A DNA stretch of 64,000 bases from Ascidia mentula (Eukaryota > Chordata > Ascidiacea > Phlebobranchia > Ascidiidae), in contig OX387197.1 of assembly GCA_947561715.1 (NCBI GenBank), forward strand, positions 811,001 to 875,000, in the 5' to 3' direction. Below are positions 1-64,000 of the stretch, piece after piece. Position numbers and translations under genes: made by a program. A model generated the notes under the pieces. It was not told the DNA's origin and ran no database searches. It worked only from the letters and a program-made list of their open reading frames with translations. Each line of letters starts with the position of its first letter. Position 1 is the stretch's first letter.

Positions 1-80
1 AAGTTTAAACTGACTGATTTACATCTGGGTCCAGTAATGGGATTATTCTGTCACATAAATGAACTCAAACATATTCTCAC

Positions 81-3000
81 TGTCAATTGAACACATTCCA
101 TGTCCACATCTTGGTTGCAACATGTCAAAGCCTTTTCTCCATAAGCCTTCATTGACGAAATAAAGTAAACTTGATGTAAATGGTTTGAAATCTCCACCTT
201 GACCCCCGGTCAGGTATATGACCTCTGCAACATGCATTTAATAAGATCCAGGTTGTGTAACAATTGTCTAAACTATTGCTTTTGAGACATTTTGACCTTA
301 ATTAACTGTTTACAATTACATTCCTCTTACTTGACAAACTACAGAAATTAAGCTGCTGATCAATGCTAAATTGAGGTTTACTTGGTGGAGCTTTAGAAAA
401 GATGACAATCCGTGTTTGCGTTAATTACACCAAAACAGTAGCTTGAGTAATCGCATTACATTATGTAAATCTCTAATGCGGCACAGCAACCAACCTCCAA
501 CAACAGATGAAGCAGCCCAACTTCGACCTTCCAACAAATCAGCAACTTTTACCCAGTTTTTACTTTCCTCCAAATTCAACATCTCACAACTTTGTGTTGG
601 ACCTTCTCCACCCATTACATAAACATTTTCACCAAATTTGGCTGAAGTTGAGTTCTCTCTGTCTGTGATCATTTTCTAAACAAATTTGGATGAGGATGTA
701 ACAAATCATTAAGGCAAAGTGATTTACATGTTTCACTAAATAACAGATAATGTCTATCTTAAAACCAGTAACACCAACACCAAAAGGTTTTAGGTTGAAT
801 ATTGTGGTGTCATAAAATATTTTATGTAGGAAAAAATGTAATAGAAGTAAGAAAAGTGCAGACAATATTGTTTTTATGTAATTTAGCTTAGTAACCAATA
901 TTGTGTAATTTGTTCCTAACAAATTGTGACGGTTGTAGTTTACTAAACATTTTATGTCCTGCATAATTTACTGCAGAGTTTTATTGCTTCCAGAAGCAAA
1001 TACCAAGTATATGAAACAAACCCATGGTTAAATAAGCAAACCATATGACAGCAAGCAATGTACATACTGGGTAATGTTCATGTTGTTTTGTGGTAACATT
1101 CCATTTCACACAATCTCGTTTTGAATTACAGCCCCCAATGAGAAGAAATCCTGACAAATCTGCAACATAAACATTTCTTGTTATGGATTTTGTTTGTGTA
1201 AAATAAATTCTTATGGTGATAACAATGGAAACATATTTCCTAATTTGACCAATTCTAATTGTTTTATAAATGAGTCCATTGAAGATACTATTTGTAGGTT
1301 GTGGTCTTAAAGTGACATCAGTATTTCTAAATACTTGTTGGTGAAGCACATCTTTGCATACTAATCAGTGTAGATTTAGGTAGGTATTCGATCACAGTCT
1401 AACATATAGTAACTACTTGGCTATTTACTGTACCTAGACTTGTAGATCTCACACCATATTGTTGTGCATGGTCAAGTACTTGCCATGTGCAAAGGTTCAG
1501 TGAAGTTTAAAGTTATGGGAGAATAATTGCTATGAGGGTTGGTGTAAATATGGTGGATGTAGCATTTTGTTGTGAATATTGAACAAATCTTGCACCTTTT
1601 TTCATGGAACTTGCTTTTCCACTTGTTTCTGGTTCATCATATTGTTTTAATACAGCATCCATAACTGCATTGCTGCACTCTAAGTTAATTCTTACAAGAG
1701 GCTGAAAATATATGAATCTTTAGACTAATTACAAGCAAACTAACTTAAACAAACTTACTTCATTTTTAATTGTGGTTGCAACAAACTGAGTGGAAATAGA
1801 TGAAAGATCAAGTTGTGAGAAAAGATTCACAAACAAATCCTCTCGATGGGAAGGATTGAAATTAACCCATCGAACCATTCCAGTAAAAACAGCTTCTTCC
1901 ATCTACATTCAACAAATTATATGTAATAACAAGCTAAGTGTTGCTTAAATATATTATTAAGAATGTTATCAAATACTGTATTAAATACTCCATCTTTATT
2001 TGAACATATGTTGTTACATCTACAATGTCAGGAAATGTTGTGATTTCATAAAATGTTAAAAAAATTGTTCAATGTCATTCTCTGTATGTGTAAGTTGTGC
2101 AACTTTTGAATTTTGAACAAATGCCTAAGTGAAACACAAAATGCCACCATATACCAGTATCCAAACCATTACAAATAAGGAATACAAATTACTCATAATT
2201 ACCCCTTTGTTTCTAAGCTTGATGATTGCAGACATATCACCAACATCAAGTTGCATGAAATCATCATGTTGTACAACTGTTGCAATGTTATCAACAATCA
2301 TTTGGTTTGTTTTCTTTTCCACATCAGCAAGATTGTATCGAGTAGCATAAGCTCTTAACTTCAAACAGTTGTCGGTTGAAATCATTTCAAGGATGACTCG
2401 ACAACAAAACGACTTCAAATCTGAAAAAGCAAAACCATGTTATTCCAAATTTAATTGCAGATATTTCCGTTAAGTATGAATCGAACAATATATGCCAGAC
2501 ATTGGCACCCAACCAGAGAAAAAAATCAAATTTCCACAAATGTTAATGATAACATATATTTGCACAATGCATTATCCCTTGTGAAAGCAGTGTTGCTAGG
2601 TAGTGGCCACATGCAAAGAAATATCCTGGGTCTCCACGTGGACTGGTAAGTCATATTATGTTAAGCATTTATGTTTTGGTGTTTACAAATTAGCAGAAAA
2701 TGGTGCAAATGATGTTTTTTTGTGACTTGTGGAAGCAAATGTTTAAATGTTGTGATGCTGAAACATTTTATCAATGAGATTACTTGATACTTTTCTCTTA
2801 ATGTCTCTAGTAACCGTGCTGTCTTACTTTATTACAGTTTAAGAATGTTCAAATGGGATTTCGTTATCATTGTGAATGTATGGTTCCCATAGCAATAATA
2901 TTTACAAAGCTTTCACGTTACCACTCTATAGACTAAGGTATGGAAATCTACCCAGTGAGATTGTATAAGTTACACTGGTGTGCACAAACAAAATTCCAGA

Positions 3001-5188
3001 TAAAATGAATAGTTAAAACAGTGACTAAGGTATGGAAGCCTACCCAGTGAGATTGTATAAGTTACACTGGTGTGCACAAACAAAATTCCAGACACTATGA
3101 ATAGTTAAAACAGTGAGCGTTGTCAATGGATCTAGATAAGCAGGTTAATGCAGCCATTGCTTGCCGGAGAGGGTCAACTATACAAAACCAATCACACAAC
3201 TTTATCCAGTCATCCCATCAGCACAATATTCAAAGCAATCAATCCACCCCTCATATTCCTTGCACACTCTAAAGGTATTAGGTACACCATGAATCCATGT
3301 TTGACACAACTACCATCCTGTACACCAACACAAGCACAATCAAGTTACGTCAGTCACTTACATTCTACTATTATAACGTTTAATGAACAGCACATTAAGT
3401 TGGATGGACAAAAACCTGTTTTTCACACACTGAAACATGCAGAGTCACCTGGAATATGTTTGAGTGCTTATCATAAGGTGATACTACAATACACGTCAAC
3501 TACTTTTTGAAACAACTCAGTCAAATTTTCCAGCAAAAACCGATAATGCACCGTTGCTATTCATGAAGCAACTATAATAGAGTTTGGACAAGTCCTATAG
3601 GGTTCATAGTTGGGTCTGAATATTTCCTTTTTAAGTTGATTTTTGTGACTTCTCTACATTCGCCCTAAGGTTTCGTCGTGGTTCACTGCACAGTCATAAA
3701 ATCAACATTATGCAGGTCCAAAGACATTTTTTTCTTTTTTTTGAGCCTATTTTATATACCTGTATGTAGCAGTTCTGTGAACTTTTTATTGCATAATACA
3801 TATATCTAAATTAAATAAATATCTACAAATCTGGGTTTTATTATGACTGTCGAACATTGCACAGAAGTGCATGCTTAAGTTGATTCAGGTACAGATCAAA
3901 TCTTACGAGACAAAACACTTATATTCTGCCAAAAACATTTCCACAAATGTTGGCATTCTTTTTAATACAGGAAAGTGTAATGATTTAATTTGTTGTTGCT
4001 CATGGACAAAAAAAATTGCTGTTAGGATTTTAAAATCACTTTTTTTATGAGATTTGGTTTCAACAACAATATTTATGTGGATAACATTCTTGCATTGTCG
4101 AGTTATGCTGGATGTACAGGTTGTGTTAAACCACCTAATGACATATATGATGTTTGCATACCTTCTATATGTGTATAATCAGCATCTTCCAACACTTCCA
4201 ACACATTTTTCTCTGTTACTTCAATATCACCAGTGTAAATATAATCCAATACACTTTCCAGTCTTTTGGGTGGAATATTGTCAACCTTGATGAAGTTGGA
4301 ATATTTCTCGCGCATCTATAAGAAAACAAAGTTAACCAATCACAACCCACAACCAATCAAATATTTCTATACATGGAAATATTACATACTAAGTATTAAG
4401 TGTCAACATGTGTGAGTTGTGAAGTGTTGGAAGACGTCACACTTACATATATTATTGACGTCACACTTACATACGAATATATTCGGGTTCGCACGAATAA
4501 TGTTTCTATTTATTCGGATTCGCACGAACCCGAATCTTTTTCCATTTGGCACATCCCTACATGCAATATGGTGAAGAAAAATGTGAAGCAATAATTGGCA
4601 AACCCTGATTAAGAAAATAAGAATTCAAACTGAAAGTCTTTAAATATGGATTGCCCCATGACCTCATATGTATATAATGCTAATACGAATATATACAAGT
4701 AAGTATACATGTTACAACTGTGACAAATGATAAAAATAAACAAACATAGCTTTTGGCAACAAAATATTTTAATAAAAGTCAAGACATTATCAATTATTGA
4801 GACAATATTAGATATGAACACAGTTAAAACATAGACAAATTGCTATCACTACAATGTCACTCTTAATACTCGTTATTTCAAAAGTATTTTCATGCAATGT
4901 CTCAAATATGTACACTGATGTATCAGTATATTTGAATGTTCAAAATACTTACCTCAACACCAAGTAAAGCATTAAAATAATCTGACATAGAACAAACAAC
5001 AGCATCATGGATTGAATAGTTTTCTCCTTGGGAACAAAGTGTTCTGTTGCAAAATCGTTTTGTTTCTTTTCTGTCACTAAAACATCAATAGTTTAACTTC
5101 AGTAAATCTGCATAAATTAAACTTACTTGTTTAAAAAATTCATCACTTTCTGGTGATGCAAGTTTATTTCTTCTTGTGTTCGCTTCAT
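81..5188 (-). CDS. BTB-BACK-Kelch protein K1 (3' end outside window)
   Basis: Nine coding exons read leftwards: 5188-5127, 5076-4953, 4315-4162, 2420-2203, 1902-1759, 1701-1596, 1159-1068, 675-495 and 224-81. All junctions keep phase and have GT-AG borders. The start is the only Met of the first exon (MKRTQEEINLHH). Exons 1-3 give the BTB fold, exons 4-6 the BACK domain, and exons 7-9 the first kelch blades (LIGG, VMGG, LTGG). The last three exons must lie left of base 1, since K2-K4 all have them. Family knowledge: such proteins are cullin-3 ubiquitin-ligase adaptors, with the propeller holding the substrate. Copy-specific residues: CN after the first GG, SW after Arg in exon 8, and Cys after QPR in exon 9. 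Its closest partner is K3 over introns 3-5, but K4 in intron 8. A 92-bp tandem duplication lies in intron 3. The substrate is unknown. Confidence 0.88.
2931..3114. repeat. 92-bp tandem duplication in K1 intron 3
   Basis: Two adjacent copies, 2931-3022 and 3023-3114, starting GACTAAGGTATGGAA. K2, K3 and K4 carry one copy at the matching position. Confidence 0.92.
4434..4556. mobile_element. hAT-like short element fragment in K1 intron 2
   Basis: Ends in TTGGCACATCCCTA, the complement of a common hAT terminus (TAGGGATGTGCC). It contains an inverted repeat ATTCGGGTTCG ... CGAACCCGAAT at about 4486-4536. The opposite terminus is missing. K1 also has a direct duplication of about 26 bp at its left side, beginning GACGTCACACTTACATA. 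Confidence 0.5.
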
Positions 5189-6881
5189 GATGAAGACAAA
5201 AAGTTAAATTGACAGTGAATGAAATACCAACAGTTATTATAAGTTTGTAAATATGAGATGTGTTTGCATTTCTGTTTTTTGAAAACTATTTAACTAGAAC
5301 AAATGACAACATTAAATTTTACGTAGTAATACTTTACTCAAAAATCAAAGTCTAAGAATTAGGACATAAAAACTCCTATTATTATTTATTGTTATTGCTT
5401 TGCAACAGATTTTACCATTTTACGTCATTCCTGTGCACAAAACTAGATGCAGATCACAGGGGGAAACACCGCTCCGTATTTACCCAAGCTGGTCATGTGA
5501 TTTAATACGCTTGAGTGATTACATCGCAATATGATTTCTTTGCGACAAAAGAAGAACTTTGCAGTTTGGATGTGACAAATTTTAACGAAAAAGGTTGATT
5601 ATTAAGAACAATCCAAAACTCCAGTTGCTCTAATTTCACAGATTTGTTTGCATTAATCAAAAACAAATATAAAAATAATAACGGATTGATTCATAATTAG
5701 TTAATAGTGGGGCTGTCCCATAGTGCAGAAAACATTGTTTAAGATGTTTTGGAATCAACTTACGTCAGCATTGACACGACTTAACTTTTGGCATCGGTGA
5801 TGTCATGTATTAGTGTTAATTAATCACTACAGATGTTACTACGAAGTTGATATTATGTGTTGGTAGCTTTGGATACAAGTGTAAATAAGATGTTTTCGAC
5901 ACACGGGTTGCCACCAACCATTACGTCAGATATTGAATGATAATTTGTGAGCAGTGTTTGCAGAAAGTTCTTGGTCACATCGCTGTGGCCACAGGTCAAC
6001 GGGAAAGTCGGTCGATCGTTGGAGAGGAGATGATTGGAGAGAGAAGATCAACAAATTCCTTCTACTGAACCGAACAACTCCACACTCAACAACTACAGTT
6101 ACTGTTTCTAAACATTTTTGTTTGATCTGAAAACATTTATTACTGACATATGTTGGAGCCACGGTAAATTCTGACTGAGGGTTGAGTGTTTAATTATGTC
6201 TTACCCTAGCGCTAAACCAACTTTTCTCTACAATACAAACACATACGTGGGATTGTTATCAGTTTTGTTCATTCAATCCTATTGTTTCGTCATGTATACT
6301 CAATCTATTTCGTAACAATGCCTATTCTTTCTCTGTTTTAACAATGCAACCGACACTACTGCCATCTGATCGCAGTGAAACTTATTAAACTTCAATTTGG
6401 TGGAAGCGCCTGAAACCCACGGGTTATTTTTGCTTTTCCCTGTTAACACCTTCTCCATTTCTATATTTTCACAGATGTTAACATTTTAATTTTCATGTTT
6501 TTGAGCAAAAAAATGAACATTTTTGTTTCTTGACAAACCTAGTTTTTTGTGGTTTTGATGTGTTTTTCTTCCGGCAGTTTATAACAATTTGTTGTAACTG
6601 TTGCGCCTCCTGCAGTGTTTGGTGTTTTTGTGCCTCTGCCACGTGATCTGACAAGCGGTGTCAACCTGTCCTTTTTTCTTTTTGTGCTCCCGCATGGCAG
6701 ACGAAACGTCGAATAAATACAGCACGAATATTTTATGCCAGAAGATCAGTACATTTTAAAGAAATAGTGTTTATGTTAATGTTTTAACCAGTAGAGAACG
6801 ATTGTTTTTGACCTAGAGAATAGATTCCAGACGGTTTTTGCCTCTTGCGTCACCTACATTGCTGTGTGTTTGTGTCTTCAG
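5189..6881. other. Intergenic region between K1 and the sulfotransferase (A)
   Basis: Head-to-head intergenic region that probably carries the K1 promoter. I looked for the missing sulfotransferase P-loop exon on the plus strand and did not find it. A minus-strand frame at 5926-6162 recurs in copy B (45251-45487) but resembles nothing I know. A segment around 5450-5580 is specific to copy A. Confidence 0.6.
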
Positions 6882-8097
6882 GTGATTCTAACAACCCGTG
6901 ATGACGATTCTTGGTATCGGAGCTACGTGAAACAAATCGATGAAATCAACAACGATATTCCACTTCGGCTTGCCCAAACCTTCACCATCATTGGCATTAG
7001 AATGTACCTTTACGCCTCAACCATTCGTACGTATTTGTTTATTCGTTTGAGTTTTAAAACATCACCTCACGAAGCGTTGCAATAAAAAAATAAGCCACAG
7101 ATTCAAACATTTGGGAAACCCTGAACTTACGAATCTTTCACTTACAGGTTTGGGAGTGTCCATTTGGTCACTTCCCGGCCAAGCTACTGTTTGAATTTAA
7201 CTATTAGGTATTGTTTGTTTATTGCGCTCAAAATTTGCATAATAAAGTCTCTTCTGACGTGAGAATCAAGATTTGTAAAAAAAAAATTCTTGTTCAAAAA
7301 CACCCGCGCCTCTAGTGTACATACAAATTTATCATGGAAAGTGGAGCCATGAACAAATCGTACATAAAAACACAATTACGTTTTGTTTTACAGTTCGCCA
7401 CTTGGTCAACGTGTCGTGGCCTCGTTTGCATTTGAAATTACTCCACGAGGAAGCATTGAAGCGCCTTAAACGCCGACACGAACGACGGGTAAAGTGGGTA
7501 AGTACATCGATTTGCCAAATTTCAAAATTACACAATTATAAGATTGATTTTTTCCCTACGAAACAACCATGATTTCACGCTTGAGGTCACGTGACGAACG
7601 TCTGTATTAATTCGCTTAGATTTAGTTTGCATTCAATAAGCCACAGGTCGCAGCCTACATTGAATCGCTTTTGGTGAGAGTTGTGAACTGACAGTCCATG
7701 GCATTCCGGTTCTTAATTTCTCTATGCTTATCGAAATTGTGCATTTGCACAAATCGGAAAAGCTTTGAAAGCGAGACGATCTCATGCATATTTTAGAGTG
7801 CAGAGTGTTCCTTGTTTGTACATTTCCAATATTCGTTTATTTTTGCAGATTGTCCCGAAAACCCAGTTGTTGGTTTACGAAGTGAAGGAAGGTTGGAAAC
7901 CTCTGTGTGATTTCCTGGGCGTTCCAGTTCCCAATATTCCATTTCCCCACAAGAACAAAGGAGCCACTGTGCTTCAGGAAATGAGAAAAGAGAATCCTGT
8001 GATGCAACGGATACAAAACGAACTGATGATTTCTCTCGCTTGTTTGTTTATGATGTTTGTGGTCGTTCTATATTACAGTGTTTTATATGTGTTATAA
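6882..8097 (+). CDS. Sulfotransferase-like gene, C-terminal half only (copy A)
   Basis: Three exons splice in phase: 6882-7026, 7394-7497 and 7849-8097, giving about 165 residues. The first carries VILTTRDDDSWYRSY, the typical sulfotransferase core after the PAPS-binding region. The last carries LLVYEVKEGWKPLCDFLG and FPHKNKG, which match the single-domain sulfotransferase family found in tunicates and lancelets. The protein ends in a hydrophobic stretch (SLACLFMMFVVVLYY), a likely C-terminal membrane anchor. The N-terminal P-loop exon (G-x-x-R/K-T-G-T type) is not visible anywhere between K1 and 6882. The gene is therefore either 5'-truncated or its first exons are too diverged to see. It lies head to head with K1. 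Family assignment is good; activity is doubtful without the PAPS site. Confidence 0.65.
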
Positions 8098-10016
8098 ATA
8101 GTTTTTCGATTGCGCCCAGAAAGCCCTTGTAAAAGATTTTGAAGCTGTACCGCTGTTACTAATCAATATATAATTATTACAATTATTTTCCTCAAGGCAC
8201 GTAGGACCTGCTACAGACCAGTAGGGTATATACGCCTTTATGAGGAAAATAACAAGAAAAAGTAAGCGAAATAATCATTTAAGCCCATAAAAAATACTAA
8301 AGAAAAACAATTTAAGCGTCCTCGTGACATACGATGCGCACCAAGCAGCCAACATGGTCGAAATTTTTACAACAATATGTAGGTGAGTCAATTATAACTT
8401 CGCTGATTTGTTTTCCAAAACAAGCTAGCGGCACATCCGAAACACAGTTGCCACAGAACAGCAATTTTCACACAGAGAATGAATGTGGGAATGCAACTTT
8501 AGGTTGTTAACGTTCATACGTTCCTTTCTTAATCGAGCAGCTCGGTAAGATCTCCAAAGTTTAGCCAAAATACACAGAGGTTATTTTTAATATGAGAGCG
8601 CTGGTTTCTTTTCACCAATGTAAACTGGCAAACTGGCGTAGGAAGTTTTAGTTTTGGGCACATAGGAAGTTTTCGTTTTAATCACAAACCGCTGACTAAT
8701 GTTATGAACTTACGATCAGACTCCGGGGAATTGCTGAGATATTGCTGTCGTTTTTCCGACCTTATGCTGCCCCCATTTTTCATAAAACAGGAAATATTGT
8801 TTATACCACTGCAGGGAGTTATCTGGTATCGGATATACCTGTATTCGTATGAGATCATGTAAAACTGGCATGAAAACGGCGGCAGATAATTCACGAAAAC
8901 CAGACAAGCAGGGCTGAGAAAACAATAAAACCGAAATTCCACACTTTCGTCAATTTTATAAAGCACTATAAATGCATTTTAGCACAATTAAATGCGACGA
9001 GCACGTCTGTTTTGAGTCCAGTAATTAATAATATCAGCATTAAATGATCACTCTGGACGATTCGTCCAACCTTGAAGGTAGAACTGTTTGTAAATCGCGG
9101 CACCTTACATGATATTATTGGATCAGGCGGCTCACTCAGGATTTAAGTGGAACATGTTGTTTATTTTGATGATATGGAGCAAATGACACGAGACCAGCAT
9201 GGTTGTTTGATAATGTGCAGTCATGTTTAAAAAGTATATTTTAAAAAAGGTCATCGTTCAAACTTTTTGAGCCAAGAAAACTTTAAGTACGACGCGAAAT
9301 TTTTTTGCTTTTGGTTAATTTTTAGACGAAAAAGAGTCGAAAGAAAGTTACAAAGTTTGCGAACTTTAACTTTTCCGGGAGGTTTGAACATTTGCGCTCG
9401 CTCAAACTTAACATTGTCAACTTTGTCCTGTTCGTTAAACCGCCTGTGAAACGACTGTACGGATTTACAAACTATATATTTGTGTACTGACGTTCAGAAG
9501 GTCATCGAATTTAACCCACGTAAATTGGTGAAAGGTTTTTTGTTATTGCTGTTGATGCTTCACGAGAGACAGGACGACCGCTAAAGGGATGTTTACACAG
9601 AAGCGGGAAGTTGTCATATATTTTAACCCAGAAGTCCGGATAACGCAGGAAGGCTTCCGCTCTTACCAGTAACAAACAGAGTTCATACCAGGTAACATTT
9701 CCGTGTAATAAGTGAGCCACTGACAAGCAGAAAGAAATCGGTTCGAATAACAAAAGCAAAATGACCAAGGTTTTAACACATTTGAATTATATAACACACA
9801 AAAACTGAATCAAGCGGTAAATTGTGAGTGAATTTAAAACGTCGGGCAATGAAATAGGAAAACGGTAAATTTGGTAAAATTCTTTGTGTACTTACTAAAA
9901 GAGGTTGATTGTACTATGGTTTGAAAAATGTAGCCAAAAATGTCAAAAATAACCAATTCACAAGGGTTTATATAGGCATGCAAGCGCCTTCAAATAAAAG
10001 TCTAACAAGGCTACAT
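8098..10016. other. No recognised gene, between sulfotransferase and ADF/cofilin (A)
   Basis: Holds the nested inverted repeat at 8182 and the 3' flank of the ADF/cofilin-like gene. Open frames here are not kept in copy B. Copy B equivalent: 47420-49335, likewise without a recognised gene. Confidence 0.6.
8182..8252. repeat. Nested inverted repeat downstream of sulfotransferase (A)
   Basis: Outer arms TTATTTTCCTCA ... TGAGGAAAATAA enclose a second pair, CCTGCT ... AGTAGG. Conserved without visible change in copy B at about 47505-47575. Could be a tiny palindromic element or a structured transcript end just behind the sulfotransferase stop. Confidence 0.6.
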
Positions 10017-10088
10017 TTAGGCGAATTGATATTTTCTACTTCCATCTTTCTTTACCGCTTTCCCATAAAATTCAGAGTAACCTGAAGT

Positions 10089-10232
10089 TGTGGCGGATGC
10101 CACCCTTGAATTCACTGAAGCATGATACGTTTTGCTTTTTGTGTTGCCTTTTTCTGCGTGTCTCGAAAAATTGAGCGTGCTCTGGCAACGACGCGCATTC
10201 AGAAAAATACACGTTATCAAGCAACCGCTTCA
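10089..10232 (+). repeat. 5' LTR of Ty3/Gypsy copy A
   Basis: 144 bp, begins TGTGGCGGATG and ends CCGCTTCA. Preceded by the target bases AAGT. Confidence 0.88.
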
Positions 10233-12350
10233 ATTGGTGACCCCCGACGTTTGAAGGTACGGAAGAGCAAACTCCTGTCATGCACGCAGTTGCTATGAAA
10301 CTGCCAACGTTTTGGACACAGCAACCAAGAATATGGTTTCAGCAAGCCGAAGCCCAGTTTGCGCTATGAAACATTTCTGCCGATGAAACGAAGTATTTTT
10401 ACGTTGTTTCGTCCCTGGATCAAGCAAGCGCCGGTAGACTATTGGATTTATTGGAAAACCCACCGGATCACGATAAGTACAATTCACTAAAGCAACGGTT
10501 GATAAACACTTACGACTGCTCAGATTATGAAAGAGCGCATAAACTGTTACATACATCTGAACTTGGAGACCGATCTCCAGTAGAATTAATGGATGAGATG
10601 CTGTCATTGTTAGGCCGTCATAAGCCTTGTTTCCTTTTTCGTTATATCTTTCTGCAAAGGATGCCCGAAGAAATACGAATTATACTCACAAAAGAAGATT
10701 TTGACGACCCACGTGTTTTTGCACGACGAGTGGTCTCGTGATTTGCAATGTGCTTTTGACGCAGCAAAACTTGCACTGGTAAATGCAACCAAACTTAACC
10801 ACCCACATCCTGATGCCACAGTCGCCCTGACTGTTGATGCATCCGATAGGGCTGTATAGGAGCGGTGCTTGAACAGTATATAAACGGGGTTTGGAAACCT
10901 CTTGCATTTTTTAGCCGTCATTTGCGTGCTAACGAGATGAAATACAGCTCTTTCGACCGAGAGTTGTTGGCGGCTCATCTGGCTATTCGCCATTTCCGAT
11001 ACTTTCTGGAGGGCCGCATATTTACCCTCTACACCGACTACAAACCGTTCTTTTGCGTTACAAAGGGCATCGGATCCATGGTCAGCAAGACAACAGCGCC
11101 ACTTGTCCGCCATATCCGAATATACAACGGACCTTCGCCATGTACAAGGTAAATACAATTGTGTTGCTGATACCTTATCCAGAGCAGTGATTGGCTCCAT
11201 TCAAAATCCTGCAATCAATTTGGATCATATTGCTCTTGCCAAAGCACAGCAGGTTCCCGAAGCTTACCGCACTGCCGTATCCAACTTACAAATTAAGGAA
11301 GTTGTCATGGACACCTCACAGGTGAGACTTTTATGTGATGTGTCCACTGGTGTTTGCAGACCAATCATCCCGCAATCATGGCAAAGAAAGGTGTTCGATG
11401 CTATTCATGGTCTAGCCCATCCATCAGTCAGGACAACACGCAAAATCATTTCGTCAAGGTTTGTGTGGCATGGTTTAAACACGCAAATTGCAGAGTGGGC
11501 TCGGCAATGCTTGCAATGCCAACGTGCAAAAATTCAAACACACGTGCGTTCTCCTCTTAATCGTCATGAACTTCCCAAAGCACGATTTTACCACGCTAAT
11601 ATTGATATTGTTGGCCCTCTGCCGCCATCACAAGGAAGCAGATACTTGCTTACCATTGTCGACCGCTTTACACGATGGCCAGAAGCCATTCCAATGTCTG
11701 ATGCGACAACTGATGAATTGTGGAAGAACATTTGCCAGCTCATGGGAATTAAACACCAATGCACTACGGCGTTCCACCCACAGGCTAACGGATTGGTGGA
11801 ACGTTTTCACCGTCAACTCAAAAGCAGCCTGATGGCTAGATCGGCTAATCCAAATTGAATTGACGAGCTGCCCTGGGTTCTGCTCGGCATACGTAACATG
11901 CCAAAAGAAGATCTCACCACGTCAAGCGCGGAACTCGTTTACGGCTCAACCATTTCCCAACCTGGGGATTTTCCTGTTGCTGCAGACACGTCTATCAAGT
12001 ATTCCGAGTTTGTACAAACTCTCCGTCGTGCGATTCAAACATTATTACCGCAGCCAATGTCGCGCCATTGTCGAACTTTTGTATTTGTGCCACCTTCGTT
12101 ACGCAATTGCACATATGTTTTCGTGCGTAAAGATGGATATCGCCCCCCACTTTCGCCACCGTATGATGGTCCTTTTTGAAGTGGGTGCTTGTCACGAAAA
12201 GTTTTTTGTGATAAACATTTCAGGTGTTGAACATTCCATTTCGATTGATCGAAACCTGCTATAGTTGACTGCTCCAAACCGGTACCTGTTGGGCAAGCTC
12301 GTAAAAGAGGGCGTCCAAAAAAACAACATCCCGCTTCTGGGGGGGAGTAA

Positions 12351-12494
12351 TGTGGCGGATGCCACCCTTGAATTCACTGAAGCATGATACGTTTTGCTTT
12401 TTGTGTTGCCTTTTTCTGCGTGTCTCGAAAAATTGAGCGTGTTCTGGCAACGACGCGCATTCAGAAAAATACACGTTATCAAGCAACCGCTTCA
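12351..12494 (+). repeat. 3' LTR of Ty3/Gypsy copy A
   Basis: 144 bp, preceded by a run of G and followed by the second AAGT and then by host ADF/cofilin exon sequence. Confidence 0.88.
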
Positions 12495-13150
12495 AAGTCA
12501 TCTTATTAAGAACCCAAGGTGTTTGTGTGTTATTGATACCCTCGATTTGATAGAGCACGCCAAGGCAAGCATTTTTGGTGCTAAGTGCTGCTTGGTTGAG
12601 TTGAAACTTCTCCATCGTATTGGCGTTAGGTCCGAACCATGTAACGAACACAAGATTGCTCACCGTGGCAGAAGCAAACTTGCCCCAGCACATAAACACG
12701 GCAAGTCTGCAACGGAAAAAAGGTTACTGCTGCAGAAAATGGCTGCCCAATTGCCGTCCAAACGGTCGTATCGGATTTTCAAATGAAACATGATAGAAAT
12801 TGGTACAAACTTATTTAATGTAAAAATCCCTACATCACAACTCAATTTACATATTATCGAATAACAAACAACTAAATACATATCTCACCAAACCTGCAGC
12901 TGGTGTCCGTGAATTCGGCCACCAAATCCTTGAATGGATCTGCGCTGCTATTCTCCAGTTTTTTGTCAACTACCACAGTCGTTCCGCTGAGTCGCATTGT
13001 AAAGCCTCTATAAGTATCATTACTTTTTATGTCTTGGAACAGAGCTAAGATCGCAGGGTCTATAGCGAAGGTTGAAGCCATGATGATTGATGAGTCGGTA
13101 TATAGCGTTTAGACTGTGAGAAATGGTACAAATTTATGAATGCCGGGCGC

Positions 13151-13158
13151 TATTTAAA
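13151..13158 (-). promoter_or_regulatory. TATA-like box of the ADF/cofilin-like gene (A)
   Basis: TTTAAATA on the minus strand, 70 bp upstream of the ATG at 13081. The spacing allows a start site about 30 bp downstream and a short leader. The same box is kept in copy B at 52923-52930. Confidence 0.4.
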
Positions 13159-14260
13159 GACATGCAAATTGCTGCCTTTTTTCTTGGCTATGGGACGGCG
13201 CATGACCTATGCTGCCAGTACCCCGCCCAAATGCAGGCGTTTCCTGACTAGTGTGGAGCAACCATACGATCACTCTGATGCACTTTCGCTTTTCGGATGT
13301 TGCGTGGTGCTGTGTTGACATTTCCTTTTATTTTTTGCGCCTTGTTTGCAAATGGTAATGTTTTTGAACGTACACAAAAAAACATCAAAAAGGGAACAAT
13401 GGCCAGCTCAAGACGGAAAAGCTTTACAGCCACCATTACTCTTTTATGCAGGTTTAGAAAAACAAACACTAAATTGACATTTCGCGACTTGTGCTGCGCT
13501 AATGTGTTTCTTGTGCTGCCATTGCCCATAGAGTTAACCAACATCACAATGTAGCGAACGAAATGGCACAAAATGCCTGAAAGCAGTATTTCCTTGGCTT
13601 TGCGTGGAAGTATTTCTGTCACCAGATGGTCTCATTGTCTAGCACATCTAGTGCAGTATATCTCCGTGTCTATAGTGGGCCGTGCCACATGACTACATGA
13701 TATTGGAAACTAGGTATTTTTTATACTACTGTTGCTGCCAGGTATATTACAATTTAAAATAGACTGATCTTCCGACATAAAACTAACGTACTATATTCTT
13801 TCGACGTATCGCCTGCCATATGGCCATAAGACTTCATCTGGGTTTGGTACCGCATTTCAAACGTAAACCACACAACAACATTCAAAAACGCAAAAAAGAA
13901 AGAGAAAAGGGGACGTCAACACCGTTTACCAAATCACATGACGAAGGCAAAACAAGCACACTGTGGGAGGAGCAACAATTACAACATTGTTGAATATTGC
14001 CGGAAAATATACACTCTGTTCTTTGTTATTGACACATCCGCTGTTTTTGTGGAATATAGAGCATATAGATATTTTTTGTTCCAGGCGTAAAATGTTCGCC
14101 AACTGTTTCGGCGCAATCATTTTGCGATGCCTCAAATTATTGATTCGAATTGTGCGTTCATAGCATCGCGACTAGACAGGAAGCGTCTGCATTTTTTTGC
14201 AAAGCAGCAATTTACATGCCTTCAAATGTCGCCCGCATTATCGTACGCTCAATGACGGGT
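13159..14260. other. No recognised gene, upstream of ADF/cofilin (A)
   Basis: Several overlapping frames of 60-125 codons on both strands, all without motifs I recognise. The copy B equivalent (52931-54023) has similar frames with scattered amino-acid changes. Probably non-coding or old element debris. Confidence 0.5.
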
Positions 14261-15187
14261 CAAAACTTTCCACTTCTAACACAACTCAGTTACACGATAA
14301 AACTTACCACTTCTAACACAGCTCAGTTACACGACAAAACTTTCCACTTCTAACACAACTCAGTTACACGATAAAACTTTCCACTTCTAGCACAACTCAG
14401 TTACACGATAAAACTTTCCACTTCTAACACAACTCAGTTACACGATAAAACTTTCCACTTCTAACACAACTCAGTTACACGATAAAACTTTCCACTTCTA
14501 ACACAACTCAGTTACACGATAAAACTTTCCACTTCTAACACAACTCAGTTACACGATAAAACTTTCCACTTCTAACACAGCTCAGTTACACGACAAAACT
14601 TTCCACTTCTAACACAACTCAGTTAAACGACAAAACTTTCCACTTCTAACACAACTCAGTTACACGATAAAACTTTCCACTTCTAACACAACTCAGTTAC
14701 ACGATAAAACTTTCCACTTCTAACACAGCTCAGTTACACGACAAAACTTTCCACTTCTAACACAACTCAGTTACACGATAAAACTTTCCACTTCTAACAC
14801 AACTCAGTTACACGACAAAACTTTCCACTTCTAACACAACTCAGTTACACGACAAAACTTTCCACTTCTAACACAACTCAGTTACACGACAAAACTTTCC
14901 ACTTCTAACACAACTCAGTTACACGACAAAACTTTCCACTTCTAACACAACTCAGTTACACGACAAAACTTTCCACTTCTAACACAACTCAGTTACACGA
15001 TAAAACTTTCCACTTCTAACACAGCTCAGTTACACGACAAAACTTTCCACTTCTAACACAACTCAGTTACACGACAAAACTTTCCACTTCTAACACAACT
15101 CAGTTACACGACAAAACTTTCCACTTCTAACACAACTCAGTTACACGACAAAACTTTCCACTTCTAACACAACTCAGTTACACGACA
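14261..15187. repeat. 37-bp satellite array, about 25 copies (copy A)
   Basis: Head-to-tail units of 37 bp with core AACTCAGTTACACGA followed by AAAACTTTCCACTTC. Two main variable sites occur: CGATAAAA or CGACAAAA, and ACAACTCAG or ACAGCTCAG. Where the G variant occurs it is followed by the CGAC form, so units spread as linked types. Confidence 0.95.
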
Positions 15188-17887
15188 TTACCATTTTTAA
15201 TAAATATGACAATATCAATATCTGTCTATGGTAGGAATTACTCTGGACCTAGCTATCCCGCTCCTTTGTACACGGAAATGAAGTTGATGAGCGGCTATCG
15301 AGGCTTTGAGATGTTTGCCAGTAGAGAATATGTTAAAATAGAAAAAAACTTGACAACAGCAGCGCAAATCCTTTCCAGGACTTGTCGGATGAACTTTCCA
15401 AATACAACTTTAGGTTTTCTTTGGTTTTTATTTAGGAATAATTTTTCCTTCTTGTTTTTAAGTAAACCCTGTTTAATGCCCGGGCAAGTTGGCCAATGCC
15501 ACGACTGCAAATCCAAATGCAGCTTTTCTTCACTAGTAGTTAAAGATTCTTGTATTATATCTTGGGCATTCGTTTTCAGTGTCATGTGCAAATTTGTTCT
15601 CATCTGTCGCGACGAGAAATGTAAGATATAAGGTACCGACAGAAGCGTAGGAACTTCTATAACGTCTGATTTGAAAAATAATCCTACATTAAAAAAAACA
15701 AATTCAATTTCACAACACTAATTTTTAAATAATATTGTTGTGTTGTGTGATATTAATGGCTGCTTCGCTGGAAAGGAAATTTAAAGAATTAAGTCGCTTC
15801 TCAAAACCACGCATTTTCCAAAGCTTGTTGTTAAAAGCATGATGGCAAGCAAATGTTTCGAATAGCATTTAAGCTGTTCAGTATCATTTTCTTGTTACTT
15901 TTTGACCTTTTACAGGTTAGCACTGTATAGCTTTGATCCACTTCTCAAGAGGAATAGGATTGCATGCAGGCATCTATTCGTAAAACTGTGTTGTTGCTAA
16001 AAAATAGCGATCACGACTGAAATTTTCCACTGACCAGAGTTACAAGATTTTTTGTTGTTTGCATTTGTTTAAGTCATTTTTACCCGGCCAACACGCCTTG
16101 AAATGAGTTTATATATTGACCGCGTTGGCTGAAGAGCCAGGCAGTTTTTGAGTTGTAACATTGAACTTTCATGCTGTCTCAATTGATTTTGACAAGGACG
16201 GCCGGCGGGCGTCGAGAGAGGCTGCGGGAAAACAAACGGACAGTTTCGGCAGAACAACAAATACTGAGCAGGGCTCGAATCAACAAGGAAAGAATGAAAA
16301 CATGCGAAGTCGGCTGTAAGGAGAAAGTGGCTTTTACTTTAAGAAATTTGCTGCCACACCTATGGACTGATGCATTTATGCAATATGGCGCGAAATTAAG
16401 CGAGGTCGCCGAAGCAATCCTCTCATGCCTGAATCCCCTACAGGAAAAAAACGTTTTCGCGCTCGCCCGTCATTTTTAACGCCTTTGTTTTGTACTTTGT
16501 ATCACATAATTTTGTGCAAAATTGAGAAGTAAGGCAAAAACGTCAAAAGCAAGAATCTTTTGGGAACAGGCTTACGGAGGAAATAAATGAAAACCTCTTC
16601 ATTTTAGGTATGGTATTATGCTTGGTGCAGGGGCATTTATAGAAATGCATTTAAACGATACCATAGAAAATTGCGAAGGCAAACAAACGGAAGTTTGTTG
16701 GAAATGATCAATTTCCATCTAAGCATCAAATTCTGTATCATTTATTTCCTTCCCAGAAACAGACCTAGGAAACTGCTATGCTAAAACACGGCAACATTGC
16801 TGCCAAAACAAAACTGCAGTGTATCTTGATTAGAAAAAGTGTTTAAAAATTGTAAAATTCGCCTTTGAAAAATAAACCTAATCCCTTGAGTCAACTATGA
16901 AACTGAATAATACCAAGCAACATTTTTAGTGTATTAAGTGAACTGGTTAACAGCAAAAAAGCAATTCTAATGACAAGAAACTAAAATGGACAAGATTTAA
17001 CCTTAATACGTTTAGAGCATGTGCGAACAATGAAATAAATGCAATATAACATATAATGAAATTTTGGGTATCCAGAACCCAAGGCCGTGATGCGTCATTG
17101 GCGGCTTCAAACTCACAAGACAAACCAGAAAAGCATTTCTTTATTGAATCCTTTGCTGCAGATATCAACATTTTGTCTTTAAACAAATCAGTTGTTACTT
17201 TATTGTGAGTTAGTGTTTGGTAGAATATGATTATGGTTGCATATGATTATGGGCTGTTGAGAAATATAGGCTACTGTGTTCCAGTGTCGCTCTTCACATC
17301 AAATATCTCACAACTTTCTACAATAAATAAACTTTCTATGGAAACAAATATGTGTCCACAGTTGTTGTGAAACACAATCACGTTGAAAAATAAATGTGTT
17401 TGATTGGCAACATCTTGATTAAACAAACTCAATTTGACTGTGACCCACTTTCACTTGGTGTCGCGGAATCACCTACCTGGCATGCTTTGTAGGCAAGTTT
17501 GAAAGCAACACCCCATATAAGGAAGTTCATGCATTTACTCGGACTTTGCAGCAATCACGTGTTTGTTGTTATTTTAAAGAAAAACAAAAGTTCACAAATA
17601 ACAGAATTGTGAAGAAACGCAGATTCAACACAAAATCAACAAAGATCAGTTTCAACTAATGATGGAAAATGTTTACAAACACACGAAGTAAAAACACTCA
17701 TATCAAACATTAAAGTGTGAAAATTACAGTTTGTATCGGACACAAAAATATAAAAAATCCTACAAAAATATAAAATAGTTTGGTTAAGTTGCACAAAACG
17801 ATATCTTGGACAAAACCATTCATTTCAGCATCTTTGCCAGTGATCAATCTCAGTTAAATATCAACTACACCAAAATATAGAAACATA
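15188..17887. other. Unassigned region between satellite and K2 (A)
   Basis: Frames at 15206-15631 (+), 16171-16479 (+) and 16947-17186 (-) are also open in copy B (54317-54682, 55125-55535 region, 56003-56242). The last two are nearly unchanged, but so is the DNA around them, so this is not evidence for coding. The 16947 frame has a hydrophobic stretch (FIICYIAFISLFAHAL). No family recognised. Confidence 0.5.
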
Positions 17888-20800
17888 TTAAACAGCAACA
17901 ACAGTCGCCCAGTTAACTGGTTCGTCAAGATCAAAAGCATGTGTCCAGACATCTGAGGTTGGATCGTAAACTTCAACTGATGTGAGTCCTTCACCCCGGT
18001 TCCTATAAAACAAACATGATACAGTTTCATGAATCAGACACACAACAAACACAGGCAAGTTTTTCTACAACATTTTGTCGTCAGTATTTTATAAGTTTAC
18101 TCACTAAACCGTTTGAAAACAAACAAAATAACGCACACTCGTGTAACTGGAATCGATAAAACGGGAAACAGTGGACTATAGTGACGTCATAATAGCAATT
18201 CTTACCATTCACCCACAACATAAATCCTCCCATCAATAACACAAGCAGAGTGATGGCAACGAGGGTTTAGGAGAGGAGAAACATATTTCCATTTGTTGAC
18301 TCCAGGTTCGTATTCTTCAACTGTTCGCAGGGAGCCACGATCCCAACCTCCTGTCAGATTTAAAGTAAAACTTTTTATTGTTTTTAGGTTAATACTTTAT
18401 AGTTATATCTACCAGTTTTTGTGTTTAGGATTCTTTTCAGGAAACTCCATTATATTTATCACGTGATACATTTACCGGTGACGAATATGGATTTGTATTT
18501 TATGAAATTTACACAAAAACCACTTCCTGTTAATTTTATTACTTAACTTTTCATCACTAACCAATTGCATAGATCTTCCCTTTAATTTCTTCACATGCGA
18601 AACGACATCTTGCTTCATTGAGAGAAGCGATTCTTGTGGAGGTTCCAACACGAACATCGCGGAATTCACATGATTGTAAGAGTTGTCCGCCATCATCCCA
18701 TCCGCCCACAGAAACCAAAACATCTAAAGAAATTTCCAAATCGCTTGTGTTAATATTGATTGTGACGTCATATTACGATTATGTTGTAATGTTACGTAAC
18801 AAGCAATGACGTAAGCTCTGCGTTTCTTAACGTAAAAATAAGAGATCAGATTTAAATCAATGTTTACAATAAAGTTAAGTAATATAACGGTTGATATGCA
18901 TTCATCAAAGAACTCAGTAAATCTGCAAATAATTATTTTACACAATGCTGATTTTTTACTAAAAGTTCATGAAGTTGAGTGACGTCATCAGTAATTTGTG
19001 ACCAAAGTGATTAAAAAGGTTTTACTTTGTAAAAAAAACACATAATTTTCCTGTAATTTTTGTAGGTTTAAGGTCAGTATTTCTCAATATTTTCATGTCA
19101 CAGAATATTTCTGTCCAATTAAATTTCTATGACCTCAGGTTGAAGCAAACAGCTTGTGAGTTAACATGGAACATTTGTGTGGATTAAGTGAGTGAATATT
19201 GTTGGGGTGAAAAGTTTAAACTGACTGATTTACATCTGGGTCCAGTAATGGGATTATTCTTTCACACAAATGAACTCAAACATATTCTTACTGTCAATTG
19301 AACACATTCCATGTCCATATCTTGGTTGTAACATGTCAAAGCCTTTTCTCCATATGCCTTCATTGATGAAATAAAGTAAACTTGATGAAAATCGTTTGTT
19401 ATCTCCACCTTGTCCCCCGGTCAGGTATATGACATCTACAACATGCATTTAATAAGATCCAGGTTGTGTAACAATTATCTAAACTATTGCTTTTTAGACT
19501 TTTTGACCTCAATTAAACGTTCACAATTACATTCCTCCTTCTTGACTAAATGCAGCAGTAATAAATGTAGTTTTGACAAGAAGTTTGGTTGAAGCACATT
19601 ATGTAACTACACTGTAAATTTTACACTTCAAACTTAAATCGTTGGTGCCAAGTTTTCAGAATCACCGAAGGGGAAGGGGGGCAGCCCCACCGTGATGTCA
19701 TAACCAATGTTGGCTTAATTGGGGAGTCTAAAATTTTGGGAATAATCCCTACATTTTTCAATGCTAAATTAAGCTTTACTTGGTTGAGCTTTAGAAAAGA
19801 TGAAAATCTATGTTTGCGCTAATAACACCAAATGCCAGTTTGAGCTATGGCGGTTTGAGCAATTGGCATTACTTTATGCAAATCTCTAATGCAAGGTTTT
19901 GAGGTGGTACAAGCACTGTAGTTTTTCTTCTTCAGAAGGACTTCAATAAATTTGGTGTCACAAAATGATTAAATGCGTATTTATGTATTTAAGAAAATGT
20001 ACAAACAAAAGCTGTTTTGCATACGGACTTGGCACTACTTAGTTTTTGTTGTAACGTTGCAAGAATGTTTACTTAAGTTACAGCAACCAACCTCCAACAA
20101 CAGCAGATGCAGTAGAACTTCGACCTTCCAACAAATCAGTAATTTTTACCCAGTTTTTACTTTCCTCCAAATTCAACATCTCACAACTTTGTGTTGGACC
20201 ATCTCCACCCATTACATAAACATTTTCACCAAATTTGGCTGAAGTTGATTTCACTCTGTCTGTGATCATTTTCTAAACAAATTTAGATGATGATGTAACA
20301 AATCATTAAGGCAAAGTGATTTACATAATTCACTAAATAACAGATAATGTCTATCTTAAAACCAGTGACACCAACACCAAAAGGTTTTGGCTCGAATATT
20401 GGTTGTGGTGTCATAAAATATTGCAGGAAAAAATGTAATAGAAGTAAGAAAAGTGCAGACAATATTGTTTTTATGTAATTTAGCTTAGAAACCAATATTG
20501 TGTAATTTGTTCCTGACAAATTGTGACGTTTGTAGTTTACTAAACATTTTATGTCCTGCATAATTTACTGCAGAGTTTTATTGCTTCCAGAAGCAAATAC
20601 CAAGTATATGAAACAAACCCATGGTTAAATAAGCAAACCATATGACAGCAAGCAATGTACATACTGGGTAATGTTCATGCTGTTTTGTGGTAACATTCCA
20701 TTTCATACAATCTCGTTTTGATTTATTGCCACCAATGAGAAGAAATCCTGACAAATCTGCAACATAAACATTACTTGTTATGGTTTTTGTTTGTGTAAAA

Positions 20801-23800
20801 TAAATTCTTATGGTGATAACAATGGTAACATATTTCCTAATTTGACCAATACTAACTGTTTTTTAAATGAGTCTATTTTTAATGAAGATACTATTTGTAG
20901 GTTGTGGTCTTAAAGTGACATCAGTATTTCTAAATACTTGTTGGTGAAGCACATCTTTGCATACCAATCAGTGTATATTTAGGTAGGTATTCGATCACAG
21001 TCTAACATATAGTAACTACTTGGTTGTTTACTGTACCTAGACTTGCAGATGTCACACTATATTGTTGTGCATAGTCAAGTACTTGCCATGTGCAAAGGTT
21101 CAGTGAAGCTTAAAGTTATGGGAGAATAATTTCTATGAGGGTTGGTGTAAATATGGTGGATGTAACATATTGTTGTGAATATTGAACAAATCTTGCACCT
21201 TTTTTAATGGGACTTGCTTTTCCACTTGTTCCTGGTTCATCATATTGTTTTAATGCAGCATCCATAACTGCATTGCTGCACTCTAAGTTAATTCTTACAA
21301 GAGGCTGAAAATAGATGAATCTTTAGACTAATTACAAGCAAACTAACTTAAACAAATTTACTTCATTTTTAATTGTGGTTGCAACAAACTGAGTGGAAAT
21401 AGATGAAAGATCAAGTTTTGAGAAAAGATTCACAAACAAATCCTCTCGATGGGAAGGATTGAAATTGACCCATCGAACCATTCCAGTAAAAACAGCTTCT
21501 TCCATCTACATTTAACAACTAATATGTAATAACAAAACAAGTAGTGATGTGTGAAAATCTTGGGAGTTGACAACATAGAAACGCCAAATCTAATATGCAT
21601 TTTTGGAAGAAGTTTCAAACACAGAGTTTTTTGCACTAACAAAGTATTGATGATCAGCACAGCAATGTTTTAAGTGTCAGCTAAAAATATCCTGAATATT
21701 AGTTTAGACTTTTCTACAGAAAGCAAGTACATGTTTGAATATTATAAAGAGATTGCTGTCATCATTCATTGCATTTGTATCACATTCAACATTTTGTTCA
21801 CATATTAGTTTTGTTTTTGTATTTTACTTTCACCTTGCAATACATCTTGCTGCCTTACACATGTAATGGAAAAATTATAGCCAGATAACCATGCATCAGG
21901 AATCAATGATAATTACCCCTTTGTTTCTCTGTTTGATGATTGCAGACATATCACCAACATCAAGTTGCATGAAATCATCATGTTGTACAACTGTTGCAAT
22001 GTTATCAACAATCATTTGGTTTGTTTTCTTTTCCACATCAGCAAGATTGTATCGAGTTGCATAAGCTCTTAGCTTCAAACAATTGTCGGTTGAAATCATT
22101 TCAAGGATGACTCGACAACAAAATGACTTCAATTCTAAAAAAACAAACCATGTTATTCCAAATTTAATTGCAGATATTTCAGTTAAGTATGAATCGAACA
22201 ATTAGTGATGTTCCCAGTTCCAAATTATCCGGCCCGGCCGGATCCGGATAGTTACCAATCAATTCCGGCCGGATAATTTGGATCCGGCAGTTTGTTAACA
22301 CCGATTCGTGTATTTTATCGGTATGGCAAAAATGTTTGATTGCCAAACAGAATGCTATGTTAAGGTTAGCTTATCATGAGTGGAACAAATAAACGTGGGT
22401 ATTTATTAATATGGTATAACACGTCACGAAAAACCTTAATAACAAATAACAGAAAAATCTTACGTCGGCGAGTATTACAGACTGGGTCCCAATAACGAGT
22501 AATTTGCGAAATGTTTGTGCGTTTTTAGGACGAAAATGCTTTCCCAACTATCCGGTAAAATTAAGTGTATTATCCGGCCGGGTCTGGGTATTGAAAATTG
22601 GTCAATATCCGGCCGGGTACGGGTACCTGGATCCGGCGCAACACATCACTACGAACAATATATGCCAGATATTGGCACCCAAAGCTGCTATTAGTGCTAA
22701 GAAATATCCTGGGTGGTAAATGATTTTTTTATGGCTTGTGGAAGCAAATGTTTAAATGTTGTGATGCTGAAACTTTTTATCAATGTGATGACTTAATACT
22801 TTTCTCTAGTAACCATGCTGTCTTACTTTAATACATTTTAAGAATGTTCAAATGGGATTTTGTTATCATTGTGGATGTATGGTTCACATAGCAATTAATA
22901 TTTACAAAGCTTTCACGTCACCACTCTATAGACTAAGGTATGGAAGTCTACCCAGTGAGATTGTATAAGTTACACTGGTGTGCACAAACAAACTTCCAGA
23001 CACTATGAATAGTCAAAACAGTGAGCATTGTCAATGGATCTAGATATGCAGGTTAATGCAAATATTGCTTGCCGGAGAGGGTCAACTATACAAAACCATT
23101 TACACAACTTTATCCAGTCATCCCATCAGAACAATATTTAAAGCAACCAATCCACCCCTTATATTCATTGCACACTCTAAAGGTATTAGGTACACCATGA
23201 ATCCATGTTTGACACAACGACCATCCTGTACACCCACACAAGCACAATCAAGTTACGTCAGTCACTTACATCCTGCTGTTACAACATTTAATAAATGTCA
23301 CATTAAGTTGGACGGACTAAAACCTGTTTTTCACACACTGAAACATGCGGAGCCACCTGGAATATGTTTGAGTGCTTATTACAAGGTGATACCACAGTAC
23401 AAATTTTTGAGCAAAAACCATAATGCACAGTTGCTATTCATGAAGCAACCATCATAGAGTTTGGACAAATCCAATAGGCTTCATAGTTAGGTCTGAACAT
23501 TTCCTTTTTGAGTTGAATTTTTGTGTCTTCACTGCATTCGACCAAGGGTTTCAATATGGTTCACTGCACAGTTTTAAAAATGAAAATTCTGCAGGACCAA
23601 AGACAATTATCCCTGTTTCTATTTTGTATATATACCTGTTTGTAGAAGTTGCAGAAAGTATTTGTGCCATTTTAAGGCATATTTATAAAAATGTTTCATT
23701 ATCACTGTCAAACATTGTACAGAAGATTAAGATGATAACTCTCTTGGAATTTTCAAATTACGCTGGTTGTACAGGATGTGTTAAACCACCTAATCACATA

Positions 23801-25004
23801 TGTGATGTTTGCATACCTTCCATCTGTGTATAATCAGCATCTTCCAACACTTCCAACACATTTGTCTCTGTTATTTCAATATCACCAGTGTAAATATAAT
23901 CCAATACACTTTCCAGTCTTTTTGGTGGAATATTGTCAACCTTGATAAAATCTGAGCATTTCTCGCGCATCTGTAAGAAAACAAAGTTAATCAATCACAA
24001 CAAACACAACCCACAACCAATCAAATATTTCTATACATGGAAATATTACATACTAAGTATTAAGTGTCAACATGTGTGAGGGAAAGTGGTTAAACATGAT
24101 GGTGGCAAATGTTAAAATACAACAAATAATCTTCACATGGATGAAGAAATAATAAACAATTATACCATCAACAATGACAAGTGTTTTGTGTCACAAAACT
24201 CAGTTATGTCAGGATTATTAAGAAACATTGCATCTCCATATAATATTTCACATCAAATGTTGTCAGTCCGCAAGTGAAAAGTTTGAGAACCACTAAATGT
24301 TACATATATTCTTTATGTATGACATATTTAACAAATACCCAGTTTTGCATTTTGGTAAGATAATATTTTAACGTAGGACACTATTAATAACTGTAATAAT
24401 ATTACATAGCTGAAAATGACAGACAAATTGGTACAATGTCAGTGTTAAAGTTTTAATCAACAATGTTTTACAGCCACAGGTATGTGTTGATTTTATACTG
24501 GTCACCTACGTTTATTATTTCACGTCAAAAGGATTTCTTCTGGTGCGAAATGCCTACTTTTTAAAAATGTATATTTGTTGACAAAATATTTTAACCAAAG
24601 TCAAGACATTATTAATTACTGAGATGTTGTATATTGCTTTAAATTAGAGACAAATTGCTACTACTGCAGTGTATTATTTGTACGCGGTTGTGGCAAAAGT
24701 ATTTAAAATGCCATTTCCTAAATGTGTAAAGCAATGTTTCAGTATAGTAAAATATTTTAAATACTTACCTCAACACCAAGTAAAGCATTAAAATAATCTG
24801 ACATAGAACAAACAACAGCATCATGTATTGAATAGTTTTCTCCTTGGGAACAAAGTGTTCTGTTGCAAAATCGTTTTGTTTCTTTTCTGTCACTAAAACA
24901 TCAATAGTTTAACTTCAGTAAATCTCCATAAACTAAACTTACTTGTTTAAAAAATTCATCACTTTCTGGTGATGCAAGTTTATTTCTTCTTGTGTTCGCT
25001 TCAT
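17888..25004 (-). CDS. BTB-BACK-Kelch protein K2, complete (548 aa)
   Basis: Twelve coding exons: 25004-24943, 24892-24769, 23970-23817, 22134-21917, 21505-21362, 21304-21199, 20756-20665, 20272-20092, 19435-19292, 18723-18562, 18350-18206 and 18002-17888. They sum to 1647 nt with one stop. Approximate domains: BTB 25-120, BACK 125-230, six kelch blades 270-548, marked by LIGG, VMGG, LTGG, SVGG, AIGG and VVGE. The last doublet is GE rather than GG, a local departure. Kelch consensus Trp and Arg positions are present in most blades. Inferred role: substrate adaptor of a CUL3 ubiquitin ligase, cytoplasmic (no signal peptide or membrane segment seen). Recognition-loop residues differ from the other copies: Tyr after QPR, CRF after Ala-Arg in exon 10, NW near the C terminus. 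A 449-bp hAT-like element sits in intron 3. No poly(A) signal was found close to the stop. Confidence 0.9.
22203..22651. mobile_element. Non-autonomous hAT-like element in K2 intron 3
   Basis: A 449-bp insertion with ends TAGTGATGT and ACATCACTA (inverted) and a perfect 8-base target repeat CGAACAAT at 22195-22202 and 22652-22659. The undisturbed site is present in K4 near 60690 and in K1 near 2475. Eight-base targets and this terminal motif are typical of hAT transposons. No transposase frame is present. Internal sequence is rich in CCGGCCGG and ATCCGG motifs arranged in both orientations near the ends. Confidence 0.9.
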
Positions 25005-25391
25005 GATGAAGACAAAAAGTTAAACTGACAGTGAATGAAATACAAACAATTATTATAAGTTTGAAGATATGTAATGTGTTTGCAAAACAGTAGCTATTGT
25101 TCTCTCCAACGTATTGTTATTTAACAAGTAAATATAAGAAATGCAATAAATCTTCCCTTTATTGAAAGTTCCATAAAAATGCCACTAACCCGATGTATAT
25201 AAACGTATTTTAATACAATACTTGGTTGCTATGCACGACCGAACGTTGTTTCCATGGTTTCCATTAACATTAGTACACAGGGGAATCACCGATAAAGTTA
25301 CATTGTTTTCCGCGCTTGAGTGATCACATGTGAAAACAATTTTAATCTGTTAGAAGTCAACTTTTATTTGTATTATCAATCATCTAACTTA

Positions 25392-25486
25392 ATGTGGCAT
25401 TTTTCAAGTGTTGCAAAATTTGAAGATAAGGTTTTCGCATTGGGTTGCACAGAAACGTATAAAGCAAACCATAGTAATTGTTTGTG
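25392..25486 (+). pseudogene. Possible kelch-repeat exon relic (copy A)
   Basis: Open segment beginning ATG TGG and ending at a perfect GTAAGT donor. It reads FSSVAKFEDKVFALG, which resembles the kelch-blade start in exon 8 of the K genes (STSAKFGENVYVMGG), but lies on the opposite strand upstream of K2. A TATA-like string sits about 190 bp to the left at 25197-25203. The sister segment in copy B is one base shorter and shifts frame, so this is more likely a relic of an older kelch gene than a working first exon. A role as first exon of the acidic gene downstream cannot be excluded. Confidence 0.4.
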
Positions 25487-25819
25487 GTAAGTGGTTGAAT
25501 CCATTTTATTTTGTTATTGATGATGGTTTGTACATATCTTATCAACAAAACACACATAACCGAAGAAGTGGCTTGGCTCAACTATAGCAGAACCAAGATG
25601 GTTTTTTAACCGTTGAAAATATGTTTAGGTGAATGTGTTTGTGTGATTAACGGACACTCAGAAGTTGCCGTGTCGTTAGAATTTGATAATGACTCTCACC
25701 TGATATCAACATCAGCCAATAGCTGCATATTTGTATGAAATCTCAGCCACCGGGTGGCAGAAGACACACGTCAATAACCCAAATTATTGAACACTCCATC
25801 AGAGGTGTCAAATACATAA

Positions 25820-28800
25820 TCGGATTTAAATAAAACTTCATATTTTGGGACGAACGATGATTTTAACGTTGATATCAACAACGAAATTTCAACGGAAACT
25901 CCTCCATCCAACGCCGATGATTTAATTTCGTTTGCCGACGATTTCGTGTCAGGAAGTCCATCGTCATTAACATTTGACAACTACGCAGGTTTGGAATTTA
26001 AACATTGCTTGTATGAAACTATATGTTGTCATTGTATTGATTTCATGTAAGTGTTGTTGCATAATACTTTTATCAAAAACAACAAAATTTTCTTTTACAT
26101 TTCTTTGTCCTTTCAGACGCCGAACGGGGTTCAAAATCTGCTGAATCAATGTTGCCTGCGTGGGTGACTAAGCATTTATCAAGTGATGACTCAGCATTAC
26201 TCAGCAGTAAACCTTCTCCAGCAATTGGAAAGTGGGGGGACAAACTTCACAAGGAAAAGGTTTCAGTTTTCAAATGTTTTCTTTCGATGCTTATTTGATA
26301 TTTGGTTTCACGTTCACTTTATGATGATTTCTATGTTTCAAGTTGTCGTAAAAGCTTATTTCTTTGAAGATTTGTGAAGAAATTGAGAATCTTGCCCAGG
26401 TTCGAGATTTACTTTCCACTGTCAGTTCGTACGATGATGAGAGCGTGGTTTCAGAACTCTGTCATGATATTGATCTTGGTGAGTGTTGTATCAACTTTTA
26501 TGATACCGTTTCACATGATGAACCTTCATTATGTGTAACCTTTGTTATGATACAGTTACATACGATTCACTCAAACAGAGCAAAAGTTTACATGAAAGCT
26601 TCTTGTGATGTAACAGTAGGTTAATCACAGATATATTTGCATCAACAATTATATTTTTATTCCAAGAAGAGAAAATTCATCCCCCAAGCGATGGAACTCC
26701 GGTGAACACCAATTTCTCCGATGAAGACGAAGAACACTTGTCATCCACGGAGGATCATCATCTTAACGCTACTTACACGAAAAACGATTTCATGAAACTC
26801 AAGAAAAATGAAAAACAAGAACTCGATTCAACTCAACTGAACAAGGAACTAAAAAACATCGATGATGAAGTTGGTGAAAAAAACTCAGATCGGATTTCAC
26901 AAAATACAGAAACATTTGAAGTTTCCAACGATGATTTAATAGATGAAAAGGAAGTTTCCCAAACAAACTTTGCCGTCGTCTCAAAGATTTTGGATGAAAA
27001 TGCTGCTTTGTGTAGAAAAATTGAAGAGGGTTTGGAACCGGTGGTTGTCGAACCAACAGTTTTTGCCCAAACTCCAGACATAACAAGCTCTTTTGAGCAT
27101 GTCGATATTCGAGCACTAATATTTTCAAAGTCACCGAATAAACCTGCTACAAGGGCAAGAAAAGATGACTCCATCAATCACTTTGACACTTCTAAAGTTA
27201 CGAACCAGGAAAATTCTGATGAAAATAAAATTGAAAAACATAAAACTGTGGAAACAGAGGAAGATCGATTGGAAAACATCACTGACATTTCAACACAAAA
27301 TGAAAATTCCCAAGGAGAAAATCAAGGAATCAACTCAGATTTAAACCAAGCTGGTGAAAATCAAATCACGGAGTCACGATCGATCACAACACGGAATAAA
27401 GAAGAATTAACAAATACTTCATCTGAAAGTATGAAAAAAACGTATGTCTCAAAATCAGTTTTCAACATTTACTTGAGTCCCCGGCGGGAAATCCCCTCCA
27501 GCCCCTCTGTATCCAAGGAAGAAGAGTTGGATGTTGTTACATCCAGGCTGGTGGAGGAAGTGATCTCTGCTGCAGAATCCTCCTGTGATGAAGACTCTGA
27601 AGAGGAGGTTGCTGAAATGTCATCGGTTACAAGCAGCACAGCAAGCGAAGAGTTTAACAAACTTCCACCAACAAATAATGATGAACAAAACCATAAACCA
27701 GACGACAAAACTCACCTGAAGCAAAAAACTGAAACGTCAGTTGGTGGTGAAAGTGTTATTTCTATGCAGAATGGACACATGCTGTCACCTAGTGACAACA
27801 AAGATTGTTCTGTTGAGGAAACAAAAGAAAAACACGTTTCCGATGTTGTTGCTAAAGATGAACAAGTTATCGATAACATTGTATCAGAGGATGAAAATAA
27901 TGAGACGTTGGTTGCCAATGACAACCTGAATAAGCCCCCAGATGAAGAAATATCTGAAAACAAAGAAAGTTCCTCCGTTCTGTTGACGCCAACCAGCAAG
28001 AAACAAGCAATACCTCCTGCGTTTGCCGAACTCCTCGATAGTTTACGGAAGAAAAGAACACTGAAACTCCCCATCAGTCCTCCGAAGACTCTTCAACTTA
28101 AAAAGAACTATGACCTGCCACATGGTGGTGCTGGAGAGTCTGGATATTCAACTGACGCAACTCTTAATTTCTTGGATAAAAATGGTGAATTTTGTTTGCG
28201 GGCCATGCACTTATTTAAAAGTTTTATTTATCGCCACGAGAACACATCCTAAAGTTCAAAAGCAAACCTGTGATGTGATTTGAAATGTTTTGTTGAAACT
28301 GATCAAGTTTAAACTGATTGTTGATAATTACCTGTAAGTATTTCTATGTTTGTGTTTACAGAGCAAAGTTTCGATAAAGATGAACTTGACCAAGAAACCA
28401 ACAACAATTACATCAATGGTAACCATGGTGATGCAACATGTGAATGTGAAAAAGCAAGCGAGGATTTGTTAGCTGTTTTCAACCACGCGCAAGATGTTTA
28501 CAACAAACAAAAGGTTACAAGTTCATCTTCTACATCAAACCTTGTAATTCTTAAGTATGGGAATCTCCCTGCAGTCTTTTGGGTAACAAATGCTTGGCAT
28601 CTGATTTTTTTATTTTTCAGTATTGTTTTAACTCCTGTATGATCTTTTTAAGAGAAAAGTATTTTTTTCACAGTGCAATCCACTCAATGGAAATCATCAT
28701 GGAGTGAAAAAACTTGCTGGAACATTCCGATCGATCCAGCAGAAGATATCTAACCTGAATCTTTCAACTCATATTTCTATGGAAAGTTTAAACGATGACT

Positions 28801-28907
28801 CGCCGGTTGTTTCCCTGTTGCGAGAATACTCCGATCGTTTGGTAGATATCGTTCACACCCAAGTCACCAGTGGAAAGGTTTTGGAAAACCAAACAGACAC
28901 ACTGTGA
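25820..28907 (+). CDS. Large acidic, Ser-rich protein of unknown function
   Basis: Six exons join in phase: about 25820-25988, 26117-26259, 26370-26478, 26667-28184, 28362-28513 and 28674-28907, giving some 775 codons. The start is unsettled. The first segment reads well as protein (for example NADDLISFADDFVSG) but has a stop upstream and no Met or acceptor, so translation may begin upstream by an unseen exon, or at the Met in exon 2 (MLPAWVTKHLSSDD). The large fourth exon is rich in Glu, Asp, Ser and Asn and looks disordered. More ordered, possibly helical parts are KICEEIENLAQVRDLL near the front, FAELLDSLRKKRTL, and SLLREYSDRLVDIVHT at the C terminus. No catalytic motif, signal peptide or membrane segment is visible. 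I do not recognise the family. The gene runs divergently from K2; a second copy would start beyond the right edge. Confidence 0.72.
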
Positions 28908-29920
28908 TGTCATAATAGGTCTGTGACATCTTCAAGGAATTGTGTGATATCGGCATTGAGCTGTGATGTCATAATTGAACTGGTCAATGTAATTATGGTA
29001 CTGTGTGAAGTTACAGAGGTACAGTGTGATGTCATTATTGAACTGTGTGATGTCATTATAGAACTGTGTGATGTCAATATGGAACTGTGTGATGTCACTA
29101 TAGAGCTGTGTGATGTCATTATAGAACTGTGTGATGTCAATATGGAACTGTGTGATGTCATTATTGAGCTGTGTGATGTCATATAGTTTCATCCATTTAT
29201 CAGTCAATATATTCAACTCTAATTTCTCTTTCTTCTTGAGTTGATTTTCCTATAGATTTATTCAATTGTTAATTTCAGATGGATATAGTATTATAATAAC
29301 TGATTTTCTGATACTTGTGAACGAAGTAGGCGTTGATCTACCTCACAATCACATGTACCGACAACATGAAGATTCTTTCTTTCCTCTTGCTTATTTTCCA
29401 ACATCTTTTTATGCCTTATTATATTTATGCAACATTATATGTTATATTTTCTTGGTACTTTTCATGTTTGTTGCACGTTCGAAAGCAGTTAATTGATGCA
29501 AGATTTTTCATTGAACTTTAAATATTGGTGCTTAATAATAAGATGAAGTAAATGAAAACAAAATTCATTTCGCTTCATTTTGTTGCGAAAAAATTTGCTT
29601 TACCTCCGAGTATCCCTGAGTCTTAATACTGAATTCTACAAATAAGTTGAATTCATGAATATTACACATTGTAAACTGGTATCACCTTCATTTATAACCA
29701 AGATTTGTTGTAAATGTGACTCAGGTTGAAATTAATATTGAGGTTGGATTGGGGAAGGCCATACTATAATGTGAATATATTTGCTGCCTGTATCTATTAG
29801 CAGTGCCTATTGTTGAATAAGTTCAATGTGTTTTTGTCCCCATGTGATAAAGTGTTATTGTGTAATGAACCTGAATCTGATGTCTTGCAAACAAAATTCT
29901 TTAAGCAAATCAATTGTTAC
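28908..29920. other. 3' flank of acidic gene up to the BEL element
   Basis: Contains the 21-bp minisatellite and then AT-rich sequence without recognisable features. The last 30 bases before the BEL LTR match the 3' flank of K2 at 17165-17192, marking the end of a repeat boundary. Confidence 0.6.
29024..29180. repeat. 21-bp minisatellite behind the acidic-protein gene
   Basis: Seven to eight units of GTGTGATGTCATTATAGAACT with small changes. Weaker forms of the same word begin at the stop codon of the acidic gene (28905). Because 21 is a multiple of three the array is open in several frames on both strands, which produces spurious open frames. Confidence 0.9.
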
Positions 29921-30415
29921 TGTTACATCGCCACTAGTATGCTGTGTGTGTGTTTTCTATGTTGTGATTGTTTGACGTCATCTCAATGTGCCGTTGTTGC
30001 GTCACACGAACATTTGTCTTAGTGGAACACTGCTGCCTGCCACTGCTGTTGACTTGTTATTGTCTACCAGTGCTGCTGACCTATTGTAAATGTATTTTCT
30101 ATTTGAATAGCCTATTGCATAAAGATAATTTAAGTGCCATTGTTTTCCGCTGACTGGTTGATCTGAAACCTCCCGAAATTTGTGACTCTGGTGCTATAAT
30201 AATTCGGTAAGCAGAATTTGCTTATTTCTGTGTGTTTGTTTTTGGTCGCTAATTCTACAACTGTTTATGTAGAAACCGCAGCTCCGTCAGAATAAAGCGG
30301 ATTTGTTAGTTTTCTTGGAAGAGGGTTGCGCGTTACGACTATTGTAGAAAACCCCCTGTTACACTGTCCGGGCGCAGGAGTCACGCCCACCCGCACTGCC
30401 AAGGGCAGCGTAACA
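29921..30415 (+). repeat. 5' LTR of the BEL/Pao element
   Basis: 495 bp, matching the 3' LTR base for base as far as I could read. An AATAAA signal lies near 30291, and the boundary is fixed by the GTTAC target repeat on its left. Confidence 0.93.
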
Positions 30416-30563
30416 TCGTTTCGAATTATTGGATTTATTCTCAGCCATCGAATTATTTGGATTTATTCTCAGCCCGTTTTGAATTATTGGATTTATTCTC
30501 AGCCCGTTTTGAATTATTGGATTTAATCTCAGTCCGTTTCGAACTGTTTGGATTTATTACCAT
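30416..30563 (+). repeat. Leader repeats inside the BEL/Pao element
   Basis: About five imperfect copies of a roughly 30-bp unit (core GAATTATTGGATTTATTCTC) between the 5' LTR and the first open frame. I could not assign a tRNA primer-binding site with confidence next to the LTR. Confidence 0.7.
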
Positions 30564-30584
30564 TGGGATTTATTACTATTTGAA

Positions 30585-31397
30585 ATGTGTGATCCTGCTT
30601 CACCGTCTTCGTCTTCCACAGTCGAGGACCCGGCGGTTTTGCTAGTATCCAGCTGCGCGCACGCATGGCAACAATCTTGCCTGCATGTTGAAGAGTTAAT
30701 GCTGAAAATTGACAACGCTGTTCTTGTTAAGGAATACCTGCCACAGCTGGAGAAGTGTTTTTCCGACCTGATTAATGCCTATGCGCCGCTTGCTGAAAAC
30801 AGCGAAGAATTGGCTCTAGCAAGACAGGATTGCCAGCGCGCAAAACGTGAACTCGATTCTCGTGTTGCGGAGTGGTTTGCCAACGCCAAGAAGTCAACTG
30901 GGCGTCGGAAGACTATATCAAGCCGATCGTCGAGTTCACATGTTGACGTACATAGCTCTGTTTCCTCCACCTCCTCGATTATCCGTCAAAGAATAGCCGC
31001 TCGTGTTAAACTTCAATTGGCTCGGGTGTCACAGCGTCAAGTCAATGAAGATTCTGAACTTGCAAGGCGTCAAGCAGAACTTGATGCTGACCTTGCAAGG
31101 CGTCGAGCAGAACTTAATGCTGAACGAAGAAGAAAACAGGTCGACGATGAGGTTGAGATGGCCGAGGCTGAAGTACGTGCGTGGGAGGAAGAATCCATTG
31201 CTGGAGATCCCCTGCTGTGTGACCCAAGACATCCTCCCGTGACAAGTTCCTTTGTCGGGGGGCTTCGACCTGAGTTCAATAGTGCGCCGGTAATTGCTTA
31301 CCAACCTGCTGTCCCTGTCGTACCACGGTCACACCCAACTTGCGTGGATACGAAGCCGTTTTTCCCGCAATCTGTCAGCGCACCCGTTGCTAAGTGA
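30585..31397 (+). CDS. BEL/Pao Gag N-terminal region
   Basis: Open frame of 270 residues between the leader repeats and the main frame. It is rich in charged residues and holds a coiled-coil-like stretch (ARRQAELDADLARRRAEL). Position and composition fit the start of a BEL/Pao Gag. Part of the retroelement, not a host gene. Confidence 0.7.
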   Translation: MCDPASPSSSSTVEDPAVLLVSSCAHAWQQSCLHVEELMLKIDNAVLVKEYLPQLEKCFSDLINAYAPLAENSEELALARQDCQRAKRELDSRVAEWFANAKKSTGRRKTISSRSSSSHVDVHSSVSSTSSIIRQRIAARVKLQLARVSQRQVNEDSELARRQAELDADLARRRAELNAERRRKQVDDEVEMAEAEVRAWEEESIAGDPLLCDPRHPPVTSSFVGGLRPEFNSAPVIAYQPAVPVVPRSHPTCVDTKPFFPQSVSAPVAK

Positions 31398-31421
31398 TAT
31401 CAAGGTCCTGATCCCTTTCCG

Positions 31422-34400
31422 TTGAACATACAGGATGTTGTCTCTCCGTCGCGTAGATACGTCCCAGAAGAGGACTTCATACAACAGCGAATCGTTTTGC
31501 CCCAGCCTGCGGTCAGAAAGTTTGATGGTGATCCGTTGAACTACTGGTCATTTGTTCGTGCTATTGAGTCCCATGTTCATAGCCGAACGAAGTCCCAAGA
31601 TTCACGGCTAGTTTGTTTGTTGCAATTCTGCGAAGACTTCATTGCTGCCAAACTTGAGATCTACAGCAAGGATAAGATCTCAGGATACTCGAAAGCCCGT
31701 TCCCGACTTGAATACGATTACGGACAACCCCATATTATTGCCAACGCATGTGAACGTCGGCTCAAACAATTTCCGCCAGTCAAGCAAGGTCGACCAAAAG
31801 ACCTGATGGAATTTTCTGACCTTTTAGAAAAGTGTCGCAGCTCACTCGAAGATATTGAGGAGTACGCGAGCTTGAACTCCTTGGATACGTTAAGACAGCT
31901 AATTCGAAAACTGCCGTTCCGGCTTCAAGAGAAGTGGATCGAACGTTCCGTTCAAGTGCTCGACGAGACTGGATCCCAAGCCGGATATCTCGCCTTTACA
32001 AATTTTGTCGTAGAGCGAGCGCGCATCGCCAACTCGTTGTTCGGTGTCGAGGCTGTCTACGAAAGCGTGCACGAAAAACCCGTCCCTGTTTCGGTAAAGA
32101 AGGGTCCTCGTGCTGCTGCGTACAACATCTCGTCGTCGACATCCAGTCAGCCTCGAAGTCAAAACCCACCTACTCCCGTTTCATGTGCGTGCTGTAACAA
32201 GCCTCACGACCTGTCCAAGTGCCCGAAATTCGACGGAATGTCTCCCCAGGATAGACGCGGGTTTGTTGTCACAAATGGATTGTGTTTTAAATGCCTTTGT
32301 TCAGGTCATCGTTGCGGGAAATGCACGATTCGCAAGCCATGCTCGGTACAAGGTTGCACTGGCACTTTTCACCACACAAAGTTGCATGGCGCCTTTCAGA
32401 AGAGGCGACCCGGCAAGATTACAGAGAACCCTGCCCCGAAGCCACCGCCGATAGAACAATCGGCAACGATAATGGAAGCTACAACGGACAACTGCGGAGT
32501 CTACCTCAACGTCGTTCCCGTAAAGGTCAGACACAACAACATCGAGGTAAATACGTACGCTTTTCTTGATCAAGGTTCTACGTCTACATTTTGCGAACAA
32601 GGTCTGATTGATAAACTTGGTCTGCAATCCAAGGATCGAAAGATTTGTCTGAGCACTCTGACAGATCAATCGCGAGTGTACCAAGGCTCCACTGTGTCCT
32701 TCACCGTCATGCCGCTTGATGACGGAGAGCCGTTGTTGTTGCCGGAAGTGCTGTCCATCGACAAAATTCCCGTGTCGCCGAATAGGATCCCTGATGCGAA
32801 GAAGCTTGCGGAGTTCAATCACCTCAAGGAGTTGCCCCTGCGTCGCCTGGAAGGGGGAACTGTGACGATACTGATCGGAGCCGATAACCCCGCAGCCTTC
32901 CACGTACAGTGTACACGTTCTGGACCGCAGGGGACACCTTGTGCTGTAAAGACATCTCTTGGCTGGTCACTCTTTGGTCCCGCACTTGGTTCGTCTGCAA
33001 GGAGCGAAGCACATGTCCGTTTTTTAAAGGTTGCACAAGTCATGTTCCAACGGGAATTAGAGTGTTTGTGGAAGAGCGACTTTGGCGACGGAACATCAGT
33101 ATTCGACATACCCTCATCCAGGGAAGATCGAATTGTTTATGACACGATGAAGGCATCGGTGAAGCATCAAGATGGACATTTTGAGCTCCCATTACCTTGG
33201 AGACCTGGAATCGAAAAGTTGCCACCCAGCCGCCAGATGGCGGAAAAGCGGCTGGTCGGTTTGAAAAGACGATTGTCTAACAACGATGTTCTGCGAAAGG
33301 GATATGTAGACACGGTGCAAACGTACATATCCAAAGGATACGCCGAAGAAATTCCCGACAACAAGGTCGTGACAGACAATCGCATCTGGTACCTGCCTCA
33401 CCACCCAGTATTTAACCCACACAAGCCTGACAAGCTTCGTGTGGTCTTTGATTGTGCTGCCCGAAGCAGAAGCGTCTCACTGAACGACGCACTGATGCAA
33501 GGTCCTGATTTTGTAAACAGTTTGGTTGGCGTGCTAACCCGTTTTCGCTGTCAGCCAGTTGCCTTGATTGCCGACATCGAGGCAATGTTCCACCAGGTTC
33601 GGGTGGAACCCCGTGATCGCGATGCACTTCGATTTCTCTGGTGGCCCGGTGGAGATCTGACCTGTACACCGACGCCTCACCGGATGAAAGTGCACTTATT
33701 TGGTGCAACGTCCTCTCCGAGTTGCGCCACCTTCTGTCTGAGGCAAACCGCAGATTTATTCGGTAAAAACTTTGATCCACAGGTTGAATCCGTTTTGCGG
33801 CGCAATTTTTATGTGGACGACTGCCTCGCATCCGTCAAGGATATAGAAACTGCTATCGCTGTTCGTCTTCGTTTGAAAGACCTGCTAGCCAGAGGAGGAT
33901 TTCGCTTGACAAAGTGGCTCTCTAACGAACAGCGCGTTTTGGAGTCGGTTCCCGAAAACGATCGAGCAAAGGTTGTGAAATCGCGTTGCCTCGATGATGC
34001 TACGCAACAGAGGGTCCTTGGTGTTCAATGGTCTGTTGCGGAGGACGCATTTCGGTTCAAAGTCAAACCGCCGAGCAGGCCGCACACGCGTAGAGGAATC
34101 CTTTCATCTGTCAGTTCACTTTACGACCCTCTGGGTTTCGTATCTCCCGTGATTCTAAGGGCCAAGTTATTGCTGCAGGACTTGTGCAGAATGGAACTGA
34201 ATTGGGATGACGGCATTCCGGAATTGATATCCGATAACTGGAAGAGGTGGCTTGCTGAGTTGCCTCACTTAAGCAATGTTGTCGTTCCACGTTGCTTCAG
34301 GTCTTCGGAACTGAAACCTCCATTGAAGTATCAACTGCATCATTTCGCTGACGCATCTAAGTATGCGTATGGCGCCGTGTCATATCTTCGCATCGAAGAC

Positions 34401-36434
34401 GATCACAGGACAGTGATGTGTTCTTTTCTGATTGGAAAATCCCGACTTGCCCCGTTGAACACGAAGACGATCCCTCGACTGGAGCTCACCGCTGCTGTGC
34501 TCGCTGCGAGGTTGGATCGCCTCATGAGAAAGGAACTAGACTTGCCCATTGAAAGTTCAGTTTTCTGGAGTGATTCCACTGCTGTTCTGTTAAGCATTCG
34601 AAATGCAACCAAACGGTTTCCAGTTTTTGTCGCCAATCGCCTGGCAGAGATTGAGCGACTGACCGACATTACGAATTGGAAACACGTTCCTACAAAATTA
34701 AATCCCGCAGATGATGCCTCAAGAGGTCTACCCGCTGATGCCCTTGTCAATTCGAGTCGCTGGTTAAAAGGCCCAATGTTTCTCCTGGAGCCAGAAACCA
34801 ACTGGCCGTCGCAACCGCCAAATGCTGCCGATGTTCCTGAGGAATTTAATCCGATGGGGAAGGCTGTAGCCTCCTGTACTGTTAACGTACATAAGCCGAA
34901 GCACCCCATGGATCGAATCATTGAACGTTACTCGTGCCTACATCGATTAAAGAAAGCCGTGGCCTGGTGGATGAGATTTAAGATGTTTTTGATACATCGA
35001 AGGAAATTATCAGTTGTCCCGTCAACTAACATTGGCTTGTCTGAGTTGAAGATCGCCGAGTTGGAACTTGTCAAGTACGAGCAGCGGAAAAGTTTTGCTT
35101 CACTTCTCTCCGCATTAAGTGGAAATTCTCGACTGAAAAAGACTGACTGCAGTCGTTCTGTGTACAAGTTAAACCCTGTTCTGGTTGATCAAGTGCTCCG
35201 TGTTGGTGGACGTTTAGACAAAGCGCCGATAAGTTTCAACGCGAGACATCCTGCAATCATGCCCCATTCTTCGCATTTGACTGACCTATTAATCCTGGCC
35301 CATCATGAAAGAGTTGGACACTCCGGGATGGGACACACCTGGACTTCAGTTCGACAAGACTACTGGATCATCAAGGGCGGTGTTGCCGTACGGCGCGTGC
35401 TTGGAAAATGTCTGTCTTGTCGACGCCGCAATGCTCAACCGGGTCGGCAGATGATGGCCGATCTGCCGTCGGCTCGCTTGGGAATCGCTGAACCTCCGTT
35501 CTCCAATGTCGGAATTGACTATTTCGGTCCTTTTCTGGTGAAGCAGGGTCGCAGCGAAGTGAAACGTTACGGTTGCGTATTCACCTGCCTTACAATCCGT
35601 GCCGTTCATCTGGAAGTTGCCCACAGTCTGTCTACTGATTCGTTCATAGCTGCCCTTCGTCGTTTCATTGGGAGACGCGGAGCACCAAAGCATATCTTCA
35701 GCGACAATGGCACAAATTTTGTTGGTGCCGAGAAAATACTGAGAGAGTCGTTGCAAGCATGGAACCAGCTTCAAATCTCTGAATTTCTGCTTCAGAAACA
35801 GACGTCGTGGTCATTCAACCCTCCTGCTGCAAGCCACATGGGTGGCGTTTGGGAACGTATGATTCGTTCTGTTCGTCGGATCATGTCCTCGCTTGCTGGT
35901 TCCCAGGTGATGTCTGATGAAGTCTTGGAGACCTTGTTTGTGGAAGCTGAATCCATAATCAACTCAAGACCCCTTGTCCCGGTGACATTTGATCATAGGG
36001 ACGAAGAACCGCTGACCCCGAATCATCTCCTGCTGATGAGAGGATCGCCCAACCTGCCTCCGACGATTGCAGAGAAAAAGGATTGCTATACAAGACGGCG
36101 TTGGCGTCAGGTGCAGTTTCTCGCTGACCATTTCTGGAAGAGGTTCATGAGAGAATACCTGCCGGTTATCACTGCTCGTCCCAAGTGGCATGATTCTCAT
36201 CGCAACTTTAAGAAAAATGATGTCGTCCTACTTGTGTGCGAATCTGAGTGCCGTTCAAAATGGGCGATCGGTCGAATCATTGAGACGTACCCCGATGAAA
36301 ATGGAAAAGTTCGCATTGTGCTCGTTCGGACGAGCAGCGGTGTCTTTCGGCGCCCTATCACAAAACTGTGTCGCATCGTTGATTCTGATGAGACCTCCTC
36401 AACCTTTCCGAGCGATGTCAGCTCGGTTTGCTAG
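31422..36434 (+). CDS. BEL/Pao Gag-Pol polyprotein region
   Basis: Open frame of 1670 residues. Approximate order: Gag core 25-180 (VRKFDGDPLNYWSF), Cys/His knuckles 250-310, aspartic protease about 370-400 (AFLDQGSTSTFC), reverse transcriptase about 680-830 (ADIEAMFHQV and FYVDDCL), RNase H region around 1000-1100 (IPRLELTAAVLAARL), integrase H2C2 finger about 1290-1340, and integrase core about 1365-1500 (VGIDYFGPF, SDNGTNF). This order is diagnostic for BEL/Pao. Retroelement gene. Confidence 0.93.
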   Translation: MNIQDVVSPSRRYVPEEDFIQQRIVLPQPAVRKFDGDPLNYWSFVRAIESHVHSRTKSQDSRLVCLLQFCEDFIAAKLEIYSKDKISGYSKARSRLEYDYGQPHIIANACERRLKQFPPVKQGRPKDLMEFSDLLEKCRSSLEDIEEYASLNSLDTLRQLIRKLPFRLQEKWIERSVQVLDETGSQAGYLAFTNFVVERARIANSLFGVEAVYESVHEKPVPVSVKKGPRAAAYNISSSTSSQPRSQNPPTPVSCACCNKPHDLSKCPKFDGMSPQDRRGFVVTNGLCFKCLCSGHRCGKCTIRKPCSVQGCTGTFHHTKLHGAFQKRRPGKITENPAPKPPPIEQSATIMEATTDNCGVYLNVVPVKVRHNNIEVNTYAFLDQGSTSTFCEQGLIDKLGLQSKDRKICLSTLTDQSRVYQGSTVSFTVMPLDDGEPLLLPEVLSIDKIPVSPNRIPDAKKLAEFNHLKELPLRRLEGGTVTILIGADNPAAFHVQCTRSGPQGTPCAVKTSLGWSLFGPALGSSARSEAHVRFLKVAQVMFQRELECLWKSDFGDGTSVFDIPSSREDRIVYDTMKASVKHQDGHFELPLPWRPGIEKLPPSRQMAEKRLVGLKRRLSNNDVLRKGYVDTVQTYISKGYAEEIPDNKVVTDNRIWYLPHHPVFNPHKPDKLRVVFDCAARSRSVSLNDALMQGPDFVNSLVGVLTRFRCQPVALIADIEAMFHQVRVEPRDRDALRFLWWPGGDLTCTPTPHRMKVHLFGATSSPSCATFCLRQTADLFGKNFDPQVESVLRRNFYVDDCLASVKDIETAIAVRLRLKDLLARGGFRLTKWLSNEQRVLESVPENDRAKVVKSRCLDDATQQRVLGVQWSVAEDAFRFKVKPPSRPHTRRGILSSVSSLYDPLGFVSPVILRAKLLLQDLCRMELNWDDGIPELISDNWKRWLAELPHLSNVVVPRCFRSSELKPPLKYQLHHFADASKYAYGAVSYLRIEDDHRTVMCSFLIGKSRLAPLNTKTIPRLELTAAVLAARLDRLMRKELDLPIESSVFWSDSTAVLLSIRNATKRFPVFVANRLAEIERLTDITNWKHVPTKLNPADDASRGLPADALVNSSRWLKGPMFLLEPETNWPSQPPNAADVPEEFNPMGKAVASCTVNVHKPKHPMDRIIERYSCLHRLKKAVAWWMRFKMFLIHRRKLSVVPSTNIGLSELKIAELELVKYEQRKSFASLLSALSGNSRLKKTDCSRSVYKLNPVLVDQVLRVGGRLDKAPISFNARHPAIMPHSSHLTDLLILAHHERVGHSGMGHTWTSVRQDYWIIKGGVAVRRVLGKCLSCRRRNAQPGRQMMADLPSARLGIAEPPFSNVGIDYFGPFLVKQGRSEVKRYGCVFTCLTIRAVHLEVAHSLSTDSFIAALRRFIGRRGAPKHIFSDNGTNFVGAEKILRESLQAWNQLQISEFLLQKQTSWSFNPPAASHMGGVWERMIRSVRRIMSSLAGSQVMSDEVLETLFVEAESIINSRPLVPVTFDHRDEEPLTPNHLLLMRGSPNLPPTIAEKKDCYTRRRWRQVQFLADHFWKRFMREYLPVITARPKWHDSHRNFKKNDVVLLVCESECRSKWAIGRIIETYPDENGKVRIVLVRTSSGVFRRPITKLCRIVDSDETSSTFPSDVSSVC

Positions 36435-36562
36435 ATGAACTCCGGGTAACTGCTCGGTCTTCTGAAGATACCTTCGTACACTGATTTTTTGCCGCGGTGC
36501 GCACGATATTGGCGATGTGTTTGTAAAAATGTTTCATGTTATTCCCACATTTTGGGGGGGAG

Positions 36563-37057
36563 TGTTACATCGCCACTAGTATGCTGTGTGTGTGTTTTCT
36601 ATGTTGTGATTGTTTGACGTCATCTCAATGTGCCGTTGTTGCGTCACACGAACATTTGTCTTAGTGGAACACTGCTGCCTGCCACTGCTGTTGACTTGTT
36701 ATTGTCTACCAGTGCTGCTGACCTATTGTAAATGTATTTTCTATTTGAATAGCCTATTGCATAAAGATAATTTAAGTGCCATTGTTTTCCGCTGACTGGT
36801 TGATCTGAAACCTCCCGAAATTTGTGACTCTGGTGCTATAATAATTCGGTAAGCAGAATTTGCTTATTTCTGTGTGTTTGTTTTTGGTCGCTAATTCTAC
36901 AACTGTTTATGTAGAAACCGCAGCTCCGTCAGAATAAAGCGGATTTGTTAGTTTTCTTGGAAGAGGGTTGCGCGTTACGACTATTGTAGAAAACCCCCTG
37001 TTACACTGTCCGGGCGCAGGAGTCACGCCCACCCGCACTGCCAAGGGCAGCGTAACA
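36563..37057 (+). repeat. 3' LTR of the BEL/Pao element
   Basis: Second 495-bp LTR, preceded by a G-rich purine run and followed by the target repeat GTTAC. To its right the sequence continues as the 3' flank of K3. Confidence 0.93.
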
Positions 37058-37738
37058 GTTACTTTATTATGAGTTAGTGTTTGGTTGCATATGATTATGG
37101 TTTAACATGGTTGAGAAATAAACTGTGTTCCAGTGTCGCTCTTCACATCAAATATCTCACAACTTTCTACAATAAATAAACTTTCCATGGAAACAAATAT
37201 GTGTCCACAGTTGTTGTGAAACACAATCACATTGAAAAATAAATGTGTTTGATTGGCAACATGTTGATTAAACAAATTGAGTTGTTATTTTTTAGATTTA
37301 CCCTCGTTTGGAAGAAGTGACCACTTAATACTTTATACTGGTGTAACGTTGCAACTATGCTTTGCACGCAATATTAAAGCAACATTCCACATCTTAAGGA
37401 AGTGCATGCATTTACTCAGGCAGCAATCACGTGTTTGTTGTCATTTTAAGGAAAAACAAAAGTTCACAAATAACAGAATTGTGAAGAAACGCAGATTCAA
37501 CACAAAATCAATAATAATTAGTTTCAACTAATGACGGAAAATACACTCATATCAAACATTGAAGTGCGAAAAAATTACAGTTTGTTTTGGACACAAAAAT
37601 ATAGAAAATGCTACAAAAATATAAAATAGTTTGGTTAAGTTGCACAAAACGATATTTTGGACAAAATCATTCATTTCAGCATGTTTGTCCGTGATCAATC
37701 TCAGTTAAATATCAACTACACCAAAATATAGAAACATA
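37058..37738. other. 3' flank of K3
   Basis: Aligns with the 3' flanks of K2 (17192-17887) and K4 (56250-56820). Likely 3' untranslated and intergenic DNA; no other gene seen. Confidence 0.6.
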
Positions 37739-40700
37739 TTAAACAGCAACAACAGTCGAGGAATCAACTGGTTTGTCAAGATCAAAAGCATATGTCCAGA
37801 CATCTGAGGTTGGATCGTAAACTTCAACTGATGTGAGTCCTCCAACCAACATCCTATAAAACAAAACATGATACAGTTTCATGAATCAGGCACACAACAA
37901 ACACAGACGTAAGTTTTACTACAACATTTTGTCGTCAGTATTTTATAAGTTTGCTCACTAAACCGTTTGAAAGTAAACAAAATAACGCACACTCGTGTAA
38001 CTGGAATGAAAAAAACGGAAAACAGTGGACTATAGTGACGTCATAATAGCAATTCTTACCTCGTTCCACCCACAACATAAATCCTCCCATCAATAACACA
38101 AGCAGAGTGACAGCGACGAGGATTTAGGAGAGGAGAAACATATTTCCATTTGTTGACTCTAGGTTCGTATTCTTCAACTGTTTGCAGGGAGTGACCACAC
38201 CAACCTCCTGTCAGATTTAAATTAAAACTTTTTATTGTTTTTAGGTAAATACTTTATAGTTATATCTACCAGTTTGTATGTTTAGGATTCTTTTCAGGAA
38301 ACTCCATTATATTTATCACGTGATACATTTACCAGTGACGAATATGAATTTGTATTTTATAAAATTTACATAAAAACCACTTAATGTTAACTTTTCATCA
38401 CTAACCAATTGCATAGATCTTCCCTTTAATTTCTTCACATGCTAAATAACTTCTTGCTTTATTGAAAGAAGCGATTCTTGTGGAGGTTCCAACACGAACA
38501 TCACGGAATTCACATGATTGTAAGGGTTGTCTGCCATCACTCCCGCCCACAGAAAACAAAACATCTGAAGAAATTTCCAAATTGCTTGTGTTAATATTTA
38601 TTGTGACGTCATATTACGGTTATGTCGCAATGTTACGTAACAATCAATGAGGTAAGCTCTGCGTTTCTTCACGTAGAAATAAGCGATTAGATTTAAATCA
38701 ATATTTAGATTAAAGTTAAACAATATAACAGTTGATATTCATTCAGCAAAGAACTCAGTAAATCTGCAAATAATTATTTTACACAATGCAGATTTTTCTC
38801 TAAAGTTAATGAAGCAGGGTGACGTCATCGGTAGTTTGCGACCAAAGTAAGTGAAAAGGTTTTTACTTTTTTACTTTTTATGACCTCAGGTGGAAGCAAA
38901 CATCTTGTGGGTTTACATGGAATATTTGTGTGGATTAAGTGAGTGAATATTGTTGGGGTAAAAAAATTAAAACTGACTGATTTACACCTGGGTCCAGTCA
39001 TAGGAATTCTTTCATGTAAATGAACCCAGATATTGGAGCTGCAAACAGGTGTACACACTGTTTCAACCTGTAAGGTGTCATCAGTGTAGCTGGTGTGTAC
39101 ACCTGCCTGCAGCTCTAATGGACTATTATGGCACGCATATAACTCAGACATATTCTTACTGTCAATTGAACACATTCCATGTCCCCATCTTGGTTGTAAC
39201 ATGTCAAATCCTTTTCTCCATCTGCCTTCGTTGTCGACATAAAGTAAACTTGATGAAAATGGTCGATAATCTCCACCATGACCCCCGGTCAGGTATATGA
39301 CGTCTACAACGTGCATTTAATAAGATCAAGGTTGTATAACATTATCTAAAGTGTTACTTTTAATACATTTTGACCTCAATTAAACGTTCACAAATACATT
39401 ATTCTTACTTGACAAAATACAACAGCAATAAACGTAGTTTGGGTAAAAAGTTTGGTTGAAGCACATTATGGTACTACACTGTAAATTTTACACTTCCAAC
39501 TTAAATCGTTGGCGCCAAGTTTTTAGGGTAATCTACCTATATTTCGCTTCTAAATTAAAGTTTACTTGGTGGAGCTTTAAAAAAAATGAAAATCTAAGTT
39601 TGCAGTAATTACACGAAAATAGTGGTTTGAGTAATTACATTATGCCTTTATTGTGAGGTTTGTGAGGTTTTTGAGGTTGTACAAGCAATGTAGTTTTTCT
39701 ACTTTGGTAGGGCTTGAATAAGTTTGGTGTCACCAAAGGATTAAATGCTTATTTTTGTATTTAAGAAAATGTACAAACAAAAGCTGTTTTGCATACGGAC
39801 TTGGCGCCACTGCCTTAATATTTGTTGTAACGTTGTGAGAATGTTTAATTAGGTTAGAGCAACCAACCTCCAACTACAGACGAAGCAGCAAAACGTCGAT
39901 CTTCCAACAAATCAGCAATTTGTACCCAGTTTTTACTTTCCTCCAAATTCAACATCTCACAACTTTGTGTTGCACCATCTCCACCCATTACATAAACATT
40001 TTCACCAAATTTGACTGAAGTTGAGTTCTCTCTGTCTGTGATCATTTTCTAAACAAATTTAGATGATGATGACACAAATCATTAAGGCAAAGTGATTTAC
40101 ATGTTTCACTAAATAACAAAAAAATACCAATCTTAGCAACAGTAACACCAACACCAAAAGGTTTCGGCTCAAATATTGGTTGTGATGTCAGAAAATATTA
40201 TATGTAGGTAAAAATGTGATGGAAGTAATTAAAGTGCAGTAAATATTGTTTTTATTTAATTTAGCTTAGTAACCAATTTTGTGGAATTTGTTGCTAACAA
40301 ATTGTGACGAATCTAGTTTACTAAACATTATGTGTCCAGCATAATTTACTGAGTTTTATTGCTTTCAGAGGCAAATACCAAGTATATGAAAGAAACCCGT
40401 GGTCAAATAAGCAAAACGACATGCCAGCAAGCAATGTACATACTGGGTAATGTTCATGTTGTTTTGTGGTAACATTCCATTTCACACAATCTCGTTTTGA
40501 TTTATTGCCACCAATGAGAAGAAATCCTGACAAATCTGCAACATAAACATGGGTTGTTATGGTTTTGGTTTATGTAAAATAATTTCTGGTGATGATAACA
40601 ATGGTAGCATATTTCATAACCAATTCTTTTTTTAAATGGGTCCATTTCGATGAGGATGCTATTTGTAGGTTGTGGTCTTAAAGTGACATCAGTATTTCTA

Positions 40701-43700
40701 AATACTTGGTGAAGCAAATCTTTGCGTACTAATCAGTGTAGATTTAGTTTAAGTATCTGATCACAGTTTAACAAATAGTAACTTGTTGGTTGTTTACTGT
40801 ACCTAGACTTCTCACACTATATTATTGTACATGTCCAAGTAGTTGCCATGTGTAAAGGTTCAGTGAAGCTTTAAGTTATGGGAGAATAATTGCTATGAGG
40901 GTTGGTGTAAATATGGTGGATGTATCATATTGCTGTGAATATTGAATAAATCTTCCACCTTTCTTAACGGAACTTGCTTTTCCACTTGTTCCTGGTTCAT
41001 CATATTGTTTAAATGCAGCATCCATGACTGCATTGCTGCACTCTAAGTTAATTCTTACAAGAGGCTGAAAATAGATGAATCTTTAGACTAATTACAAGCA
41101 AACCAACTCCAATTTACTTCATTTCTAACTGTGGTTGCAACAAACTGAGTGGAAATAGATGAAAGATCAAGTTGTGAGAAAAGATTCACAAACAAATCCT
41201 CTCGATGGGAAGGATTGAAATTGACCCATCGAACCATTCCAGTAAAAACAGCTTCTTCCATCTACATTCAACAACTATGTAATAACAAGCTATGTGTTCC
41301 TTAAATATATAATTAAGAATGTTATCAAATAATGCACTAAATACTCCTTTATTTGAACATGCATTTTGTTACATCTACAATGAACAGTCTGGAAATGTTG
41401 TGATTTCTAAAAAATGTGATGCTGATGTTAAAAAATACACCATTTTGTTTAAGGTCAGTTTCTGTATGTGTAAGGTTATGCAATTTTTGAATTTTAAACA
41501 AATGCCAAAGTGAAACACAAAATGCCACCATATACCAGTATCCAAACCATTACAAATAAGGAATACAAATTACTCATAATTACCCCTTTCTTTTTTTGTT
41601 TGATGATTGCAGACATATCACCAACATCAAGTTGCAAGAAATCATCATGTTGTACAACTGTTGCAATGTTATCAACAATCATTTGGTTTGTTTTCTTTTC
41701 CACATCAGCAAGATTGTATCGAGTAGCATAAGCTCTTAACTTCAAACAGTTGTCGGTTGAAATCATTTCAAGGATGACTCGACAACAAAACGACTTCAAA
41801 TCTGAAAAAGCAAAACCACGTTATTCCAAATTTAATTGCAGATATTTCCGTTAAGTATGAATTGAACAATATATATCAGATATTGGCACCCAAAGCAAAA
41901 GAAAAAATCAAATTTCCATAAATGTTAATGATAACATATATTTGCACAATGCATCATCCCTTGTGAAAGCAGTGTAGCTAGGTAGTGGCCACATCCTAAG
42001 AAATATCCTTGGTCTCCCAGAGGACTGGTAAGTCATATTATGTTAAGCATTTATGTTTTGGTGTTTACAAATAAGCAGAAAATGGTGCAAATGATGTTTT
42101 TTGGGACTTGTGGAAGCAAATGTTTAAATGTTGTGATGCTGAAACATTTTATCAATGAGATTACTTGATACTTTTCTCTTACAGTCTGTAGTAACCATGC
42201 TGTCTTACTTTATTACAGTTTAAGAATGTTCAAATGGGATTTTGTTATCATTGTGAATGTATGGTTCCCATAGCAATTAATATTTACAAAGCTTTCAGTC
42301 ATCACTCTATAGACTAAGGTATGGAAGTCTACCCAGTGAGATTGTATAAGTTACACTGGTATGCACAAACAAAACTCCAGACACTATGAATAGTTAAAAC
42401 AGTGAGCGTTGTCAATGGATCTAGATAAGCAGGTTAATGCAAATATTGCTTGCCGGAGGGGGTCAACTATACAAAACCATTTACACAACTTTATCCAGTC
42501 ATCCCATCAGCACAATATTCAAAGCAACCAATCCACCCCTTATATTCATTGCACACTCTAAAGGTATTAGGTACACCATGAATCCATGTTTGACACAACT
42601 ACCATCCTGTACACCAACACAAGCACAATCAAGTTACGTCAGTCATTTACATTCTACTATTATAACGTTTAATGAACAGCACATTAAGTTGGATGGACAA
42701 AAACCTGTTTTTCACACAATGAAACATGCAGAGTCACCTGGAATATGTTTGAGTGCTTATTATAAGGTGATACTACAATACACGTCAACCACTTTTTGAA
42801 ACAACTCAGTCAAATTTTCCAGCAAAAACCGATAATGCACCGTTGCTATTCATAAAGCAACTATAATAGAGTTTGGACAAGTCCTATAGGGTTCATAGTT
42901 GGGTCTGAACATTTCCTTTTTAAGTTGATTTTTGTGTCTTCTCTACATTCGCCCTAAGGTTTCGTCGTGGTTCACTGCACAGTCATAAAATCAACATTAT
43001 GCAGGTCCAAAGACATTTTTTTCTTTTTTTTTGTGCCTATTTTATATACCTGTATGTAGCAGTTCTGTGAACTTTTTATTGCATAATACATATATCTAAA
43101 TTAAATAAATATCTACAAATCTGCGTTTTATTATGACTGTCGAACATTGCACAGAAGTGCATGCTTAAGTTGATTCAGGTGCAGATCAAATCTTACGAGA
43201 CAAAACACTTATACTCTGGCAAAAACATTTCCACAAATGTTGGCATTCTTTTTAATACAGGAAAGTGTAATGATTTAATTTGTTGTTGCTCATGGACAAA
43301 AAAAATTGCTGTTAGGATTTTAAAATCACTTTTTTTATGAGATTTGGTTTCAACAACAATATTTATGTGGATAACATTCTTGCATTGTCGAGTTATGCTG
43401 GATGTACAGGTTGTGTTAAACCACCTAATGACATATATGATGTTTGCATACCTTCTATCTGTGTATAATCAGCATCTTCCAACACTTCCAACACATTTTT
43501 CTCTGTTACTTCAATATCACCAGTGTAAATATAATCCAATACACTTTCCAGTCTTTTTGGTGGAATATTGTCAACCTTGATGAAGTTGGAATATTTCTCG
43601 CGCATCTATAAGAAAACAAAGTTAACCAATCACAACATACACAACCCACAACCAATCAAATATTTCTATACATGGAAATATTACATACTAAGTATTAAGT

Positions 43701-44476
43701 GTCAACATGTGTGAGTTGTGAAGTGTTGGAAGACGTCACACTTACATACGAATATATTCGGGTTCGCACGAATAATGTTTCTATTTATTCGGATTCGCAC
43801 AAACCTGAATCTTTTTTCATTTGGCACATCCCTACATGCAATATGGTGAAAAAAAATGTGAAGCAATAGTTGGCAAACCCTGATTAAGAAAATAAGAATT
43901 CAAACTGAAAGTCTTTAAATATGGATTGCCCCATGACCTCATATATATATATAATGCTATTACGAATATATACAAGTAAGTATACATGTTACAAATGTTG
44001 TTACAACTGTGACAAATGATAAAAATAAACAAAAATAGCTTTTGGCAACAAAATATTTTAATAAAAGTCAAGACATTATCAATTATTGAGACAATATTAG
44101 ATATGAACACAGTTAAAATATAGACAAATTGCTATTACTACAATGTCACTGTTAATACTCGTTATTTCAAAAGTATTTTCATGCAATGTCTCAAACATGT
44201 ACACTGATGTATCAGTATATTTATATTTGAAAAATTTACCTCAACACCAAGTAAAGCATCAAAATAATCTGACATAGAACAAACAACAGCATCATGAATT
44301 GAATAGTTTTCTCCTTGGGAACAAAGTGTTCTGTTGCAAAATCGTTTTGTTTCTTTTCTGTCACTAAAACATCAATAGTTTAACTTCAGTAAATCTCCAT
44401 AAAATTAAACTTACTTGTTTAAAAAATTCATCACTTTCTGGTGATGCAAGTTTATTTCTTCTTGTGTTCGCTTCAT
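37739..44476 (-). CDS. BTB-BACK-Kelch protein K3, complete (548 aa)
   Basis: Twelve coding exons: 44476-44415, 44363-44240, 43605-43452, 41801-41584, 41261-41118, 41064-40959, 40535-40444, 40048-39868, 39303-39160, 38564-38406, 38207-38060 and 37853-37739. The sum is 1647 nt with no internal stop. Exon 10 is three bases shorter and exon 11 three bases longer than in K2; both in-frame changes fall in blade loops. BTB, BACK and six kelch blades are all present. Copy-specific loop residues are NK after the first GG, RF after Arg in exon 8, Trp after QPR in exon 9, SYL in exon 10, WCGHSLQ after the fifth GG and DS near the end. BTB/BACK exons match K1 best, while intron 8 matches K2 and intron 7 matches K4. 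The BEL/Pao element ends about 680 bp beyond the stop codon. Inferred CUL3-ligase adaptor of unknown substrate. Confidence 0.9.
39032..39119. mobile_element. Short inverted-repeat element in K3 intron 9
   Basis: Near-perfect inverted repeats of about 27 bp (outer parts GAGCTGCA ... TGCAGCTC, inner AGGTGTACACAC ... GTGTGTACACCT) around a 34-bp centre. K1, K2 and K4 lack it. AACCCAGA on the left and AACTCAGA on the right may be an 8-base target repeat with one change, which would place the true ends slightly outside the inverted repeats. Confidence 0.6.
43733..43835. mobile_element. hAT-like short element fragment in K3 intron 2
   Basis: Counterpart of the K1 fragment at the same intron position, without the left-hand duplication. 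K2 and K4 lack it, so it marks the K1/K3 branch over this part of the gene. Confidence 0.5.
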
Positions 44477-46206
44477 GATGAAGACAAAAAGTTAAACTGA
44501 CAGTAACTGAAATACAAACAATTATTATAAGTTTGTAAATATGTAATGTGTTTGCATTTCTGTTTTTTGAAAACTAATCAACAAGAACAAATGACAACAT
44601 TAAATTTTACGTAGTAATACTTTACTCAAACATCAAAGTCTAAGAATTAGGACATAAAAACTCCTATTATTATTTATTGTTATTGCTCTGCAACAGATTT
44701 TACCATTTTTCGTCATTCCTGTGCACAAAACTGTTTAGCACACTTACGTAGACAAGTCGGGTCACGAGAGACTTGATGTTTTGAAAAGGAAGAAAGGTTG
44801 ATTATTAAGAACAATCCAAAACTCCAGTTGCTCTAATTTCACAGCTTTTTTTGCATCAATCAATAACAAATATAAAAATAATAACGGATTGATTCATAAT
44901 TAGTTACAAGTGGGACTGTCCCATAGTGCAGAAAACATTGTTTAAGATGTTTTGGAATCAACTTACGTCAACATCAGTTTTAACAAAATGCCGTCGTCGT
45001 TTCAACTCCACGCTTATATAAACCTGACCAGTTTGACGACACAGATCTTACACAAAAAAGGGAAAACCAAAAATGTCGACGTTTTCAAATAATTTATGAC
45101 ACGACTTAACTTTTGGCATCGGTGATGTCATGTATTAGTGTTAATTAATCACTACAGATGTTACTACGAAGTTGATATTATGCGTTGGTAGCTTTGGATA
45201 CAAGTGTAAATCAGATGTTTTCGACACACGGGTTGCCACCAACCATTACGTCAGATATTGGATGACAATTTGTGAGCAGTGTTTGCAGAAAATTCTTGGT
45301 CACATCGCTGTGGCCACAAGTCAACGGAAAAGTCGGTCGACCGTTGGGAAGGAGATGATTGGAGAGAGAAGATCCACAAATTCCTTCTAATGAACCGAAC
45401 ATCTCCACACTCAACAAATACAGTCACTGTTTCTAAACATTTTTGATTGATCTGAAAACATTTATTACTGACATATGTTGGAGCCACGGTAAATTCTGAC
45501 TTAGGGTTGAGTGTTTAATTATGTCTTACCCTGCCGCTAAACAAACTTTCCTCCCCAATACAAACACATGCGTGGGATTGTCATCAGTTTTGTTCATTCA
45601 ATCCTATTGTTACGTCATGTATACTCAATCTATTTCGTAACAATGGCTATTCTTTCTCTGTTTTAACAATGCAACCGACACTACTGCCATCTGATCGCAG
45701 TGAAACTTATTAAACTCAACTTTGGTGGAAGCGCCTGAAACCCACGGGTTATTTTTGCTTTTCCCTGTTTACACCTTCTCCATTTCTATATTTTCACAGA
45801 TGTTAACATTTTAATTTTCATGTTTTTAAGCAAAAAAATGAACATTTTTGTTTCTTGACAAACCTAGTTTTTTGTGGTTTTAATGTGTTTTTCTTCCGGC
45901 AGTTTATAACAATTTGTTGTAACTGTTGCGCCTCCTGCAGCGTTTGGTGTTTTTGTGCCTCTGCCACGTGATCTGACAAGCGGTGTCAACGTGTCCTTTT
46001 TTCTTTTTGTGCTCCCGCATGGCAGACGAAACGTCGAATAAATACAGCACGTATATTTTATGTCAGAAGATCAGAACATTTTAAAGAAATAGTGTTTATG
46101 TTAATGTTTTAACCAGTAGAGAACGATTGTTTTTGACCTAGAGAATAGATTCCAGACGGTTTTTGCCTCTTGCGTCACCTACATTGCTGTGTGTTTGTGT
46201 CTTCAG
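44477..46206. other. Intergenic region between K3 and the sulfotransferase remnant (B)
   Basis: Aligns with 5189-6881 apart from two replaced or inserted stretches, near 44735-44785 and 44972-45095. No P-loop exon is visible here either. Confidence 0.6.
45015..45021 (+). promoter_or_regulatory. TATA-like box in a copy-B-only segment
   Basis: TATATAA in GC-richer surroundings inside the segment of about 120 bp that K3's upstream region has and K1's lacks. It points towards the sulfotransferase remnant. The core-promoter reading is inference only. Confidence 0.25.
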
Positions 46207-47419
46207 GTGATTCTAACAACCCGTGATGACGATTCTTGGTATCGGAGCTACGTGAAACAAATCGATCAACAACGATATTCCACTTCGGCTTGCTCAAACC
46301 TTTACCATCACTGGCATTAGAATGTACCTTTACGGCTCAATCATTCGTACGTATTTGTTTATTCGTTTGAGTTTTAAAACATCACCTCACGAAGCGTTGC
46401 AATAAAAAAATAAGCCACAGATTCAAACATTTGGGAAACCCTGAACTTACGAATCTTTCACTTACAGGTTTGGGAGTGTCCATTTGGTCACTTCCCGGCC
46501 AAGCTACTGTTTGAATTTAACTATTAGGTATTGTTTGTTTATTGCGCTCAAAATTTGCATAATAAAGTCTCTTCTGACGTGAGAATCAACATTTGTAAAA
46601 AAAAAATTCTTGTTCAAAAACACCCGCGCCTCTAGTGTACATACAAATTTATCATGGAAAGTGGAGGAATGAATAAATCGTACATAAAAACACAATTACG
46701 TTTTGTTTTACAGTTCGCCACTTGGTCAACGTGTCGTATGGCCTCGTTTGCATTTGAAATTACTCCACGAGGAAGCATTGAAGCGCCTTAAACGCCAACA
46801 CGAACGACGGGTAAAGTGGGTAAGTACATCGATTTGCCAAATTTCAAAATTACACAATTATAAGATTGATTTTTTCCCTACGAAACAACCATGATTTCAC
46901 GCTTGAGGTCACGTGACGAACGTCTGTATTAATTCGCTTAGATTTAGTTTGCATTCAATAAGCCACAGGTCGCAGCCTACATTGAATCGCTTTTGGTGAG
47001 AGTTGTGAACTGACAGTCCATGGCATTCCGGTTCTTAATTTCTCTATGCTTATCGAAATTGTGCATTTGCACAAATCGGAAAAGCTTTGAAAGCGAGACG
47101 ATCTCATGCATATTTTAGAGTGCAGAATGTTCCTTGTTTTTACATTTCCAATATTCGATTATTTTTGCAGATTGTCCCGAAAACCCAGTTGTTGGTTTAC
47201 GAAGTGAAGGAAGGTTGGAAACCTCTGTGTGATTTCCTGGGCGTTCCAGTTCCCAATATTCCATTTCCTCACAAGAACAAAGGAGCCACTGTGCTTCAGG
47301 AAATGAGAAAAGAGAATCCTGTGATGCAACGGATACAAAACGAACTGATGATTTCTCTCGCTTGTTTGTTTATGATGTTTGTGGTCGTTCTATATTACAG
47401 TGTTTTATATGTGTTATAA
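46207..47419 (+). pseudogene. Sulfotransferase-like gene remnant (copy B)
   Basis: Counterpart of the copy A gene: exons 46207-about 46347, 46714-46819 and 47171-47419. The first exon lacks five bases present in copy A near 46266, which breaks the frame after the sulfotransferase core motif. The middle exon carries two extra bases near 46737. The last exon, with LLVYEVKEGWKPLCDFLG and the C-terminal hydrophobic anchor, is intact and nearly identical to copy A. As in copy A no P-loop exon is seen. The combined damage makes this a decaying gene, which suggests the 5'-truncated copy A may also be under little constraint. Confidence 0.7.
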
Positions 47420-47504
47420 ATATTTTTTCGATTGCACCCAGAAAGCCCTTGTAAAAGATTTTGATGCTGTACCGCTGTTACTAATCAATATATAATTATT
47501 ACAA

Positions 47505-47575
47505 TTATTTTCCTCAAGGCACGTAGGACCTGCTACAGACCAGTAGGGTATATACGCCTTTATGAGGAAAATAAC
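47505..47575. repeat. Nested inverted repeat downstream of sulfotransferase (B)
   Basis: Same nested hairpin as at 8182, at the same distance behind the sulfotransferase stop codon. Confidence 0.6.
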
Positions 47576-49407
47576 AAGAAAAAGTAAGCGAAATAATCAT
47601 TTAAGCCCATAAAAAATACTAAAGAAAAACAATTTAAGCGTCCTCGTGACATACGATGCGCACCAAGCAGCCAACATGGTAGAAATTTTTACAACAATAT
47701 GTAGGTGAGTCAATTATAACTTCGCTGATTTGTTTTCCAAAACAAGCTAGCGGCACATCCGAAACACAGTTGCCACAGAACAGCAATTTTCACACAGAGA
47801 ATGAATGTGGGAATGCAACTTTAGGTTGTTAACGTTCATACGTTCCTTTCTTAATCGAGCAGCTCGGTAAGATCTCCAAAGTTTAGCCAAAATACACAGA
47901 GGTTATTTTTAATATGAGAGCGCTGGTTTCTTTTCACCAATGTAAACTGGCAAACTGGCGTAGGAAGTTTTAGTTTTGGGCACATAGGAAGTTTTAGTTT
48001 TAATCACAAACCGCTGACTAATGTTATGAACTTACGATCAGACTCCGGGGAATTGCTGAGATATTGCGGTCGTTTTTTCGACCTTATGCTGCCCCCATTT
48101 TTCATAAAACAGGAAATATTGTTTATACCAGTGCAGGAAGTTATCTGGTACCTGGATATACCTGTATTCGTATGAGATCATGTAAAACTGGCATGAAAAG
48201 ATAATTCACGAAAACCAGACAAGCAGGGCTGAGAAAACAATAAAACCGAAATTCCACACTTTCGTCAATGTTATAAAGCACTATAAATGCATTTTAGCAC
48301 AATTAAATGCGACGAGCACGTCTGTTTTGAGTCCAGTAATTAATAATATTAGCATTAAATGATCACTCTTGACGATTCGTCCAACCTTGAAGGTAGAACT
48401 GTTTGTAAATCGCGGCACCTTACATGATATTATTGGATCAGGCGGCTCACTCAGGATTTAAGTGGAACATGTTGTTTATTTTGATGATATGGAGCAAATG
48501 ACACGATACCGGCATGGTTGTTTGATAATGTGCAGTCATGTTTAAAAAGTATATTTTAAAAAAGGTCATCGTTCAAACTTTTTGAGCCAAGAAAACTTTA
48601 ACAAAGTACGACGCGAAATTTTTTTGCTTTTGGTTAATTTTTAGACGAAAAAGAGTCGAAAGAAAGTTACAAAGTTTGCGAACTTTAACTTTTCCGGGAG
48701 GTTTGAACATTTGCGCTCACTCAAACTTAACATTGTCAACTTTGTCCTGTTCGTTAAACCGCCTGTGAAACGACTGTACGGATTTACAAACTATATATTT
48801 GTGTACTGACGTTCAGAAGGTCTTCGAATTTAACCCATGTAAATTGGTGAAAGGTTTTTTGTTATTGCTGTTGATGCTTCACGAGAGACAGGACGACCGC
48901 TAAAGGGATGTTTACACAGAAGCGGGAAGTTGTCATATATTTTAACCCAGAAGTCCGGATAACGCAGGAAGGCTTCCGCTCTTACCAATAACTAACAGAG
49001 TTCATACCAGGTAACATTTCCGTGTAATAAGTGAGCCACTGACAAGCAGAAAGAAATCGGTTCGAATAACAAAAGCAAAATGACCAAGGTTTTAACACAT
49101 TTGAATTATATAACACACAAAAACTGAATCAACCGGTAAATTGTGAGTGAATTTAAAACGTCGGGCAATGAAATAGGAAAACGTTAAATTTGGTAAAATT
49201 CTTTGTGTACTTACTGAAAGAGGTTGATTGTACTATGGTTTGAAAAATGTAGCCAAAAATGTCAAAAATAACCAATTCACAAGGGTATATATAGGCATAC
49301 AAGCGCCTTCAAATAAAAGTCTAACAAGGCTACATTTAGGCGAATTGATATTTTCCACTTCCATCTTTCTTTACCGCTTTCCCATAAAATTCAGAGTAAC
49401 CTAAAGT

Positions 49408-49551
49408 TGTGGCGGATGCCACCCTTGAATTCACTGAAGCATGATACGTTTTGCTTTTTGTGTTGCCTTTTTCTGCGTGTCTCGAAAAATTGAGCGTGCT
49501 CTGGCAACGACGCGCATTCAGAAAAATACACGTTATCAAGCAACCGCTTCA
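49408..49551 (+). repeat. 5' LTR of Ty3/Gypsy copy B
   Basis: 144 bp, essentially the same sequence as the copy A 5' LTR, with AAGT immediately before it. Confidence 0.86.
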
Positions 49552-52266
49552 ATTGGTGACCCCGACGTTTGAAGGTATGGAAGAGCAAACTCCTGTCATG
49601 CACGCAGTTGCTATGAAACTGCCAACGTTTTGGACACAGCAACCAAGAATATGGTTTCAGCAAGCCGAAGCCCAGTTTGCGCTACGAAGCATTTCTGCTG
49701 ATGAAACGAAGTATTTTTACGTTGTTTCGTCCCTGGATCAAGCAAGCGCCGGTAGACTATTGGATTTATTGGAAAACCCACAGGATCAAGATAAGTACAA
49801 TTCACTAAAGCAACGGTTAATAAACACTTACGACTACTCAGATTATGAAAGAGCGCATAAACTGTTACATACATCTGAACTTGGAGACCGATCTCCAGCA
49901 GAATTAATGGATGAGATGCTGTCATTGTTAGGCCGTCATAAGCCTTGTTTCCTTTTTCGTTATATCTTTCTGCAAAGGATGCCCGAAGAAATACGAATTA
50001 TACTCGCAAAAGAAGATTTTGACGACCCACGTGTTTTTGCACGACGTGCTACCACTCTTTGGCAGGCAAGAGGCGAGGAGCGCCACGCGTTCACGGCTGC
50101 CACAAAGGTAGACAGGCGCAACATGCTCGCGGCGTCTCCACGTGCATCAACACGCACTGCAGCAAATCAGGGTCTATGTTTTTACCATCAGCGCTTTGGT
50201 GAAAAGGCAAAGAAATGTCAACCTCCCTGCAGTTTCCAGGGAAACTCGTCAGCCGGCCGTTGTTAGTTACTTCATCGGCCGGCAAAGCTCATAACCCCTT
50301 TCACATTTGGGATCAAACCACTCGTCGTTATTTCTTAGTTGATACAGGCGCTGAGGTAAGCGTTTTCCCAGCATCACGTCTTGCTCGTCAACAACAAGCT
50401 ATAGGAATCAAGTTAATTGCAGCTAACGGCAGCAGGATTAATACTTTTGGGGAAAAGGTACTCAACCTGGAACTCGCAGCTGGCAAATTTCGTTGGAAAT
50501 TCTTACTTGCCGCTGTATCGCAACCTCTTCTAGGAGCCGACTTCCTCCGTGCACATTCCTTGCTGGTAGACCTACGCCACAGTTGTCTTGTTCATTCAAC
50601 ATCGTTCGCCAGCATTCCTATAAAAGCCACAAATGACAAATCGTCGCGCATTTGCAAATTGACCACATCTACTGAAGATTTTACAAGACTTCTCTCACGA
50701 TTTCCGTCTTTAACCGCACCGAAGTTTTCCAGCATTACACCCAGACACAAGGTCCAGCATCACATTTGCACAACTGGACCACCGGTTCATGCAAAGGCAC
50801 GTCGTTTATCCCCCGAAAAGCTTGCAATCGCTAGAGTGGAGTTTGCCAAGATGCTTCAAATGGGGATCATTGGTCGTTCATCCAGTCCTTGGGCCGCACC
50901 ACTACATATGGTACCAAAGCCATCAGGTGAATGGCGCCCCTGCGGTGACTACCGCCGCCTAAATGTGTCCACCCAGCCAGATCGCTACAGCATTCCGCAC
51001 ATCCAAGACTTCACATCGCGGTTGTCCGGCGCCACAATATTTTCGAAAATCGACCTAGTTCGGGGCTACCACCAGGTCCCTGTTGCAGAGAAAGACATCC
51101 AAAAAACTGCTATCATAACTCCGTTTGGATTGTTTGAATTCTTAAGAATGCCTTTTGGTCTGAAAAATGCAGCCCAGACTTTTCAACGGCTTATGGACCA
51201 GGTATGTCAATCTTTACCATTTGTTTTTGTTTACCTGGACGACATACTGGTGGCCAGCAGTTCCCCAAGTCAACATAAATTACACCTAGAACAGCTTTTC
51301 CGCCGCCTGCAGGAATGCGGCCTTTTAATCAACTTAAACAAATGTGTTTTTGGAAAAGAACAAATCCAGTTTCTAGGTCATTTGGTTGATGCCGAAGGCG
51401 CAAAACCTATGCCCAGTAAAGTGGAAATCATAGAAAAATTTCCTCGACCCACCACTGTTAAAGGTTTGCAAAGATTTGCTGGAATGATAAACTTTTATCA
51501 CAGATTTATTCCTTCTGTCGCAAGTATCATGTCCCCCATTTATAATTCCATGTCAAAAAGGAATGCTCAGCTGCAGTGGTCTCGTGATTTGCAATGTGCT
51601 TTCGACGCAGCAAAACTTGCACTGGTAAATGCAACCAAACTTAACCACCCACATCCTGATGCCACAGTCGCCCTGACTGTTGATGCATCCGATAGGGCTG
51701 TATAGGAGCGGTGCTTGAACAGCATATAAACGGGGTTTGGAAACCTCTTGCATTTTTTAGCCGTCATTTGCGTGCTAACGAGATGAAATACAGCGCTTTC
51801 GACCGAGAGTTGCTGGCGGCTCATCTGGCTATTCGTCATTTCCGATACTTTTTGGAGGGCCGCATATTTACCCTCTACACCGACTACAAACCGTTCTTTT
51901 GCGTTACAAAGGGCATCGGATCCATGGTCAGCAAGACAACAGCGCCACTTGTCCGCCATATCCGAATATACAACGGACCTTCGCCATGTACAAGGTAAAT
52001 ACAATTGTGTTGCTGATATCTTATCCAGAGCAGTGATTGGCTCCATTCAAAATCCTGCAATCAATTTGGATCACATTGCTCTTGCCAAAGCACAGCAGGT
52101 TCCCGAAGCTTACCGCACTGCCGTATCCAACTTACAAATTAAGGAAGTTGTCATGGACACCTCACAGGTGAGACTTTTATGTGATGTGTCCACTGGTGTT
52201 TGCAGACCAATCATCCCGCAATCATGGCAAAGAAAGGTGTTCGATGCTATTCATCTGGGGGGGAAC
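49408..52266 (+). mobile_element. Ty3/Gypsy LTR element, broken (copy B)
   Basis: Same insertion as in copy A, inherited through the tandem duplication: same host site and the same AAGT target bases. A 144-bp 5' LTR (49408-49551), Gag, protease ([12 protein letters not shown]), reverse transcriptase ([27 protein letters not shown]) and RNase H parts are recognisable. No matching 3' LTR is seen. Broken in several places. The reverse transcriptase places it firmly in Ty3/Gypsy. Confidence 0.9.
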
Positions 52267-52922
52267 AAGTCATCTTATTAAGAACCCAAGGTGTTTGTGT
52301 GTTATTGATACCCTCGATTTGATAGAGCACGCCAAGGCAAGCATTTTTGGTGCTAAGTGCTGCTTGGTTGAGTTGAAACTTCTCCATCGTATTGGCGTTA
52401 GGTCCGAACCATGTAACGAACACAAGATTGCTCACCGTGGCAGAAGCAAACTTGCCCCAGCACATAAACACGGCAAGTCTGCAACGGAAAAAAGGTTACT
52501 GCTGCAGAAAATGGCTGCCCAATTGCCGTCCAAACGGTCGTATCGGATTTTCAAATGAAACATGATAGAAATTGGTACAAACTTATTTAAGGTAAAAATC
52601 CCTACATCACAACTCAATTTACATATTATCGAATAACAAACAACTAAATACATATCTCACCAAACCTGCAGCTGGTGTCCGTGAATTCGGCCACCAAATC
52701 CTTGAATGGATCTGCGCTGCTATTCTCCAGTTTTTTGTCAACTACCACAGTCTTTCCGCTGAGTCGCATTGTAAAGCCTCTATAAGTATCATTCCTTTTG
52801 ATGTCTTGGCACAGAGCTATGATCGCAGGGTCTATAGCGAAGGTTGAAGCCATGATGATTGATGAGTCGGTATATAGCGTTTAGACTGTGAGAAATGGTA
52901 CAAATTTATGAATGCCGGGCGC

Positions 52923-52930
52923 TATTTAAA
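52923..52930 (-). promoter_or_regulatory. TATA-like box of the ADF/cofilin-like gene (B)
   Basis: Same TTTAAATA string, 70 bp upstream of the ATG at 52853. Confidence 0.4.
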
Positions 52931-54023
52931 GACATGCAAATTGCTGCCTTTTTTCTTGGCTATGGGACGGCGCATGACCTATGCTGCCAGTACCCCGCCC
53001 AAATGCAGGCGTTTCCTGACTAGTGTGGAGCAACCATACGATCACTCTGATGCAGTTTCGCTTTTCGGAAGTTGCGTGGTGCTGTGTTGACATTTCCTTT
53101 TATTTTTTGCGCCTTGTTTGCAAATGGTAATGTTTTTAAACGTACACAAAAAAACATCAAAAAGGGAACAATGGCCAGCTTAAGACGAAAAAGCTTTACA
53201 GCCACCATTACTCTTTTATGCAGGTTTAGAAAAACAAACACTAAATTGACATTTCGCGACTTGTGCTGCGCTAATGTGTTTCTTGTGCTGCCATTGTCCA
53301 TAGAGTTAACCAACATCACAATGTAGCGTATGAAATGGCACAAAATGCCTGAAAGCAGTATTTCCTTGGCTTTGCGTGGAAGTATTTCTGTCGCCAGATG
53401 GTCTCATTGTCTAGCACGTCTAGTGCAGTATATCTCCGTGTCTATAGTGGGCCGTGCCACATGACTACATGATATTGGAAACTAGGTATTTTTTATACTA
53501 CTGTTGCTGCCAGGCATATTACAATTTAAAATAGACTGATCTTCCGACATAAAACTAACGCACTATTTCGACGTATCGCCTGTCATATGGCCATAAGAAT
53601 TGATCAGGGTTTGGTACCGCATTTCAAACGTAAACCACACAACAACATTCAAAAACGCAAAAAGAAAGAGAAACGTCAACACCGTTTACCAAATCACATG
53701 ACGAAGGCAAAACAAGCACACTGTGGGAGGAGCAACAATTACAACATTGTTGAATATTGCTGGAAAATATACACTCTGTTCTTTGTTATTGACACATCCA
53801 CTGTTTTTGTGGAATATAAAGCATATAGATATTTTTTGTTCCAGGCGTAAAATGTTCGCCAACTGTTTCGGCGCAATCATTTTGCGATGCCTCAAATTAT
53901 TGATTCGAACTGTGCGTTCATAGCATCGCGACTAGACAGGAAGCGTCTGCATTTTTTTGCAAAGCATCAGCAATTTACATGCCTTCAAATGTCGCCCGCA
54001 TTATCGTACGCTCAATGACGGGT

Positions 54024-54261
54024 CAAAACTTTCCACTTCTAACACAACTCAGTTACACGACAAAACTTTCCACTTCTAACACAACTCAGTTACACGACAA
54101 AACTTTCCACTTCTAACACAACTCAGTTACACGATAAAACTTTCCACTTCTAACACAACTCAGTTACACGATAAAACTTTCCACTTCTAACACAACTCAG
54201 TTACACGATAAAACTTTCCACTTCTAACACAACTCAGTTACACGATAAAACTTTCCACTTC
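54024..54261. repeat. 37-bp satellite array, about 6.4 copies (copy B)
   Basis: Same unit and same flanks as the copy A array, but about 19 units shorter, which accounts for most of the length difference between the two long copies in this interval. Confidence 0.95.
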
Positions 54262-56820
54262 AATATCAATTTCTGTCTATGGTAGGAATTACTCTGGACC
54301 TAGCTATCCCGCTCCTTTGTACACGGAAATGAAGTTGATGAGCGGCTATCGAGGCTTTGAGATGTTTGCCAGTAGAGAATATGTTAAAATAGAAAAAAAC
54401 TTGACAACAGCAGCGCAAATCCTTTCCAGGACTTGTCGGATGAACTTTCCAAATACAACTTTAGGTTTTCTTTGGTTTTTATTTAGGAATGATTTTTCCT
54501 TCTTGTTTTTAAGTAAACCCTGTTTAATGCCCGGGCAAGTTGGCCAATGCCACGACTGCAAATCCAAATGCAGCTTTTCTGCACTTGTAGTTAAAGATTC
54601 TTGTATTATATCTTGGGCATTCGTTTTCAGTGTCATGTGCAAATCTGTTGTCATCTGTCGCGACGAGAAAGGTAAGATATAAGGTTCCGGCAGAAACGTA
54701 GGAACTTCTATAACGTCTGATTTGAAAAATAATCCTACATTAAAAAAAACAAATTCAATTTCACAACACTAATTTTTAAATAATATTGTTGTGTTGTGTG
54801 ATATTAATGGCTGCTTCGCTGGAAAGGAAATTTAAAGAATTAAGTCGCTTCGCAAAACCACGCATTTTCCGAAGCTAGACGTCTGTTGTTAAGCATGATG
54901 GCAAGCAAATGTTTCGAATAGCATTTAAGCTGTTCAGTATCATTTTCTTGTTACTTTTTCACCTTTTACAGGTTAGCACTGTATAGCTTTGATCCACTTC
55001 TCAAGAGGAATAGGATTGCATGCAGGCATCTATTCGTAAAACTGTGTTGTTGCTAAAAAATAGCGATCACGACTGAAATTTTCCACTGACCAGAGTTACA
55101 AGATTTTTTGTTGTTTACATTTGTTTAAGTCATTTGTACCCGGCCAACACGCCTTGAAATGAGTTGATATATTGACCGCGTTGGCTGAAGAGCCAGGCAG
55201 TTTTTGAGTTGTAACATTGAACTTTCATGCTGTCTCAATTGATTTTGACAAGGACGGCCGGCGGGCGTTGAGAGAGGCTGCGGGAAAACAAACGGACAGT
55301 TTCGGCAGAACAACAAATACTGAGCAGGGCTCGAATCAACAAGGAAAGAATGAAAACATGCGAAGTCGGCTGTAAGGAGAAAGTGGCTTTTACTTTAAGA
55401 AATTTGCTGCCACACCTATGGACTGATGCATTTATGCAATATGGCGCGAAATTAAGCGAGGTCGCCGAAGCAATCCTCTCATGCCGGAATCCCCTACAGG
55501 AAAAAAACGTTTTCGCGCTCGCCCGTCATTTTTAACGCCTTTGTTTTGTACTTTGTATCACATAATTTTGTGCAAAATTGAGAAGTAAGGCAAAAACGCC
55601 AAAAGCAAGAATCTTTTGGGAACAGGCTTACGGAGGAAATAAATAAAAACCTCTTCATTTTAGGTATGGTATTATGCTTGGTGCAGGGGCATTTATAGAA
55701 ATGCATTTAAACGATACCATAGAAAATTGCGAAGGCAAACAAACGAAAGTTTGTTGGAAATGATCAATTTCCATCTAAGCATCAAATTCTGTATCATTTA
55801 TTTCCTATCCAGAAACAGACCTAGGAAACTGCTATGCTAAAACACGGCAACATTGCTGCCAAAACAAAACTGCAGTGTATGTTGTTTGGAAAAAGTGTTT
55901 AAAAATTGTAAAATTCGCCTTTGAAAAATAAACCTAATCCCTTGAGTCAACTATGAAACTGAATAATACCAAGCAACATTTTCAGTGTATTAAGTGAACT
56001 GGTTAACAGCAAAAAAGCAATTCTAATGACAAGAAACTAAAATGGACAAGATTTAACCTTAATACGTTTAGAGCATGTGCGAACAATGAAATAAATGCAA
56101 TATAACATACAATGAAATTTTGGGTATCCAGAACCCAAGGCCGTGATGCGTCATTGGCGGCTTCAAACTCACAAGACAAACCAGAAAAGCATTTCTTTAT
56201 TGAATCCTTTGCTGCAGATATCAACATTTTGTCTTTAAACAAATCAGTTGTTACTTTATTGTGAGTTAGTGTTTGGTAGCATATGATTATGGGCTGTTGA
56301 GAAAGTTGTTGTGAAACACAATCACGTTGAAAAATAAAAATGTTTGATTGGCAACATGTTGATTAAACAAACGCAATTTGACTGTGACCCACTTTCACTT
56401 GGTGTCGCGGAATCACCTACCTGGCATGCTTTGCAGGCAATTTTGAAAGCAACACCCCATATAAGGAAGTGCATGCATTTACTCGGACTTTGCAGCAATC
56501 ACGTGTTTGTTGTTATTTTAAAGAAAAACAAAAGTTCACAAATAACAGAATTGTAAAGAAACGCAGATTCAACACAAAATCAATAAAAATTAGTTTCAAC
56601 TAATGATGGAAAATGTTTACAAACACACGAAGTAAAACCACTCATATCAAACATTAAAGTGTGAAAAAATAAAAAAAATTAGAAAACGCTGCAAAAATAG
56701 AAAAAAAATAGTTTGATTAATTTGCACAAAACGATATTTTGGACAAAAACATTCATTTCAGCATCTTTGCTGGTGATCAATCTCAGTTAAATATCAACTA
56801 CAACCAAATATAGAAACATA
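54262..56820. other. Unassigned region between satellite and K4 (B)
   Basis: Counterpart of 15188-17887 with the same three unassigned open frames and the 3' flank of K4. Nothing recognisable beyond that. Confidence 0.5.
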
Positions 56821-59800
56821 TTAAACAGCAACAAAAGTCGCATAATCAACTGGTTTGTCAAGATCAAAAGCATGTGTCCAGACATCTGAGGTTGGATCGT
56901 AAACTTCAACTGATGTGAGTCCTCCACCCAAGTTCCTATAAAACAAACATGATACAGTTTCATGAATCAGACACACAACAAACACAGGTAAGTTTTTCTA
57001 CAACATTTTGTCGTCAGTATTTTATAAGTTTACTCACTAAACCGTTTGAAAGCAAACAAAATAACGCACACTCGTGTAACTGGAATCGATAAAACGGAAA
57101 ACAATGGACTATAGTGACGTCATAATAACAATTCTTACCGTCCACCCACAACATAAATCCTCCCATCAATAACACAAGCAGAGTGACGGCAACGAGTATT
57201 TAGGAGAGGAGAAACATATTTCCATTTGTTGACTCTAGGTTCGTATTCTTCAACTGTTTGCAGGATGCCACGACCACGACCTCCTGTCAGATTTAAAGTA
57301 AAACTTTTTATTGTTTTTAGGTTAATACTTTATAGTTATATCTACCAGTTTTTATGTTTAGGATTCTTTTCAGGAAACTCCATTATATTTATCACGTGAT
57401 ACATTTACCGGTGACGAATAAGAATTTGTATTTTATAAAATTTACACAAAAACCACTTCCTGTTAATTTTATAACTTTTCATCACTAACCAATCGCATAG
57501 ATCTTCCCTTTAATTTCTTCACATGCTAAACCCCATCTTGCTTCATTGAGAGAAGCGATTCTTGTGGAGGTTCCAACACGAACATCGCAGAATTCACATG
57601 ATTGTAAGAATTGTCCGCCATCATATCCGCCCACAGAAAACAAAACATCTGAAGAAATTTTCCAAATCGCTTGTGTTAATATTCATTGTGACGTCATATT
57701 ACGATTATGTTGTAATGTTACGTAACAAATGAGGTAAGCTATGCGTTTCTTAACGTACAAATAAGAGATCAGTTTTAAATCAACGTTTACAATAAAGTTA
57801 AATAATATAACGGTTGATATTCATGCAGCAAAGAACTCAGTAAATCTGCAACAAAATCTGCAAATAATTATGTTGCACAATGCAGATTTTTTACTAAAGT
57901 TTATGAAGCTAAGTGACGTCATCGGTAATTTGTGACCAAAGTAAGTAAAAAGGTTTTACTTTGTAAAAAAACACATAATTTTCATGCAGTTTTTGTAGGT
58001 TTTAGGTCAGTATTTCTCAATATTTTCATGTCACAGAATATTTCTATCCAATGAAATTTCTATGACCTCGGGTCGAAGCAAACAGCCTGTGGATTTACAT
58101 GAAACATTTGTGTGGATTAAGTGAGTGAATATTGTTGAGGTAAAAAGTTTAACTGACTGATTTACATCTGGGTCCAGTAATGGGATTATTCTTTCACACA
58201 AATGAACTCAGACATATTCTTACTGTCAATTGAACACATTCCATGTCCAAATCTTGGTTGTAACATGTCAAATCCTTTTCTCCAACTGCCATTGTTGACG
58301 GAATAAAGTAAACTTGATGAAAATGGTTGAACACCTCCACCTTGACCCCCGGTCAGGTATATGACCTCTACAACATGCATTTAATAAGATCCAGGTTGTG
58401 TAACAATTATCTAAACTATTGCTTTTGAGACATTTTGACCTTAATTAACTGTTTACAATTACATTCCTCTTACTTGACAAAATACAGAAATTAAGCTGCT
58501 GCTAAATGCTAAGTTGAGGTTTATTTGGTGGAGCTTTAAAAAAGATGAAAATCCGTGTTTGCGCTAATTACACCAAAACAGTAGCTTGAGACATCGCATT
58601 ACATTATGTAAATCTCTAATGCGTTACAGCAACCAACCTCCAACAACAGCAGATGCAGCAGAACGTCGACCTTCCGATAAATCAGCAATTTTTACCCAGT
58701 TTTTACGTTCTTCCAAATTCAACATCTCACAACTTTGTGTTGGACCTTCTCCACCCATTACATAAACATTTTCACCAAATTTGACTGAAGTTGAGTTCAC
58801 TCTGTCTGTGATCATTTTCTAAATAAATTTGGATGATGTTGAAGCAAATCATTAAAGCAAAGTGATTTACATAATTCACTAAATAACAAAAAAATACCAA
58901 TCTTAGCAACAGTAACACCAACATCAAAAGGTTTCGGATCGAATATTGTTTGTGGTGTCATAAAATATTTTATGCAGGAAAAAATGTGATGGAAGTAAAA
59001 AAAGTGCAGTAAATATTGTTTTTATGTCATTTAACAGATCTAGATTACCAAACATTTTGTGTTCTACATAATTTAGTTTTTGCTTCCAGAAAGTAAGAAC
59101 AAACCAGTGAATAGTTAAAAAAGCATGAAAACCATATGACAGCAAGCAATGTACATACTGGGTAATGTTCATGTTGTTTTGTGGTAACATTCCATTTCAT
59201 ACAATCTCGTTTGGAATTATCTCCACCAATGAGAAGAAATCCTGACAAATCTGAAACATAAACATTTGCTTGTTATGGTTTTGTTTGCTTAAAATTAATT
59301 CTTATGATGATAAAAATGGAAACATATTTCCTAATTTGACCAATTCTAATTGTTTTTTTAAATGAGTCCATTTTAATGAAGAGACTATTTGTAGGTTGTG
59401 GTCTTAAAGTGACATCAGTATTTCTAAATACTTGTTGGTGAAGCAAATCTTTGCATACTAATCAGTGTAGATTTAGTGTAAGTATTTGATCACAGTCTAA
59501 CAAATAGTAACTAGTTGGCTGTTTACTGTACCTAGACTTGCAGATCTCACACTATATTGTTGTGCATAGTCAAGTAGTTGCCATGTGCAAAGGTTCAGTG
59601 AAGCTTAAAGTTATGGGAGAATAATTTGTATGAGGGTTGGTGTAAATATGGTGGATGTAACAAATTGCTGTGAATATTGAACAAATGTTGCACCTTTTTT
59701 AATGGGACTTGCTTTTCCACTTGTTCCTGGTACATCATATTGTTTTAATACAGCATCCATGACTGCATTGCTGCACTCTAAGTTAATTCTTACAAGAGGC

Positions 59801-62800
59801 TGAAAATAATAAAACATTTTAACTCATTGGAAACAAATCAACCCCAAATAATTTACTTCATTTTTAATTGTGTTTGCAACAAACTGAGTGGAAATAGATG
59901 AAAGATCAAGTTGTGAGAAAAGATTTACAAACAAATCCTCTCGATGAGAAGGATTGAAATTGACCCATCGAACCATTCCAGTAAAAACAGCTTCTTCCAT
60001 CTACATTCAACAACTAATATGTAATAACAAAGTAAGTAGTGATGTGTGAAAAGCTTGGGAGTAGAAACGCCAAACCTAATATGCATATTTAGCAATTGTT
60101 TCGAACATAGAATTTTTGCAATAATGAAGTATTAATGATTAGCACAGCTATGTTTGAAATGTCAGCTTCAAAATATCCAGAATTTAGTTTTGGATTTTCT
60201 ATAGAAAGCAAGTACAAGTTTGAATAATATTATAAAGAGATTGCTGTCATCATTCATTGCATTTGTATCACATTCAACACTTTGTTCACATATTAGTTTT
60301 GTTTTTGTATTTTACTTTCACCTTGCAATATATCTTGCTGCCTTACTCATATAATGGAAAAATTAAAGCTTGAATAAACCTTCATCAGGAATTAATGATA
60401 ATTACCCCTTTGTTTCTCTGTTTGATGATTGCAGACATATCACCAACATCAAGTTGCATGAAATCATCATGTTGTACAATTGTTGCAATGTTATCAACAA
60501 TCATTTGGTTTGTTTTCTTTTCCACATCAGCAAGATTGTATCGAGTTGCATAAGCTCTTAGTTTCAAACAATTGTCGGTTGAAATCATTTCAAGGATGAC
60601 TCGACAACAAAATGACTTCAATTCTAAAAAAACAAACCACGTTATTCCAAATTTAATTGCAGATATTTCAGTTAAGTATGAATCGAACAATATATGCCAG
60701 ATATTGGCACCCAAAGCTGCTATTAGTGCTAAGAAATATCCTGGGTGGTAAATGATTTTTTTATGGCCTGTGGAAGCAAATGTTTAAATGTTGTGATGCT
60801 GAAACTTTTTATCAATGTGATGACTTAATACTTTTCTCTTACTGTCTCTAGTAACCATGCTGTCTTACTTTAATACATTTTAAGAATGTTCAAATGGGAT
60901 TTTGATATCATTGTGGATGTATGGTTCACATAGCAATTAATATTTACAAAGCTTTCACGTCATCACTCTATAGACTAAGGTATGGAAGTCTACCCAGTGA
61001 GATTGTATAAGTTACACTGGTGTGCACAAACAAAATTCCAGACACTATGAATAGTCAAAACAGTGAGCATTGTCAATGGATCTAGATATGCAGGTTAATG
61101 CAAATATTGCTTGCCGGAGAGGGTCAACTATACAAAACCATTTACACAACTTTATCCAGTAATCCCATCAGAACAATATTTAAAGCAACCAATCCACCCC
61201 TTATATTCATTGCACACTCTAAAGGTATTAGGTACACCATGAATCCATGTTTGACACAACTACCATCCTGTACACCCACACAAGCACAATCAAGTTACGT
61301 CAGTCACTTACATCCTGCTGTTACAACATTTAATAAATGTCACATTAAGTTGGACGGACTAAAACCTGTTTTTCACACACTGAAACATGCGGAGCCACCT
61401 GGAATATGTTTGAGTGCTTATTACAAGGTGATACCACAGTACAAATTTTTGAGCAAAAACCATAATGCACAGTTGCTATTCATGAAGCAACCATCATAGA
61501 GTTTGGACAAATCCAATAGGCTTCATAGTTAGGTCTGAACATTTCTTTTTTGAGTTGAATTTTTGTGTCTTCACTGCATTCGACCAAGGGTTTCAATATG
61601 GTTCACTGCACAGTTTTAAAAATGAAAATTCTGCAGGACCAAAGACAATTATCCCTGTTTTTATTTTTTATATATACCTGTTTGTAGAAGTTGCAGAAAG
61701 TATTTGTGCCATTTTAAGGCATATTTATAAAAATGTTTCATTATCACTGTCAAACATTGTACAGAAGCTTAAGATGATAACTCTCTTGGAATTTTCAAAT
61801 TACGCTGGTTGTACAGGATGTGTTAAACCACCTAATCACATATGTGATGTTTGCATACCTTCCATATGTGTATAATCAGCATCTTCCAACACTTCCAACA
61901 CATTTTTCTCTGTTATTTCAATATCACCAGTGTAAATATAATCCAATACACTTTCCAGTCTTTTTGGTGGAATATTGTCAACCTTGATGAAATCTGAGTA
62001 TTTCTCTCGCATCTATAAGTAAACAAAGTTAACCAATCACAACAAACACAACCCACAACCAATCAAATATTTCTATACATGGAAATATTACATACTAAGT
62101 ATTAAGTGTCCACATGTGTGTGGGAAAGTGGTTAAACATGATGGTGGCAAATGTTAAAATACAACAAATAACCTTTCTATGGATGAAGAAATAATAAACA
62201 ATTATACCATCAACAATGACAAGTGTTTTGTGTCACAAAACTCAGTTATGTCAGGATTATTAAGAAACATTGCATCTCCATATAATATTTCACATCAAAT
62301 GTTGTTAGTCCGCAAGTGAAAAGTTTGAGAACCACTAAATGTTACATATATTCTTTATGTATGACATATTTAACAAATACCCAGTTTTGCGTTTTGGTAA
62401 GATAATATTTTAACGTAGGACACTATTAATAACTGTAATAATATTACATAGCTGAAAATGACAGACAAATTGGTACAATGTCACTGTTAAAGTTTTAATC
62501 AACAATGTTTTACAGCCACAGGTATGTGTTGATTTTATACTGGTCACCTACGTTTATTATTTCACGTCAAAAGGATTTCTTCTGGTGCGAAATGCCTACT
62601 TTTTAAAAATGTATATTTGTTGACAAAATATTTTAACCAAAGTCAAGACATTATTAATTACTGAGATGTTGTATATTGCTTTAAATTAGAGACAAATTGC
62701 TACTACTGCAGTGTATTATTTGTACGCGGTTGTGGCAAAAGTATTTAAAATGCCATTTCCTAAATGTGTAAAGCAATGTTTCAGTATAGTAAAATATTTT

Positions 62801-63046
62801 AAATACTTACCTCAACACCAAGTAAAGCATTAAAATAATCTGACATAGAACAAACAACAGCATCATGTATTGAATAGTTTTCTCCTTGGGAACAAAGTTT
62901 TCTGTTGCAAAATCGTTTTGTTTCTTTTCTGTCACTGAAACATCAATAGTTTAACTTCAGTAAATCTCCATAAATTAAACTTACTTGTTTAAAAAATTCA
63001 TCACTTTCTGGTGATGCAAGTTTATTTCTTCTTGTGTTCGCTTCAT
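56821..63046 (-). CDS. BTB-BACK-Kelch protein K4, complete (547 aa)
   Basis: Twelve coding exons: 63046-62985, 62934-62811, 62012-61859, 60623-60406, 60000-59857, 59799-59694, 59250-59159, 58818-58638, 58367-58224, 57648-57490, 57283-57139 and 56935-56821. They sum to 1644 nt and are open throughout. Domain order is BTB, BACK, six kelch blades. Loop residues unique to this copy: DN after the first GG, RS after Arg in exon 8, Phe after QPR and GVQP after the third GG, WGL in exon 10, RGRGILQ after the fifth GG, and DY near the C terminus. BTB/BACK introns match K2, but intron 8 has the short K1-like form. It lacks the hAT-like element present at the same site in K2 and so gives the empty target. 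Inferred substrate adaptor of a cullin-3 ubiquitin ligase. Confidence 0.9.
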
Positions 63047-63844
63047 TATGAAGACAAAAAGTTAAACTGACAGTGAATGAAATACAAACAATTATTATAA
63101 TTTTGAAGATATGTAATGTGTTTGCAAAACAGTAGCTATTGTTCTCTCCAACGTATTGTTATTTAACAAGTAAATATAAGAAATGCAATAAATCTTCCCT
63201 TTATTGAAAGTTCCATAAAAATGCCACTAACCCGATGTATATAAACGTATTTTAATACAATACTTGGTTGCTATGCACGACCGAACGTTGTTTTCATGGT
63301 TTCCATTAACATTAGTACACAGGGGAATCACCGATAAAGTTACATTGTTTTCCGCGCTTGAGTGATCACATGTGAAAACAATTTTAATCTGTTAGAAGTC
63401 AACTTTTATTTGTATTATTTGTCGAAGCAATGTACGCAAATGTCACCCGATAATTAATAATTATCCCAGTTCATATATGATTATGGCGTTTGTTAACATT
63501 GAAAAAGTGATTGACAAAATTTGTTAAAAGGGAGCATCACAATGAATGCTGAACGTTAATTCAAGCTTTGGAGATGTGATGTTAAGTAGTTAGGCAGATA
63601 TATTTGCTAGAAAGTAGATGAATCGGTGACATTGTATCGAAAGCGAATCGAATCAACCCGCAGTGAAACATCCAATCCATAATCGGCAAGTGTTTACATT
63701 TGTTGTTTCGGTTGTTTAGTCTAATGACGTGGTGCAATAAACCTTACAAAAATAGACATCAAGCAAAATTAATGGTCTGCACCTAAAACAACTTTGTTAG
63801 AATATCAAGCACTTATCTTTTAATTTTATCAATCATCTAACTTA
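63047..63844. other. Upstream region of K4 with a copy-B-only segment
   Basis: The first 370 bp align with the K2 upstream region (25005-25376). Bases 63419-63829 have no counterpart there, and homology then resumes. The extra segment has no clear terminal repeats and no gene. Confidence 0.6.
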
Positions 63845-63938
63845 ATGTGGCATTTTTCAAGTGTTGCAAAATTTGAAGATAAGGTTTTCGCATTGGGTTG
63901 CACAGAAACGTGTAAGCAAACCATAGTAATTGTTTGTG
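63845..63938 (+). pseudogene. Possible kelch-repeat exon relic (copy B)
   Basis: Counterpart of the 25392 segment, with the same donor. One base has been lost shortly before the end, so the reading frame differs from copy A over the last third. Confidence 0.35.
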
Positions 63939-64000
63939 GTAAGTGGTTGAATCCATTTTATTTTGTTATTGATGATGGTTTGTTCATATCTTGTCAACAA

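Follow-up and report, generated by a model that had tools for sequence, protein, structure and literature searches.

A BTB-BACK-Kelch gene family of Ascidia mentula with a near-constant BTB-BACK half and a rapidly changing predicted binding face

Genes in the window and their family

The window is a 64,000-nucleotide stretch of Ascidia mentula chromosome 1 (contig OX387197.1, positions 811,001 to 875,000). It carries K1–K4, four intact 12-exon BTB-BACK-Kelch (KLHL) genes, the first of which continues across the window edge (Table 1). The spliced K4 model is a single open frame with GT-AG at every intron. Pfam places a BTB domain at residues 24–123, BACK at 132–231 and assigns the C-terminal half to Kelch families, the domain order that defines KLHL proteins. 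An alignment of 23 family genes has six GG motifs, one per blade (the second G is altered in a few copies), and parts of the proteins align to six-blade proteins derived from KEAP1. Judged by these sequence features, the Kelch half is a six-bladed propeller.

Table 1. Features of the Kelch gene family in and beside the window (window coordinates)
Feature	Position	Strand	Exons or basis
K4, complete gene, 547 aa	56821..63046	-	12 exons
K4 exons 1-12	63046-62985, 62934-62811, 62012-61859, 60623-60406, 60000-59857, 59799-59694, 59250-59159, 58818-58638, 58367-58224, 57648-57490, 57283-57139, 56935-56821	-	
K4 BTB and BACK exons e1-e5, constant putative ligase half	59857..63046	-	dN/dS over 23 genes
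K4 Kelch exons e7-e12 with hypervariable top-face loops	56821..59250	-	23-gene alignment and dN/dS
K3, complete gene	37739..44476	-	exon matches, intact translation
K3 exons 1-12	44476-44415, 44363-44240, 43605-43452, 41801-41584, 41261-41118, 41064-40959, 40535-40444, 40048-39868, 39303-39160, 38564-38406, 38207-38060, 37853-37739	-	
K2, complete gene	17888..25004	-	exon matches, intact translation
K2 exons 1-12	25004-24943, 24892-24769, 23970-23817, 22134-21917, 21505-21362, 21304-21199, 20756-20665, 20272-20092, 19435-19292, 18723-18562, 18350-18206, 18002-17888	-	
K1, exons 1-9 in window	81..5188	-	exon matches; translation intact across window edge
K1 exons 1-9	5188-5127, 5076-4953, 4315-4162, 2420-2203, 1902-1759, 1701-1596, 1159-1068, 675-495, 224-81	-	
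K1 exons 10-12	in L010, directly left of window	-	exon matches, intact translation

The BTB domain has a phi-x-E position that we take to be the CUL3-contact motif. It reads MRE in 22 of the 23 genes and MSE in the other, so that all 23 carry the predicted contact. CUL3 binding is predicted here from the domain architecture and this one motif. Exons of the cullin family, matched at family level, occur in the same genome.

A search of this genome alone found 71 BACK exons with at least 90% amino acid identity, indicating a large recent expansion. The arrays lie mostly on chromosome 1, with 52 of the 71 exons at 0.657–1.785 Mb, and the family as a whole is spread over the two ends of that chromosome and C52. 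A BTB-Kelch array on C2, sampled once (L035), belongs to a different family.

Variation and selection on the propeller

The residue strings by which the earlier note distinguished K1–K4 were all found in the spliced translations. So was an exon 9 codon said to differ in all four genes: alignment column 400 is Cys, Tyr, Trp and Phe in K1, K2, K3 and K4, from codons TGT, TAT, TGG and TTT. The BTB and BACK exons, described as almost identical, have a mean pairwise amino acid identity of 96% among the four genes. The corresponding values are 92% for the Kelch half outside the top loops and 46% for the top loops.

In each blade, we counted as top face the loop that follows GG and the pair of residues behind the conserved Arg (50 of 551 columns in all). 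This class, which was drawn up after the translations had been viewed, accounts for 30 of the 40 columns that vary most across the 23 genes (p = 9e-28; p = 7e-19 within the Kelch domain alone). Eight of the other ten lie in exon 6, the linker preceding the propeller, which is variable too. All 18 gapped Kelch columns fall in loops after GG. The claim that every blade has two variable places needs correcting for blades 1 and 2: the pair behind Arg in blade 1 reads VN in 16 of the 23 genes, and variation in blade 2 is mostly at the first residue after GG.

As an external site set, we used the equivalents of 19 KEAP1 ligand-face residues. Thirteen of them are named in PMC12266349, and the other six are presumed to belong to the face. 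KEAP1 was mapped blade to blade, anchored on GG and Arg; a plain MAFFT mapping misaligned the blades and was discarded. With four loop positions assigned by choice because loop lengths were unequal, the ligand-face equivalents vary far more than the remaining sites of the Kelch domain (p = 2e-12). Their dN/dS is 4.38 (2.65–8.97), against 0.78 (0.56–1.11) elsewhere in Kelch. Top positions lacking a KEAP1 equivalent have 1.73 (0.98–3.55).

The blade-6 loop crosses a splice junction whose exact acceptor is not fixed in some genes. An alignment, splicing or assembly artefact might produce such a pattern, since the splice sites of exons 11 and 12 had to be adjusted in several gene models. We consider this scarcely credible: the same pattern is seen in exon 8 and among the KEAP1 equivalents, and the assembly has a QV of 64.9 (PMC11109543, accessible part).

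Selection tests covered 23 of the 71 members, all intact genes drawn from the 40 best BACK DNA matches and the window. By counting, dN/dS is 2.61 (1.72–4.36) on the top face, 0.62 in Kelch outside it (0.5–0.6 across tests) and 0.24 (0.17–0.35) in exons e1–e5 (BTB-BACK 0.24–0.37 across tests). Likelihood gives a top-face omega of 3.96 (2dlnL 227.6 versus omega 1), and trees built without the tested codons give a beta of 5.43 and an alpha of 1.00. Taken singly, exons 8, 11 and 12 are the ones whose top class excludes a dN/dS of 1; values in the other exons are 1.07 in exon 7, 1.79 (0.73–6.78) in exon 9 and 2.61 (0.90–8.25) in exon 10. The grid method called 27 sites, nine of which fall outside the top class.

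The earlier note argued that variable sites on the bottom face would speak against its reading. The c-d loops there have a dN/dS of 0.75 (0.38–1.66). The a-b turns, also at the bottom, have a ratio of 9, which we do not take as selection because their synonymous rate is nearly nil (0.0075); their amino acid change rate is 0.065, compared with 0.31 for the top face.

Relaxed constraint would have redundant duplicates drifting towards pseudogenes and varying wherever the fold allows. The loops of any propeller tolerate change, and three of the 26 genes read are broken (one with a stop, one truncated, one frameshifted). However, drift predicts an omega of 1 where 4 to 5 is found, the exposed c-d loops on the opposite side reach only 0.75 and the other 23 genes are intact. 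A stop would arise from 5.3% of random changes in BACK codons, yet none of the 71 BACK exons has one. We regard relaxed constraint as very improbable. The dN/dS pattern supports the earlier suggestion that these putative adaptors are being diversified in what they bind rather than drifting.

Mutation, exchange and linkage among loops

Equally dense synonymous change at the top codons was the other observation held to count against selection. Likelihood finds their synonymous rate not raised (relative rate 1.00), but the counted rate in exons 10–12 is higher than in adjoining codons (0.13–0.15 versus 0.035–0.042), which may partly reflect path-averaging of multi-hit codons. A raised mutation or exchange rate at these codons may thus add to selection.

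A rival account is that the loop codons are a hotspot of mutation or exchange, through hypermutation or targeted micro-conversion, which would create the diversity and leave selection only to filter it. Several observations point this way besides the counted synonymous rate. Top codons differ by 29–33% on average at any flank divergence from 1.5% to below 8% (Spearman 0.08, p = 0.19). Comparison of L018 with L021 shows 21 differences at 75 top nucleotides in exons 10–12, but 8 at 397 nucleotides in introns 10 and 11. Linkage between codons is present within loops, and none is detectable between loops or blades. Without exon 9, linkage is significant for 6 of the 28 pairs within loops and for 5 of the 10 adjacent pairs, compared with 2 of 34, 1 of 63 and 7 of 128 pairs in three classes of more distant pairs; the within-loop signal, which serves as the positive control of the test, rests partly on exon 9.

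Other results argue the other way. A purely neutral hotspot is rejected by likelihood (2dlnL 72.8, with alpha at 1.00). At top codons, but in none of the other classes, diversity at codon positions 1 and 2 is about double that at position 3. Contrasts at the third base alone divide 19:21 between synonymous and nonsynonymous on the top face, compared with 70:21 in the rest of Kelch, which means that the amino acid effect matters. We consider selection as a mere filter rather unlikely. Pure NNY mutagenesis, presumably the chemistry to expect of a diversity-generating retroelement, is spoken against by amino acid changes made at the third base, such as TGG among NNT codons.

The frame around the loops is homogenised in segments. 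BTB, e7, e8, e10, intron 10 and e11 are alike between arrays; introns 2, 8, 9 and 11 and exons 6 and 9 differ. A 24-nt loop is common to L018 and L032, members of different groups. An argument for blade shuffling from cross-exon distance correlations, which are near zero for many pairs, was dropped because the within-exon split-half control also gave about 0–0.2, exons 6 and 9 excepted.

Interpretation and known systems

Our preferred reading, to which we give a probability of nearly 0.8, is that these genes encode CUL3 adaptors selected for different targets, with diversifying selection acting on the loops and ectopic gene conversion on the frame. The proteins would be KLHL-type substrate adaptors of CUL3-RING ubiquitin ligases. 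Their near-constant BTB-BACK half would dimerise and dock CUL3, and the propeller's top face, formed in each blade by the post-GG loop and the two post-Arg residues, would grip a target that is then presumably ubiquitinated. Ectopic gene conversion or unequal exchange would keep frame segments alike; diversifying selection and shuffling at about the scale of one loop would keep the top faces different, so that the genome would hold a library of binding faces on one handle. The selective force is probably the recognition of non-self targets that keep changing, with intracellular parasites the likeliest of these, although the driver may be a parasite arms race, allorecognition or gamete or sperm functions.

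A bolder version is possible, and we offer it tentatively: an intracellular, germline-encoded combinatorial repertoire on KLHL ligases. Exchange on the scale of a loop, or mutation, would act together with selection to diversify the loops far faster than the introns beside them, and the loops would assort independently among some 70 genes. The result would be an antibody-like library that works by degrading its targets.

The loops might instead serve reproduction, either in gamete self/non-self recognition like that of S-locus F-box proteins or as KLHL10-like sperm adaptors under sexual conflict. Ascidians are hermaphroditic, and some are known to be self-sterile. One plant S-locus has 18–22 kb segmental duplicates, each with an SFBB gene and with conversion suggested (PMC12033343, accessible part), and the Ascidia mentula arrays are similar in layout. 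One termite has 37 BTB-BACK-Kelch (KLHL10) genes versus 10 in another, which the authors relate to spermatogenesis (PMC4348803, accessible part). Against a reproductive role, the family's two chromosome ends and C52 do not make a single locus. We judge it unlikely.

Dozens of near-identical putative ubiquitin adaptor genes change fastest in the loops that are expected to hold the target. If diversified target recognition is correct, they would provide a ready system in which to study how changing targets are recognised by animals that lack adaptive immunity. Dozens of natural Kelch faces on one scaffold could also inform a KLHL binding code and the design of targeted degraders.

Genes of the KEAP1 type are usually single and conserved, and their targets are fixed. 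KEAP1 and other KLHL proteins share the domain order of the Ascidia mentula family, and most of the family's strongly variable positions match residues of the KEAP1 ligand face. Unlike KEAP1, the family has 71 close copies, whose faces diverge.

Expansion of BTB-BACK-Kelch genes in single lineages is already known from tunicates and termites. Klhl9/13 is expanded in tunicates, with 32 Klhl genes in all in Ciona robusta (PMC7517041), and KLHL10 in the termite Zootermopsis (PMC4348803); PMC4265353 also reports KLHL or Kelch expansion. In their accessible parts, the tunicate and termite reports concern numbers and phylogeny, not binding-face selection. Our literature search, largely outside subscription journals, listed no paper describing selection on the substrate face of a Kelch family.

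Plant SLF/SFBB proteins are paralogous adaptors that jointly recognise non-self and arise from segmental duplicates (PMC12033343, accessible part), but they are F-box proteins at one S-locus linked to an RNase and the Ascidia mentula family is BTB-based. The NLRs, nearly 400 in zebrafish, form a very large innate-recognition set for which gene conversion is mentioned as well (PMC4852459). They recognise through LRRs, not Kelch, and are not ubiquitin adaptors.

A close parallel is the F-box and MATH-BTB families of nematodes and plants, large recent families of ubiquitin-ligase adaptors proposed to detect foreign proteins. The C. elegans case is quoted in PMC4334554 (accessible part). Pfam finds only BTB, BACK and Kelch-type propeller families in K4, with no F-box or MATH domain, which makes the Ascidia mentula family a parallel case and not a member of that type. 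In this chordate family, a Kelch propeller joined to BTB-BACK is the predicted substrate domain. In 2006, Thomas reportedly described, for Caenorhabditis and plants, strong positive selection on the domain of the F-box and MATH-BTB proteins that binds the substrate and not on the one that binds the cullin. The Ascidia mentula family shares this pattern, with dN/dS of 2.6–5.4 in the predicted substrate part and 0.24–0.37 in the predicted cullin-binding BTB-BACK. The principle is already known, and the present reading would extend it to Kelch propellers. What the Ascidia mentula family adds to the F-box and MATH-BTB pattern is that selection occurs together with loops among which no linkage is detectable while parts of the frame are homogenised.

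Genomic arrangement of the family

The four BTB-BACK-Kelch (KLHL) genes of the window (C1:811001-875000 of the 195.8 Mb Ascidia mentula genome), K1-K4, are all on the minus strand, each within a unit of roughly 19-20 kb. The units are mutual segmental duplicates, 87-99% alike over aligned pieces. K4 has 12 exons with GT-AG introns and encodes a 547-residue product with BTB, BACK and Kelch domains. The BEL/Pao-type element between the genes looks like a very recent insertion, given its identical terminal repeats. The internal parts missing from a second retrotransposon differ between its two window copies, and frames matching Sulfotransfer_4 were co-duplicated with the Kelch units. Glycosyl hydrolase 6 is matched twice (E 9e-6 and 1e-4), as would suit a tunicate; this enzyme is not known from other animals.

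Features between and beside the Kelch genes (window coordinates)
Feature	Position	Strand	Location	Details
BEL/Pao-type LTR retrotransposon	29921-37057		between K2 and K3	Pao peptidase, integrase; 495-bp terminal repeats, 100% identical
Second retrotransposon, fragments	10370-12179, 49445-52281		within duplicated units	RVT_1, RNase H-like and integrase matches
Tandem repeat	14261-15187		between K1 and K2	register shifts of ~37 bp
Frames matching C-terminal part of Sulfotransfer_4	7717-8097, 47039-47419	plus
547-residue frame	within 26609-29188	plus		no Pfam match
Repeat coding copies of (I/M)ELCDV(I/N)	28908-29188	open on both	beyond the 547-residue frame

Searching with a 73-residue BACK peptide gave 146 candidates; all of them were scored, and 111 proved to be matches. 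Identity is at least 90% in 71 matches, all without stops, and 74-85% in 13, one with a stop; the remaining 27 are more distant or partial. On chromosome 1 (27.92 Mb), 19 of the 71 lie at 0.657-0.965 Mb on the minus strand, 33 at 1.19-1.785 Mb on the plus strand and 13 at 26.84-27.06 Mb, so 65 of the 71 are less than 2 Mb from a chromosome 1 end. Three more are on C52 and three elsewhere on chromosome 1. The family is placed near both ends of this chromosome; chromosome ends are a common location for fast-evolving families. Further BTB or BACK clusters occur at C1:1009761-1086819, C1:2250675-2267928 (BACK 78-85%) and C2:3.35-3.72 Mb, and a stretch fetched from C2 (L035) holds a distinct BTB-Kelch family.

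Selection on the predicted substrate face

We read 26 of the 71 genes: K1-K4 and one from each of 22 stretches elsewhere (L013-L034), chosen from the 40 best BACK DNA matches. The L033 stretch is without exons 1-2. Frames are intact in 23 of the 26; L017 (in-frame stop), L026 (truncated) and L027 (frameshift) were excluded. The 551 alignment columns were split into BTB-BACK-linker and, within Kelch, the frame, the two top classes (b-c loops after GG; two residues following the conserved Arg), bottom a-b turns and c-d loops. The predicted substrate (top) face differs in every one of the intact genes.

By counting over all pairs, dN/dS was 2.61 (95% 1.72-4.36) in the 50 top columns. It was 0.62 (0.42-0.92) across the remaining 232 Kelch columns and 0.37 (0.27-0.50) in BTB-BACK-linker (0.24 for exons 1-5 alone). 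A custom-written codon likelihood model, in which the BTB exons, the BACK exons and every later exon had trees of their own, returned omega values of 3.96 for the top class (2dlnL 227.6 against omega 1), 0.51 for the Kelch rest and 0.32 for the ligase half. An earlier note had proposed diversified binding on a constant ligase half; this stands for the classes as wholes, with dN/dS above 1 at the top and below 1 in the ligase half, but 1 is not excluded for the top columns of exons 7, 9 and 10 taken singly. Counted synonymous change in exons 10-12 is also higher at top codons than at neighbouring codons, which likewise counts against selection. A second likelihood run used trees from introns and from codons without the tested sites, leaving both rates free; the top class had a synonymous rate of 1.00 and a nonsynonymous rate of 5.43. 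A neutral hotspot at top codons, with both rates equal and free, was rejected (2dlnL 72.8).

A site-by-site grid scored 18 of the 50 top sites above 0.9 for positive selection, against 9 of the 501 others, 27 in all. Diversity at codon positions 1, 2 and 3 is 0.32, 0.32 and 0.18 in one top class and 0.34, 0.38 and 0.17 in the other, and 0.05, 0.04 and 0.07 in the frame. Hypervariable columns are enriched in Gly, Asp, Arg, Tyr, Trp and Cys relative to the rest of Kelch, and all 18 gapped Kelch columns fall within loops after GG.

Part of PMC12266349 gives KEAP1 residues 334, 363, 380, 382, 415, 483, 508, 525, 530, 555, 572, 577 and 602 as Nrf2-interacting or top-side ligand residues. KEAP1 residues were mapped blade to blade by GG and Arg; at 483, 530, 572 and 577, where the loops are not of equal length, the end columns of the loop were taken by choice. 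With 461, 462, 478, 509, 556 and 603, which we take to belong with them, this yielded 19 positions. These columns are more variable than the other 263 Kelch columns (mean diversity 0.65 vs 0.14, p=2e-12), include 14 of the 20 most variable and have a dN/dS of 4.38 (2.65-8.97) vs 0.78 elsewhere in Kelch. Four of the 19, the equivalents of S363, N382, G462 and F577, are not very variable (ranks 58-87 of 282).

Tempo, linkage and homogenisation

Across the exon 10-intron 10-exon 11 block, flank divergence runs from 1.5% to below 8% in 253 pairs. Top-codon differences average 29-33% in every divergence bin (the bin below 2% holds only 3 pairs) and do not correlate detectably with it (Spearman 0.08, p=0.19). 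L018 and L021 are closely alike across most of the gene: the first 150 bases show 0/150 differences in intron 8 and 2/149 in intron 9, with 5/202 in intron 10 and 3/195 in intron 11, but 8/41 in intron 1. Their top nucleotides differ at 6/24 in exon 10, 10/30 in exon 11 and 5/21 in exon 12.

Association between codons was assessed by permutation within groups at 5% significance. Associated pairs make up 26% of 38 within a loop (46% of 13 adjacent pairs). The share is 5% of 39 for pairs joining the two loops of an exon, 1% of 106 for pairs joining neighbouring blades and 6% of 223 for far pairs; these three shares are at about chance level or lower. Much of the signal within loops comes from exon 9; without it, 6 of 28 within-loop pairs are still significant.

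The minus-strand array was compared with the plus-strand array plus dispersed copies over BTB, BACK, exons 6-12 and introns 1, 2, 5 and 8-11; intron 5 is ambiguous. Introns 2, 8, 9 and 11 and exons 6 and 9 differ far more between than within groups. No such contrast is seen in BTB, exons 7, 8, 10, 11 and 12 or introns 1 and 10, which are as alike between as within groups, and BACK comes close to this. Since one tree does not easily yield this mosaic of group-specific and common segments, we propose ectopic conversion or segment exchange. An identical 24-nt loop is common to L018 and L032, which belong to different groups. The linker exon 6 (window 59799-59694 in K4) is among the segments with a strong between-group difference in the 23 genes.

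Proposed role and known relatives

These genes combine a constant ligase half, a diversified target face, loops without detectable linkage to each other and homogenised segments. By analogy with KLHL biology, the product would be a dimeric adaptor bringing CUL3 to a target gripped on the top face, and the pattern suggests selection for many different targets. We favour a role in defence against intracellular parasites (probability about 0.5). A reproductive role, which we place second, seems rather unlikely.

KLHL expansions as such are already known: the parts of the sources consulted describe a Klhl9/13 expansion in tunicates, Ciona robusta having 32 Klhl genes (PMC7517041), and a KLHL10 expansion in a termite (PMC4348803). 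In the literature searched, covered partially and mostly at listing level, we found no publication describing substrate-face selection in a KLHL expansion. The same principle appears, as far as part of PMC4334554 describes it, in the F-box and MATH-BTB adaptors of Caenorhabditis elegans, with positive selection in the substrate-binding and not the cullin-binding domain. The present family uses another scaffold, in a chordate, and is a parallel case rather than a member of that system.
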